Assembly: GCA_000611775.1 (NCBI GenBank)
Contig: KK106982.1
Coordinates: 930,001-994,000 of the forward strand
DNA length: 64,000 bases
Source: Umbilicaria muhlenbergii
Taxonomy: Eukaryota > Ascomycota > Lecanoromycetes > Umbilicariales > Umbilicariaceae
Direction: 5' to 3'
Below, piece by piece: positions 1 to 64,000 of the stretch (within the stretch, counting starts at the first letter, position 1; the number at the start of each line of letters is the position of its first letter). A program made the translations under genes and the position numbers. Under the pieces are notes generated by a model. The model saw nothing but the letters and a program-made list of their open reading frames with translations. It did not search any database and was not told the DNA's origin.

Positions 1-3000
1 TATTCGCCACCTGTGCCCATTGCTCTAAAGCATCCATCTGGCCGAGCTGTGCGTGTAATCTGCGTTGATGTGGGTCTGAAGTACAACCAGCTGAGGTGTC
101 TTGTGTCAAGAGGTGTAGAGGTGATGGTTGTTCCGTGGGATTATGACTTTCCGAAACTCGCTGGCAAGGATTACGACGGTCTATTCATTTCCAATGGTCC
201 TGGTGATCCCGCCACGCTTTCAAAGACCATCGAACATATCTCCATCTCCATAAAAGAGGGCAGGACCCCAATCTTTGGCATTTGCTTGGGTCACCAGCTA
301 TTGGCACGTGCTGCAGGCGCCAGTACCATAAAAATGAAATTTGGTAACAGAGGCCACAATATTCCGTGCACAAATCTGCTATCTGGCAAATGCTATATAA
401 CTTCGCAAAACCATGGATATGCAGTCGATGCTATGAGTCTTCCAACGGGCTGGGAAGAACTTTTTGTTAACGCTAATGATGGTAGTAACGAAGGGATACG
501 GCATGTCGGCCGTCCGTACTTTAGCGTTCAATTTCACCCTGAAAGTACACCGGGACCGCGAGACACTGAGTTCCTTTTTGACGTCTTCATCGATACCATT
601 AAACACAGCATGCAATCCGTGGAAACTCTGCTGCAACCAGTTGTGTTTCCAGGGGGCATTGCTGATGAGAACGAGAGGCTTCACCCACGGGTGCATGTGA
701 AGAAGGTTCTTGTGCTCGGCAGCGGAGGTCTAAGTATCGGACAAGCCGGCGAATTTGACTACTCCGGTAGTCAAGCCATCAAAGCACTGAAACAAGAAGG
801 CATCTACACTATTCTGATCAACCCTAATATAGCTACTATCCAGACGTCCAAAGGTTTAGCCGACAAGGTTTACTTCTTGCCTGTCGCAGCTGATTTTGTT
901 CGGAAAGTTATCAAGCATGAACGACCAGATGCAATCTACGTAACTTTTGGTGGGCAAACTGCGCTGCAAGTCGGTATCCAGCTGAAGGACGAATTCGAAG
1001 CCCTTGGTGTAAAGGTTTTGGGCACACCTATTGAAACGATTATCACCACCGAAGATCGTGAGCTATTCGCCCGTAGCATGGAATCAATCGGCGAGAAGTG
1101 TGCCAAATCCGCCTCAGCTAGTTCAGTGGAGGAGGCTTTACGGGTCGTGAAAGACATCGGGTTTCCCGTCATCGTGCGGGCAGCGTATGCACTTGGAGGA
1201 CTTGGGAGCGGATTCGCTGACAACGACGAGCAGTTGGTGGACCTGTGCAATAAGGCGTTCGCTGCAAGTCCGCAGGTTCTCATCGAAAGAAGCATGAAAG
1301 GATGGAAGGAAATCGAATACGAAGTTGTCCGAGACGCTCGGGACAACTGCATCACAGTTTGCAATATGGAGAACTTTGATCCTTTGGGCATACACACCGG
1401 CGACTCTATTGTGGTGGCCCCCTCGCAAACCTTGTCGGACGAGGACTACAACATGCTGCGAACAACAGCAGTGAACGTTATTCGGCACCTTGGTGTGGTC
1501 GGCGAGTGTAACATACAATATGCCCTCAATCCTTTCTCCAGAGAATATTGCATCATCGAAGTCAACGCTCGGCTTTCAAGATCATCTGCATTGGCTTCGA
1601 AAGCCACTGGATATCCCCTAGCATTCATCGCAGCCAAGCTAGGTTTGGGTATTCCACTGAACGAGATCTCGAACACAGTGACGAAGGTGACTTGTGCCTG
1701 CTTTGAGCCCTCTCTGGATTACGTTGTCGTGAAGATTCCCAGGTGGGATCTTAAGAAATTCACTAGAGTCTCGACGCAGCTCAACTCATCTATGAAGAGT
1801 GTTGGAGAAGTCATGAGCATTGGGAGGACTTTCGAGGAAGCCATTCAAAAAGCCATCCGGGCTATTGACTTCCACAACCTTGGATTCAACGAAACTAATG
1901 CCCTTATGTCCATTGACAACGAACTACAGACTCCCTCGGATCAACGATTGTTTGCCATTGCGAATGCAATGCACTCAGGGTACACAGTGGAGAAGATCTG
2001 GGAGATGACTAGGATTGACAAGTGGTTTTTAAGTAAGCTTAAAGGCCTCAGTGATTTCGGGAAGCATATGAGTACCTTCAACGCTGCAAACGTCCCTACT
2101 GGTTTGGTACGACAGGCCAAGCAACTAGGGTTCTCCGATCGGCAGCTGGCCAGATTCTGGAGCTCGAACGAACTAGCAGTCCGTCGACTGCGCGTCGAGG
2201 CGGGCATCACGCCTGTGGTCAAGCAAATTGATACCGTCGCGGCAGAATTTCCCGCATTTACGAACTACCTCTACATGACATACAATGGCACCGAGCATGA
2301 CATAAATTTCAATGACCATGGTGTCATGGTGCTGGGATCCGGTGTATATCGTATCGGCTCTTCCGTGGAATTTGACTGGTGCTCCGTCAGAGCGATACGA
2401 ACGCTCCGAGAGCAAGGCTTCAAGACGATCATGGTTAACTATAATCCAGAGACTGTGAGTACAGACTACGATGAGGCCGACAAGCTTTACTTTGAGAACA
2501 TCAATCTCGAGACTGTCCTGGACATATATCAGCTGGAGGCCTCAAGCGGTGTGATCATCTCAATGGGTGGGCAAACCCCGAATAACATCGCTTTGCCCCT
2601 GCATCGCCTCAATGTGAAAGTTCTTGGAACGTCGCCTGAGATGATTGATACAGCTGAGAACCGTTACAAGTTCTCTCGCATGCTAGATCGTATTTTTGTT
2701 GATCAGCCGGCGTGGAAGGAACTGACAAGCATTGAGGAAGCGACCGAGTTCTGTGAGAAAGTAGGCTATCCTGTGCTAGTTCGGCCCTCTTACGTGCTGT
2801 CTGGCGCGGCCATGAATACAGTTTATTCGAGGGATGACCTAGCGAGCTATTTGGACCAGGCAGCTGAGGTATCGAGGGACCATCCAGTCGTGATTACTAA
2901 GTACATTGAGAACGCAAAAGAGATTGAAATGGATGCAGTTGCCCGGGATGGTACCATGGTGGGCCATTTCATCTCTGAGCATGTCGAGAATGCTGGCGTA

Positions 3001-6000
3001 CACTCTGGCGACGCAACGCTCATCCTACCTCCACAGGATCTTGATCCTGAGACAGTCCGAAGGATCGAGGACGCAACCAGGAAAATCGGTAATGCACTGA
3101 ACGTCACAGGTCCCTTCAACATTCAGTTCATTGCGAAAGACAATGACATCAAAGTCATAGAATGCAATGTCCGCGCATCAAGGTCTTTCCCCTTCGTGTC
3201 GAAAGTCATGGGAGTCGACCTCATTGAGATGGCTACCAAAGCAATGATTGGCGTCCCTCTTGTCGAGTATCCGCCAATCAACATACCCAAGGACTATGTT
3301 GGAGTAAAAGTGCCTCAGTTTTCATTTTCCCGACTCTCAGGTGCGGATCCAGTCCTGGGTGTAGAGATGGCCTCAACAGGTGAAGTTGCTTGTTTTGGCC
3401 GAGACAAATACGAGGCTTACATCAAGGCCCTAATATCTACGGGCTTCCGTCTACCCAATCGAAATATCCTCCTATCGATTGGCTCATTCAAGGACAAGAT
3501 GGAAATGCTTCCTTCCATCGGTAAACTGTACAAAATGGGGTACAGTCTGTTTGCCACCGCTGGTACAGCCGACTACCTCCAGGAACATGCAATTCCTGTC
3601 AAATACCTTGAGACGCTTGCAAACGAAGAGCAGAACCAGAAGTCTGAATACTCATTGACACAGCACCTGGCAAACAACCTCATTGACCTGTATATCAATT
3701 TGCCCTCCAGCAACCGCTTCCGGCGACCAGCGAACTACATGAGCAGTGGTTACAGAACCCGAAGGATGGCGGTTGATTACCAGACTCCTCTCGTAACGAA
3801 TGTCAAGAATGCAAAGATCCTCATCGAAGCGATTGCAAGGCACTATGACCTTGAGATACAGGGCATCGATTCCCAGACCAGTCACCGCACGATCGTATTA
3901 CCAGGTCTGATCAATATCGGTGCTTTTGTACCTGGAGTTGCTGTCAATGGAAGCCATGACTTTAAGAGGGTTACAAAAGCCTCGATCACCTCAGGCTTTA
4001 GCATGATAAGAATCATGCCGCTTGGGCTAGAAGGATCAATAACAGATGCACGGGCTCTCAAAGTAGCTCAGCACAATGCTCGGCAAAACGCATACTGTGA
4101 CTTCAACTTCTCTGTTGCAGCGACTTCCAGCAATGCAGAGCAGGTCAGTCAAGTCGTTTGTGAGGTTGGCTCATTGTTCATCCCCTTCAACCATCTGTGT
4201 GGTAATGTCAGCAAAGTCGCCGCGATCACAGCACATTTCTCAGCATGGCCAGCTTCTAAACCAATGATTACGGATGCCAAAACCACTGATCTCGCCTCGG
4301 TTCTCCTTTTGGCAAGCCTCCACAATCGCAAACTGCACGTAACGAGTGTGACTACGAAGGACGATATCGAGCTCATCGCTTTGAGTAAACAAAAAGGCTT
4401 GCAGGTCACATGTGATGTGTCCGTGTACTCACTCTTCTTATCACAAGAGGACTATCCTCAGTGTTCCTTCTTACCCGCCGTAAACGATCAACATTCGCTA
4501 TGGGAGCACATGAGCACGATCGATACCTTCTCCATCGGAAGCCTTCCGTACCAAGTAACCTTTGAATTGAAGGAGGCAGCAACACCGGCTGTAGGCATCG
4601 CCGATACCCTTCCTCTACTCCTCACCGCGGTCTCCGAGGGTCGACTCACCGTGGAAGACATTATCTCAAGGCTTCATGACAAGCCGAAGGAAATCTTCGA
4701 GCTTCATGAGCAGATTGGCACGTCTGTGGAAGTTGAAATTGATCGACCTTATGTCGTGCAAGCCACCCCGTTGTGGTCCCCTTTTGTTGGCAGAACAATG
4801 AAGGGTTCTGTTCAGAGGGTCATCTTCCAAGACAAGACTGTTTGTCTCGATGGCGAGTCTAGGGTGGATCTAGCCCATGGTAAAGACATGTCAAGCCATG
4901 CCCTATTGCCACAATCGCCGGTCTTGAAGGCGGCAGCTTTACCAACATCACCAACCTCCTATCCTCGGCCAGACAGCTTTCCCGACCGGCGTCAATCGGT
5001 ACTTTCTACCCGACCGTTTAGTCGTCTTAAGCAGCTTGACGGTCACGTACCACAGTCACCAATCGGTTCCACATCTGCCGTTGCCGACGACTTTGGGCCT
5101 ATGCTCTACCAGCCCATGCCATCAGCGTCGCCATCCCTCCTCGAATTGCTAGCTCGATCGTCTTTCAAACAAAGACATGTCCTGTCCGTGAACCAGTTCA
5201 ACCGCCAGGACCTCCACCTTCTCTTCACCGTCGCCCAAGAAATGCGCCTCGGCGTCCAACGACATGGTATCCTCGACATCCTCAAAGGCCGCCTCCTCTG
5301 CACCATGTTCTACGAGCCCTCGACTCGCACCTCCGCCTCCTTCGACGCCGCCATGCAACGTCTCGGCGGCCGCACCATCGCCATCTCCCCCTCCCACTCT
5401 AGCACGCAAAAAGGCGAGACCCTCCAAGACACCATCCGCACCCTCGGCTGCTACGGCGACGCCATCGTGCTCCGCCACCCGGCCGAATCCAGCGCCGCCA
5501 CCGCCGCCAAGTTCTCCCCCGTCCCCATCATCAACGGCGGCAACGGCAGCGTCGAACACCCCACCCAGGCCTTCCTCGACCTCTTCACCATCCGCGAGGA
5601 ATTGGGCACCGTCACCGGTCTCACCATCACTTTCACCGGCGATCTCCGCTACGGCCGCACCGTCCACTCCCTCGTCAAACTGCTCCAACACTACGACGTG
5701 CACATCCAACTCGCCTCCCCCGCCGCTCTCGCCCTGCCCGACGACGTGCGCCAGCAGCTCATCAGCTCCGGGCAATTGATCGCCGAAGCGAACGAGTTGA
5801 GCAGGGAGATAGTGGCCAGGAGTGATGTGTTGTATTGCACGCGGGTGCAGAAGGAGCGGTTTGAAGATCTGGAGCAGTACGAGCGGTTGAAGGATGCGTT
5901 CGTGGTGGATAATGCGGTGTTGAAACATGCGAAGGCGCAGATGGTGGTGATGCATCCGTTGCCGAGGAACGCGGAGGTGGGGGAGGAGGTCGATTTTGAT

Positions 6001-6069
6001 CAGAGGGCTGCGTATTTCAGACAGGTGGGTTGGTCTGAGATTCCGGTGGTGAAGATTGTGAGAGTGTGA
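1..6069 (+). CDS. URA2: CAD-type pyrimidine enzyme (CPSase II / aspartate transcarbamylase), 5'-truncated by window edge
   Basis: Performs the first two steps of UMP synthesis in the cytosol: carbamoyl phosphate from glutamine, bicarbonate and ATP, then carbamoyl aspartate. The frame is open at base 1, so roughly the first 220-250 residues (CPSase small-subunit part) lie outside; 2022 codons are present, without an intron. Visible in order: class I glutamine amidotransferase (GICLGHQ nucleophile near residue 95, FHPES near 180); the two duplicated ATP-grasp halves of CPSase; an MGS-like regulatory region ([10 protein letters not shown]); a dihydroorotase-like region lacking the metal-binding HxH; a linker rich in Ser and Pro; and C-terminal ATCase ([27 protein letters not shown]). 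The decayed DHOase is normal for fungi, where DHOase is encoded separately. UTP feedback on the MGS region is known in the family. The ATCase part has strongly skewed base composition (see findings). Confidence 0.97.
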
Positions 6070-6832
6070 CTGCTAACTGACGGGTGGATTAGATGCGTTA
6101 CGGGCTTTATTGCCGGATGGCGCTGTTGGCGTTGGTGATGGCTCCGTGATGGATGATTGAAAGTAGAAGGGCTGGGTTGGGTGCATGGCGTTGGGGTTTA
6201 GGAAAAAGTTATATATGTGTTTTGCCTGGGTGGTGGAAATGCCACCGAATAAGGATGGTGGGGACGGTTGAGGCCGGGTGGATATAGACAAAAGGTTGGA
6301 CAGCAATGGAGGAAAGGGTCAACGTTTCTTGTGGACGCTGCTGGTATCTTGGTATGAGATTGAATAGATCGTGTGCGTCTTCGTTAGTCGGTCAGCTACT
6401 TAGCTAAGAAATCAACGCATATTGAGAAGAAGCGTGTGAAATAGTTGGATGTCGTTGACTGCTTCAGCAATACTCAGCATGGATTAACTCATCTTCACGG
6501 CTAGCACTCTCGCACGCGGCAAGGAGGCCGAGACAAGAGCCCCCTAGAAAAAAAACCGTTCCTCAGGCTTCGACGGCCATACTTATTATCAGCTACCTAG
6601 CCAGGACATGTAACATTCCAGCAAAACCCACATAGACCCAAGCACCGTCAGCCAATCCCGTCCCAGGTCCCTACCGACCCTTTTCCGGTCCCAGCCCAGC
6701 CTTCCTTCCAATCGTGTCATAAGAATCATATCATACAGTCGTAAAAGATGTTCATACCCCATACCCCGTACCTCATTACCCTCATTCAAACCCACTCCAA
6801 TACCCCACCTATCGCATTACCAACACACAAAC
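6070..6832. other. Convergent 3' gap between URA2 and PPS1
   Basis: About 760 bases between two converging stop codons. It should hold both 3' UTRs. I see no credible coding frame, repeat or RNA gene in it. Confidence 0.6.
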
Positions 6833-9183
6833 TCATCTGGCATAAGGTTTATTCATCGCCGCAATCTCCCTCGCAATAGTCGCCCACTCCAACTGTCTCC
6901 GGAGCGGCTTCCCGCGCTTCAACTGCTGCGTCTCCTCCCACTTGAGAAGCTCGTACGCGAAGCGGAGGTGCGGTTGGATGATGACGTTCAGACGACGGGC
7001 GCGGACGAAACAACTGGATTTGCGGAAGCGGGTGAGTAAGAAGAGTGTACTCTGCTGACGAGGAGAGTGCAGAGGGGGAAGTGAACATAAACTTACTAAG
7101 CTTCTGGAAAAGACAAGCCCATTGAACTCATGACTTCGGCGATACAGATGGTGGCCGACCTCGAAACGCCCACTCGACAGTGAACCAACGTGGCTGTACC
7201 GTCTGATCTGCCCTTCTCTGTGCCATGTGTTAGCTCGTTATCAACTCCTCGTACTACACTATTGCGGCCATCCCATACCGATAAAGTCCAAACATCTCTC
7301 AAACTCGTCCGTGAGAGGATCAACGCCATTATCCTGCACCCGATCGACGGAAAAAATATTCTCCCTGCCCCAGCTACTCAGGTCTCGTTCGGTCCAGCCG
7401 ACGGGCTCGCCGACGCTGAGAACGCGCCTGATACCCATGGCCTTCAGCAGCTCCGGATTGTTGGCGTGCCCCAGATTCCCGAGGTACATATATGGAAGTA
7501 TGCGGCTTGGCAAGCTCCCATCTATGCGCGAGAGCCAGGCAGGTGCTTCTCGCTCAATCTTTGACACATCCTTCGGTCGTCGGGGCGACTGGCGCAGAAT
7601 GCGAGGTTGAATGGCTGTGAGTAATGCCACGTCGGAGGGATACGAAAAGAAGTTGCGCTTCTTCTCGCAATGAAGGCGAAGCCAGGCATCGTGTGCAGGT
7701 GCGCACTCGGCATACATGAAGTACGCCAAACCCAGTAGTGTACTCTCGGTGTAGCCATCTGTACAGTGTATGAGAATTTTGCGCGGTCGTTGGGACAGTG
7801 TGGTCATGGGGATGTCGCCGTCACTGTCAGATTCTTCCTCGACAGAATCAGACGAGTTTCCCGGGTTTGCAAGTCTATACATCCACTGACACATCTCCAT
7901 AAGGCCATCAACTTCCGCATGTGACCACGTCGGTGGCATAATGCTGCCTGACGAGGGGAACTCGATGTGCTGTAGAGCAGAGTCACTCAGTTCTGCAATA
8001 CGCCTCAGCGCATCAGAATGGGGAAGTTGGGCAAGGTCGCTCGCCTCAATGAGAACATCGAAATCATATTTCTCCTCTTTGCGAATCGAAGAGCGGCAGA
8101 GAACCGAATCCGGTGTGGGTCCCATCCAGACATTGTTGGCAATCTCCGAAGCCTTGGACATAGTGCACATTTCTTGTCGCTCTCTCTGGACTGGGAGGCG
8201 TTAGGTCGTGAGCTCTTAACCACATACTGTAGATGATAAACACTCACAGAAATCGATCACTTGTGCTGTCACTTGTCCTTGGGAATCTACGGCTACAAGC
8301 TCAGGATAGTGCTGCTCGAACTCGCTGAACGGGCCTGGAATGAGAACGTCAATCCTGGAGATCCAAAGGAGCTTGGAGCAGACGCCAAGGCCTTTGGAAC
8401 AGACATTCACTCACTTGAAATAACAAAGGTCCCAAAGGTAGGCATAGCTTGTCCGCTCAGATCAGCCTTTAAACCCCATGATTTCCGAGCTTCCGCGACT
8501 CTCTTGGCTAAACGTTGCACATCTTCCATAGTCGACGCTTCCTCACCATATATCACAATGTCCGAGACCATTGCCATTTTTGCGACTTGTATCTGGAAGT
8601 TCCGTACAGAGAAACCATCCTTTGGATCCACGTCCAGAAATGCGCAACTTTGTGAATTACCAGGAGATAATAGCTCTTCTGGAGCGATAGCTCCTTTTAA
8701 CCTCGATCGATTGAGATCACCATCAACCTTTATGATCGTGATGCCTCGTATGCATTTGGGCGTCTTCCGTAGTACCTTTCGTCGTGCAATGAAAAAAGCT
8801 AATTGAAGCTGGTTGTCGGGATGGAGACCATGTAGCCAGGGAAAGACCTGCTTGGGTTCAGGCAGTGGCTGAGCAGCTATGTGTTCGAGCGCAGCTGCCA
8901 GAGTAGAAGCGTCTATTGAGTAGACCGGAGGGCTGTCAAAGACCTTTGAGTAATTTTCGGCGGGGTGAAGTATGGAGAATGTTTGAATATTGAGATATTT
9001 CGAGGGTGGCGACGCAGGTGGAGTAGCTGGTGTTCTAATCTGCGCGGCTGGTGAAGGCCCCGGAGAGCAGAAAGGAAGGTGTTTGTTTGGCAGCGGTATG
9101 GAGTTGAGCTTGGCGGTATCTAGACTTAGTGCGGGCGTATGGGGCGGGGAGGTTGTAGATTGTTGGACCACTAACGTGGCCAT
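6833..9183 (-). CDS. PPS1: PPS1-type dual-specificity protein phosphatase
   Basis: Five exons: 8415-9183, 8248-8334, 7279-8190, 7097-7217, 6833-7013; 689 aa, the usual PPS1 length. Dephosphorylates Tyr and Ser/Thr; the yeast protein is linked to S-phase control. The catalytic signature HCRVGVSRS (Cys about 603) is in exon 4. A second phosphatase-like fold near residue 428 has HCTDGYTES, where the arginine of the HC-x5-R signature is Glu, so it is probably non-catalytic. The C-terminal RARRLNVIIQP stretch is typical of the family. All introns are GT-AG and keep frame. I chose the ATG at 9183 (MATLVVQQ); an in-frame ATG at 9285 would add 34 residues. Convergent with URA2. Confidence 0.92.
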
Positions 9184-9724
9184 GGTAGAGGTTACTCGCG
9201 AAGAGTGGTTACGAGCCTCTTGGAAGTACGTGGCTCTTGTAAAAGCCTGGTCTGAAAACAGAACGAGCTCCCTGTTTCGGAACAAGTAGTTTGGCCAGAT
9301 GGCTATAAAGAACGACGTGGGGTTGCGAGCATAGCAACTTTAAACACATGCCCGAGAGGAGTTGCAGCCAAAGTTTCTGTAGATATCCGGGGGCGAAAGG
9401 AACATTGACGTTATCAGATTTGCGAGGACGATGCGGTGCATTCGGGAAAGATAGATGACAAGCCCAAACAAGGCGGCCGAAGGCCTTGAGTCGAGGTCGA
9501 GCTGCAACTTAATCAACAGCAATGCGGGATGAATGCTCCATTAGGATCGTACCTGCAGTTGATTACGGATGCAGAAACACAGCGGTGTTCGTTAACACGG
9601 CTCAATGCATATAGCGAAAGATAGCTCCGACCCTCCGTAGTGAGCTCAGATCGCCATCGGATTATCCTTCATTAAGCACGCTACCGAAGAGACACGATGA
9701 AGCGAAAATGGACCCGAGAGCTAT

Positions 9725-9759
9725 GGCAGAAGGCAGAAGGAAGAAGGAAGAAGGCAAGA
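9725..9759. repeat. Heptamer array GGMAGAA
   Basis: About five 7-bp units: GGCAGAA twice, GGAAGAA twice, then a diverged GGCAAGA. Purine-rich and lying between genes. Confidence 0.75.
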
Positions 9760-10052
9760 GATGGGAGACTCGTTCACATTTCACACAAATTGATGCGGGG
9801 GGGGAGAGGTTGGAGGTGGGTTGTGTTGTGGGTAGGTATCATGCCGGCCGATAGAGAACAAAGCACGCTAAGGCAGCCATGCACCCCGGCGCGCCCAGCA
9901 AAGCCTTGGCCGCCCGGGGCCTCGACACGCCTACTAGTGCGGAGGATGCAGCCACTCACTGCCAGACACTGCCTGTGAGCCTGTCTAGCCCTTTCGCGTC
10001 ACCTTGACCCCTTGTGCCCGCTGCACTCGTCCCCGACCCCCAAAGATTCAAC

Positions 10053-10143
10053 GCTTCACGCTTCACGCTTCACGATTCACGATTCACGATTCACGATTCA
10101 CGATTCACGCTTCACGCTTCACGCTTCACGCTTCACGCTTCAG
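10053..10143. repeat. Heptamer array GMTTCAC, 13 units
   Basis: Thirteen contiguous 7-bp units: three GCTTCAC, five GATTCAC, then five GCTTCAC (the last ending in G). Variants are in blocks rather than mixed, as expected from slippage or unequal exchange that amplified each variant locally. Confidence 0.93.
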
Positions 10144-10194
10144 TCTCTACCACTACACTGCGCCCGTGAGGTCAGAGATCGTATATCAGATATC

Positions 10195-10235
10195 GGACAT
10201 GAGACATCAGACATCAGACATCAGACATCCGACAG
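10195..10235. repeat. Heptamer array GACATCA
   Basis: About five to six 7-bp units of GACATCA with edge variants (GACATGA, GACATCC), starting only about 50 bases after the GMTTCAC array. Confidence 0.85.
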
Positions 10236-10649
10236 GCTTTGGTGCGACCGTGCGATGTGACGTGAATGGCATGGAATGATGCCGTAACGTAGGCCCTGTC
10301 TGATGTGCAAACAAACAATGCTAAGGGGAGGGGGATACTGCCTACTCTTACCCCGTACTGCAGTCCATTTCGGCTTGACGAAGACGGGTTATTTGCGAAT
10401 GTAGGAATACGTCGTATGAGATGCATGCCGCCAGGACCGGGGTGCGAGCAACTGTGATCCGGTGTGTCTGGCTTCGCCGATCACTTGCGCTTGGATGAAG
10501 CGAGGCCGTTCATCGTCGATCCGTCGCGAATCCTACTTTTCATACCAACGGGCACGTCGTGCGTCGAAACTGGAGCCAGTATTTATACCCGCTGCTACCG
10601 TTGAAACTGCATGCCTGCAAACTTGTGGAGATGCATGGGATATTATTGC

Positions 10650-13600
10650 TTATCGCAACGGATCAAGGCCCCGAGCCGTTGTTTTCAACTCTTCGGCGAG
10701 CCGGTCAAGGTAGAATCTGCCCACATCGGGCGGCAGTCCCTCGAACGCTTTGGCTATCCTCTCGACGTCCTTCCTCCCCTTCTCATACGCCTGCAAATCT
10801 CGATTGCCATAAATATCTCTTCCGGCCGCGTAACCGGATTCAAGGTTCCTGAAGAAGACATTGACTGCGATACTGACGTCTTCCCGCGGAGAAGCGGTGT
10901 GCAGCCACAAAGACGGGACAAATAACACATCTCCTGGCTCAAGGTCGGCCTCTTGAGGGTGGGTATGGGCCAGAGAGGATGGCATAACATTATTCACCTC
11001 GAAGACGTTGATCCTAGAGCTCGAGGAACCCGGGGGAAAGTCAAGGTACTCGACATCGCGTGGCGGATAAAGGATCAGTCTCTTGGTGCCGCGTATCTGA
11101 CAGAGAACGTTGGCCATAACCTAGAAAGGAACGTCAATTCCGACCACGGGCCACTTCGGCAGTCTGATAGCTTACATCGTAGTGCAGCCACATTGTTACA
11201 GGTCCTGAAATTCTGAGTGGTGAGCTGTGGGCGTTTCGCGCTACCTTCTCTAGCTGAGGTGGTAAGCAAAAGTCTGAGGACAAATTGGGGAAATCAACAG
11301 ATATGTTTGCCGGCGTCTCTACTGGCTTGTTCGCTGCTAGAGATCGTAAATACTGTTTTGAGCCTCTGCTAAGCTCTTCGACAAAATCACCAAATGATTT
11401 AGTGACGTATTTGAAGTTCTTTGTAACGAAATTCATGTGAGTCTCTGCAGCCTCATGCACCACTACCTACAAAAATTGCCTCAGTCTTAAAATAATTGGA
11501 ATGACAGGAGACAGCATACTTACCCAGCGGTCCTCACCCACTTTCGCCTTCAAGTAGTCAAGCGTCCATGCCTGTGTACATGTTCCTATATCCAGACCCT
11601 CGATAATGACAGGTTGTGACTTGTTCAGCACTTTTTCAAAGTCCTTCTTGACCTCAACGCGGATCCGCGGGACGGCTGATGGATTGACTTCCTGGTAAGC
11701 TGGACCTTTATTCTGGTGCACATATCTCTCCTCGTCTTTGTAGGTGATGTTGCGGGCCGAAATTTCCAATGGCCGCCATGTCTGACTGGGACTGTCGTCA
11801 TCGCAGTTCAGAGTCCAGATTCCCTCATTCCAATAAGTACCAAAAGAGAAACAAACTGCGCCGCCTCCTACAACAGCAACATTATCCAAGTCCGAGTACG
11901 CTGAGTGACCAGCAAATAGAAATCTAGGTCCCTCAACTGCGTAATCCACCTTGAATGGCCGCCACCGCAAGGGACCTGCGTCGTCGCTTTGTGTTTGACA
12001 CATGATTAGACCAAGTATCTCGTATTCTCGCGGTAGCAACACCCCAGCACAGAACCCTCCAACTAGCAAGAGACCAATGGACGTCCAGCAAAAGTATGCA
12101 CCGAATCTACATACTACTCTCGCTGCACCTTGCGGATCACCAGCGTCAACACTTTGAAGATGTAGCCTGATGGTAGCCTGCGTTGTTTTGTCGTCAACGA
12201 ACCAATGCCATATCTCGGCGGTAACTGCACCATTTTCAGCCATACCGCCGAGTAGTATCCCCTCTCTAGCACCAGTGGAAGTTATAGCTGCGCTGAACCT
12301 TGGCCGTAGTAATGAGTCTGAAGATGGCTTGACTTTCAACCAGCCAGTGGATATCTGCCATAGCAGCCAAAGATTCATGGTGACTCCACCGCTTGTCTTG
12401 CCCCCGTAGACGAGGACCCCCCGGGTAGAGCCGCTGAGTTCCAGACTTGTGGCGGAGTGCCTGTATAGTGGTAACGGGAGGTCTTCAACCCTCTCCCACA
12501 GGCTATCGCGTACGATCCAGCAGTCCGAAAGGGCATGATCAGGCGAAACCCTTCCGCCTACTAGTAGGCTTGTCGTTTCATCAACGCTTGTCACTGTGTG
12601 ACACATTCGCGCTCCGATGACGGAAGGCGGCAATGGAAGATCGCCTGAAATATACGAGTGTCCACCACGGTAATATACATTGGTTGAGTTGAGTCGGGTT
12701 TGTGTACCGAGACCACCGTGATGATGTAGTATTCCCGGATACGCAGGGTAGAGCGCGCCAAAACGCTTCTTCGCTTGTTGCTCTGATGAATTGTTATGTG
12801 TCAAAGTCAAGGTGGCCGAGAAGTCTCTTGTGGGATCAATGTAAAGCCTGCAAAGGACTGAGGCAGGAGGCGTAACATAACAACTTTCGACCGTGGTTTT
12901 CGATTGATTTGGTGCAGTCGCTGCCACAAGGAGGAAGTAATGAGAGGCGAACAAAGCGAACTCCTCCCATTCGTCGAATGGTTCCACTGCATTCAGAGCT
13001 AGCCTCTGCTCCATATTTAAGAAGCTATCATCACTCCACAGGTCCCATAAACTCCGGACGACTACCGAAATCCATTGCCTGTTCAGAAAGCGGCTTTGTT
13101 GATCCTGTAGCTGGGGATAATGAAGAATGGACCTCAGCGGTGTCCGCAGCTTGTGAAAATGCTTCATCATCGTATCAGCAAACGGGTGGTCTACACCTTC
13201 CGGCAAGTATTGCTCAAGGAGGCAGAATCGCACTGCAGCTCGTTAGCCAGAAGTATACGGTGTCAATAAGTCTTCGCTGTAAACGGACCAGTCCCCAAGC
13301 ACGCTGCCCATGATATGAGAGCGTCTGCAGCTTGCACATCCATGTAGGTCACTGAGACTTCGGCAATACACAAGACTAGGCTATTTGCTAGATCGAACTC
13401 ATGTCGCAGCGCCTCATCAAGCTTGCCTGTATCGTTCAAATCGCAACCTATGGCTACATAACTATCACTTCGAAGGCGTATTGCGACATCCGTGGTAAGC
13501 ATTTCGATATGGCCTAGCACATCATGAAGCTCTGGTGTATTGTAGATCATTTCGCACTTCTTATCAATTAGTTGCCGATAGTCCACATCGACAAATTGAG

Positions 13601-14049
13601 TATGCTCGTATATCTTGGGGGCCTTCGCAAGCCACTGAAAGGGTAGGGGATCACTATCCGCTGGTCAACGCTGTGTCACGTACTGTACACAAGGGACCGA
13701 ATATTCTTACTCACTACCCGCAACCAAGATTGATGATAATTTTCTGCTTTTCAGCACGCTCTTCGAGAAATCGTCGTATCACATGCTCGATAGCATACAT
13801 CCTCAACCAATACCCGCGATTGATAAGAGGCGAGCGTCTCTGTGGTTTCTTGACAAAGTATCGGAAGAAGTGAGGTTCTGGGTGGTACAATCGTTCGACA
13901 CTTCGTTTAGAGACGATGCTACTGTTATTTGTCTGGAGGAAAGTATCAGGAACCCATGGTCTCCAGAACATATTGCTACTACTCACACCCATAATGGAGT
14001 CATCCTGCTGTCTCTTCCTAGATGCCGCAGGCTTCCTTAGCTGCGCCAT
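10650..14049 (-). CDS. PPM2: tRNA wybutosine-synthesizing protein 4 (LCM methyltransferase, Kelch, JmjC)
   Basis: Five exons: 13715-14049, 13289-13653, 11524-13232, 11176-11466, 10650-11120; 1056 aa. TYW4 performs the last steps of wybutosine formation on G37 of tRNA-Phe (SAM-dependent methylation and methoxycarbonylation). The N-terminal third is a leucine-carboxyl-methyltransferase fold (VSKRSVERLY, SAM loop INLGCGYDP, SADALISWAA-like region). The middle shows Kelch-type beta-propeller blades. The C-terminal part is a JmjC-like cupin with HYD (His898, Asp900) and a second His near 974 (WLHTASP). Intron 2 uses an atypical GTCCGT donor but has a good CTAAC branch site and restores the frame. 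Shares a 590-bp divergent promoter region with ATG18. Confidence 0.93.
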
Positions 14050-14639
14050 TGTTAAGTATAATAGGAGGCCTTCGGGCCTCTATTGACTGATACTGAAACA
14101 AGGTTGGTCGCAGATGAGATTAAGTCTTGATAAGTGGAGTCAAGCCAAGTAACTTGCCTGGTAATGACTTCTGGTATTCACGATTCCATGTTCTTCAAAG
14201 CTCTCTGCTCGTCGGGACTCTGACGCCGTACGAGGTAAGCTCGTACGAGAGTCGCCAGTGCAGGAAGTGCCAATTCGATGGTGTGCTTGGAACTAAATTT
14301 AAGGTTAAAGCGCCACATGGGCCGAGCTTCTACCGAGGCGTGCGAGGCTCTAGCGCCGCTAGACGTAGCTTTAGTTTGTCAAGCTCAAAACACCGGCGTG
14401 ACATATCGGTAACACATCTGGATGACGTAGTCACGTTGCGCTTCTCGACAATAGCTGGCGATGCTGGAATCTGTTAAAGCGTGGTCGCGAACATGATCGG
14501 TCTGCGTGGTATCGAGCACCGCCGGTGACCTCGGTGGGAGTAGCAAGCATCCCATACAAGAAGCCACCAACGGGCAACAAGGCTGGAAGCACACATGGAG
14601 AAGGTCGAGCATTCGACAAGAACATACGCGGTGAGCAAA
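14050..14639. promoter_or_regulatory. Divergent promoter region PPM2 / ATG18
   Basis: 590 bases between two opposed start codons, so it should contain both promoters and 5' leaders. Open frames up to 116 codons occur but none resembles a protein family. I could not pick out a clear TATA box. Confidence 0.55.
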
Positions 14640-16214
14640 ATGGCCATGAACTTTGTGACCTTCAACCAGGACTATAGCCATCTCGCTGTTGGTATGTAAC
14701 CTCGGCTCTTGTTGCTGGCGCGCGACAGCGTGCTAAAGGCACACCAAAAGGGACTTCAAGGGGCTTCCGAATATACACCACGGAACCCTTCTCAAAATGC
14801 TTCGAGACCAAGGATGGTGATATATCGATTTTAGAGATGCTGTTCTCGACGTCTCTGGTTGCTCTCATACTCTCTCCCCGGAGACTGCAAATCACAAACA
14901 CCAAAGTACGTCCTTTCTGCTTCCTCCATGGGCTGATGCGTACGGTGCTACCACAATGATTGTCCTCCTCTATGGATATGGAACTGTTTTGACATGAGTG
15001 CTGATTAGAGACAATCTACAATATGCGAACTCACCTTTCCTACCACTGTGCTAGCAATACGGCTGAACCGAAAGCGACTAGTTGTTGTTTTGGAGGATCA
15101 GATCTATCTGTACGATATTAGCAATATGAAGCTGCTACATACCATAGAGACATCGCCCAATCCAAATGGTAAGGTTGCGTGGATCCCAAGCACCACCCTG
15201 TCTCTACTAACGAGATCAGCTATCTGTGCTCTTTCCCCGTCATCTGATGACTGCTATTTGGCCTTTCCACTTCCCCAAAAGGCTCCCATCGCTTCATTCG
15301 CGCCCCCTTCCCACGCGCCACCGGGCGCAACGCATATTTCTCCAACAAGCGGCGACGTGCTTCTCTTTGATGCCCTCAAGCTCGAGGCCATCAATGTTGT
15401 CGAAGCCCACCGCTCTCCACTTTCGTGCATAACTCTGAACAACACGGGTACTATCCTCGCCACCGCTTCTGACAAAGGTACAATTATCCGCGTCTTCTCG
15501 GTCCCTTCCGCCCACAAGCTTTACCAGTTCCGCCGAGGCTCTATGCCCTCCCGCATCTACAGCATGTCCTTCAACGCAACCTCCACTCTTCTGTGTGTCT
15601 CCTCGGCTACCGAAACCGTCCACATATTCAAACTTGGAGGAGGTGTGCAGTCCCAGCAACGAGTCGAAAAAGGAGATTTCTCCCCACAATCATACTTGCA
15701 CCAGAAAGCCCGCGATCGAAGCATCAGTCCGAGCGGCGCAAGCGACTCCCAATTTGATCTTACCCAATCGACCTCGGACAACAAAGAGACCGAGTCCGCT
15801 GCCTCGGCCGCGGCCCGCAAGCACAACGGTACTTTCATGGGCATGATCCGACGGACCTCCCAGAACGTCGGCACAAGCTTTGCCGCCTCGATAGGTGGAT
15901 ACCTCCCTTCTGCAGTTGCTGAGATGTGGGAGCCTACGCGCGACTTTGCGTGGCTGAAAATACCAAAGCCTGGCACGGCCATCGTTGGTGGAACCGGCGG
16001 ACCTCCTAGCTCAACTTCACCGACTAGTGCTGCCCCGTTGAGGAGTGTTGTGGCAATGAGTAGTAATAGCCCGCAGGTAATGATCGTGACAAATGAGGGA
16101 CACTTTTATGTATTTGGGATTAATCTAGAGAAGGGCGGGGAGGGTACTTTACTCAAGGTATACGAGGTAGGGGCGGAAGCCGAAAGATTGGGCGCCAGTG
16201 TGATGGAGGATTAG
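14640..16214 (+). CDS. ATG18: Autophagy PROPPIN ATG18
   Basis: Three exons: 14640-14691, 14751-14905, 15009-16214; 470 aa. A seven-bladed beta-propeller that binds PI3P and PI(3,5)P2, and acts with Atg2 in autophagosome formation and at the vacuole. The start [18 protein letters not shown] and the phosphoinositide-binding FRRG motif (about 243-246) are clear. The [14 protein letters not shown] segment at the start of exon 3 fixes the second acceptor. A Ser-rich loop follows about residue 290, as is usual in filamentous fungi. All introns are GT-AG. Confidence 0.95.
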
Positions 16215-16646
16215 TCGATGTTGATCACGACGTATACATGCGTATTCCGTTGCGAACATCCACTGGCTATTTCCATCACGGATAAAATGGTCTGTAGAGT
16301 CTGTTGAATCCAACATAGGCGCTGAACTGGGGAGGCAGCGTTCTTCCAGACTACAGCTATTTGGCGACAGTAGCGTTTTCCCAGTTGGCCTAATCTTCCA
16401 AATAATCGGATTGATGTCAATGATAAATCTACGTGAATCTGTTGAACAAGATACCCGGGGTACCTTAGCTGGGTACGGGCAGCGTAGAAGCGTCATGGAC
16501 GGCAGCGAGTCATGCACCTTAAAAGCGGAACATTGAAAGTCTAATCTTGAGCCTCAACATCTGGTTTCTTCCCTTTACTCCTCCTGGCATCCTCTTCATT
16601 TTATCATCCGATCTTGTAATAGACGGTCCTACTCCTTACGGTCGTT
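16215..16646. other. Gap between ATG18 and the channel gene
   Basis: 432 bases between co-oriented genes: the ATG18 3' UTR followed by the promoter of the channel gene. No coding frame or repeat of note. The last 100 bases are pyrimidine-rich, as in many fungal leaders. Confidence 0.5.
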
Positions 16647-19600
16647 ATGACTGCTTCAATGTCGCACCCTCACACACCTACGGAAGGCCTCCGGTCTGGC
16701 CAAAGTTGGCTTCCATCTATACCGGATTTTGACGATGGCGATCCCTTCATTGACATCGTCAGAACGTTATCGCTGTATGTGATCAAGATTTTTAATAGAC
16801 CAACCCTCACTGAACATAGTGTAGCTACTTTGTGGACATCGTAGAGACCAAGCATACTTTCGAGCAGCTCAGGACTGCATCAAACATCTTGCAACCGTTA
16901 ATTGAGAAGCTTTCTATTACATGCCACCATCCCTTGATCATCTCCGCTCTAATGTGAGTATTAATGCATTGATTACTAACCTCAGACTGAGTGCTAAGAT
17001 CATGCAAAGGGTCTTGAAGTGGCACTTCTCCTCTCTTGAACCCGATGACCGGGGTATCAATGAGACTCGAGGTTATGCATGTGAAATTGTTGCCTGGAGG
17101 TTTTTGACGCATATGTCAGAACATGAGCTCATTGATTACCTTCTCTGCGAGCTCCCCCCTAGGCCGCCCACTGCGACCAGATCTTCCAGTCACAACCAAA
17201 GTCGAAGTGAAGAGGGTCGTAATGCTAGGCTTCAGGCAGTGGAGAGTGTGGATGAACGCTCCGAGCTTCTCTCTGATAGACCATCTCGAATCCCAAAACG
17301 TCCTCGTCTACCGGAGGGTAGCCTTCACCACCGATCGTACCGGACAGTTGGCGAAGCGGACCAAGCGCCCGAGGATGATATTACTTCATCATTCGTGGGC
17401 TTGAATGCTCTGGAGATTGCTGCTGTAGCAGACGCGAAGAAATTTCTCAGCCAACGAATCGTTCAAGAGATCGTCGATGGCATCTGGTGTGGGGATATCG
17501 TGTTTTGGGAAGCCTTGAGTGTCCATGCAACTAAAAAGGCGCAACTCTACAACAAAAGGTGAGCTGAGTCTTTTTTTCTGACTGACTTCCTTTCAGAATT
17601 TACCATAGCTGTTGTACAAATTTCCCTTTCTGCCTCTACGACTGGCAGGCTCAGTGTCGGAACGAATGGCTCTCTCCTGCTGGGAAACCCTTAAGAACTC
17701 AGCAACTAGATCATCGCTTGAAAGCCTTCGATGGGACCTTCTGACCCTCAATGACCTTCTTTTCCTTGATTCAGCCGTCGTCGGACTCTCTCGGGCTCTT
17801 ATACCATTATTTTGCCCCAATACCTTTCAATTATACGTGCTATATATGTCATGCTCCTCATAGGATCTCTTGCTTATTGGGTAATCCCTCGTTTGTCCTG
17901 GCTTGCTGGCTATCTGCGGTCCTTCGTTATTATGCTAGAACCTTCCAAAAGCACATACGAGGGACTAACGCACCGGCAGGAGGGCAGATCCATATTCTAG
18001 ATTGCGAGTACCAAAATATCAGAAAGTGTTCGAAGCCTTGTTCTTCGCATCCTTTCTAGCTCTGTATTACGCGGTTCTAGTGGAACGAAATCCTCGGCAC
18101 ATAACCCCCATTGAAGTCTTACTGTACATATGGATTGCTGCATTTGCGTACGATGAGTTTGGAGAGTTCAGAGATGCCGGAACACTCTTCTATGCTCAAG
18201 ACTTCTGGAGCATATGGGATCTAGGAATCATTGGCGTTGGAGCTGCTTATCTTATTGCTAGTAAGTCAGGTCTGTTGTGATGTTTTACTCGATCTTGGAA
18301 GAGTAGGAGTCAAAGCACATGTCTAGGTTGGGGGCAGCTCTGCAAAAGACGTTCCATGTCCTTCGATCTGTTTCGGAGTCCGCTTCGAGGAGATTTGCTG
18401 AGCGCAATCGTAGGAATTATTGGATTGGTCAAAGACAGTGATCGAATCATCGACATCTCCTTCGACATTCTCTCACTGGAAGCGCTGTTTCTGGTTCCTA
18501 GGTACGCTGCTGGCTTCGAGACCTGGCTCCTTGTCTCAACATGACTCTAATGCGGAAATGGGTTCAGGATATGTTCTTTGCTTAGTCTGAACCCCTATTT
18601 TGGTACTCTTGTAAGACGCTTCGTACCTGTATGGATTCAAGGCGGCCATGCTGATATTTCATGCTAGATTCCGTGCCTGAAAGAGATGGTAAGTTTGCTT
18701 GCACGCTGGGTGCCCGGTTTGGAATAGATGATAGTCGACGGTCAGGCGAACACTTCGAATCCCCCAACAACTAAGAAAGACTTCGCGAAACCTCGAGCGA
18801 GCTAATCCTGGAAGCCATTGAGCCCTAGGATGACCATGCTCAGGGTCTCTGAAACGTGCTTTCTCTAGTTGATTTCATCGAGGGAGTGCTGACCCTGTTC
18901 TTTTGGCCTGCACCTGAAGCGTGTCTGATACCCATTATGTGCCGCTAACATTGTTGCTGAATTTAGACGAAAGATTTCATTAAGTTCTTGGGAGTCGTCA
19001 TCATCCTCTATCTTGGTTTGTCGCATTCCTGGGAGTTCCTGCTAAAGTCCTGTGTCCTCATTAATTACGATTATAAGGCTTCCTTACGACTTTTACACTA
19101 CTTGCTAGGGATCACTTCACTTTGCGCCAAATGTCATGGGTCTTGATCAAGGTCTTCTTCGGAAGTAGTTATTTGGGGTTTGTAAGTGTAGACACACTTG
19201 CCTAGGGCTTCTGTCAATGAGTTGAACTGACAGCTAGCAGGACGTTGCGTCCGAGGTAGGCTTAGCTCTCTAGTCAAACCATACAATCTACGGTAGAACC
19301 GTGACAATGAGTGTCGTACAGCGCTAAACCGTCAAGTGTAGATATCCCCGGCTCTTGGACCTACGGTACCTTAGTGCCTCTCAACCGCATTGAACTGCGG
19401 TCACGTCGTTACACGGCTAACATCGCCGCGCAGTTGATGCTAATCTTCGTATGCATGACGAACATCCTATTGATCACTTCACTTATAAGTCTACTCAGCC
19501 AAAGTTTGTCAAAGGTGCGCCACCTATCCGCCGGGTTACAGAATTCTTGCACGAGGAGAATGTAACTTCAGAGGGGCGAAGCAACAATAGGGACCAGGGT

Positions 19601-20534
19601 TCCGTTAGGGCTTAGACTTGGCTGTGCGGACGCTGATAGTCTCTAGGTTATGGATCATGCGCGAGAAGAGTATTTGTTTCAGTGAGTGCAGCTACGTATG
19701 CAGGAGCAGGTCAGCCGCAGGTAATGCTAATCAAATGCGTCAGATATTCTGTCTTTGTTTTAGAGGTCGGTCTGCTGTCTGTGGGGGCTATTCTTCTGAT
19801 CGTCCGCTGATAGAGTTCAGGCGTCGGCCAGCCGCCGATTAACCTTCTACCTTCCCCCTTTAGTACGTCTTCCTGGCCTTGTACCTTGCATTCTCCGTGG
19901 GGTATCCATGGTCCAGAGTCACGCCCCATTCTGCCTTCCAGGTGCTTCATGAAGTCATGTGCTCCAGAGTTTGTAGGGTAGCACGCTGGGTTCATGATAA
20001 CGGTGGAAGGGTCGTTTTGATTGCAGCGCAAGAACTCCACAGCCTTCGATGAGGAACTGTACCTGCTGTATGATCCGAGACTGACCACTCGGTGCATAGA
20101 ACCTCATACCCTTGATATGCTTTCGACCTTTACGGCTTTGCATACCGTCGGAGCAGCTGCGCAGCGCCCGGATCGTACTACTAAAGGTTACGCACATCCC
20201 ATACGTCGCGGCGATTTGGGCCTACGAAGGTGCGCACAAGTATATCAGCCAGAAGAACGGCACATGGCAATATACATCAACGCTGAAGAAACGTCCCATT
20301 CTGGCGGGTTCCCATGGTCATACAGGTTCTTCGCGTAAGGTTTCGGGCTTCCCAGCGCTTACGGGCCGATCTGAGCTGTCATTGGTCAGATCTCCAGCAA
20401 CCTTGGTGCGCCCTACTGCCACAGGGAATGGAGATCCCGTGGCCGAATTAAAACAAATGATCGAGAAGCTGTGCGCTCAGGTGGAGGAGCTGGCATCTCG
20501 GCTTCCACGAGACGACGAAATCCACGAGAGCTAA
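16647..20534 (+). CDS. Yvc1/TRP-like cation channel, 16 exons
   Basis: Exons: 16647-16774, 16825-16953, 17010-17558, 17980-18260, 18414-18501, 18568-18610, 18668-18688, 18967-19015, 19078-19181, 19241-19255, 19342-19365, 19434-19514, 19647-19681, 19744-19765, 19821-19862, 20100-20534. They join in one frame to 681 aa. I recognise the fungal Yvc1-like channel family (vacuolar or membrane Ca2+-permeable channels): a helical N-terminal linker region (WHFSSLEPDDRG), a block of membrane helices (EALFFASFLALYYAVLVERN, MLIFVCMTNILLITSLI), a HAREEYLFQ segment and a C-terminal coiled coil (VAELKQMIEKLCAQVEEL). Introns vary from 50 to 421 nt, and four exons are 15-24 nt. It could be assigned to a Yvc1 paralogue rather than the true orthologue, so no symbol is given. 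Confidence 0.85.
17559..17979 (+). other. 421-nt intron in the channel gene
   Basis: Bounded by GTGAGC and CAG. Removing it joins YNK to RRADPYSRLRVP, as in the family. It is seven to eight times longer than most introns here and has long open stretches, one encoding a hydrophobic segment (MLLIGSLAYWVIPRLSWL). That may be chance or an alternative exon. Confidence 0.6.
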
Positions 20535-21975
20535 CCAGTGACGTGCGTGGAAAACCTTCGGACGGAAACGGAGCTGCCGGGAGGATTCGGTTGCGAGATC
20601 AACGATCCACGTTACATAGGCTTATGTAGTGGCTCTTTGCCTGAATGCCTCAGTGAAACATAGGTACGACTGCGACTACGTATGAGACTGATGGCTTGTT
20701 GTTTTGTTTCGTTTGGAACTCTTCTGCCCATTACGATCAGCGCAGAGCGATGTGCAGCCGGGCGTGCTCAGCGACGATCGCTATTCGCTCCCACGTTGCC
20801 CGTAATCCGTAAATCTATCAAAATTACGCGTTGGAGCGGGCGCCGCAGCCGAGCGAACACACAAAAGCCCAGACTTCGATCAGGACACTTTCCTCATCCT
20901 GACGTTGAGCTCGAAGGTGGGGTTACTAAGGTATGTTCGCTAGATACTAAGGTAGTGGACCAAGAAGGAGAATCCGCCGGCTTAGCAAGGATGAAATCCT
21001 TCGAGTCTTGGACAGGGTCAGGAACAAGGGTTTGCCACACCGTTGATCATAATAGCCTTGATTGCAGATTACAGAGATTACTGTTGCGGCTGCGCCTTGG
21101 CCGCCATGCGCATTCGACGAGGCAGCGGGAATGACGGAGGGCACCGGGCGGTGGAGACTACGGTAGAGGGCTCGCACCAACATCAGCCTCGAACGAGCAT
21201 GTTCGCGGGCGAAACACGCTACGGTCAGCAGTGAGCGCATGCTTCCGAACGTGCAAGCACGAGCACTGGCCCTGGAACTGGCACTGACACTGGCACGCGC
21301 AGCAAGTCGTACGAGGCTTACGCCGGTTTATTCTTACCTCGCGGTTCGCCCCCTAGCTCCGGTCATCGTAGATGCGGGTACCTTAGTTGTGGGTGGACGC
21401 TAACGCTCTCGATTAGGAACGCAGCTCGAGAGGATGGCACCCTGCTGCAGCATGCGACAAGGATGGGCGTGCTCATGGGAGTCATGGCTCATGCTTGCCT
21501 GCTGCTCGTTCCTAGCTCCGACTTCTGCCTTCTGGCCAGGTCCGATTTAATGTCCACCGCTCTAATTGGAGCAGTGTGCACCTTTCTAATGTCTCCGATA
21601 TATTAATCATGGCGGTGCCGCAATTCCCTGACGTTTTGTGCCGTATCCTCACCTTGACATTGTCGCAGGAGTTCCTTTGTGCGAACCCACTTCTGCCTTA
21701 CGAGCGTCCCTCGCTCACTGCAACCAATGATTCGCCCCCACAACTCAGCGCCGCCTAGATCCTCCTAGGGCTTTATATATCACCGTTGAAGACTACCCCG
21801 GCACCATCGCACTGGTACAGCCACTGTCCTCTCTACCTTATTCGTTGTCGTCTTGTCCATATCATAATTTATACATAAATAACTTGCTGTACCTCACCCA
21901 ACACTTGTTGTGCTCCTCATTTCCGTCGAGCTTCGACCTCCCTTGCCCTGCCCGACACCAACACTTCTGTGAATA
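20535..21975. other. Long upstream region of the zinc-finger gene
   Basis: 1441 bases between the channel stop and the C2H2 start. A 150-codon frame at 20682-21134 has no family resemblance. Short 6-bp GGCACT-like repeats occur near 21265-21296. The distal part is unexplained; the proximal part looks like a promoter with a pyrimidine-rich leader from about 21820. Confidence 0.5.
21723..21779 (+). promoter_or_regulatory. CCAAT and TATA-like pair upstream of the C2H2 gene
   Basis: CCAAT at about 21723-21727 and TTATATAT at about 21772-21779, some 50 bases apart and about 200 bases upstream of the ATG at 21976. The spacing suits a regulated RNA polymerase II promoter; the start site is not known. 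Confidence 0.5.
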
Positions 21976-23380
21976 ATGATGAATCTTACACCACAATCGA
22001 TACGGTCGCCAGTATTACCATACGGTTACCGATCCAAAAACTCCTTCTGCTCGCAGAAGCCAGGCTATCCCACGACTCCGCAGCCTGAGTCGTTGACTTT
22101 AGGGCAAGCATCGCAGCACGGCCTAGGGCTCTTCAGTTGCCCCCCGCAGGTTGCAATTACTGAATTACCTCCATCCCCTCAACCTTCTGATAGCTGGTCG
22201 CACTCCTCCATGATGGATCAAGACTTTGCGCCAACGACGCAGCCTCCAGACATCTTCTCACCCACATTCAATCCCTTTTCCGGCTTTCCAACCTCGTCCA
22301 ATACCGGAATGACATCGGCTCACTCACCAGAAGCACCTGGTCTTGAGTACTGCCAGAGCCCCCCGGGCAGCAATCTGCAGTCGCATCGATCATCTGTGTC
22401 CTCCTCATATGCCGGGTCGGAAGCATTTTCTCCCAATGAATCGGACTTTGCATATACTCCTAGAGTGAAAATGGAAGATGGCAGCGAGTGGTTTTCCTCT
22501 ACTGGCAACGCGCACGCCCTGTCACGAAATTACTCTAATCAAAGCCTTTCAGGCTTCCCACACAACACGTCGAACCCGAATTCGCCGAGCAAGGATCTTT
22601 ACAACACTCGACATACGGAATGTTCCAAGGCAAACGGTTCTACTTATTTGAATGAGCTACAAGCCAGCTCTGACGCTCAACTTCCCAGGTTCAACGCCCA
22701 ACCTATCTTGCCAAGCATTAGTCGCATCAAGAAAAAGAGGCAGCGAACCACTCCGGAAGAAGCTACGCATGAGTGTCGAGAGTGTGGCAAGCTATTCAAG
22801 CGGAGCTACAATTGGAAGTCACACATGGAAACACACAATCCAGAGCGCAAGTACCCGCACCCTTGCACCGCCATGTCTGGGAATTCGCCTTGTACAAAGA
22901 AATTCCAGAGAAAAACCGACCTTGACAGGCATCATGATAGCGTGAGCCAGTTCATGCCATCTGTTCGAAAGCGCTGCTCATTTCATTTTTTAGGTACATC
23001 TGAAAGTGCGGAATCACCGGTGCACGCTATGTGGAAGCCGCTTTGCCCGCCGCGACACACTCAGAAGGTATTTTACACTAGTCGTCGTAGGAGTGAGGAT
23101 CACATGCTAACGTGGGGGATCTAGACACACCGAAGACGGGTGCCCGAAAAGATTCGAAGTTGGATTCCGCGAAGGCTCAGCCGCAACTCCAGCCCGCTGG
23201 TCATTTACCAACTTTCCCTTGCAAAGAAGCAGATCCTACAGCACTCTAAGCATTCCGCACCCATCTCCAACTGGCCCACCGTCATCATCAGCACCAGTAG
23301 TCTCAACCGCGACGTTTCCCATGCTCAATAGGCCCGAGTTTTCGGGAGTCGGTAACGCTTCTCCGACGTATCATTCATGA
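21976..23380 (+). CDS. C2H2 zinc-finger transcription factor
   Basis: Three exons: 21976-22941, 22994-23067, 23125-23380; 431 aa (a second Met follows directly). The first 250 residues are Ser/Pro/Gln-rich and look disordered. A basic KKKRQR stretch is a likely nuclear signal. Finger 1 is Cys267, Cys270, His283, His287. Finger 2 is stretched, with eight residues between its cysteines, and its last His is supplied by exon 2. Finger 3 (CTLCGSRFARRDTL) ends in Cys instead of the last His. The tail is Ser/Pro-rich. Target genes cannot be told from sequence. The long upstream region agrees with a regulated gene. Confidence 0.9.
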
Positions 23381-26300
23381 TGATCGCCTGAGAGCGCGTG
23401 GCTTGCCAGGATTTTATTTGGCCTACCTAAATGTTGGGATGTTTCTGGTCTGAGAGTTTTCATTGGTTTGATCGGCACACACGGATTTCTTCAGCTTGCG
23501 CTCTATGCACTATTTGTGATCGATACCGTTTTCGGGATCGGGGAGTTTGGTCATGGCTATGGCAGTGTAACATGTTTCAAAATCATCATTGGGTGTACGG
23601 AATACGGATAACCTTGGTTGCCCTACTACGGGAGGGGGGTGTCATTTTCCATCTCTCATGTCATCATTATGAATATCCATCTATTTTACTCCCTTCTCGC
23701 GCAAAATCGACTCCCATATTCTGGGGTTGGAACTCTCCTCGAAAATTAGTGGAAGATAATCCTACAGGATTTGCGGCTGAAATCCTGAATCCTTCTTGTG
23801 TAATCTCGGGGCGGAGGCTTCGCTTTCGTCGTCGGCACATAACTTAGCACAAGGTTGCCTGAATGCAAATGCTCCAACCACGACCGCCTTTGCACCAAAC
23901 CCGTCCAACCAATGTCGGCCTTTCCCATTCGTCACCTGTTGGTATCACCCAACGGTGGTCATCATCAACCAGAAGGTGGGCGCTTACGATAACCGTTGCA
24001 ATTGAAGGATCCATCTGGGACCCTCATCCCGAACAACTGCCCACTCGACCCAATGACCGAACGCGACCCGTCCTCTTCTCCACCATCTCCCAAGATTAGG
24101 CATCTGGCAGCCTTGTTCGTTTATGCAATCGCCAGCCGGGAAAGAGCCCATGATGCGCTCAGCCCGTCCGCCTTGCGCCCGTGTGCAGATAGACCGACGC
24201 GAAGGATTGCCCAAGGATTCGGATGCCTGTCGGGGATGCCTGGCCGAAGGATGCGGATGCCTGCACACACAGCGACACAGCCCTTCAAGACTCTTGCACC
24301 GCAAGTGCCAAGTGCCGGGATGGGGGGGCAGGAAATGCAGGGAAGGGAGCTCGGCGGCTACGGCAGCGCCCGAGAACGGATGGCTGCCGTAACGTGGCTC
24401 GCGTGTGGCCATTGCGGGAGGGTCAAGCGCAGGCGCTTCGAGGCGGCATGACTGGACGAGAGCCGAGTGTTTTTGGCGCGACGACGGGTGGCGCGGCCGA
24501 GGCGGGGTCGTGAAGCGGTACGTTGGACGCTGGGAGCGGTGTGCGGAGACGGTGGCCTGGCACCCTCACGACGAACGACACTGCGCAGACCGACACCTCG
24601 ACAGTTCAACGTCGACGCACCTTAGCTCGTGTGTTTGGCGAGACGGGCAATTGCTAGGGCCGAGAGCTGAAGCTGTGACAAACCCAAAATGCTACAAGCA
24701 GAGCCAGTCGATGCCTGCCAACATCAGGTGTCAAGCCTGCGCAGCCGATAGGCTAAAAATATGACATCAGTCCAGGCAAGACTTGACGAAGAAACAAAAA
24801 CAGTCTCTCGGTTTGACTTCGAAACAAGCGCCGCTTGCGACAAGACTGGCCTTATCAATCTCACTCGCCGAACGTGAGGTGCTGAGCCCACATGCGCACC
24901 CCCCGCAGGATGACGGTCAGCATTCAGTAATGTACGCTGTCCCACCTTGTACCTGAATCATTGATACCGCCATTTCGCCAATCGTTCTGTCACACAGCAG
25001 CATGGTTGCATTGCAGCACAGCCCTTTCGGAGCTGTGGGCTGGAAGTCGATGCAGTACGCAGTTCCAGCGTCGCATCTCAGTGTTGTGGACGCACGTTTT
25101 GCTCAGTCCAAAGCGGACTTTTGGACGTTTAGGGACTGATCTCTCCAAGCCATGGCTGCATTAGGAAAAATCCTTCAAATCCGTCGCCACATCTGATGCA
25201 GCAGGCAGACTACGCTGATGCCATTGGTATTTCTTCGGCATTGCGGGCCAAATGGGAACGTCATCCGGCTTGGGCTTGTGGTCGTGCGATTCTGGAGTTG
25301 ATTATCGTGCGGTACTCCGTGCGGTCCTCTATGTCATCGAGGCTAATGCGAAAGTACTATTCAGGTTGCAATCGCGACGGAAGACATGAAGTGCTGGTAC
25401 TCCGTCGTCTCACTCGAGGCTTCGGGTAGAAGCCACTAATAGACGACGCGTGAGGGGGGTGGAGGGGATCGCCCTGTCAGATGCTGCCGTGCTGCATCTG
25501 ATGTTGGTGTCGAGCCCACCCTCGTTACCCTCCACACGTGGCACTGGGATTGTCCTTTCGTGTTCCAGGATTCGCTCGTGGCTTTGCTTTTCCTCTGAGA
25601 CAACCTCAAACTCAACACGACTATCAGCCAGGCTCCGCAAATGTAACCCAAAGGATATGCATTCCTAGGGCTTGCATTTGTGGCCGGAGTAGCGTTGTTG
25701 AATTGGTTTTGGAAGGATCTAATCCCGCAGCTCTAGCTCTGGTTTGGGCGCCTGGACCGGAGTCTTCGACCAAAACTGTACTGGCTCTGAAACCAGCAGG
25801 TGATGGGCTACAGCCACTTGACTCTGGTCTTTGGGACCCCAATTCCAATTCCACGCTGCTTGGTCCCACGTTGCACGTGGCGATCCTATCTGGGTCGATC
25901 AGTTGATGACTGCAGAGATTACCACTCTTTCGTCCACATTGGGCAATCCTCAACCCAGAGGCGAGCCCTACAAGGTAATCAGGATTACTTCCTTATCAAT
26001 CTCCATACACAACCGATGGAGTACTCCATAGACCCCAGCGACCGACTGCGAACCGACGATGCACATAAGCCCTTCCAGCAGGTTAAAAAGCGAAAGACTA
26101 TTTTTGCCTATCACTGCCACCTTCAATACCGTCCATGCTCGCGTTTAACAATCAGTCTAGACAAAGCTACACAGCCACGTGGAGCACGAGGAAACCCTTG
26201 AGTACCGTCGCTACCTTACCCTACTACACGCGAGCATGCACTGCTGGTAAGAACCTGCCAGCCCCGGCATCCTTCCCGTCTGGCCAGGCTTAGCCTATCC

Positions 26301-27554
26301 AATCCTATTCGTTGATCAAGACTTTGAAGATTACCTTCCTCATGCAGGAGGACTCCACATCCACACTGCCCCGCAATTAACATTGCAAATGTTTCTGACG
26401 CGGTACTGATCAATCCTGGTATGCAGGCATTTGAAGAATCCGAGTACTGAATGATCTTGTATAGCAGCTGCACCGCATCCGCCCGTGGGGGATGAGATAT
26501 GGAACCCCTAGATCTCGTATTGATCTCGTCTCCAATCCTCATCCGCCACCAAGGTCATAAGGATCATCAGTCGTAATGCCCAATGCTCCCTGAGTCGTCT
26601 GCGCCTTGGGCAAAGAGCAACGTAAACGGGCGGAAACGAGTATCCCCGTTCTCTCCAATCTTGAAGCGATCATCCAAACCGAACCCCGCCTTCGTCTATT
26701 TAGATTAGCTGAAGGCGCGACCAATCATGTGAGTGTGAACATCATCTATCAGGGGAGACGTGTAGTTTTCTCAGCTCGAAGGGGTCCCATACAACATAGA
26801 GAGTGGTAGGCGCGGTTCAATCAGCCCCACTGGAGGTGATGCAAGTCCTGCAGAAACCTCGAGCATGGGTGTCACGGATCCCAGAATGCAAAAGATGCTA
26901 ACCACAGGTACCGGGCCAAATCTTCCTCCCGTAAAGGGCTGCGGCACGGCAAGGCTTGGGGTCAACAGATGTCCTTCCGGATTTTACAGTATCCCGCAAC
27001 GTGGTGAGGGAGTACGAATGTCCTTACCCACAGTCAGCACGCAGTCAGCACGTCAGATACACATCAATCCACGCCGCACCGCTCCTGGAATGGGAAAACG
27101 GCGATCATAAGGCCGACGCTCATAACCCGCATTCAGCTGATGCCCCTGACTACGCCCTGACTCCGCTGCCAATGTGTCTCACCTGATCACAAAGAGGCAT
27201 GGCATATCTCCATCTAGACGTTGAAGCTCCACGGCAGATGCTTGTTTGACATGGGATTAAGAGACGTGCGTTTATGCTGCATCATGTACACGCACCACCG
27301 TTTCTGTGCGACCTCAATCTTATGCGATCGCTCATCTCAATCCTATCAGCATGCAAAATAGGGCAGTGTGTTCCGTCACCTTTCAGCCTGCCTGGATGCC
27401 TCTCCGTCCGTCAGCGGATCCACCATTGCCCTATTATCGTCGTTTGTCATGAATTATCCACCTGTTGAATATGATCAATCTCAACTTCTGAATTTGAAAT
27501 ACGTCGTGCAACGCAAGAAAACAATTTAGGAATCCTGTAGGATGGACAAGATGC

Positions 27555-27617
27555 TGATCTCTCGGTTCTGATCTCTCGGTTCTGATCTCTCGGTTCTGCT
27601 CTCTCGGTTCTGCTCTC
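27555..27617. repeat. 14-bp repeat GATCTCTCGGTTCT
   Basis: Four to five tandem copies of a 14-bp unit; later copies have GCTC in place of GATC. The unit length is twice the 7-bp period of other arrays here. Confidence 0.85.
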
Positions 27618-28235
27618 TCTAGATCCTTCCCCCACAGGGCTACAGATTCTCAAACTCGCCCACCTCAGCTGGTGTCCTATCATCACCGACACCTATCTCC
27701 TCCGATCCCCATCTACCATCTACCCCTTTCTGCTCTCCGATCCCCAACCGTCATTGACTCCAGCCTTGCCACCCCAGGCATCTAGACCATCACGGCATCT
27801 TTCTGCACTCATTCGCCAACCGTCGCCCCTCGTCTCCACTATTTCGCCAGCCACCGTCCTCGTCTCCTCAGCTGAGAAGTATGTCTCAGGGTCTCCTTAG
27901 TCCCTCAGCTACCAATCCCGTCTCCCCGGCATGCCGGCCGTGAAAGAGTGCCTCAGGCACGCACACGAGCACTGAGCACTAAGCCTTGATGCGGACCCCA
28001 AACGCACACCAATGCTCTGATCCCCCCAGCCTCGATCACGAACCTCGTTGCCCGCCTGCCGTTTCGGACTCGATGCCGATGGGAAGTCCCGCCCGTGCGT
28101 CAACCGGTTGCATGATGCAGATGCACTGTTCGTGGACTGATCCCCGCGTGGGGGACCAGAAGGTAGTACCGCAGCAGCACCCGAGCACAACAGCAGCATA
28201 CGCATGTTCGCCCCCATGGCAATGGACTGCTGCCT

Positions 28236-28306
28236 AGTATCCCTACAAGGCATCCAAGCATCCCCACGAGGCATCCAGTATCCCTACAAGGCACCCAAGC
28301 ATCATC
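28236..28306. repeat. 41-bp direct repeat, about 1.7 copies
   Basis: AGTATCCCTACAAGGCA occurs at about 28236 and again at about 28277, each followed by similar CATCC/CACCC-rich sequence ending in CAAGCATC. Confidence 0.7.
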
Positions 28307-28927
28307 CATGCCGTCTGCATTTCTCATGTCATCGCAACCTCACGGCAACCGAGCATCGACTGACTCTCCAGCACTGTCTGTCATACGCCTGTCATACGCC
28401 GGTCATTGTCAACTCATCCCACCCCTGCGTATGCCCTCATTCACCATACCCCGGTATCAATCACCTCCCCAGCCCTGTCTGACATACGTCTGCCTCGTGA
28501 ACTCAACTCCGCATCCGCGTCTACGTCTGCGTATATCCCCCTTCCCCATCCGACCTCCAGTTCTGCATCAGCCTCCTCTCCAGCCCTGCCTGCCTGTCCG
28601 ACGCCCGGTCAACCCAACCGTCCCGGCATTTGCACCCTTCCCCAATCTGCAACCCTACTCCATCTGCACTCCCTCAAAGCCTTCCGTCCGTGTCTGTCCG
28701 ACCCAAACTCCGCGTGCCCCCTCATCCCTACGCACGGCGCAGTGCAGATTTTCCCGTCCGCCTTATGCCCCCCTTCGCATTGGTTGCTGGACTCCTGTCC
28801 CTACCGGACGTCGAGTAGTTCGGGCCGGTCGTACTGGGCTGGGGAGGGATGGATGGATGTAACGTCGTGAGTGCCGGGTCGCTGAGGGGGGGTGGTGAGT
28901 TTGGGTCTGGATAGGGAAGGTGAGGTT

Positions 28928-29134
28928 GGGTTGGGTTTGGGGCTTGGGCGGGTTTCACCCGGGGGAGATGAGTTGTCGGTACTGGGGATTGGGAATTGGG
29001 CTGGTGGGTGTGTTGCATTGACAGTGGGGACATGGAAGGGAAGGGGCACGGTAGAAGGATAGATAGGGGTAGTTGGTTGGGGTTAGTGGATTTGGTACGA
29101 GGGAGGGTTCGGGTAGGGTAGGGTTAGTATGGGG
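28928..29134 (+). other. G-tract clusters with quadruplex potential
   Basis: Five runs of three or more G, separated by 1-3 bases, at 28928-28952. A second set lies at 29101-29134 (GGGAGGGTTCGGGTAGGGTA and following bases). The second resembles degenerate telomere repeat but has only one true GGGTTA. Both lie in the G-rich half of the switch centred near 28830. Confidence 0.65.
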
Positions 29135-29458
29135 TGCGCCCTAGGGGATGGGATGGGAAGGGTGGTAGACCTAGGTTGGATGCATTGGTATTATAGCAGC
29201 AATACTGTTATTCGTACTCGAGATCCATGGAAAATTAACAATCCTGTCCCAACAAAGCAATCATAAGATAAGAATAGAAGAGGATAATCCACCAAGCAAA
29301 ACGCAATGAGCACAATATGTATAAATCAAGTGAGAGCTTTCCAAAGCATCACATAGCAACGACGCCGATGTATCAACAACAAACACAGAATTTAAAAGCT
29401 AAAAGTTGTCCTCCACCACCATCAAAGAACATCAAACACATACTCATGTTCGAATCTC

Positions 29459-32445
29459 TCACCGAGTCTTGAACGGCGGTATAAAGGGTATATACGACAA
29501 CCTTCTCTTCAGCTCCGGCGTCGTCCCCAACTCCTCACTCATCCGCCTCGTCAGAGATCTGAGATCCTGGTTCGGACCGGCATCGGACATCAAAGCAGAG
29601 CGTCGACGACTGGTGTTAGGGGTGATTCTGATGCGTCGAGTCATTGAAAGGACGGGCTCCTCGTGCTCTTCTTCTCCTTCGTCCACATCTGACGTATGCA
29701 AAAGTATTGGCAAGGCTCGTGCCAGACGCGGCATGATCTTGTCTGGTCTTGTGTCGGGGGAATTGAGCTGCTGTGCGACTTGGGAGAAGTATTTGGTTGT
29801 GGTGAGGCTTGTTTCAGGGATGGGTTGGCCGAGGTCTGGTGGAAGATGTCAGTGGAGGTACAGCGAAGTTGTAAGGAAGAGTTGACGCACTCAAGTCTTT
29901 CAAAAATGCTTCTTCTTCTTCTTCTTCTTTTTCGGCGGAGCCCGTACACACTATCTGGCTGGGACCAAAGCTAGAACCTATCCGATCCTCATGTCAAAAG
30001 ACGGCCAGATAGCTGTGATGCGTCACTAACCTTTCTTGAGTATTGACCTCAACGGACCCTTTGACGTTACGTGTGAAGCCGCTAGCTCGTATGGTTTCTG
30101 TGTTTCTGGTATCTCTGACTGCCGGCGAATGGCTCCCCGCAGAGTCTCAGCCCGTAACCTACAAGGACTTGGTGGATTTGATGAAGGCGGTGGTGAACTT
30201 TGCAACGCTGCGGAAAGTATCGAAGATCCCCGGCGCATCACTCGATGATTCCCTGCAGAAAGGATAGGACTATGGTCGTCGACAATGTCATCTGCGACTT
30301 TCCAAAGTCTATCATCCGTTCCAAGGATGACAGTTTGCGATTCATGCTTAGTGGTTCTCCTGGACGAGCTCGCGAGTGAAAGAGTCCCTAGAGAGTCTGA
30401 GTTTTCGATATGTGATCCTGAGCTAACTCTCCTTTCGAATGTGGCGTTGGAAGTGGCATCGGATGCCATGGTGCTAGTAGTCGGAAAACATCTTTCATTC
30501 AGACTCGGACTGATATTGGTACCCATTGCATCCTGCTGTTCTCCGAAGGCCGTGTTGAGAACGGCTTGAAAATTCTTCAGCTGGGACGTTTGCAGGTCTT
30601 TAAATATCATTGTAGGAGTATCTGTCAGATCTTCGTGGTTAGTTTCCTTAATATCCTCTGCATCTGACTCGTCCTTTGTGCATGGTAGTCTCGAAGATTG
30701 GCTAGGAACTTCTTCATCGTTAGCCTCAACCTCTCTGGTGGCATTTGCGACGGTGCTAGTCTGTTGCGGTGGAGAGGAGTGCCCAGGCGGCTGAGGGCAG
30801 ATCTCGTCCTCGAAGGTTACTCTTCTCCGTATATGACAGGCTTGATAACGCGGCTGATCGTCAATCCTACCAGCTGGGGGGGCCTGAAAGTAGCCGCTGA
30901 GTTGCTGATTCCGATGCAACGCGATGATGGGACGTACAGAAGCGGTAGTATTTTGTGACTGCCGGTGGACATTTGGTAGGTGAACAGGGTCCTCAGCATG
31001 AGTCGGGAAGGCCATGTATCTCGACTTGTCATGAGGCTGCATGTCAGTACCATCTTTCTCGATGCTATGGAATAATCTTCGGTTAGTCTTCTCTCTCCCC
31101 GAAAGATTGTTGTCAAAAGATCTGGCTGAAGGGAAAGCTTTGCTGCGTTTGTTAGATGGCTGAGCTGGCAGAGGCACCCCCCGGGGTTTCGTCTCTCTCG
31201 TGACCTCAGCAAATTCCAATGACGAAACCTCAGCAGGAACTTTGTTCCCTCTACGGTATCTCCTGGACTCTCGGCGAGGCTCTTTGGGTGGCAAACTGGC
31301 CTCGAGGCCCTCAAAACCACTCCCCAACCGCCTGGCCGGCAAGGCCGATCTTCTGGGGGTGTCTGGAGGTTGCTTATATTGGCAGCCTTCGAAAGAAAGT
31401 ATATGAGATGAATTTCGGGGTAATTTTATCGTCTTTCGAATCATACTTAACGATTTCTGGCAAGTGCTAGAGGCGGAAGGTGTTATAGACGGTAAGAGCT
31501 TTTTGGTATTGATTGTAGTGAGATCGGTTTTTGGTGAGATTTCAATGAGGTCCTGGAGCACCTCGGAGTAAGGATCAGGTCGGGATAGGGCCTAGGTGTT
31601 GAGTTCAGCTACGTGTCTCGGAGTGTTCGCCTGTAAAGCAACGGGAAAGGCCATGGAGAGCGAGGTGCTTCTCGTGAAATGGGATTGCAGCTCACCTCCA
31701 CTTGTGACAAGGGGGTCTCCGTTTCCGCAGCAGATCTCACTAATGCCAGTTCCTCAACAGGCGCCCTTCTCTTACGCTTGCCCTTTGGTTTGGGCAACTT
31801 CCCCGCCGTTACAACATTTTCAATGTTTGGAACCTCATCTGCACGTGCTTTTGATTTCCTTTTCCGCAAGTGAACACGTCTTCGTTGAGGCTGTTGCTCC
31901 TTCGCTCTGTATCTAGCGTCATTGTTCTCAGCCCCACTTGCCTGGAGATCACATGGATCAACGGCATCCTGAGTGGGGTGTAATGCCGGCCATGAACCAT
32001 TTCTTGCTACCACCGCTCTGTGGACGTCGGTAATTTTCCGTGAATATGTGTGTATAATCTTCGTCCTTGGGGAAGCATTCACTTGGAGCCCTGCGGAGGC
32101 GCTCCCAAGTTCACAAGGGACTGTCGTAGGAGGCGTAATCTCATCACGGCGTTTTCTTTTCTTTGCCGATGCCTGCTGTAATGCGACACCGGGTGCTTGG
32201 TACTGGGGTGACGTAGGAGGCCGCTGCAGGTTTTGTGCGAAACCTGGCTCTTCGATGTATGGAAGTTGCAAGTCATTACCAATAGCTCCCGCGACTGCTC
32301 GACGCCGGCGAGACCTCCGCTTCAACGGACCACGAGCACTCCTAGAGTAATGTGGAAGAGCGCTCGCGCTGAGCGATGGCTGCTCTTTGGATACCGAGGT
32401 AGCGACCGAGACTCGTGGTGATAGAGTGGAAGCCGCAGTTGCCAT
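29459..32445 (-). CDS. Unknown 924-aa basic, probably nuclear protein
   Basis: Four exons: 31696-32445, 30031-31591, 29891-29977, 29459-29835, all GT-AG and in one frame. I do not recognise a domain. The N-terminal region has very basic patches (LKRRSRRRRAVAG, KKRKRRDE, GKRKRRAPVEE) that could be nuclear signals or bind nucleic acid. The middle is Ser/Thr-rich and disordered-looking, with several short blocks that may be conserved (LSFEGCQY; RRRVTFEDE; PLRSILKKG). Exon 3 encodes a run of Glu from a (TTC)n tract on the + strand, then AFLKDLNLGQPIP. The C-terminus MTRRIRITPNTSRRR ... LSYIPFIPPFKT looks like a conserved end motif. A role in chromatin or the spindle is possible but unsupported. 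Confidence 0.82.
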
Positions 32446-32965
32446 GCTATGCTCACAGACAATCTTGTTTCGAGGCAGTTAATATATCTCGTTTGAGGTT
32501 TTAGGGCACGGCAGTTCAGTGATGGATCGTGGCTGAGACCTCGAAGCAGTCAAGGGTGTGACCGAACTGCAAATTGAGTTCGGGCCTTTGACTAAGTTAG
32601 GGCAAACGGCAAATGCCATTTCAGACCTCGGTCTCCTGTTTGCTATCAGTAGAAATACCTCGTGTTTCTCAGCAAGGGGCTCAGTGCACTGCGCAAAGTA
32701 AATGCACGATTCAAGGTCACTAAATTGCATGTAAGACAAATCATTGCGGTAGCAACGGAGATTAATGCCGCTGACCGCTGGTTTATCTTATTTCTTGGAA
32801 CATGCCTATCACCTGACTCACCCATAACCACACGGGTATATGTCTCCATGCAACGCAATACATTCATCTGAGTCCATCTGACATGAACGCCGCTCATGAA
32901 TGCATTGTAAGGATGCGCTTCATACAGGAATGGACCCGAATAATACCCACCACCAAGTCTATTGT
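32446..32965. other. Gap between PP2A and the 924-aa gene
   Basis: 520 bases between two minus-strand genes: the PP2A 3' UTR and the promoter of the unknown gene. No coding frame, repeat or RNA gene seen. Confidence 0.5.
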
Positions 32966-34259
<1,294 letters not shown>

Positions 34260-35097
34260 GTTCGGTGAGCTCTGATCGAAGTACAGGAAAGTCCCAGGGT
34301 ATCAGTGTCCACAGTTGTCGGAAGGTCTGACTCCTATGACGAAAGCGCGCTGCGAGATTCGATAGGATCACAGCAACAGGAGCATGCGCTACGCAGCCGA
34401 AGAGACTACACGTGTATTATGGAGATTCGCGTCGACTGGCAAGAGGATGTTGCAGGATGATGAAGTGTGGGGTGCCTGTGTTCTGACAGATGCTAAGGTA
34501 GGCGTGGTAGGTAGCACTGGTAGGACGGCCGAGTTGTTGTGGGCGAGGTGGAATGCCTTACAAGGCTTAGCGTCAAGCGACTGAAATGGTGGAACTGGAG
34601 TCTTTTATGGGAAGGTCCAGACGGTGCAATCTGACTGCAGGAACACCGGTCACACCGAAGATTCTCCATTCAGCCTCAACATGACGTTTATGGAACGGTG
34701 TCTTCAACGTTTTTCTGGCCAGACGATAGCATCGTCGCCACGTTGTTGCGGGGGTAACGTTGTGGTCATTGGTGTGGTCATTGTGGTTCTACCTATTGAA
34801 GAGGCGCCTTGAGTTCCGCAGTCGTATGGCGCCGGCATTCATGACAATTGGTGCATTGGCAGGCCAAGGAGGCAATGCCGTGGAGGCGGGACCGGAAAAC
34901 AAGAGTCAAGCGGTGAAAGGGTAAACCCCGTGAACCCCTACCATCATCGTTACTACCTTAGTCACCCTTTTCACGACTGGTTAGATAGTAGTGCGAGCAC
35001 AATGTATAAAGGTGGCAACATTCCCCGTCCGTAAATATGTGTTCTTTCCCACATTACAGATCTTCTCTCGTAAGGTCTTGTGCCTCTGCTTCAAATT
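34260..35097. promoter_or_regulatory. Divergent promoter region pphA / MFS transporter
   Basis: 838 bases between opposed starts. TATAAA at 35005-35010, about 90 bases before the transporter ATG, is a good TATA box for that gene. GGTAAACCCC/ACCCCTACC-like elements near 34920-34945 may be regulatory. No coding frame. Confidence 0.6.
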
Positions 35098-36754
35098 ATG
35101 ACGTACCCCCATGAGCCGCTGCAAGAAGGCCGTGTTTATTCAATTGAGCTACAAACCTCTCCACAACATGAAATAGCACAGGGCAAGAACACTTATACAA
35201 CATCAGTGGAACAAGGCCCAAAGCAAAGTAGTGCCGCGGGCGTCACGCATGTTGACGAGGACCACCAGTCAACTGGATCCCCCCTGCAACGGCAGGAAAG
35301 ATGGAACCATCCAAGGATCAATATAGCGAGGATGGCCGTGGCCTTCTATGGCTTTGTGATCATGGGCGCCAACGACGCCGCCTACGGTGTAAGGGCCTAA
35401 CGTTCTCTATCATGCCGATTAGGCCTCGAACTATACTGACCTCACGACCAGGCCCTTATACCTTATGTACGCCTTGAGCGCTCCTTATGGATCTCCTCTT
35501 TTTAGAGCAGCCTCATTGACTTGTTCTAGCTTGAAATTTATTACAACCTCTCGTATACTGTCATCTCGCTCATCTTCCTCTCCCCATTGGTCGGTTACGC
35601 CGCCTCCGCTCTTCTCAACAATGTGATTCACATGAGATTAGGTCGGCGCGGCGTTGCCTTCCTGGGGCCTGGGATACGTCTGATAGCCTACATTGTCATC
35701 TGCATGCATCCTCCATACGCTGTGATGGTGATTTTCTTCATCTTCGCCGGTTTTGGTAACGGTCTCGAAGACGCGGCTTGGAATGCGTGGATAGGCAACA
35801 TGGAAAAAGCGAACGAGGTCCTAGGCTTCCTTCATGGGTTCTACGGACTCGGTGCCACGCTGGGTCCGTTGATTGCAACCACAATGGTTACGAAAGCAAA
35901 GCTGCAGTGGTATACCTACTATTACATCATGATCGGTGCTGCAGTCATAGAACTCGTCGCTGCGATCACAGCGTTCTGGACGAATACCGGTCCGGCATAC
36001 AGGGAGGCCAACCCAAGAACAGAGGCGGAGACAGGCAACCGGATGAAGGAGGTTCTGAACAACAGAGTCACATGGGTGTGTTCGGTGTTCCTACTGGTTT
36101 GTGTCGGCATTGAGGTCGGCATCTCGGGATGGGTGGTCGTATTCATGATGAAGGTAAGACACGCAGCGCCGTTTGCAGCCGGAATGGGAGAGACGGGATA
36201 TTGGTTGGGCCTCACGGTTGGAAGGGTGGTCCTGGGTTTCGTGACAGGCCGATTGGGCGAAACGACTGCTATCGTTGTATGTCCCGTCTCCCTTCGAATC
36301 TCCATGATTGAATGTTATTGGATAGGTGAACTGACGGATTCCTTAGGCCTACCTGGTAATTGCCGCAGCACTCCAATTCATTTTCTGGCTTGTCCCGAAC
36401 TTCTACGTGTCTGCCGTGGCTGTTTCGTTCCTCGGCTTCTTCATCGGACCTCTATTTCCGGCAGCAATAGTAGCCTCTACGAAACGTCTCCCTCAACACC
36501 TGCATGTGGCCAGCCTCGGCTTCGCTATAGCTAGTGGCGCAGGCGGCGCTTGTGTCCTACCTTTCGCGGTGGGAGCTATTGCGCAGGCCAAGGGGGTACA
36601 GGTCCTCATGCCAATCGTTCTAGCCATGCTTGTAGCTAATCTAGGCGTGTGGATGTGGCTACCGAACATCAAGCAGGAAGGAGAGGAACAGACGAAAAGA
36701 CGTCGTTTCCCGCTCAAGCTCAGCGCCATGGCCTCGTTCATGAAAAGAGCGTAG
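35098..36754 (+). CDS. Major facilitator superfamily transporter
   Basis: Four exons: 35098-35388, 35452-35466, 35530-36276, 36347-36754; 486 aa. Exon 2 is only 15 nt (ALIPY). A hydrophilic N-terminus of about 75 residues is followed by about 12 membrane helices. The N-terminal half has MRLGRRGVAFLGP at the helix 2-3 loop and NGLEDAAWNAWIG in helix 4, as in the fungal BSC6-like MFS group. The C-terminal tail is basic. The substrate cannot be told. A TATA box and long promoter suggest regulated expression. Confidence 0.9.
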
Positions 36755-37083
36755 ATGGCAAGAAACCAGAGGCGAGCGGACTTTAGCAGAAAGCTCGATC
36801 CTGACATGTAAATCATCATATACATAACAAGGTCGTACCAAACATATATACAGCCGCAACATAGGCAGAAACCCGGCAGACACTGCATTGGAGTATGTCA
36901 AGCATAGACAGGCGTGAGGCGTGAGGCGTGAGGCATGGCAGGACACGTAGGGAAACATTTGACGGCATTTTAGGTGACACTCGCTACGTAAGCTCTGCCC
37001 CGGCCCCACGGGTCCCCCATATATTTGGATGTTGTGCTGCCCTGCGGTCTCTTCAAGCTTGACAACCACTATCATTTTCAACC
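36755..37083. other. Gap between the MFS and PI31 genes
   Basis: 329 bases between co-oriented genes: the transporter 3' UTR and the PI31 promoter. Holds a short heptamer array, listed separately. Confidence 0.5.
36911..36938. repeat. Heptamer array GGCGTGA
   Basis: Three perfect 7-bp units and a diverged fourth. Read on the minus strand the phase CTCACGC differs by one base from the TTCACGC unit of the 10053-10143 array. Confidence 0.8.
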
Positions 37084-38414
37084 ATGGCCATCAACGCCGG
37101 TAATCCGCTGAGCGCGGGCTCTCTGGCCACCTTCATGGCAGCAAGTCTCCCCACAGAACCGCCAGCCCATCTCCGCGACCCCTACGACGCCGTCGCCCTC
37201 TTCAGCCACGCCTGCATGATATCAATCGGCTTCCGACTGAAAGGCCTGGGCGAAGAGCACAAAATAGGTACACGTTCCTCCCTGCACCTACAGCGCAACT
37301 AACCCCCTGATAGAGCTAACGCCCACCCTCTCCCTCTTAGAAGCCAGCCGCGAAGCCTCCGACCCCGCGCCCCTCCCAATCGAATGGAATTCCACCACCA
37401 CCTCCACCTACGCCTTCCGCTACGCCCACACCCAATCCTCCCTCGAATTCTTAATCAAAGTAACCCGCCTCGGCAACAAAGCAGTAATCAACGCCCTCGG
37501 CATCGGCGACGACCGCGTGCACTCCCTCGACATCCTAACCCGGGACTTCTTCTCCCCCCACCGCTTCCCCTACACCGCCTCCTCCTCTACTCACAACGAC
37601 ACCGTCGCCCTCTCCCGCGCCCTGCAAGACCTTTTCATCTCCGTCGGCCGCATCTCCGATCTAGCTGCTTTGTTCAAACTCCGCATTATCCAGAAAATCG
37701 CCCTCGGGTTGGCGAAGGAGGGGTATGAAGATTCCTCCTCCGAGGACACTTCGGAGAATACTACCCCCACGGGCGCGGATGGCCGCCGCGGCCAACAACC
37801 CGCGCCGGGGCGCGACCCGGCTGCCGGCCCGCCCCACCACGATCCCCTGCGTGACGACCGCGCCCCGCCCGCGCGGCCTTACCCTTTCGACGACCCGCTA
37901 GCTGCGGGTCCACGTCGGCCATTTCCAGCTGGCGATTTCCCGCCCCCGGGCTTCGAGGACGAGTATGAGATCAATCGACCGCCTGGACGGGGAGGGATAG
38001 CCGGGGAGAGGCGACCGCTGAATATTGGGGAGAGGGATCTTTATCCGCAAGGGCTGGGGCCGCGGGATCCTCTCGGGGGCGGAGGGTTTGGCGGAGGGTT
38101 TGGCGGGGGAATTGGCGGCGGGGGGATGCATCCGACGTTTGAGGATCCGATGTTTGGTGGTGCGGGTGGGGCAGGTGGGGTCGGGGCTTATGGGACGTGA
38201 GTTTTTCCCCGGGGGGGGGGTTATTCGGTGTGCGTATTTGTGTGCTGATTTTGGGGGTAGGGCGCCACCGGGGGCGAGGTATGATCCTGTTGGTCCGGGG
38301 GATGGGCCGCCGAACTTGAGGGGCGGGAGTAGGTTTCCGGGAGGGGGGGGAGGGTTTGGGACTGGAGGGCCGGGGAATCCGTTTGGGGGGTTTGGGGGGA
38401 ATGATTTCATCTGA
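37084..38414 (+). CDS. PI31-like proteasome regulator
   Basis: Three exons: 37084-37267, 37314-38196, 38261-38414; 406 aa. N-terminal FP-type domain (residues about 15-190; DPYDAVALFSHACMISIGFR, LPIEWN, LEFLIKVTRLG) and a long Pro/Gly/Arg-rich tail ending GGFGGNDFI, the layout of PI31/PSMF1, which binds 20S proteasomes and aids their assembly or transport. Gly-rich repeats fill residues 320-406. The gene is C-rich up to about 37690 and G-rich afterwards. The last intron begins in a G-run (GTGAGT followed by C4 then G10). Confidence 0.88.
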
Positions 38415-38974
38415 GGCGAGGGTTGGGGATGGGTGTCGCGTGGGATGGGATGGGATGGTTGGAGTATGGAAGGGTTGGGTTGGCTTACGTGGGCGGGTTT
38501 AGAACATTACCGAACACTCGGACTTTGTTGCAAACGGAGGATATGAAGATGAAAGTGATGGTTAATCAGTGGTTGAGATACGTGCTCTTGTTGATTATGA
38601 AACCGGGGTCTCCCCGGAGTAACCCCGTCTGCTTCACTACCAAGTCACTGATCTTATTGTTTGGCTGATTTTGTTGGCTTATAAACCCCGGAAGCAATCT
38701 GGACATATTCTGGTCTACGAAGATGACATAGACACGATGTGCACTGTAGCGAGGAGGAGTGATATCTACATGTATTAACAGTTCGGTCACATCATCTATC
38801 TACAAGCAACCACTACAAGCCTCCCCAAGCACGCACGCTATGCAAGCGCCAGCGCTATCGCTGTCCAGGCCACAAAACCGCAAAAAGCCCTTCAAGGGCA
38901 AAGCCGAACCCCACCATTCCAGCTGGTGATTCCTCACCCACTCTATGCCCCCAATCTTACACTCTAAACATACC
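38415..38974. other. Convergent 3' gap PI31 / GH72
   Basis: 560 bases between converging stop codons; both 3' UTRs are expected here. No gene or repeat recognised. Confidence 0.5.
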
Positions 38975-40552
38975 TTATATACAGATTAGTAACGACAGGG
39001 CAATCGCGCCTATCAACCCCAAACCGCCGATATTATTTCTACCGCCCGCGCCCTTCTTCGTCGCCGTCGGGTTCGTCGCACTACCCGTACTCGAGCTTGA
39101 CGAGAGCGCCGACCCTGATGTATCCTTCCCGTTCGGCGTATTGCTCTGATCTTCCGGCAGCGGCTTGATGGCCAAGTTCTGGATCACGCCGCCAGAGCTG
39201 GAATAGACCATTGCAGCGACGGTGTTCTGATTGACTGTGACGAGTTTTCCATTATTGGGGTTACTGATGCCGTTGTCGATCAGCTGCTGGCCGCCGGAGG
39301 GGAGGGACGGGATGTCGAATTTGTTATAAAAGCCCTTGGCGGTGATGAGACTGCTTTTGCAGGTTGGAGGCGTTAAGCCTGTGGCGGTCGAGTTGCCGGA
39401 CTCGAGCAGGGTGACGTTGAGTTGATTATACTGTTTCTGTAGATTATCGTAGTCGCCACGGAGCTGGGCGGTGCCATTTTCGTAAAGCACGACGAGGCCG
39501 TAGTCGGAGACTTCTTGCGAGTATTCGTAGACCAGGCCGCCGCTCATGACGGATGTCATCTGAGGGCCGTAGAGGACAGGGACTTCGCTGAAGACGCGGG
39601 GGAGGACGAGGTTGCAGCCGTACTCGGAGAAGAAGACGGGGATGGTGGTGTTGGCGAATTGGGAGACGAGTGTATCGTAGCCGGAGGAGTCGTATGTGGC
39701 GTTGCCGCACCATGAATAAGAGTTTAGGCCGAAGAAGTCGGAGCGGGACATGTCAGACGTAGAGCCGTTGATAGCGCACTGCAGGTATTCCCAGGTGTCG
39801 GCTAGGATGTCGCTCACATCGGCCGCAGAATATCCCACAGGGATGGTCCGAGTTGAGTGCTTGGCGATGTAATTCTTCAAATCCCGGGTCACGGCCCTCA
39901 GATATGGTGGCACTACCCCTCCGCTTGGATCGTCGTTGATAACTTCGTTGCCTGCGAAGAAGCCCAAAGTGTTCGGATAGTCCTTGAACGCCTCCACGAC
40001 CCCGAATATCTGCGTGAGGTAATCCGAGTTGTAGGTACTCCCGGGATCTCCTCTGTTCAGACTCTGACCTGGTAAGGGCGAATTAACGTCCAACAACATG
40101 TATATGCCGACAGCGTTGAAAACACTAGCGCACATGTCGTGGTCGATGGCAGGATCGAGGTTGTATACCCGTATGGTGTTGATTCCCAGTTGCTGCATGA
40201 GAGCCGCATCCCGCAGGCAGGTAGTACCATTACTTAGCGGATCAACGCCGGAGCCGGGGTTGAAACCTGACGAACCGCCAGGCTGGTAGCTGTGAGACTT
40301 GGTCAGTTGGGCCCTGGGCTCTGTGGAAATGGTCGGGAAATGCTCACGCAACACCAATAATCTGGAGGCGACTGTTGGTGACGGTGTTGACAAAATCGGC
40401 TCCCTGAACCTTGATGTTTTGCACCGCGGAGGCAATGGACGTGTAAAGCGCAAGAAGCGCAACGGCAGTTTGAAGTATCTGTGGTCAAAGACATGAGTCA
40501 GCTTGCACTTGCGATTGGTGTGTTAGTCAAGATTTACACTGACTGCACGCAT
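38975..40552 (-). CDS. GPI-anchored 1,3-beta-glucanosyltransferase (GH72, Gel/Gas type)
   Basis: Three exons: 40544-40552, 40348-40478, 38975-40289; 484 aa. The first exon has only three codons (MRA) and uses a GTCAGT donor; joining to ILQTAVALLALYTSIASAV gives a clear signal peptide. Elongates cell-wall beta-1,3-glucan outside the plasma membrane. The two GH72 catalytic glutamates are Glu162 (AGNEV) and Glu269 (FSEYGC), at spacing close to that of Gel1. No cysteine-rich CBM43 module follows, so it belongs to the short GH72 type. A Ser/Thr-rich stretch and a terminal hydrophobic segment (GLGLIGAIALSLLICI) indicate GPI attachment. Confidence 0.94.
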
Positions 40553-41415
40553 AGCTGAATACAACGAGCAAAAGGCCTGAATGTTGATTTGTTGATTAAT
40601 TATGATTCTAGTGGATGAGCGAGTGCAAACTGGCGATGAGCAGTCAATTCTAGTACGGCGCACAGGCGATGAAGGAAGAAGCCGCTCCCCCCCCACCCCC
40701 GAGCAAGAACGAAAGACGGGAATGACTGTGACTTCTGAATTACGGTGAAGATTGGATGAAGCATATATCTCGGTTCCTCGCTCTTGGCCGCAATCCCGGC
40801 AATGTCATGGAAGCCGCCTTGGTCCGTGCTCGAATGCTGTCGAGCCGTCATACTCGATCCTTCGATGGTGCAAGCTATCATGAAGAACAGGGTCGGAATA
40901 GGAAAGCTTGAGCCTTGATATGCTAGAACGTGGCATTGCAACTGTTCTTCTCATGTCTTAGGATTCATACAGAGTGTCGATTCTTATGTGTCTTGGAGCT
41001 GGGGGAAAGAGGCGCCTCTTCTCATGCATCTCCTTGCGAAGCCCTATGAATCATCTCCTAGCGATAGAGTCGACCGCCAAGTGACACGCTCACGTGACAG
41101 TAAAGGCCACAAGAAACACTCCACAACTCTATGCGTCTCAAGTGAAGAATACAAACGCGAAGTACAATACTCAAGACTCACGCCATTCTTCAAGTAAACA
41201 GACATTCGATTAGCATATTTGTCCTATCGCCAGGGACCCTGCTGTACACCCGTGATGCTCCTTTCGGCCCAGCATCCTGAACACGGGCCACCGCAATGCA
41301 TGACGCGACTATGTACATGGTACAGAAGAATGAGATGAAGAGTGAAGGATGGTCTTGAAAAGATGACTGGCAAAGCAGGAAGGGGACTTGGTTGTGACGG
41401 CGTTCCATCATCGCT
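40553..41415. other. Upstream region of the GH72 gene
   Basis: 863 bases between the GH72 start and the TOM20 stop, both on the minus strand. It should hold the wall-gene promoter and the TOM20 3' UTR. CACGTGAC near 41091 is a possible E-box-like element. No coding frame. Confidence 0.45.
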
Positions 41416-42099
41416 TTAATCATCTACGCCCGGCGCACTACCTTCCGAACCAGGGCCCGCGCCAAAGCGTCCAACAGAAATGCTTGGGTCAGATGCAATC
41501 ATCTCCGCCAATATATCGAGGATTGGTTTTGGCACTGTCTTGTCGTATATCTGTATTAAATCCCCGGGCTGCGGGTAGACCTTCAGGGCTTTGTAAAAGC
41601 AAAGTGCTGCCTCCACTTGGTTTGACCCTGCATGTGAATGTTAGTATGACGGTGAGTACTCACGAAACGCCGACGAACGCATACCATCTTGACACAGTGT
41701 CTCACCCCGGGCCACCTCATTCATGAAGTATGCTTCCTTCTCCTCAACGTCGGTCGGGAAGCCCTCCTCCTTGGCTTCCTCAACGGCAGTTTTGATGGCT
41801 TGCTTCTGCTGAGCTCCTTGCGCCTCAGCTTCTTCCCTAGCAGCGCGTGCCTCCCTCCGCGACTCCCTTTTCAGGGCTTTTCTGAATTCCGGGTCTGTCC
41901 GTCGCTTATGATCGAAGTAAACGGCGTATGCTGCATGCGTCAAGAATGTTCAGTAAAGTAACGCATGGCGACAAATATTGCAAATGAAAGAACGGAAAGC
42001 TAGGCCGTTCTAAAGCTGTCTTCACCTACCGATGAGACCTGTGACCACTGCGCCCACGGAAGCTGCCACAATCGTGGACGTCCTAATAGACGACGCCAT
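41416..42099 (-). CDS. TOM20: Mitochondrial import receptor TOM20
   Basis: Three exons: 42030-42099, 41685-41930, 41416-41627; 175 aa. Outer-membrane receptor of the TOM complex that binds presequences. The N-terminal helix ([20 protein letters not shown]) is the membrane anchor, followed by the [18 protein letters not shown] signature and a highly charged helix. The C-terminal TPR-like receptor fold includes [19 protein letters not shown]. All introns are GT-AG. Confidence 0.95.
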
Positions 42100-42409
42100 T
42101 CTAAACACCTTTCAAAACAAAGTACAGACTCCAAGGCACTCAAGGCGGCTCGAATAGAGAATGAAACTGAGGGTCGAGAAGCTTGGTCAGATCGGTGATC
42201 TGCCTTCCATAATTTTCGAGGCAAACACCGTAACGGCAGCGTTTCGCGCTAGTCATCGGGACCGTGCCGCCGATACTGCCGGACTTGGCACTTGCACTAA
42301 GGTAGTGTACGGTAGCTGACCTTGGAGCTGCATCTGCTCTCCTCTGCTCCTCTGGAAGCATTGCTCACACAGAGGCTTTTAAATGGGAACGGTGTTTCTC
42401 TGAGGAGCA
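42100..42409. promoter_or_regulatory. Divergent promoter region TOM20 / EXO84
   Basis: 310 bases between opposed start codons; it must contain both promoters and leaders. No TATA box is obvious. Confidence 0.55.
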
Positions 42410-44657
42410 ATGGAGGAGAAAGAGAAGAGTAAAGGCTTCTCACTGCGCAAGAAAGCGTCACGACGACTGCCTATCAGCGCTCCAAAACAATTATCTAGTC
42501 TGGTACCTAAGGCATCCACATCTCAGGGAGCGACGCTTGCGAATGGCAGCGCGAAGACCAGCTTGGATACATCGCGGGAACGACCAAAGCTTGGCGGAAA
42601 CACGTCGGATCTGGTCAAGAGGAGATATTCTACACGTTTTACCCAACTTCCCGACTTCAGTAATGCTGGAGCACCCCCCATACCTTCGGTTCCGGCAATC
42701 CCTACCCAGTTCGCCCAGCCAGGACCTGGGCGCGGAGCACCAGCATCCGGCCAGGGTATTTCTATTGACATCAATGCTTTGAGAGACCCAAATCTGCAAG
42801 CTGAGAAATGTGAGCCGCAAACGCTATATCGTTGTAGCCATGGCAATTGGACGCTGACGAAGACCGCAGATGTAAACCACCTTCTTGCTGATGCTTCAGA
42901 GCAAGAAATCCGAGACTATCAGGCAAACCTCCGTAAGATCAAGAACCGAACCTCGACGGATCTACAACAGAACGTGTATCGGAACCGAACCCAGTTCATC
43001 AAGATTAGCAAGGAAGCAGAAAAGCTCAAAGGGGAGATGCGAACACTTCGAGGACTCATGTCTGAGCTCACCTCAGCACTGGGTCAAGCATCTGTGGGAT
43101 CCTCATCATCAGTATCAAGCAGACGATCACCCACGCAGGACGATGGAGCGACAAGAGCGCGCAAAACGGCTAACAGAAGTTCGGTTGCCAACTTGGAAGC
43201 CATGTGGAGCGCACAGCTTCAGACCCTGTGGAAAAATGTCGAAGGGTCACAGAAATATTTGCCAGCTATTCCGGGTAGGCATATTGTGTATGAGTTAGGT
43301 AATTGGGTTGAGCTGGATGCCGCAACCTGGAAACCCCGGCGACCTGCGCATATATTCTTACTTAACGATCAACTTATGGTCGCCACAAGGAAGAGGAAGA
43401 GGATCGATCCTAATGCCGCAGTCAATGGTGGGGCCCCACAGAAAGCCCCGACGAAACTCGTCGCTGAGAGGTGCTGGGCACTGCAGGACATCGACTTGGT
43501 TGATCTTGGATCCAACAGCCACGGATTGAATGGAGTAGCGCATGATAGACGGGATATTGCCAACGCAATAAGCATCCGCTGCGGTCAAGAGTCGTTTACA
43601 TATCGAAGTGATCCATCCGACAGCACTGAGAAAACCAACTTACTCCTGGCTTTTCGAAGGACCGTCGATGAACTCCGCCGAGCATTACGAACTAATGCTG
43701 ATGACACTAGCAGCAAGGGCAAGGAGACTCTCAATTATTTCGCCATAAGAGACGGTCTGACCTCCCAAAAGACAGACTTACTAGAGTCTCTCAATAGCTT
43801 CAAGGACCGAGCTGAAGTTTTGATCGATGTAGATGGCAAGCAAAAGAACCTAAGATGGGTTGAAGAACAAATTGACGAGCTCGATATCGAAGTGGCACTA
43901 CAACGATTCGAGGACGCTGTGAAACACGTAGAAAAACTACGGAGGCTAGGAAAGGGTCTCAAGGGAAACAAGATAGCACAGGAACTCATCAGTATAAAAG
44001 TTGACGAGAGGGCGGTCAAGCTCGCAGGTAGAGCACTTCTTGGAGAACTTCTACGAGGATGCAGTGTTGACCATCGCTCAGATCTGGTAACACAGCGATT
44101 GATTGACACCCACTCATTCTCAAATGCCACGCAGATGAACGTGGCTTGGTTAGTCCGCTTGGGATTTGAGGATCGGGCAAGAGAGGCCTACTTAGCAGCT
44201 AGGACTGCTGTCATCACCAAGAGGACCCGGTAAGTTGCCGCAGTCATACCTGAGATCTTCTTTTAAGAAGCCTTGAGGTGCAACATGATAGCTAACTCTC
44301 GAATGCAGACAATGCATCTTTGAAGGAGACCTCCCTCAATACATCTTCCAGATCTCGTACGTGTACTTCACCCTCATACGAAACACCGTCAGCATATACC
44401 AGCAATGCTTTCCCCCTCTCATGATGAGTGCATGCGTCAAATGGTCAAAAGAACATCTCGACGGCTTCAATGTTCTGCTGTCACGACAGCTCAGTAGCGT
44501 GGAAGGCGGTAGTCCGATATGGCAGGATTGTATTGACAGAGCTAAGGAGCATGCCGCAATGATGAACGAGGTTGGACTTGATTTCAAGGAACTTGTAGGG
44601 GTGCGAATGGGAACGGAGGATACGAGCGAAGTGGTCGGATTGGGAGTCCGTCAGTGA
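42410..44657 (+). CDS. EXO84: Exocyst subunit EXO84
   Basis: Two exons: 42410-44229, 44309-44657; 722 aa. Part of the exocyst that tethers secretory vesicles at growth sites. A basic Ser-rich N-terminus of about 125 residues, then the coiled-coil region (residues about 150-225), a PH-like domain (about 285-420; GNWVELDAATWKPRRPAHIF) and the C-terminal helical bundle (RAEVLIDVDGKQ onward). Length and order match the family. Intron GTAAGT...CAG. Confidence 0.95.
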
Positions 44658-45060
44658 CAGTATATATTGATGGGACACAAGTCCAATGTATGAATGATGG
44701 AGAATGACATATTACGGGCAAACTTGCTTGTTGCCTACCAAGCCAAGATTATTGAGTCAAGAACGCGTGGAGATGCCGCAAGTGAGCTTCCAGGTTGCGC
44801 CGCACTGGAAACCGGTTCGTAGTAAAGTTTTATATCGGTCAGCGGCATTAAATACTACACAACTTCACTCCTGGATTCAGATTGGTTGCTGTCTGGGTTG
44901 TGGCTTGACCCAGCTCCATCCAGCCTTTCATGTTTTCTATCTAAGACTATCGTGATAGTGCTTACTGCGAACAAATAACACGTTTCCACTCGTAGCGAAT
45001 AGTAGTTTTGAAGCACGAGTCTTGACTACAACAGTTAAACGTTACTATCAAACAGGCGCC
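44658..45060. other. Gap between EXO84 and hetC
   Basis: 403 bases between co-oriented genes. EXO84 3' UTR and hetC promoter; no TATA box near the start. Nothing else seen. Confidence 0.45.
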
Positions 45061-47510
45061 ATGGCTTTGAACTGGATATGCCTCTTCCTCGCCGTTGTGC
45101 TGGTGCTCCAGGCTTCTCCTGCATCAGCTTTCGGAGCCGGGAACATAGGTTGATATGCTTTCCTGAGAGGCTAGGATTCATGCTGACAGTCTCTACAGCT
45201 TCGATCTCCAAGCTCGAAGGTCACAATTGGCGCCATGGCGATATCGAAGATATGCTTAAGACCATCGCTTTCCTCAAGGGCCATAAATGGACCTCCATGA
45301 TGGTGAAGCGTGTATACTTTGGCAACTGGCTCCGGGATTACTCCCAAGCCGTGGACGTGGGAACACTAAAAGGTGTGCAATCTGCCACCATAAGGATATT
45401 GGTCTGGGTGCTCTCTTTCCTGAGTTTTGGCTATGCCACCGAAGAATTCGAGGTCACGGAGGAACGTCTAGGGGTGTATAGGCCAGAGGAACACATTGAC
45501 AACCCCAAAGACTATGCAGACAACATAGATGCCAGGAAGTACGATCAGAGATTACGGCCGCCTATCGAGCCCATAGAGCTTGAGATTGATCCAGAGACGG
45601 GTATGAAGAACTACATCGCCAACGAGAAATTGGGTATTGCTACCAGTGTCGGGTATGTCAAGCACAGCTTTATGAGATCGATACACTTTGGAAGAGTCTA
45701 CACAAGTGGCGCCAGTGGAATGAAGGGCAAAGACGCGGATCTACACGAGGCTCTTAGATGCTTGGGACAAGGGCTACATTGCTTGGAAGATTTTGGCGCA
45801 CACACAAACTATACCGAGCTTGCGCTTCGAGAACAGGGCTTCAGAGACGTCTTCCCTCACACTGGAAGTGCAACAGAAATCAATCTGCGAGGCCATAGAG
45901 TTTTCCCACTCGTTACTGGAACGTTCGGCGCAGTTGACTTTTTACACTCCGTGCTGGGCGAAGCAACAGATCACTTTGCTCAAACCGAGGTCGATGAGCT
46001 GAACAAGGCCCTAGGAGATGCGCAAGCACAGTCGAAGGGCTCTTCCGGAGACGTTGGCCGAAACTTTGGTCGATCTGGACAAGATCTCTCCAACCTGACT
46101 AGCTTACTATCTCAGGTTCCCGGGGCTGGTGGACTCTGCCAGCAGGCTGAGCAGCTCCGGGCCCAAGCGGATGCGCAGGAAAAGCAGAACTCTGGAGATG
46201 TTGACCGTGCGACAAGCGCCTTGGGTGTTAATAGACCGCCGTCCTTCGCAGGTCCACCTGGAGCACCGGGTGGTCCTCCTGGTCCAGGCATCCCTGGTTG
46301 GGAAACATTCGACCCTATCAAAACTGCAGCTCAGATATATCCAATCCTTGAGTTTCGAGACAAGGTCGTCAAAGCAATTTCTCTGACCCTCGAGAAGATT
46401 CCTGGCCTCGAAGCCCTAGTCGAGAAAATCACGGAGACAGTGACACTGTTTATTCTCTCGCTCTTGGCTCCGTACATTCGCCCCATCATCAATGCTGTGA
46501 GCAATCAGCTCAAGACCGGCAGTTCAACAGTCATTGACGCCAGTGGCAAACAACAATTCGGACCCTGGCAAGACCCGCATTGCTCGGACCCCACGCACTC
46601 CATGCTCTCCAAAGACCATTTCTCCAACATCTTGAACGAGCCTGCCGGGCAGGTCGCCTCCACTATCCTGCAATACGTCGCCCCTCGCATCATCTACGCA
46701 TGGCAACACCCCGATATCCCTGTCGAACAAGTCCTATCCGACGTCTGCCGCGTCTTCCACCACCCCGCCATCCGAGATCCACACTGCGAACTCCACCGCA
46801 ACATGTACGACACTGTCCAACGCTGGGTGCACTCCCTCCCCGACCGCGGCACCTCCCTAAACAACACCCTCAGCTCTGAAGGCGTGCATCAGGGCCGCAA
46901 CCACAAAGGCGACAACGACGCCAACACCCCCCATAACCACGGCGGTCTCCCCGGCGTCGGCCTCCCCGGCGTCGGAAATTTCTTCCCCCCCAGCACCCAC
47001 AGCAAACTCGGCAGCGCTTCCCCCTGGGAGAAGATCACCCAACTACGCGACACCACGGGTATCCACCGCGACGACATCGGCACCACAGCCCCCTCCATAG
47101 CCGCCGAATACCCCGGCACAGTCACCAGCTACGACGCCACACGCCCCCCTCCCGGTCCGTCGTCCGCATACGAGGGCGCCTCCTCCTCCCCATCCCCCGT
47201 TCCACCGCAGCAGGTCTCCTACGGCTACACCCAGCCCCAGACCCAGCCCGACTACGGCGGTCCATCGCCGGTCCCGCATCAGCAAAGTTCGTTCTCTAAC
47301 CCGCCGCCTGCTGCAGCTTACCAACAAGATTACGGGAGTGGGTACCAACAGGGGCCCCCTCCTCCCGCTTTTGGTGGGGGCTATGCGCCTGGGCCGGGGT
47401 ACGGGTTCGATTCGAATGCGCCGCAGGTGCCGTATGGGTATGGAGGAGGACCGCCGCCGCCGGGGCCGGGACAGGGGCAGGGGCAGTATTATGGGGGGCC
47501 GCGGTATTAG
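45061..47510 (+). CDS. hetC: HET-C heterokaryon incompatibility protein
   Basis: Two exons: 45061-45148, 45199-47510; 799 aa. The signal peptide MALNWICLFLAVVLVLQASP is in exon 1; the first codons of a longer read-through frame starting at 45078 are an artefact. Residues about 25-580 are the HET-C core (LEGHNWRHGDIE, VYFGNWLRDYSQA, LHCLEDFGAHTNY). The last 200 residues are Gly/Pro/Gln/Tyr-rich and disordered-looking. In Neurospora, allelic differences at het-c trigger incompatibility after hyphal fusion; whether this protein does so cannot be told. Its 3' part is C-rich, then G-rich from about 47320. Confidence 0.95.
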
Positions 47511-48036
47511 GGATTGCGTGTGTGGAATGGAAGTGGCGTTTTGAGGTTGGGGTTGTCTAGGGAATGGGAGGATTGGGGAGATGGCATGGGCATTAGGGGG
47601 GGATGAATAGGTTTGCTCACGTATATGCAGAATATGCATCTGTTCTACTGGAATGAAGTGCAGTCTAGGTTTCAATAGATCACCCAGTCTATTCTTTCTA
47701 AGCGTACTCTTACTGAATGTAATGTCACTCGCCCTCGGAATGTTTGAACTCCCGAACACATTAGATCCGAGGGAGCACTGATCTGCCGCACCATGACTCT
47801 TGCATTGTGAGCTGAATCTGCTATCTCGCAGAAGACTCCATGCATCTCTACCGTGTCTGCAGCGCCGACCCATGACTCCGGAAAACGCCCACGCTGGTTA
47901 ACTCACGCCCATGCGATGCCGACGCCACGGCATTCGTCATTCGTCATTACGACAGCGTCCTCTAAGCACTTGTGCATGTGAATCTAGGAGTCCCCAAAGC
48001 CCAGGTGTTCCATCGTTCTCCAACCTCCCGCGTCCA
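47511..48036. other. Convergent 3' gap hetC / SAL1
   Basis: 526 bases between converging stops. Includes a small 7-bp repeat (CATTCGT twice plus CATTACG, about 47933-47951). No gene. Confidence 0.5.
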
Positions 48037-50171
48037 TTATCTCAACCCCAACACCCTCTTTGAATTGTCGTAGACGACATAGGTGATACTAACAGCGGGA
48101 ACAACCTTCAACAAATTGGGCGTGATGCCTTTGAACAAGCCCCTTACGCCCTCACCGCGCACAGTCTTAACCGTAACGTCCCAAATACCCGTATAAGTAG
48201 GCGGATGGATGGCTGTGCCTTGACTCTGCAAACGCGTTCTTAGAACGTTGATGGGATATACAGCGCTGGCGCCGAGCGCCCCACTGACGGCGCCGATACC
48301 AGCTGTCATAACGTTACCAGGCGCGGCGTCTTCTTCGTGACAGTGGCGGGCTTTGGCATTGCGTGCGGTGATGAATTGTTTGAGGTATTCGAAGGTGGTG
48401 AGATCGAGGGCGCTGTATGGAAACATGCCGACCAGGCCCATAGGGAGACCTCGATAGAAAGAGCGGATGCCGGATGTGGTCCACATTTTCTTGGCGGTGG
48501 CGACGATGAGGCGGTTGCCGTGGAGGCCGCCTTGAACGGTCTCGCATTGCATGCGACTGGTTTCGAGTCAGTGTATGTACCTCCGTCGATGATTGGAGGA
48601 GAGTCACCTACAATTTCAGGGTATCTAAGGGGTATATACAGAACCTGACACCGCGTTAGCATTGTCCCAGTAAACTGGTGAGAGTATCACTGACTGAGAA
48701 ATGATGCCTCCGAGACCGGCAGCAAAGAATTGTGACCATGGATTGAGAGCTTTCGGATCATCGTGACCTTCTAGCTTTGCTAATGCTCGTTTCGAGCCCT
48801 AAGTTAGAGTTCAGCTTGCGTCCCAGCTCAAAGTCGGACTTTTTGTTACCTCGTATGATCCAAATTTGATGGCTGATTCTGGCATGACCTTGAGCACGTT
48901 GAGGCCGTTGCCTGCTCTGTCAGCGGAGGCATGCGAAGATCCAAGGAGCGCCCTAACCTGCAAACAAGCTTCGTATTCCTCCCATGCGCCACAATGTTCT
49001 AGTTGCCTCGATCAATGGTCTCGATGCCTTCTTCGCGGCTTGTACAGGCGCCCCCGACTTCACGGCAAGGATTGTTTCGGCCCTAACACCCGTTTGTGCG
49101 ATGAGGTAGACCTTCAGTCGATCCAAGGGTGCCGTTGCTGTTCGCGATACGACGCCGGCAATGCCTCCCGCGAGAAAGTAGCCTGGGTCAGGCATGAGAT
49201 CCGTCAGCAATGTGATACTCCCCAATTCGCTTGTTGAGGTTTCCTCCACAATCGCCGCCAATAGTGGCGGCTCGGCTTCCTTCGTTGTCTGTTCCCCTGG
49301 ATCCCAGGCAAAGGAACTAATTTGCCTGTCCTTCGCAGTCCTCGATGATTTTGGCTCGTTGGTCGGTATTGGAGTTGGTTGTGATGGACGTCGTGGCCGA
49401 GAAGGGTTGGCAATGGCAGCAAGTGCGGCAGCAAAAGTGCCAAACAAAGTTGTAAGAAAGTGGTGTCTACCTAGTCCCTCTACTGTCTCATCCGATACTT
49501 GTACATCCCCTTCTGAATTGAGTGTCACTGTTGAAGAGTAATATGAGAGTACCGCTTTAAGACCAGGTGCGTGCGCGGGTATAAAAAGCAGAAAATTTCT
49601 TGCTAGTGAGTCAGCCGATATTGAGGGAAGCCAGTCATCGACGTGAATAACTACCTCCATTCATCGAATGTTATGACCCCATCATGGTTCGAATCCACTT
49701 CAGCAAAGAACTGATCGAACTTTGACTGAGGAACGACAAGGCCTGCCCGAGCGAAGGCAGACTTCAATTCTCCTTTATCCAATTGACCGTTGTGGTCCCG
49801 ATCTATGCTCTTGAAGAGCTGCCGCAGTTCTCTCTCGGTCTGCTCCACGAAGGTGCGGAATTCTTTCCCATGCATCAGCGTAATTCACAATTGTCCACTC
49901 CAATAACGCGTACCGGAATACTGAATGCGACCATCGCCACCGAGATCGACTGCTTTGAAAACATCTTGAAGCATGTCATCGGCATTCTTGAGAGCTGGCG
50001 GCATTATCAGCATCGCCGCATGAGCACAGCGATAACGCACTCACGGTGATCTATTTTTCGAAGGCCCTTCTTCAACGCCTTGATATCCAGTTGGCCTTCC
50101 TTACGTGTGTCCAAGTCCTGCCAGAGCTTCTCCACCCGCGCGTCTCGTGCGTTCTGTGATTCGCCCTCCAT
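48037..50171 (-). CDS. SAL1: EF-hand mitochondrial carrier of SAL1/SCaMC type
   Basis: Eight exons: 50045-50171, 49914-49994, 49655-49862, 48958-49598, 48850-48911, 48695-48798, 48612-48644, 48037-48556; 591 aa. Exchanges ATP-Mg for phosphate across the inner mitochondrial membrane in a Ca2+-dependent way. The N-terminal half faces the intermembrane space and has EF-hand loops (DLGGDGRIQYSE, DRDHNGQLDKGE, DSNHDGVITFDE), the first (DTRKEGQLD) being weak. Three mitochondrial carrier repeats follow (TAPLDRLKVYL, YPLDTLKFRM, YPINVLRTRL). The start at 50171 gives MEGESQNARDARVEKLW. Confidence 0.94.
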
Positions 50172-50753
50172 CACGGCCACCGGGGAGCTCCTGCTATCTC
50201 AGCTCGATCATGCTCCCTCTCTCCATTGGACGGTTTGATTCCGCGGCCGCTGATGATTCCTGAACAAAGAGACGCGACTTCATATGTAGCTCTGACTTAG
50301 GCAGGCGTGGTTGCTCTGTTCGTGGTGTGTGTAGGTGAATTGTAGGGTGACAGGGTGACAGGGCGACAGGGTGGCTCGGTGGGTAGAGGCTCAGGTTTGA
50401 CTGCCGGGGAGTGGGGAATTTAGGCGTGGAGCTATCAGCCCTACGGCGTCGATCCCAGATCACATGTCTGCAAAGTTCACTCCGTGCACAACTCTCACTA
50501 GCCTAACCCTAACTTCTACTCTCTCACAATATATAAACTATGTTCTGCATGTCTCCTATCGAAGAGTATGTCTTGAGAGCATGATTTTGCTCGCCTAAGT
50601 CGGGAGTATATTCGGCGAGGCCTGCTTTGGGGGCCATTGAGTGCCACCTATCCCGCCTTGCACCATGTAAAAGGACATGACTTAATGCAGATGTACAAAG
50701 AAGTCCAAAGCTAGAACTGGCTCGCAAGTCTTTTCGGCCCGTCTTTGCAGACC
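50172..50753. promoter_or_regulatory. Divergent promoter region SAL1 / cyclin C
   Basis: 582 bases between opposed starts. Contains an 8-bp repeat (AGGGTGAC, about four units, 50343-50374) and TATATAAA near 50530, which is about 220 bases from the cyclin C ATG and may not be used. Confidence 0.5.
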
Positions 50754-51761
50754 ATGGCCGCAAACTATTGGGCGTCCACGCAGCGCCGGTGCTGGCAGTT
50801 CACCAAGGACGCCCTGCTGGATATTCGGCAGAAGCTCGAAGACCGAGGCCTAGTACAGCAGTACCCGCTCCCAGATCGACGCCTTCAGAGCATCTTCTTC
50901 AACCAGCGTATGTGATTCGACCCTGCTTGCCCGAGGATTCCTGACATTGGGGCCTCCAGAATTATGCAAACTAGGGCGCCGTATGGCCATCCGCCAGCAA
51001 GCACTTGCCACGGCACAGGTCTTCATCCGAAGGTTCTATAGCAAAGTCGAGATACGCCGCACGAACCCGTATCTTGTTTTAGCTACAGCTTTGTATCTAG
51101 CCTGCAAGATGGAAGAATGCCCCCAGCATATCCGCGTAGTTGTCAGCGAGGCTCGCAGCATGTGGCAAGGTGGGAGGATCGATGCGTATTGTTCGGATTT
51201 TGCTGACCGTCCAAAGAATTCATCGTCTCCGACATCTCCAAGCTCGGCGAATGCGAGTTCTTCATGATCTCGGAGATGAACTCCCAGCTCATTGTCCACC
51301 ACCCGTATCGCAGCCTCGTCGAACTGCAGAACACCTTGAATATGGCACAAGAAGAAGTCTCCTTGGCTTGGTCCATCATCAACGACCATTATCTGACGGA
51401 TCTCCCGCTTCTGTATCCACCTCACATCGTCGCAGTGACGGCCATCTTCCTTGCCATGGTGCTCAAGCCCACACCAGCGGGCCTCCATGCCGCCTCAAAT
51501 GCAGCCGCAACCCTCGCAAATGTCTCACAGGCCATCAAGGGCGGGGATACGTCGCAGCTGAACGATGTTGGCGCAACTACTCCCCAGGGAAAGGTGCAGA
51601 GCTTGGTGAAGTGGCTTGCTGAAAGCGAGATTGATATTAAGGCCGTTGTTGACTGTTCGCAAGAGATCATATCACTGTACGACGTATGGGAACAGTACAG
51701 CGAGAAAACTTGCAGAGAGCAGATCGCACGATACGTCAAAGCGAGAGGTCTGGACAAATGA
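50754..51761 (+). CDS. SSN8: Cyclin C, Mediator kinase-module cyclin
   Basis: Three exons: 50754-50907, 50960-51169, 51217-51761; 302 aa. Partner of Cdk8 in the Mediator kinase module. [16 protein letters not shown], the [19 protein letters not shown] cyclin-box helix and [16 protein letters not shown] are diagnostic. A filamentous-fungal insert (about 225-260; [16 protein letters not shown]) precedes the last helices. All introns are GT-AG. Confidence 0.95.
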
Positions 51762-52201
51762 GAATCAGCTTTCTGACGACAACAGCAAGAAGACCTGCAA
51801 GGAGCAAACCTCAAGATCGGTGCAAGCGGGAGGTTCGAATAAACAAAGATAAACATCGACGAAAAGGACACCCGGCGGCGAATGACTGCAATACAGTTCG
51901 AAAAAGAAACAGTCCCAGGTGTGAGCGTTACAGACGGAGTCTGGAAAGAAGCGGCGGAAGCGTCCACAGGTTTGTGTATAGGTGGTTGTACTGTGTTTGT
52001 GCTATGTTCTTATTGTGCCTACATATGGAAGGCGCGTATTTGACTGCAAGGATATATACTCCAATATAACCTTTTCTGCTACCCAGAGCTCCAGTGGTAC
52101 AGTGGCCCCAAAACACCCCTTTACCATTGATTATGCTAACTTTCTCAGCCTCCCGCCGGGACAGGCCGCCGGCCACCTGGAGCTCTGGGGTTCGACCCTG
52201 G

Positions 52202-52243
52202 GCTGGATCTGGATCTGGATCTGGAACTGGAACTGGAACTGGA
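52202..52243. repeat. Hexamer array GGATCT / GGAACT
   Basis: About three units of GGATCT followed by about three of GGAACT; variants are in blocks, as in the heptamer array at 10053. Confidence 0.85.
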
Positions 52244-52424
52244 CGGCCAGGACGAGGTCGATGGGGGAGGGCAGGGACGGTGGAGGGGGGACGGAGCAAA
52301 ATCCCATCCGGGGTTTTCGTACACCTCTGGGTTGTTCAACACAACCCTTAGGTGGAGCTTTTTGTCTTTCTGACTTGTGTATTTTTTTGTTTTTTGAGAG
52401 TACACATTTGCACGACCACCTCGG

Positions 52425-52712
52425 AAGCTTCGCAACTACAAGTCCAAGCGCATACATACACATCTCATATTCTTTTTGACCCTCGATTAGAACATTGAAA
52501 AACTGATGTTCATGATGCTCCCATTCCGAAGCCAAACTACAACCCCTATTTTGCACGAGCTGATTTTGAATAACCACAGAATCTTCGCGACTACAAGTCC
52601 AAGAGCATACGGATTACCTATTCTTTTTGACCCTCGATCAAAACAGTGATACTGATGTTGACGAAGCAGCCCTTTCTCGGCCAAACTGCACCCCCTTTTT
52701 TGCCGAGCCGCA
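52425..52712. repeat. Imperfect direct duplication, about 135 bp per copy
   Basis: Copies at about 52425-52562 and 52580-52712. Both contain CTTCGCRACTACAAGTCCAA, then TTCTTTTTGACCCTCGAT, ACTGATGTT and CCAAACT in the same order and spacing. Roughly 75-80 percent similar by eye. No terminal inverted repeat or target-site duplication found. Confidence 0.8.
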
Positions 52713-53180
52713 TCTCCCAGACCAATGATGCAGTAGGCCCTTCGGCAGTCATGATGGGAATTATCAAGTTGCTATAGCAGATTGATGGGATCCATTCATG
52801 AACAGGCTGGAATTACGAGTTGCACTTTGATGGGTTCGCTCCTTCCAAAAGTAAGCGGCAGGCAGCCACCAACCAGTGTTTGTTCTTCGGTGTCCGAATG
52901 CTGCAGCAGTCACCAGCTCGCAGATCCTAAAGCATTCACAAGTTGCTTCTCGACTAGAACATCATCTTAGTTCACTATTCTCAGACACCAATTCAGAGAT
53001 GTCGTGAACATTGCCTAGCGGCCGTCTCTCTATTCATCATTCTGAAACCTGTCTCAGGCGGCTCAAAAGACGCCGCCAATCTGCCTCTTTTCTTTACCCA
53101 CCCACAAATCTACATCCATACCCATTATCCAATCAAACATCCCCCACCAAGTCATAAACACATAAGTAAACATGAAGATA

Positions 53181-54501
53181 TCACAACGCCATCAAAAAGA
53201 GGCTCCCCACACCGAGAACGACCAAGAGTACGGTGCAAATAACCATGGTATCACCTCCACGGATTTTCGCCACGATGCCGAAGATCGTAGCGGCCAATAA
53301 ATCCAGAGCCACAATGATGCCTTTCATGATCTTGTGACTGGCACGCTCGGGGTTGTGTTGTGCCTCGAGGTCGAGAAGGCCAGAGGAGGCTGGTGGTGCT
53401 CCCTTACGCGACAAGGCCTTCGGATGGGTCCCTTTGATGTTGATGTAGAAGGGAGAGGCTGAGGCTGGTTGATTATACGGTGAGGCCTTCGAACTGGTGC
53501 CAGCAGATGGCAGCTCGTGCTGTTGTTGGTAGTCGGCTGATTCGTTCGTCAGATGACGTGGGGTATATCTGGACTTCGCTCCGGGGGATTGAAAGGCAGG
53601 GGGCTGAGACGACGCGTTCTTACGCCCACGAGCCTGGTTCGCTCCCTTGGAGGAGGTTGATTGAAGAGCGGTGGTGGTCGCACCTTGGGCTTCCATTGCA
53701 CGGGTCGGTGCATACCCCGGATCGAGCGACTGCAATTGGATGCCGGATTCCACTTCGGTCGGTGGTGAGGGAATACCTTCGAGCCACGCCCCAAGCCCAC
53801 GCGCTTCCTCTTTGAAGGGAGGAATCGGTGGCAGATCTGAGGATCCTAAGTCAGATCCATTGGAACGGTCCGAATCAGTATCATAGCAGGCTTTGTTGGA
53901 GTCTGGACATTCGCTCTTGGCATCCTCGTCAGGAGCAGTCCCCACCGAGGTGGGCTGAGTATCCTCATTTTCAATGTCTTCTGACTCCCGAGCAATTGAG
54001 GCGGTTACCGTGGAAGTGTCGTTGGTCGATGGTTCAACTAGAGCCTTCGGGATCCCGCAGTGGACTTGAGGTTGTGACTCGGACTCGACAAAGCTGGGTC
54101 GGCTGTGCTCATCCGCTGCATGAGAAGAGGATGGGTTATCGTGCGAGACACCATGATCTGAATCCACACACAAAGGTTAGCAACAGGTCTACACCGCTTC
54201 ACAATATCTCAAGCCAAGCATAAACAGTATACATACCTTCAGGAATCAAAACACTAGTAGGATCAGTACCTAAAGCCACCCCCGGCCCGATCAACTGCGA
54301 CTTGTTGGTGGTATTCCCCGCAATACCCTCATCCAAGCGCAACAACTCTGCCTGAATCTCACGACGATGCTCTTCAGGAGAGACTAGGGTGCCCGAGGAC
54401 TGCATTGCCCCGCGGGTTGTTGCCACAACTAGAGCGCCAGTCTCATCGCAGCGAAGATATGGTTCAGCTGCACCATCGGTGCCATCAGTTGAAGGCGACA
54501 T
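53181..54501 (-). CDS. Unknown 413-aa protein with C-terminal double membrane segment
   Basis: Two exons: 54237-54501, 53181-54157; GT-AG. Not recognised. Residues 1-95 include a short charged helix (EEHRREIQAELLRLDEGIAG). Residues about 95-350 are Ser/Pro/Glu-rich and disordered-looking, with a DLPPIPPFKEEARGLGAWLE block. The C-terminus has two hydrophobic segments (IMKGIIVALDLLAATIFGIV and TMVICTVLLVVLGVGSLFLM) split by KIRGGD, suggesting a hairpin anchor with the long N-terminal part in the cytosol. There is no signal peptide. Family unknown. Confidence 0.82.
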
Positions 54502-55697
54502 AGTGTTCGTGAGGCCTGGTTGAGGATCGAGGCCTGCAGCTCATCAATACCAATGCTGTGGGTGCATCCTACGCTGTGATTCGCGAGGACCACAAAGCTT
54601 TCCCCGCGAAGCTGCTCACCTGGAGTAGATGGTGGGGCGCTCAAATACAGAGGCAAGTCTCCGCAAGCAGGAGCGATAAGACTATGTTGACAGTTTCTAT
54701 ATAAAGCTCAGATGGCAATGAGTACTGTATGTCAAGCTCATTGCGGATGAGGAAGGACGAAATCGAAAGGGAACGTCAAAGTAGGAAACCGGAACAGACT
54801 ACACTGATATCCGACGAAGAGCGAATTGGCTGCTGCATGGCTGCTGCGCGTCATGTCCCCTGTCAGCCACACAACGACCTTATTCCGCCGCCGAGCGCCT
54901 TTCAACCTTGAGCACTTGTACAAGAAGCAGCAAAAACAGTGATTAAGTCTTCGGAGTGATAGAGAACTTCGACGTTGCTGTGAAACAAATTGCAGACGTG
55001 TAAGAGCAATCGACGTGTCTTGAAATCCTCTCGTCATGGTGCGCGCAAACTGATGTGGTTGATCGCCTCAGCCAATTGAACTCGCAACATGTAAGGAACA
55101 CATTGTGTTACTGTATCGTGAACAGATGCAACCAGATGAAAGTTTAGGTGAGGAGGCAGTCTTCATATACTATGCTGATGACCCCGCATACCGCATACCA
55201 GACTATTGGCCTGGGTACAAGGTACATATTTCTTCTGCTGCATCCCCGCCTGCTCATCTTCCGGCCCAACCATACAGACGAATAGGGCTGAACTCGAGGG
55301 AGCACGATAGCAGGACAGGGATTTATACGTGTCGAAGACTAAGCGCAAAAGCCAAGATACCGAACTAACATACATGTACATGTACATGTATGTTGTCACT
55401 GTTGTCCATGCTCAATTGACTTTCTTAGTGGCAACGCCACCCCCATTGTCGTGTCAGGGTCTTGTTTGCCTCAAACTGGGCCGCACGCCACAGCAGAAAG
55501 GAAGGCCTGAGGTTGTCTCAGTTGATTGATCCGAGCCGGCCTGCTCAACATTTATAAAATAAACGTTCCTGACAATAACATGCAATTTCTATCGATCGGA
55601 GCCCGATTCTTACAAGAAGATGCCACTCAATAATCGCGGCCATTATGCTGCTTCTACCCAGCATCCCTTGACGCCTTGCTCCGAATCCTTGTGCGTT
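54502..55697. other. Gap between BUB3 and the 413-aa gene
   Basis: 1196 bases, flanked by two minus-strand genes. Expected to hold the promoter of the 413-aa gene and the BUB3 3' UTR. A self-complementary (ACATGT)n stretch lies at about 55372-55392. No credible coding frame. Confidence 0.5.
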
Positions 55698-56880
55698 TCA
55701 CGATTTCGTACCCTTCCCCTTAGCCTCGTTCTCCCCCAACTCCCTCACGAAAATCTTCACAGACCCCTCCCCCAGATCCTCCTTCCCATCCTCGAACCCC
55801 GGGCTCACCCCAACCGCCAAATATTTCCCATCCGCCGAGAAGGCCAGCGCAGCAATACTCGCCGGGTACCGCTGGTATTGTCGAATCCTCCTTTTGGCAA
55901 CTCCATCCCAAAGCGCCACCAACCCGTCCCCACCACCGGACGCAAACGACCCATGCACCGGATGAAAGGCCAGCGCGTTGACGGGGTATATGACGTCGAC
56001 CCCCTCAGGCGACGGTTGTCGATGGCACTTGAACGCGTACTTCCGCGCCTGCGACGACTCCGACGGATCGAACCACTCGACAGCCACACGACCTTCGATG
56101 CTACTGCTGGCGTACCCGTCGTCATTGGGCATGCAGGCTACAGCGCGCGTCATGAATTTGAGACTGCTTTCGCGGCGCTGCCACGGTTGGACCTCGATGA
56201 TGTTGGGGGGCGGTTGGGAGGCTTGCGAGGAGAGGACGGAGAGCGCTTTGAGGTCGTAGATGTGCAGGGCGCGGGAGGCCATGGCGACGACGAGTTTTGT
56301 GGGGGTCAGCGAGAGCGAGAAGGGTTTCGACGGGAGTTGGATCGTAGTGGGGATTTGGGATGGTTTCGACGGGTGGTGGATGTGTAGGGTTGAGTCCCAG
56401 GATGCGGATATTAGCATCGAATGTTGGGGGCTGTAGACGACGGATTTGACACCGGCGTCGTGGGACGAGAGGACGGTTTGCTCGCCCGTGGAGAGATTGG
56501 TTCTGCGTCTTGATTAGACCTGTCATCCTCAACGCTTGCTTGAAACCCCTACTTGGGCTTCGCTCTAGTAACCAACCACTCACTTTCTCACATCCCAATC
56601 CAAGCCGGCCGTGAAAGCCTCCTTGTCATCCCCGCCAAAGCATACATCCAGTACGGGCGCGCGGTACTCGAACTTCTCTAGCAACGTGCCCCGGGACTCC
56701 GCGGTGTCGTACAAGTACACATGCTTGTCCCAAGACGCTACGAGTAAGCGGAGGCCCGTCGGCGCAAAGTTTAGGGCTGAGATGGCATCGGTGGGAGGGT
56801 CGGAGAGCTCGACCTGTGCTGTGGGCTAATTAGTCCGGATGACGGCATAAGACTTATGGGAACAACTTACCAGCACTCAT
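55698..56880 (-). CDS. BUB3: Spindle checkpoint WD40 protein BUB3
   Basis: Three exons: 56871-56880, 56584-56818, 55698-56502; 349 aa. Binds GLEBS motifs of Bub1 and Mad3/BubR1 and phosphorylated kinetochore MELT repeats. The first exon has only 10 nt (MSA plus one base), joined to AQVELSDPPTDAISALNFAP. Propeller features: VASWDKHVYLYD, SGGGDGLVALWD, GRVAVEWFDP, VNALAFHPVHGSFASGG, IAALAFSADGKYLAV. C-rich to G-rich switch near 56120. Shares a 170-bp divergent promoter with GPN2. Confidence 0.95.
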
Positions 56881-57050
56881 ATTGCTCCGAAGAAGGGTGC
56901 GCAAAGCTACGTATGTAAGGTGGAATAATCTCCAAACACACTGGGTGTTTGAGATGTTTTCAGTTCTCGCCTTACCACAAGGCTGTACCCATACAACACC
57001 AAGGCACCCCCAAGCTTTCCACTTCGCGCCGCGCCATACACTCATCCACT
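56881..57050. promoter_or_regulatory. Compact bidirectional promoter BUB3 / GPN2
   Basis: Only 170 bases separate the two start codons, so both transcription starts and leaders must share this interval or overlap. No TATA box seen. Confidence 0.65.
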
Positions 57051-58216
57051 ATGCCATTCGCCCAGCTCGTAATAGGGCCACCCGGCTCGGGAAAATCCAC
57101 CTACTGCGATGGCATGCACCAGTTCATGTCCGCCATCGGCCGCAAATGCTCCGTCGTCAACCTCGACCCCGCCAACGATCACACCTCCTATCCGTGTTCG
57201 CTAGACGTGCGGGACCTGGTGACGCTGGAGGAGATTATGGGGGACGATGGGCTGGGGCCTAATGGGGCTGTGTTGTATGCACTTGAGGAGCTGGAAGAAA
57301 ATTGGGATTGGCTTGAGCAGGGGCTGAATGGGCTTGGAGGTACCACTCGAGATATGTTGTGGGGAAACGAAAGCTGATGGATCCGATGTCGTAGAGGACT
57401 ATGTGCTCTTTGACTGTCCGGGCCAGGTGGAGTTGTTCACGCATCATTCGTCACTTCGCAACATCTTCTTCCGGATACAGAAGCTCGGGTACAGAGTCTG
57501 CTCCCACCCTTCGTCTACTTTCTTGGAGCTAGGAAGACGCTAACTTGCCATACATGTAGCTAGTAACACTCCACCTGACAGACTCGTACTGTCTCACAAT
57601 GCCCTCCCTATATATATCAACCCTCCTGCTGTCGCTCCGCGCCATGCTTCAGATGGATCTTCCCCACCTTAATGTCCTAACCAAGATCGATAAACTCGCC
57701 AGCTATGCACCCCTAGCTTTCAATCTCGACTACTATACCGAGGTTCAAGATCTGACTCATCTCCTTCCACATCTGGCGCAAGAGTCACCTCTTTTGCAGA
57801 ACCCCAAGTTTGAAGGGCTCAACAAAGCGATCATCGAGCTGGTGGAAGACTTCGCTCTAGTTGGGTTTGAGACTTTGGCTGTCGAAGATAAGAAGAGCAT
57901 GATGAATCTCCTGTATGCCATTGATCGGGCCGGGGGGTATGCCTTCGGTGGCGCCGAAGGTGCAAACGATAGCGTGTGGCAGGTCGCAATGAGAGAAGGT
58001 ATGGGCACGATGGACGTAAGGGATGTTCAGGAGAGGTGGATTGACTTGAGGGAGGTATTCGACGAGAAGGAGCGGCGAGATCTCAAGGAAGAGGCGAAAG
58101 CCAGGGAAGCGCCTTCATTGACTGACGACGCAGGCGATGAGGACGATGACGACGAGATCGAGGAGGTGGAAAGGTCTCTTCCAGACAGCGGAGTCAAAGT
58201 CGTCCGTCGGCCCTGA
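57051..58216 (+). CDS. GPN2: GPN-loop GTPase 2
   Basis: Three exons: 57051-57339, 57395-57495, 57560-58216; 348 aa. Acts with GPN1/GPN3 in assembly and nuclear import of RNA polymerase II and III. P-loop GPPGSGKST (about 9-17), the GPN insert (Gly69-Pro70-Asn71), FDCPGQVELF and TKID are present. The first intron uses the acceptor before EDYVLFDCPG; a nearer AG would leave only a 34-nt intron. The second donor is GTCTGC, unusual but with a GCTAAC branch site and correct frame. Acidic C-terminal tail (GDEDDDDEIEEVE). Confidence 0.94.
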
Positions 58217-58342
58217 CGTCTTGTTCTTCCGTATTGCATGGCATCTAGCGACTGGCGTATGGGCGGATAGAGGATAGCATTGGGCTGGCGCCCTAGGTAG
58301 TTGACGAAATGGTTCTTGGAGGTCATGCCTCTGTTCCAAGGA

Positions 58343-59035
58343 TTATCCATCAGAGTCATAGTCCTCATCCTCTTCATCGCTATCTTCAATCCCCTCCAAG
58401 GCATCCTCTTCTTTTCCGTCTGTTCCTCTCGCATCATCAGGCGCACCTAAGATCGCTCCCAATCCATCCCCGATACTGTTGGCGGGACCCCTTTGCGCCT
58501 TGAGGATAGCTGCCCTTGCCTTCCGAATCGCCTCTTCCTCGGCCTTCTTGATAGTCCCCGAAACCCTTACAACCTGGAAGACACACGGTCGAGGCTGCCC
58601 ATTCCTTGAGGCCTTTGGCAGCGCTGTAATGAACGACAATGCCGCCCATACAAGTCGGTAATGAGTACGAGAGCATCTGATTATAGCTGTGGATGTAGCT
58701 GCTGAGAAGTACTTGACTGCAAAATTATTCGATCAGCGACGAGTCATTTACTATGGCACGTCTGGACTTGGAATACAGAAGACTTGTAAAGCACACATAC
58801 CGAGGAGTCTTCCAAAAGTCACACCAGCTCCATAGTCCCCGTATAAGAGCGATACCTGGTCTTTGATAATTCGGGCGAGTAATTGCGCGCTCACGTCATC
58901 TGGCGATGGTCGATGGAATTGTACGACATCTGGAAGCCCTGCTGTAGGTCTTAACCGTGGATTTTGTGTGTTGTTCTCCGGAGGGTCAGGATATAGGATA
59001 TGCACCAGTAGATACCGGTTTTTGAGCCGCACCAT
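58343..59035 (-). CDS. POP5: RNase P/MRP subunit POP5
   Basis: Two exons: 58801-59035, 58343-58716; 202 aa. Protein core subunit of RNase P and RNase MRP (tRNA 5' end and rRNA processing). The start MVRLKNRYLLVHILYP is the family N-terminus; an in-frame upstream ATG at 59083 is less likely. SLLYGDYGAGVTFGRLLGVKYFS and RTHYRLVWAALSFI follow. The C-terminus adds an acidic tail (GIEDSDEEDEDYDSDG). Convergent with GPN2, 126 bases apart. Confidence 0.94.
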
Positions 59036-59347
59036 CGAGTAAGGTTGACAATTGCTGCAGGATACAGGCTTCCTAGCGATCAACTGCAGCTGCGTTTCCG
59101 CCGTGAGATAGATTTGAAGTTTCCACGCGAGAGGCGGTACGCCAAGGAGCGGGAGCTACGGATAAGGCTGAGGAGACTTGCAGTTCGGTTATCCCCTCTC
59201 CCCCTCTCGCGGGCAGGGGTGGAGCTCAGTTCCTTTGCTTCGCTGCCATCCGACACAGGCGGGAGGAGTTCCATCACAGACAGAAATCGCTGCACAGTCG
59301 CATATGAAGAACATCAGGTTCTAAGCAATAGTAGAGCTGAACATGCG
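59036..59347. other. Gap between cnxE and POP5
   Basis: 312 bases between minus-strand genes: the POP5 promoter and the cnxE 3' UTR. Nothing else seen. Confidence 0.45.
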
Positions 59348-61647
59348 TTACTTTATATAGTCACTTAACACCCTTCCCATCATCAACGCTTCAATCTTCT
59401 CCCCCTTCTTCGCGAAGCCCTCTCGCACAGGCAGACACAACAACGCATTGGCGCTTCTAAGGCTTCCCACTCTCGAGCTGCGCTGACCGCCCGTACTCGT
59501 GGCATGTAAAAGGCCATCTTTCTGTGCTGTGACAATTACTCGGTGATACTCCGATCGTTGAGGGTTCAGCTTGATGTCCTGATCAAGGGTAACGAAGACT
59601 TTCGGAAGGCCAGGAGGCTGAACACCAGACGCTTGATGCAGTGACGGTAATACGAAGAGGTGCAATGTCACTACCGCAGATGCTGGATTGCCGGGTAGGG
59701 AGAAGATGAGCCGCGGTTCAGGGTCGCCGGCGTTATTCTTAAAGGGCACTGTAGCAAAAGTCGTAGGCTTCCCTGGCTTCATCGACACACGGCCAAAATG
59801 GATTGCACCTCCTAAAGACCGCTCGATGGTCGGCTTCAGAAGATCTAGTTCGCCCATTGAAGCACCACCGGTCGTTATAATGACGTCCACTCTCCGCATA
59901 GCATCACGGAGTGTTTGCTCCAACGCTCCCGGTCTGGTGATGGATCAATCAGCAACTGAAAGAGATAACGAGATCGATGTTGAACTTGCTCATCTTTGGC
60001 AATGCCTAGATCCACGACTTCAAAACCCCAGCCTCTGACTGCAGCCATTATCGTAGGTCGATTACAGTCTCGTACCTCCCCTAATCTTAGACCACCTTGC
60101 CGGTCATGCTGGACAATCTCATCACCCGTACTTAAAACACCAACAATAGGTTTCTTAAAAACCATGACTTCTGCCCTACCCACAGAAGCCAACAGACCCA
60201 GCTCACCCCCAACCGCAGTAATCTCTTCTCCCTTCCTTAGGACAGCTTCTCCAGCTCTGATGTCACTGCCGACCGCTCTAATATTCTCCTCTGGTTCTAT
60301 TTTGTCACTAAGGAATTCGACTTCGCATTCTTCCTTACCATCATCAGTCGTAGTCTTGAGAACAGTGTCCTCCACCATGACTACGGTATTAGCACCGTCA
60401 GGTAGTGGCGCACCGGTCGTAATTCTTGCAATTTGGCCACGCTGTAGTGCCGGTATCTCACCGGATTTGGCATGTGAGACAGAAGCTACAGGAAAGACAG
60501 CCTTAGAACTTGGCCCGCCTTTTTCGACATAGAAAGCATAGCCATCGACAATGCTTGCCCTGTAAGCTGGCACAGGGTCCTTGGCCTTGACGTCTTCCGC
60601 TATGACAGATCCTACTAAACTGTCGTTGACAGCAGCCTTAACTGATACTGTAGCTGGCGTGTTGTCAAGTATTAGCTTAGTTGCCTCTTCCACTGACAGC
60701 ATTGGATAGGGCGAAGCTCGATAGCGGCGCGTGGGACCTGCTCGTGGATCGTTGGACTTGGGGCGCTCATCAGGGCTAGTGTGGGCTTTAGCATGTCCAC
60801 TGTGGCTATCGCTATGGTCATGACCGTGGTGATGATGCTGCTTCAATCCACTGCTTGCGCCACTGCTGGACTCGACGCCTGCTTCTTTTTCGAGCTTCTT
60901 GACACCCCCGGCATGCAGTGCTCTCGAGTCGGCGCCAGCAGCCTGTGTACAAGCATGCGGTAAAAGCTTTATCAAGGCTTGTAGATTTTCTTTGGCACCT
61001 TTAGGAGAGCCTGGTAGTGTGATGATCAATGTCCTGTTCCGCACCCCTGCAACTGGCCGTGACATAACCGCGACTGTCATCAAGAACAAGCCAGTCAGTC
61101 ATGCTTTACACATAACTTGTAAAGACCGAAGAGAATTCAATGTGCCTTTCTAAATGAAGACAGAACGGCTGCTCCACTGCATTGGGAAAGCTAGCCAGCA
61201 AAAACGACGTCACGCATGATGCCTGATAAATGCGACTTACATGGAGTAACTTCTCTGGACGCTGCCAGCATGCTGTGACTGCTTTGACTTTAGTAATGCT
61301 TTCGAAAATTTGTATAGGATCTTATGGTCAACTCACATGAGGCCCGGCGCATGTCGGTGTATCAAAGGAGTAACAGCTTCAGGCGTTTGGTCCTTGACTG
61401 CGAAACCAGTCCCTCCTGTCGTAATAACAAGATTCATGAATTCCTCTTCATCACACCATCCTGTGACGGCTCTCTGTATTGCGAGAACATCATCGGGGAT
61501 GATTTTCTTCTCGGCCACGACCCATTGGTCTCCACCATCAGTCAGGAAAGTTTCATCGAGCACGTTTCCTGCCTTATCTGTCAACGGGTCTGCATATGCT
61601 GTGTCTGATATAATGAGTATAGCCGCCTGCAACTTTCTGTTGCCCAT
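59348..61647 (-). CDS. cnxE: Molybdenum cofactor synthesis fusion protein (MogA-MoeA type)
   Basis: Four exons: 61337-61647, 61241-61272, 59990-61073, 59348-59933; 670 aa. Adenylates molybdopterin (MogA-like part, residues about 1-155; LVITTGGTG, PGSPKGAKENL) and inserts molybdate (MoeA-like part, about 235-670; VDGYAF, GVLSTGDEI, DVIITTGGASMG, SLPGNPAS). Needed for nitrate reductase and xanthine dehydrogenase. The linker is His-rich (seven or more His at about 194-208). The third intron starts GCAAGT instead of GT; only this donor restores the DEPGALEQTLRDA frame. Exon 2 is 32 nt. I chose the ATG at 61647; an in-frame ATG at 61704 is possible. Confidence 0.94.
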
Positions 61648-62095
61648 GTTGGAGGATTGAGGACAAGAAGCGAAGAGGCATTCGATAAAATATTGGTGGT
61701 GCATGATAACCGCAAAGTACCAGTTTTAGAGAAAGGAATTCTGACCTTTCCTAAGGCTTACCTAGATACGGTCTATAGGTTTGTACATACAATTGGAGTT
61801 CCAACTTGCTTGCTTTAGCTGTAATACTATTTTTCCTTTGGGCCTTCGATAGCTCAACATACACATATACACTGGGTCTGAATTTCGATAGTTAAGGCCA
61901 ATAATTACATTCAAACTGGACAATGTTGGCTCTACTCCCAAGTCGCCCAGAGGCATCCACGACCACATGCCTTCCCTTAAAATCATCATCTATCCGGACG
62001 CCTTGCCACGCTATGGTAGTGTGCACAAACACCACGATACCTGTTACATAGTCTCCACCTCGGACAGCAGACCAGAAAGTCCTTGCTTAAAATAT
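61648..62095. other. Gap between VMA16 and cnxE
   Basis: 448 bases between minus-strand genes, rather AT-rich. cnxE promoter and VMA16 3' UTR; no other signal. Confidence 0.45.
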
Positions 62096-62912
62096 CTATT
62101 TAAAGTCTAGTGCTTTACTAGATATGAGTAGACCGATGATGAGTCCAAAGAGCCCTAGAACGGAACTGAAGATCTCAATGACCAGAACTTTGACGAATCT
62201 GGAAGGCTAGATCAGTATTCCTCGAAGCATGCTATTGCGGCAGCTACCAAAACACTTACAAAGACGGGTCTGCAGCATCAGCCAGGGCTGCACTACTTCC
62301 GTTAATTCCCACGGAAACACCACAGATCATGTTGCAGGCTCCAACAGTCAAACCTGCCCAGAACAGGGCATAGCCAGTGTAGTAGTTGCTTGCCGAATAC
62401 AAAGCGTCCCCCTCAACATGGACGAGTTTCGCCGAGAATACAATAGCCATAATGACGCCGTAGATTGCCACAACTTCGCAGAAGATGATCGAGATTAGGT
62501 TCTTCGTCCGTATGCGAGGTGCTTTGACACCACCGCCTAGAATCGAGGAGCCGGTAATGAATATGCCCCTATACACACATCAGCGCTGCTGACCTCGAAC
62601 GAGTCCCTTGGCCGCGGTGTACCATGCCGCTCCAACCACCGATAGTCCTATGCAAAGACCTATGCCGAGATCTGCCCAAGCGTACGGCGATACGCCTTCG
62701 AGGAACTGTCCAACCTGCTCCAACTTTAAATGATGACGCCTTTATGTTGAGGACGTAAACAACTAACATTGAAGGCTTCCCCATCACCAGTGAATAGCAG
62801 ATCTGGAGCTCCATCAGCTTCGCCTTCCATATTTGCTTTTGGGACTGAGCTCACAAAGTCCCACCACAGTGAGCGCAGTGGTGGCACTGCCAGCGCCATA
62901 TACGAGACTCAT
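62096..62912 (-). CDS. VMA16: V-ATPase proteolipid subunit c''
   Basis: Five exons: 62855-62912, 62768-62802, 62623-62714, 62260-62568, 62096-62198; 198 aa. Part of the rotating proteolipid ring of the Vo sector that acidifies vacuoles. [19 protein letters not shown] at the start, [19 protein letters not shown] and [14 protein letters not shown], where the Glu (about residue 93) matches the proton-carrying acidic residue of the family. The exon 1-2 junction restores GLYLLFTG; the unspliced frame is not family-like. Four or five membrane helices. Confidence 0.95.
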
Positions 62913-63120
62913 ACTTGCCACCTGTCACGTATTTATGGCCTGCCAGATAAGTCAAAGGCGAGTGGTGAAAGATAGTTGTCGAGTGGATGAAGTCGAGTTT
63001 ATCCTGCTCGCACGTACTTGACGCCGCTTTACTCTAGCTTAGTCATGCATTAGGCTCCACTCTTGCATGCTCCCACGACGACTCACTCATCGTCCATCAC
63101 ACCTTCACCGCCCCGCGAAG
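62913..63120. promoter_or_regulatory. Bidirectional promoter VMA16 / TOA2
   Basis: 208 bases between opposed start codons. No TATA box seen; both leaders must be short. Confidence 0.6.
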
Positions 63121-63580
63121 ATGGCAACCCAAGCCTACTACGAGCTCTACCGTCGTAGCAGGTACTACGCTAATACCGTATAATGAGCTCCCCAAGCAGG
63201 TACTGACTCGGTACGTCTCTGTAGCATCGGCCTCGCCCTCATCGATACTCTCGATGACCTTGTCCACGATGGCCGCATCGAGCCTCAACTGGCCATGAAG
63301 GTCATTGCTACGTTCGATAGAGCTATCACTGAGGTATTGGCCGATAAGGTCAAGGCTCGACTGAGCTTCAAAGTAATGCCAGCTCAAGGTCCTGTGGAGA
63401 AGGGCACATGGCTAACCAGGGTTGCATTTCAAGGGTCATCTCGATACCTATCGCTTCTGCGACGAGGTCTGGACGTTTCTGATCAAAGACGTCAACTTCA
63501 AGCTCGATAATCAAACCACAATCCAGGCAGAGAAAGTGAAGATAGTAAGCTGCAATGCGAAACGGCCGGGAGAGCAGTAG
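63121..63580 (+). CDS. TOA2: TFIIA small subunit
   Basis: Three exons: 63121-63161, 63225-63372, 63434-63580; 111 aa. General transcription factor that stabilises TBP on promoters. [20 protein letters not shown], the helical first half and the beta-barrel part ([30 protein letters not shown]) are complete and of family length. All introns are GT-AG. Confidence 0.95.
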
Positions 63581-64000
63581 TCTTATCGGATTTGAACTTG
63601 TGTCGGGAAGATAGGGAGGCACCATCTGATGATCACTATTCACATGCGGTCTGAAGGGCGCGTGGATAGTAGCTGCACATCGATCCGGTCTTAAGGGAGC
63701 GCACTTAGATGTCATATCTAATACTCAGTGATACCCAGGGAGGCGAATAGGCGTATTAGGTACAAGCGTTCGGGGCAGTCTACTGAGATATTTCCGAACA
63801 AGTGAAATTGACTTCATTGCATTGCTCTCGCTCGTTTCTTAGTGGTGTCATTGCAAAGCCAAGGATCTCAAACGGGTTTGACTGCGGACGGCTCGCAATG
63901 GCAGCAATTGTGACGGGAAATGTATACTGGAGTTATCTTCAGCGCATACACTCTCGCAGGCCTAATGGCACAGTATCAGATATTCTCTATGGCGGATATT
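63581..64000. other. Region after TOA2 to window end
   Basis: 420 bases. Probable TOA2 3' UTR then intergenic sequence. No frame or motif I can support; a gene could begin beyond the edge. Confidence 0.4.

What the first reader, a model, noticed from the sequence alone, without database searches (positions are those of the whole stretch)
5220..57300. Recurrent short islands where the + strand flips from C-rich to G-rich
At least nine places show the same sharp flip over a few hundred bases, centred near 5780 (URA2), 6950 (PPS1), 28830 (gene-free), 37690 (PI31), 39240 (GH72), 47320 (hetC), 48310 (SAL1), 56120 (BUB3) and 57210 (GPN2). Hand counts per 60-base line (C/G left; G/C right): 5281 29/10 and 5881 25/8; 6841 23/8 and 7021 27/7; 28501 28/8 and 28861 31/7; 37381 30/6 and 38041 29/13; 39001 26/8 and 39541 23/14; 46921 28/14 and 47461 31/10; 48001 27/6 and 48361 26/6; 55741 31/4 and 56281 28/8; 57121 25/12 and 57241 26/8. 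Gene direction does not matter, since C-left/G-right reads the same on either strand. In the conserved ATCase exon the skew is mostly at synonymous sites, so it looks mutational or conversion-driven, not protein-driven. The polarity fits leading-strand G enrichment around a bidirectional replication origin; R-loops or recombination-linked bias are other options. I know of no named element like this.
Basis: partly seen in the sequence, partly recalled or inferred. Interest (0 to 1): 0.78.

Follow-up and report, generated by a model that had tools for sequence, protein, structure and literature searches.

The report
C-to-G skew islands at convergent gene ends
In this fungal genome the last part of many genes, most often where two genes point at each other, switches from C-rich to G-rich at silent sites, which looks like a record of strand-specific DNA damage or repair at gene ends; a milder average form of the pattern is already known in fungi.

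Summary
All 18 hand counts are exact; eight of nine sites are clear flips, 48310 is weak. In 344 kb of this genome direct C-to-G switches outnumber G-to-C 52 to 13. The change is chiefly synonymous: at URA2 fourfold sites C goes from 0.28 to 0.66, then G to 0.84 (37 sites), while the other bases fall together.

These are mainly gene-3'-end features: 35 of 52 flips lie near a called 3' end, 14 nearer a 5' end. They favour convergent genes (35 of 104 ends versus 9 of 63 tandem, p=0.006). Replication origins do not fit the density, length or placement.

A published fungal average matches: genes C-biased, turning G-biased at the 3' end (McLean & Tirosh 2011). Apparently new: discrete two-armed islands, dependence on neighbour orientation, and an any-base-to-C/any-base-to-G pattern without AT skew. 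I favour transcription-linked damage of exposed single strands at convergent ends; recombination-linked conversion is the main rival. Nothing available here settles the mechanism, and no other fungal genome could be compared.

The parts
4941..6458 (.). Island 1: C arm 4941-5769, flip 5769, G arm to 6458; 3' end of URA2 (CPSase-ATCase, + strand, stop 6069)
   Evidence: HMM; ATCase domains up to residue 409 of the last 422; fourfold sites C 0.657 (169 sites) then G 0.838 (37 sites), 0 of 300 synonymous shuffles
6458..7083 (.). Island 2: C arm 6458-6943, G arm to 7083; presumed last exon (6833-7237, - strand) of the dual-specificity phosphatase gene (PPS1-like), convergent with URA2
   Evidence: HMM; DSPc match at the cut-off in the upstream ORF 7259-8200; the last exon itself has no Pfam match and rests on the codon model and on recalled resemblance
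27586..29188 (.). Island 3: strongest flip in the window (28805, score 205); no gene recognised; 1.2 kb beyond the 3' end of an uncharacterised - strand ORF (30026-31591)
   Evidence: HMM; score; ORFs; no tRNA, no Rfam match at gathering score; short tandem repeats in the C arm
36977..38497 (.). Island 4: flip 37947 in PI31 (+ strand, stop 38200)
   Evidence: HMM; PI31_Prot_N and PI31_Prot_C; synonymous shuffles reach it in 94 of 300
38787..39747 (.). Island 5: flip 39155 in the GH72 gene (- strand, stop 38975), convergent with PI31
   Evidence: HMM; Glyco_hydro_72; 8 of 300 synonymous shuffles
46562..47611 (.). Island 6: flip 47333-47372 in hetC (+ strand, stop 47510)
   Evidence: HMM; Het-C; 0 of 300 synonymous shuffles
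48001..48600 (.).
   Evidence: score 77, not called by the HMM; Mito_carr
53022..53680 (.). Flip 53321 (score 106), 140 bp upstream of the stop of an uncharacterised - strand ORF 53181-54176; not among the HMM's direct C>G switches
   Evidence: absent from the list; no Pfam match
55622..56500 (.).
   Evidence: HMM; WD40 repeats on the - strand, none on the + ORF; gene; 0 of 300 synonymous shuffles
56965..57435 (.). Island 8: flip 57193 in the 5' exon of GPN2 (+ strand): an exception to the 3'-end rule
   Evidence: HMM; ATP_bind_1 positions 1-86 in ORF 56919-57377
57435..58322 (.).
   Evidence: HMM; ATP_bind_1 and RNase_P_Rpp14

Best explanation
Shown here: two-armed composition islands (C arm and G arm, HMM segments of median about 370 bp) sit mainly near the 3' ends of a subset of genes, with the switch usually 110-640 bp upstream of the stop (21 of 26) and the G arm ending about 120 bp past it; they are commoner at convergent gene pairs; the change is mainly synonymous and follows an any-base-to-C (left) / any-base-to-G (right) pattern with little AT skew. 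Inferred: they are the local, strong form of the known fungal gene-end GC skew, made by strand-specific mutation linked to transcription where two transcription units overlap. In this reading the displaced non-template strand is exposed (stalled or terminating polymerase, R-loop) and its lesions are bypassed by inserting C opposite them (a REV1-like rule, recalled), so each exposed strand gains G. The sense transcript would mark the G arm; read-through or antisense transcription from the convergent partner would mark the C arm on the other strand. The exposure, damage and bypass steps are untested.
For: Position: average sense GC skew around 100 long-ORF stops goes from about -0.15 to +0.23 and back to 0 by +180 bp. 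Strand is supported by homology in the window for URA2, PI31, GH72, hetC, the carrier, the WD40 gene and GPN2, and in part for the phosphatase gene; outside it 15 of 30 ORFs tested at islands have a Pfam match on the called strand. Orientation: islands at 35 of 104 convergent and 9 of 63 tandem ends, p=0.006; by gap, convergent then tandem: under 300 bp 9/36, 3/18; 300-700 16/34, 0/24; 700-1200 9/16, 4/10; 1200-2500 1/18, 0/7; above 0/0, 2/4. Skew at the stop is higher in convergent genes (p=0.015; p=0.016). In convergent genes C-arm and G-arm strength are coupled (Spearman -0.68, n=56), in tandem genes not detectably (-0.21, n=29). Flip distance from the stop shrinks as the gap widens (Theil slope -0.29, interval -0.50 to -0.07, n=28). 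Spectrum: fourfold sites left A .129 C .587 G .142 T .143, right A .146 C .171 G .544 T .138 (26 long ORFs, at least one of them spurious); URA2 alone shows the same. G gains almost nothing over A in the C arm (ratio 0.92 to 1.00 in URA2). Published: fungal genes C-biased with a G-biased 3' end reaching the UTR.
Against: No transcript, R-loop or expression data exist here. GGGG runs are fewer than composition predicts on the outward G strand in all four bins (59 vs 88, 93 vs 130, 260 vs 358, 269 vs 317), which does not favour G clusters seeding R-loops, although coding constraint may contribute. The C arm is strongest next to the flip and fades upstream, unlike a simple transcript bias. The convergent-tandem difference in C-arm strength alone is not significant (p=0.09, and 0.11 among genes with a strong G arm); 4 of 12 tandem genes with a strong G arm also have a strong C arm. 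Two of 52 flips lie in no called gene, 14 nearer a 5' end, 1 mid-gene. By standard deviation the flip is no tighter around the gap midpoint (171) than around its own stop (154), only by MAD (84 vs 111). McLean & Tirosh saw only weak correlation with expression (R -0.096 and 0.071). The gene caller was trained partly on island sequence; a caller that ignored islands gave 10 of 62 versus 2 of 60 (p=0.03), after setting aside 47 close tandem ends with no island.
Confidence: 0.45

Rival explanations
1. Recombination-linked drive: flips mark recurrent double-strand breaks (for example meiotic hotspots) near gene 3' ends, and heteroduplex repair is strand-asymmetric (for example C:C mismatches poorly repaired, G:G well repaired), so the invading strand gains C on each side.
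For: Similar arm lengths of a few hundred bp, raised GC, one favoured polarity and arm coupling fit a point-initiated two-sided process. Extrapolated density (52 per 344 kb, about 5,000 in 34.8 Mb) is of the order of hotspot counts in another fungus: in Zymoseptoria tritici 1,435 of 2,578 hotspots lie in exons (passages only). The nearly preserved A:G:T ratio fits a fixation bias for one base.
Against: Human meiotic breaks mutate C and A on the exposed strand left of the break (passages), which predicts the opposite polarity if the flip is the break. In S. cerevisiae convergent regions have almost no breaks, although S. pombe can have them there (passages). The C:C argument is recalled; the paper searched for it showed only titles in its reference list. 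Ordinary GC-biased conversion would favour G over A and T in the C arm, and it hardly does. No polymorphism or crossover data.
Confidence: 0.27
2. Selection on the transcript: a C-rich then G-rich 3' region is favoured, to pause polymerase or prevent read-through between convergent genes.
For: Enrichment at convergent gene ends; the G arm ends a median 120 bp past the stop. Human genes with terminal GC skew have been linked to termination (Ginno et al. 2013, recalled, not seen).
Against: The mirror C arm has no role in this reading; G runs are depleted; 69 of 104 convergent ends carry no island; one island has no recognised gene (28805).
Confidence: 0.12
3. Bidirectional replication origins at the flips.
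For: Polarity equals the usual leading-strand G excess (recalled).
Against: 52 flips in 344 kb, arms that fade within about 1 kb, and placement by gene 3' ends and convergent orientation.
Confidence: 0.05

Closest known systems
Opposite GC skews at 5' and 3' ends of fungal genes (McLean & Tirosh 2011, PMC3315797; parts 1-3 of 4 of the text read)
   Same: Coding strand C-biased over most of the gene, then G-biased at the 3' end and often into the UTR (their fourth group); fourfold sites included; AT skew flat along genes.
   Different: Theirs is an average over genes, described with ramps. Here the signal is concentrated in a subset of gene ends as two-armed islands, depends on neighbour orientation, and the C arm is local to the flip. 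A term search of that text for convergent, antisense, neighbour, orientation and recombination gave 0 occurrences.
Terminal GC skew of human genes linked to R-loops and termination (Ginno et al. 2013; recalled, not seen in the searches)
   Same: G-skew at 3' ends of a subset of closely spaced genes.
   Different: No R-loop data here, and a mirror C arm is present; not comparable further from memory.
Strand-asymmetric mutation around human meiotic breaks (Hinch et al. 2023, PMC7615360; passages seen)
   Same: Mirror-image strand asymmetry around a point, C>G and A>G among the types.
   Different: Polarity is opposite if the flip is the break; the human footprint spans about 2 kb with off-centre peaks.
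C-bias around fungal and plant transcription starts (Fujimori et al. 2005, PMC555766; passages seen)
   Same: Transcription-linked strand bias in filamentous fungi.
   Different: Located at 5' ends; the passages seen describe no C-to-G switch.

Membership tests
Fungal gene-end GC skew (McLean & Tirosh pattern) | Sense strand C-biased in the gene, G-biased at the 3' end | tested here: met
   100 long-ORF ends: about -0.15 near -700 to +0.23 at the stop
Fungal gene-end GC skew (McLean & Tirosh pattern) | Bias also at fourfold sites and into the 3' UTR | tested here: met
   fourfold C .587 to G .544; G-arm sequence beyond the stop G .425 C .127
Fungal gene-end GC skew (McLean & Tirosh pattern) | Gradual change shared by most genes | tested here: inconclusive
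   Per-gene skew at the stop is overdispersed (chi2/df 7.7, 100 ORFs) and flips look abrupt, but simulations show that the way flips were picked makes smooth switches look sharp
Replication origin skew | Skew extending over replicon-scale distances on both sides (recalled) | tested here: not met
   Strong skew confined to about 0.4-0.9 kb on each side
Meiotic recombination hotspot footprint | Overlap with mapped breaks or crossovers | not testable with these tools
   No population or genetic map data for this organism
Meiotic recombination hotspot footprint | GC-biased conversion favouring G and C alike over A and T | tested here: not met
   In the C arm almost only C gains; G/A goes from 0.92 to 1.00 in URA2
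R-loop-forming terminal skew | G clusters on the displaced strand near the start of the skew (recalled) | tested here: not met
   GGGG below local-composition expectation in all four distance bins; coding constraint not controlled
R-loop-forming terminal skew | RNA:DNA hybrid present | not testable with these tools
   no experimental data

The most novel reading that the evidence does not exclude
The known fungal average skew is in truth the sum of discrete, point-centred islands, and these are a sequence-only map of sites where DNA at convergent gene ends is repeatedly single-stranded or broken. Where both partners carry an island, the two flips bracket the gap; seen from the gap centre the inner arms have the strand polarity of human meiotic break mutagenesis, so the gap itself could be the break or exposure site, with one dominant any-base-to-C insertion chemistry. 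(Probability lowered from 0.2: close flips are no commoner overall than random placement gives, 16 against 14.6 expected; only the excess at 950-1250 bp, 8 against 2.1, fits, and that range was chosen after seeing the data.)
Probability: 0.17. Interest if true: 0.85.

Novelty: new variant of a known kind. Interest (0 to 1): 0.55.

Why it matters
If right, a pattern known as an average becomes a set of individually readable sites in a single genome, placed by convergent transcription, with a simple base spectrum that suggests a candidate chemistry. That would let many sequenced fungi be used to ask whether convergent gene ends are zones of strand-specific mutation or of recombination. It also warns annotators: the C-rich arms are poor in stop codons and create long spurious antisense ORFs, as at the BUB3-like gene.

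Tried and rejected
Hairpin across the flip (C arm pairing with G arm): folding z against 15-bp block shuffles averaged -0.16 over 47 flips, 3 of 47 below -2; rejected. A shared motif at the flip: not established. GAGATC/GATCTC is about fivefold above the regional rate within 25 bp of the flips (3.8 against 0.74 per kb; present at 8 of 47), but the highest 6-mer count there (9) is reached at shifted positions inside the arms in 170 of 200 draws; a lead only. Structured RNA or tRNA in the window: no match. Very sharp switch (logistic scale 20 bp or less, 35 flips): withdrawn, because simulated smooth switches picked the same way also look sharp (18 simulated flips for each of six widths); my rough estimate from comparing the two is 100-250 bp. 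Longest-ORF gene calls include spurious antisense ORFs such as 55563-56387; their orientation count (21 of 50 convergent, 5 of 48 tandem) is superseded. G-arm end fixed to the stop rather than to the flip: inconclusive. Protein drive: no excess of amino-acid change in the URA2 island. Organism: not named; best named matches are Pleopsidium flavum Exo84 (62%) and Xylona heveae and Sarea resinae URA2 (75% and 74%), which suggests a filamentous ascomycete without a close named relative. The fetched C1:1-10000 tile (L003) was not used in any count. Ten paper searches: I saw no listed title or abstract describing two-armed islands or dependence on convergent orientation; only open-licence papers are held, lists were cut, and most papers were seen as listings only.
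Full report
What was checked. The window is C2:930001-994000 of an unnamed 34.8-Mb, seven-contig genome. All 18 quoted counts are exact; eight of the nine sites score 99 or more, 48310 scores 77, and the PI31 centre is off by 257 bp. Two further flips exist at 57806 and 53321.

More than chance. In 284 kb around the window, score >=160 gives 17 upward and 3 downward switches. A three-state HMM over 344 kb (that region plus 30 kb each from C1 and C4) finds 72 C and 76 G segments of median 370 and 372 bp, and 52 direct C>G against 13 direct G>C changes. Base shuffles within 2-kb blocks reach 109 up against 254 observed. Synonymous shuffles reach the observed flip in 0 of 300 for URA2, hetC and the BUB3-like exon, 8 of 300 for GH72 and 94 of 300 for PI31.

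Anatomy. Around 35 flips of score >=120, GC skew is about -0.5 and +0.5 within 300 bp and GC content about 0.61 against 0.52, falling towards background beyond 0.6-0.9 kb (the flips were chosen on 300-bp windows, which inflates these values). In sense orientation (26 flips in long ORFs) the C arm fades over about 800 bp and the G arm over about 500 bp. Fourfold sites show C .587 left and G .544 right with the other three bases at .13-.17. In URA2, A .235 C .281 G .216 T .269 (797 sites) becomes A .107 C .657 G .107 T .130 (169 sites), then A 0 C .081 G .838 T .081 (37 sites). AT skew at these sites is near zero. One base is favoured over all three others on a given strand; a transition-type or GC-biased-conversion-type process alone would not give that.

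Where. Average sense skew around 100 long-ORF stops crosses zero near -330 and returns to zero by +180. Per-gene skew at the stop is overdispersed (chi2/df 7.7). The skew itself creates spurious ORFs, so I used a codon model trained per composition state and checked strand by homology. In the window URA2, PI31, GH72, hetC, the carrier, the WD40 (BUB3-like) gene and GPN2 are supported; the phosphatase gene is supported by its upstream ORF only. Outside it I tested 30 of the ORFs listed at islands; 15 of 30 have a Pfam match on the called strand, one of them (Ribosom_S12_S23) showing that its ORF end is not the gene end. In one search, 35 of 52 flips are near a 3' end, 14 nearer a 5' end, 1 mid-gene, 2 in no called gene.

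Orientation. Islands occur at 35 of 104 convergent and 9 of 63 tandem gene ends (p=0.006); the stricter caller gives 10 of 62 and 2 of 60 (p=0.03). Convergent pairs with an island in both genes include URA2/phosphatase and PI31/GH72 in the window, and MatE/RPA and MFS/DDHD outside it. Close flips are no commoner than random placement gives (16 of 49 spacings under 2.5 kb, 14.6 expected), but 8 fall at 950-1250 bp against 2.1 expected, a range chosen afterwards. Among 28 convergent ends with an island the flip lies a median 297 bp from its own stop (SD 154, MAD 111) and 582 bp from the gap midpoint (SD 171, MAD 84), and it moves with the gap; which of the two anchors it is open. Arm strengths are coupled in convergent genes (rho -0.68) and not significantly in tandem ones (-0.21), but the direct comparison of C-arm strength is not significant (p=0.09).

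Mechanism. The polarity means that G is gained on the strand running 5' to 3' away from the flip. For transcription this is the displaced non-template strand of polymerases moving away from the flip, which needs opposing transcription, as at convergent ends. For replication it is the lagging-strand template, but scale and placement do not fit. For a break at the flip it is the resected strand, not the exposed one, opposite to the human footprint; only a repair-bias model would rescue that, and mismatch preferences were recalled, not found in the text searched. C insertion opposite lesions (REV1) would give any-base-to-G on the damaged strand; this is recalled knowledge and inference. Against R-loop seeding, GGGG runs are depleted.

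Known or new. [quoted passage not shown] The two-armed local islands, the convergent preference and the single-base spectrum appear to be additions, within the ten searches listed. Whether other fungi show the same could not be tested here.

Mends made on re-checking.

Noticed in passing
window 55563-56387 (+) versus 55698-56513 (-): C-rich arms are poor in stop codons, so the skew creates a long spurious + ORF over the WD40 (BUB3-like) exon; longest-ORF annotation picks the wrong strand.
   Followed up: yes
window 27554-28406: Short tandem repeats (periods 14, 20-21 and 11) lie in the C arm of the gene-free island 28805.
   Followed up: no
window 9715-10234: Heptamer tandem repeats (GGCAGAA, ACGCTTC x13, ATCAGAC x7) coincide with one of the few direct G>C switches (9876), so that switch may be a repeat effect.
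   Followed up: no
window 57193: An island in the 5' exon of GPN2, close to its divergent start with the BUB3-like gene: an exception to the 3'-end rule.
   Followed up: partly
flips in the 344 kb examined, within 25 bp: GAGATC/GATCTC is about fivefold over the regional rate at flips (8 of 47), not supported by a global test.
   Followed up: partly
C2:5884028-5884438 of the same genome (L002): A MATalpha_HMGbox gene, the only match reported in the genome.
   Followed up: no
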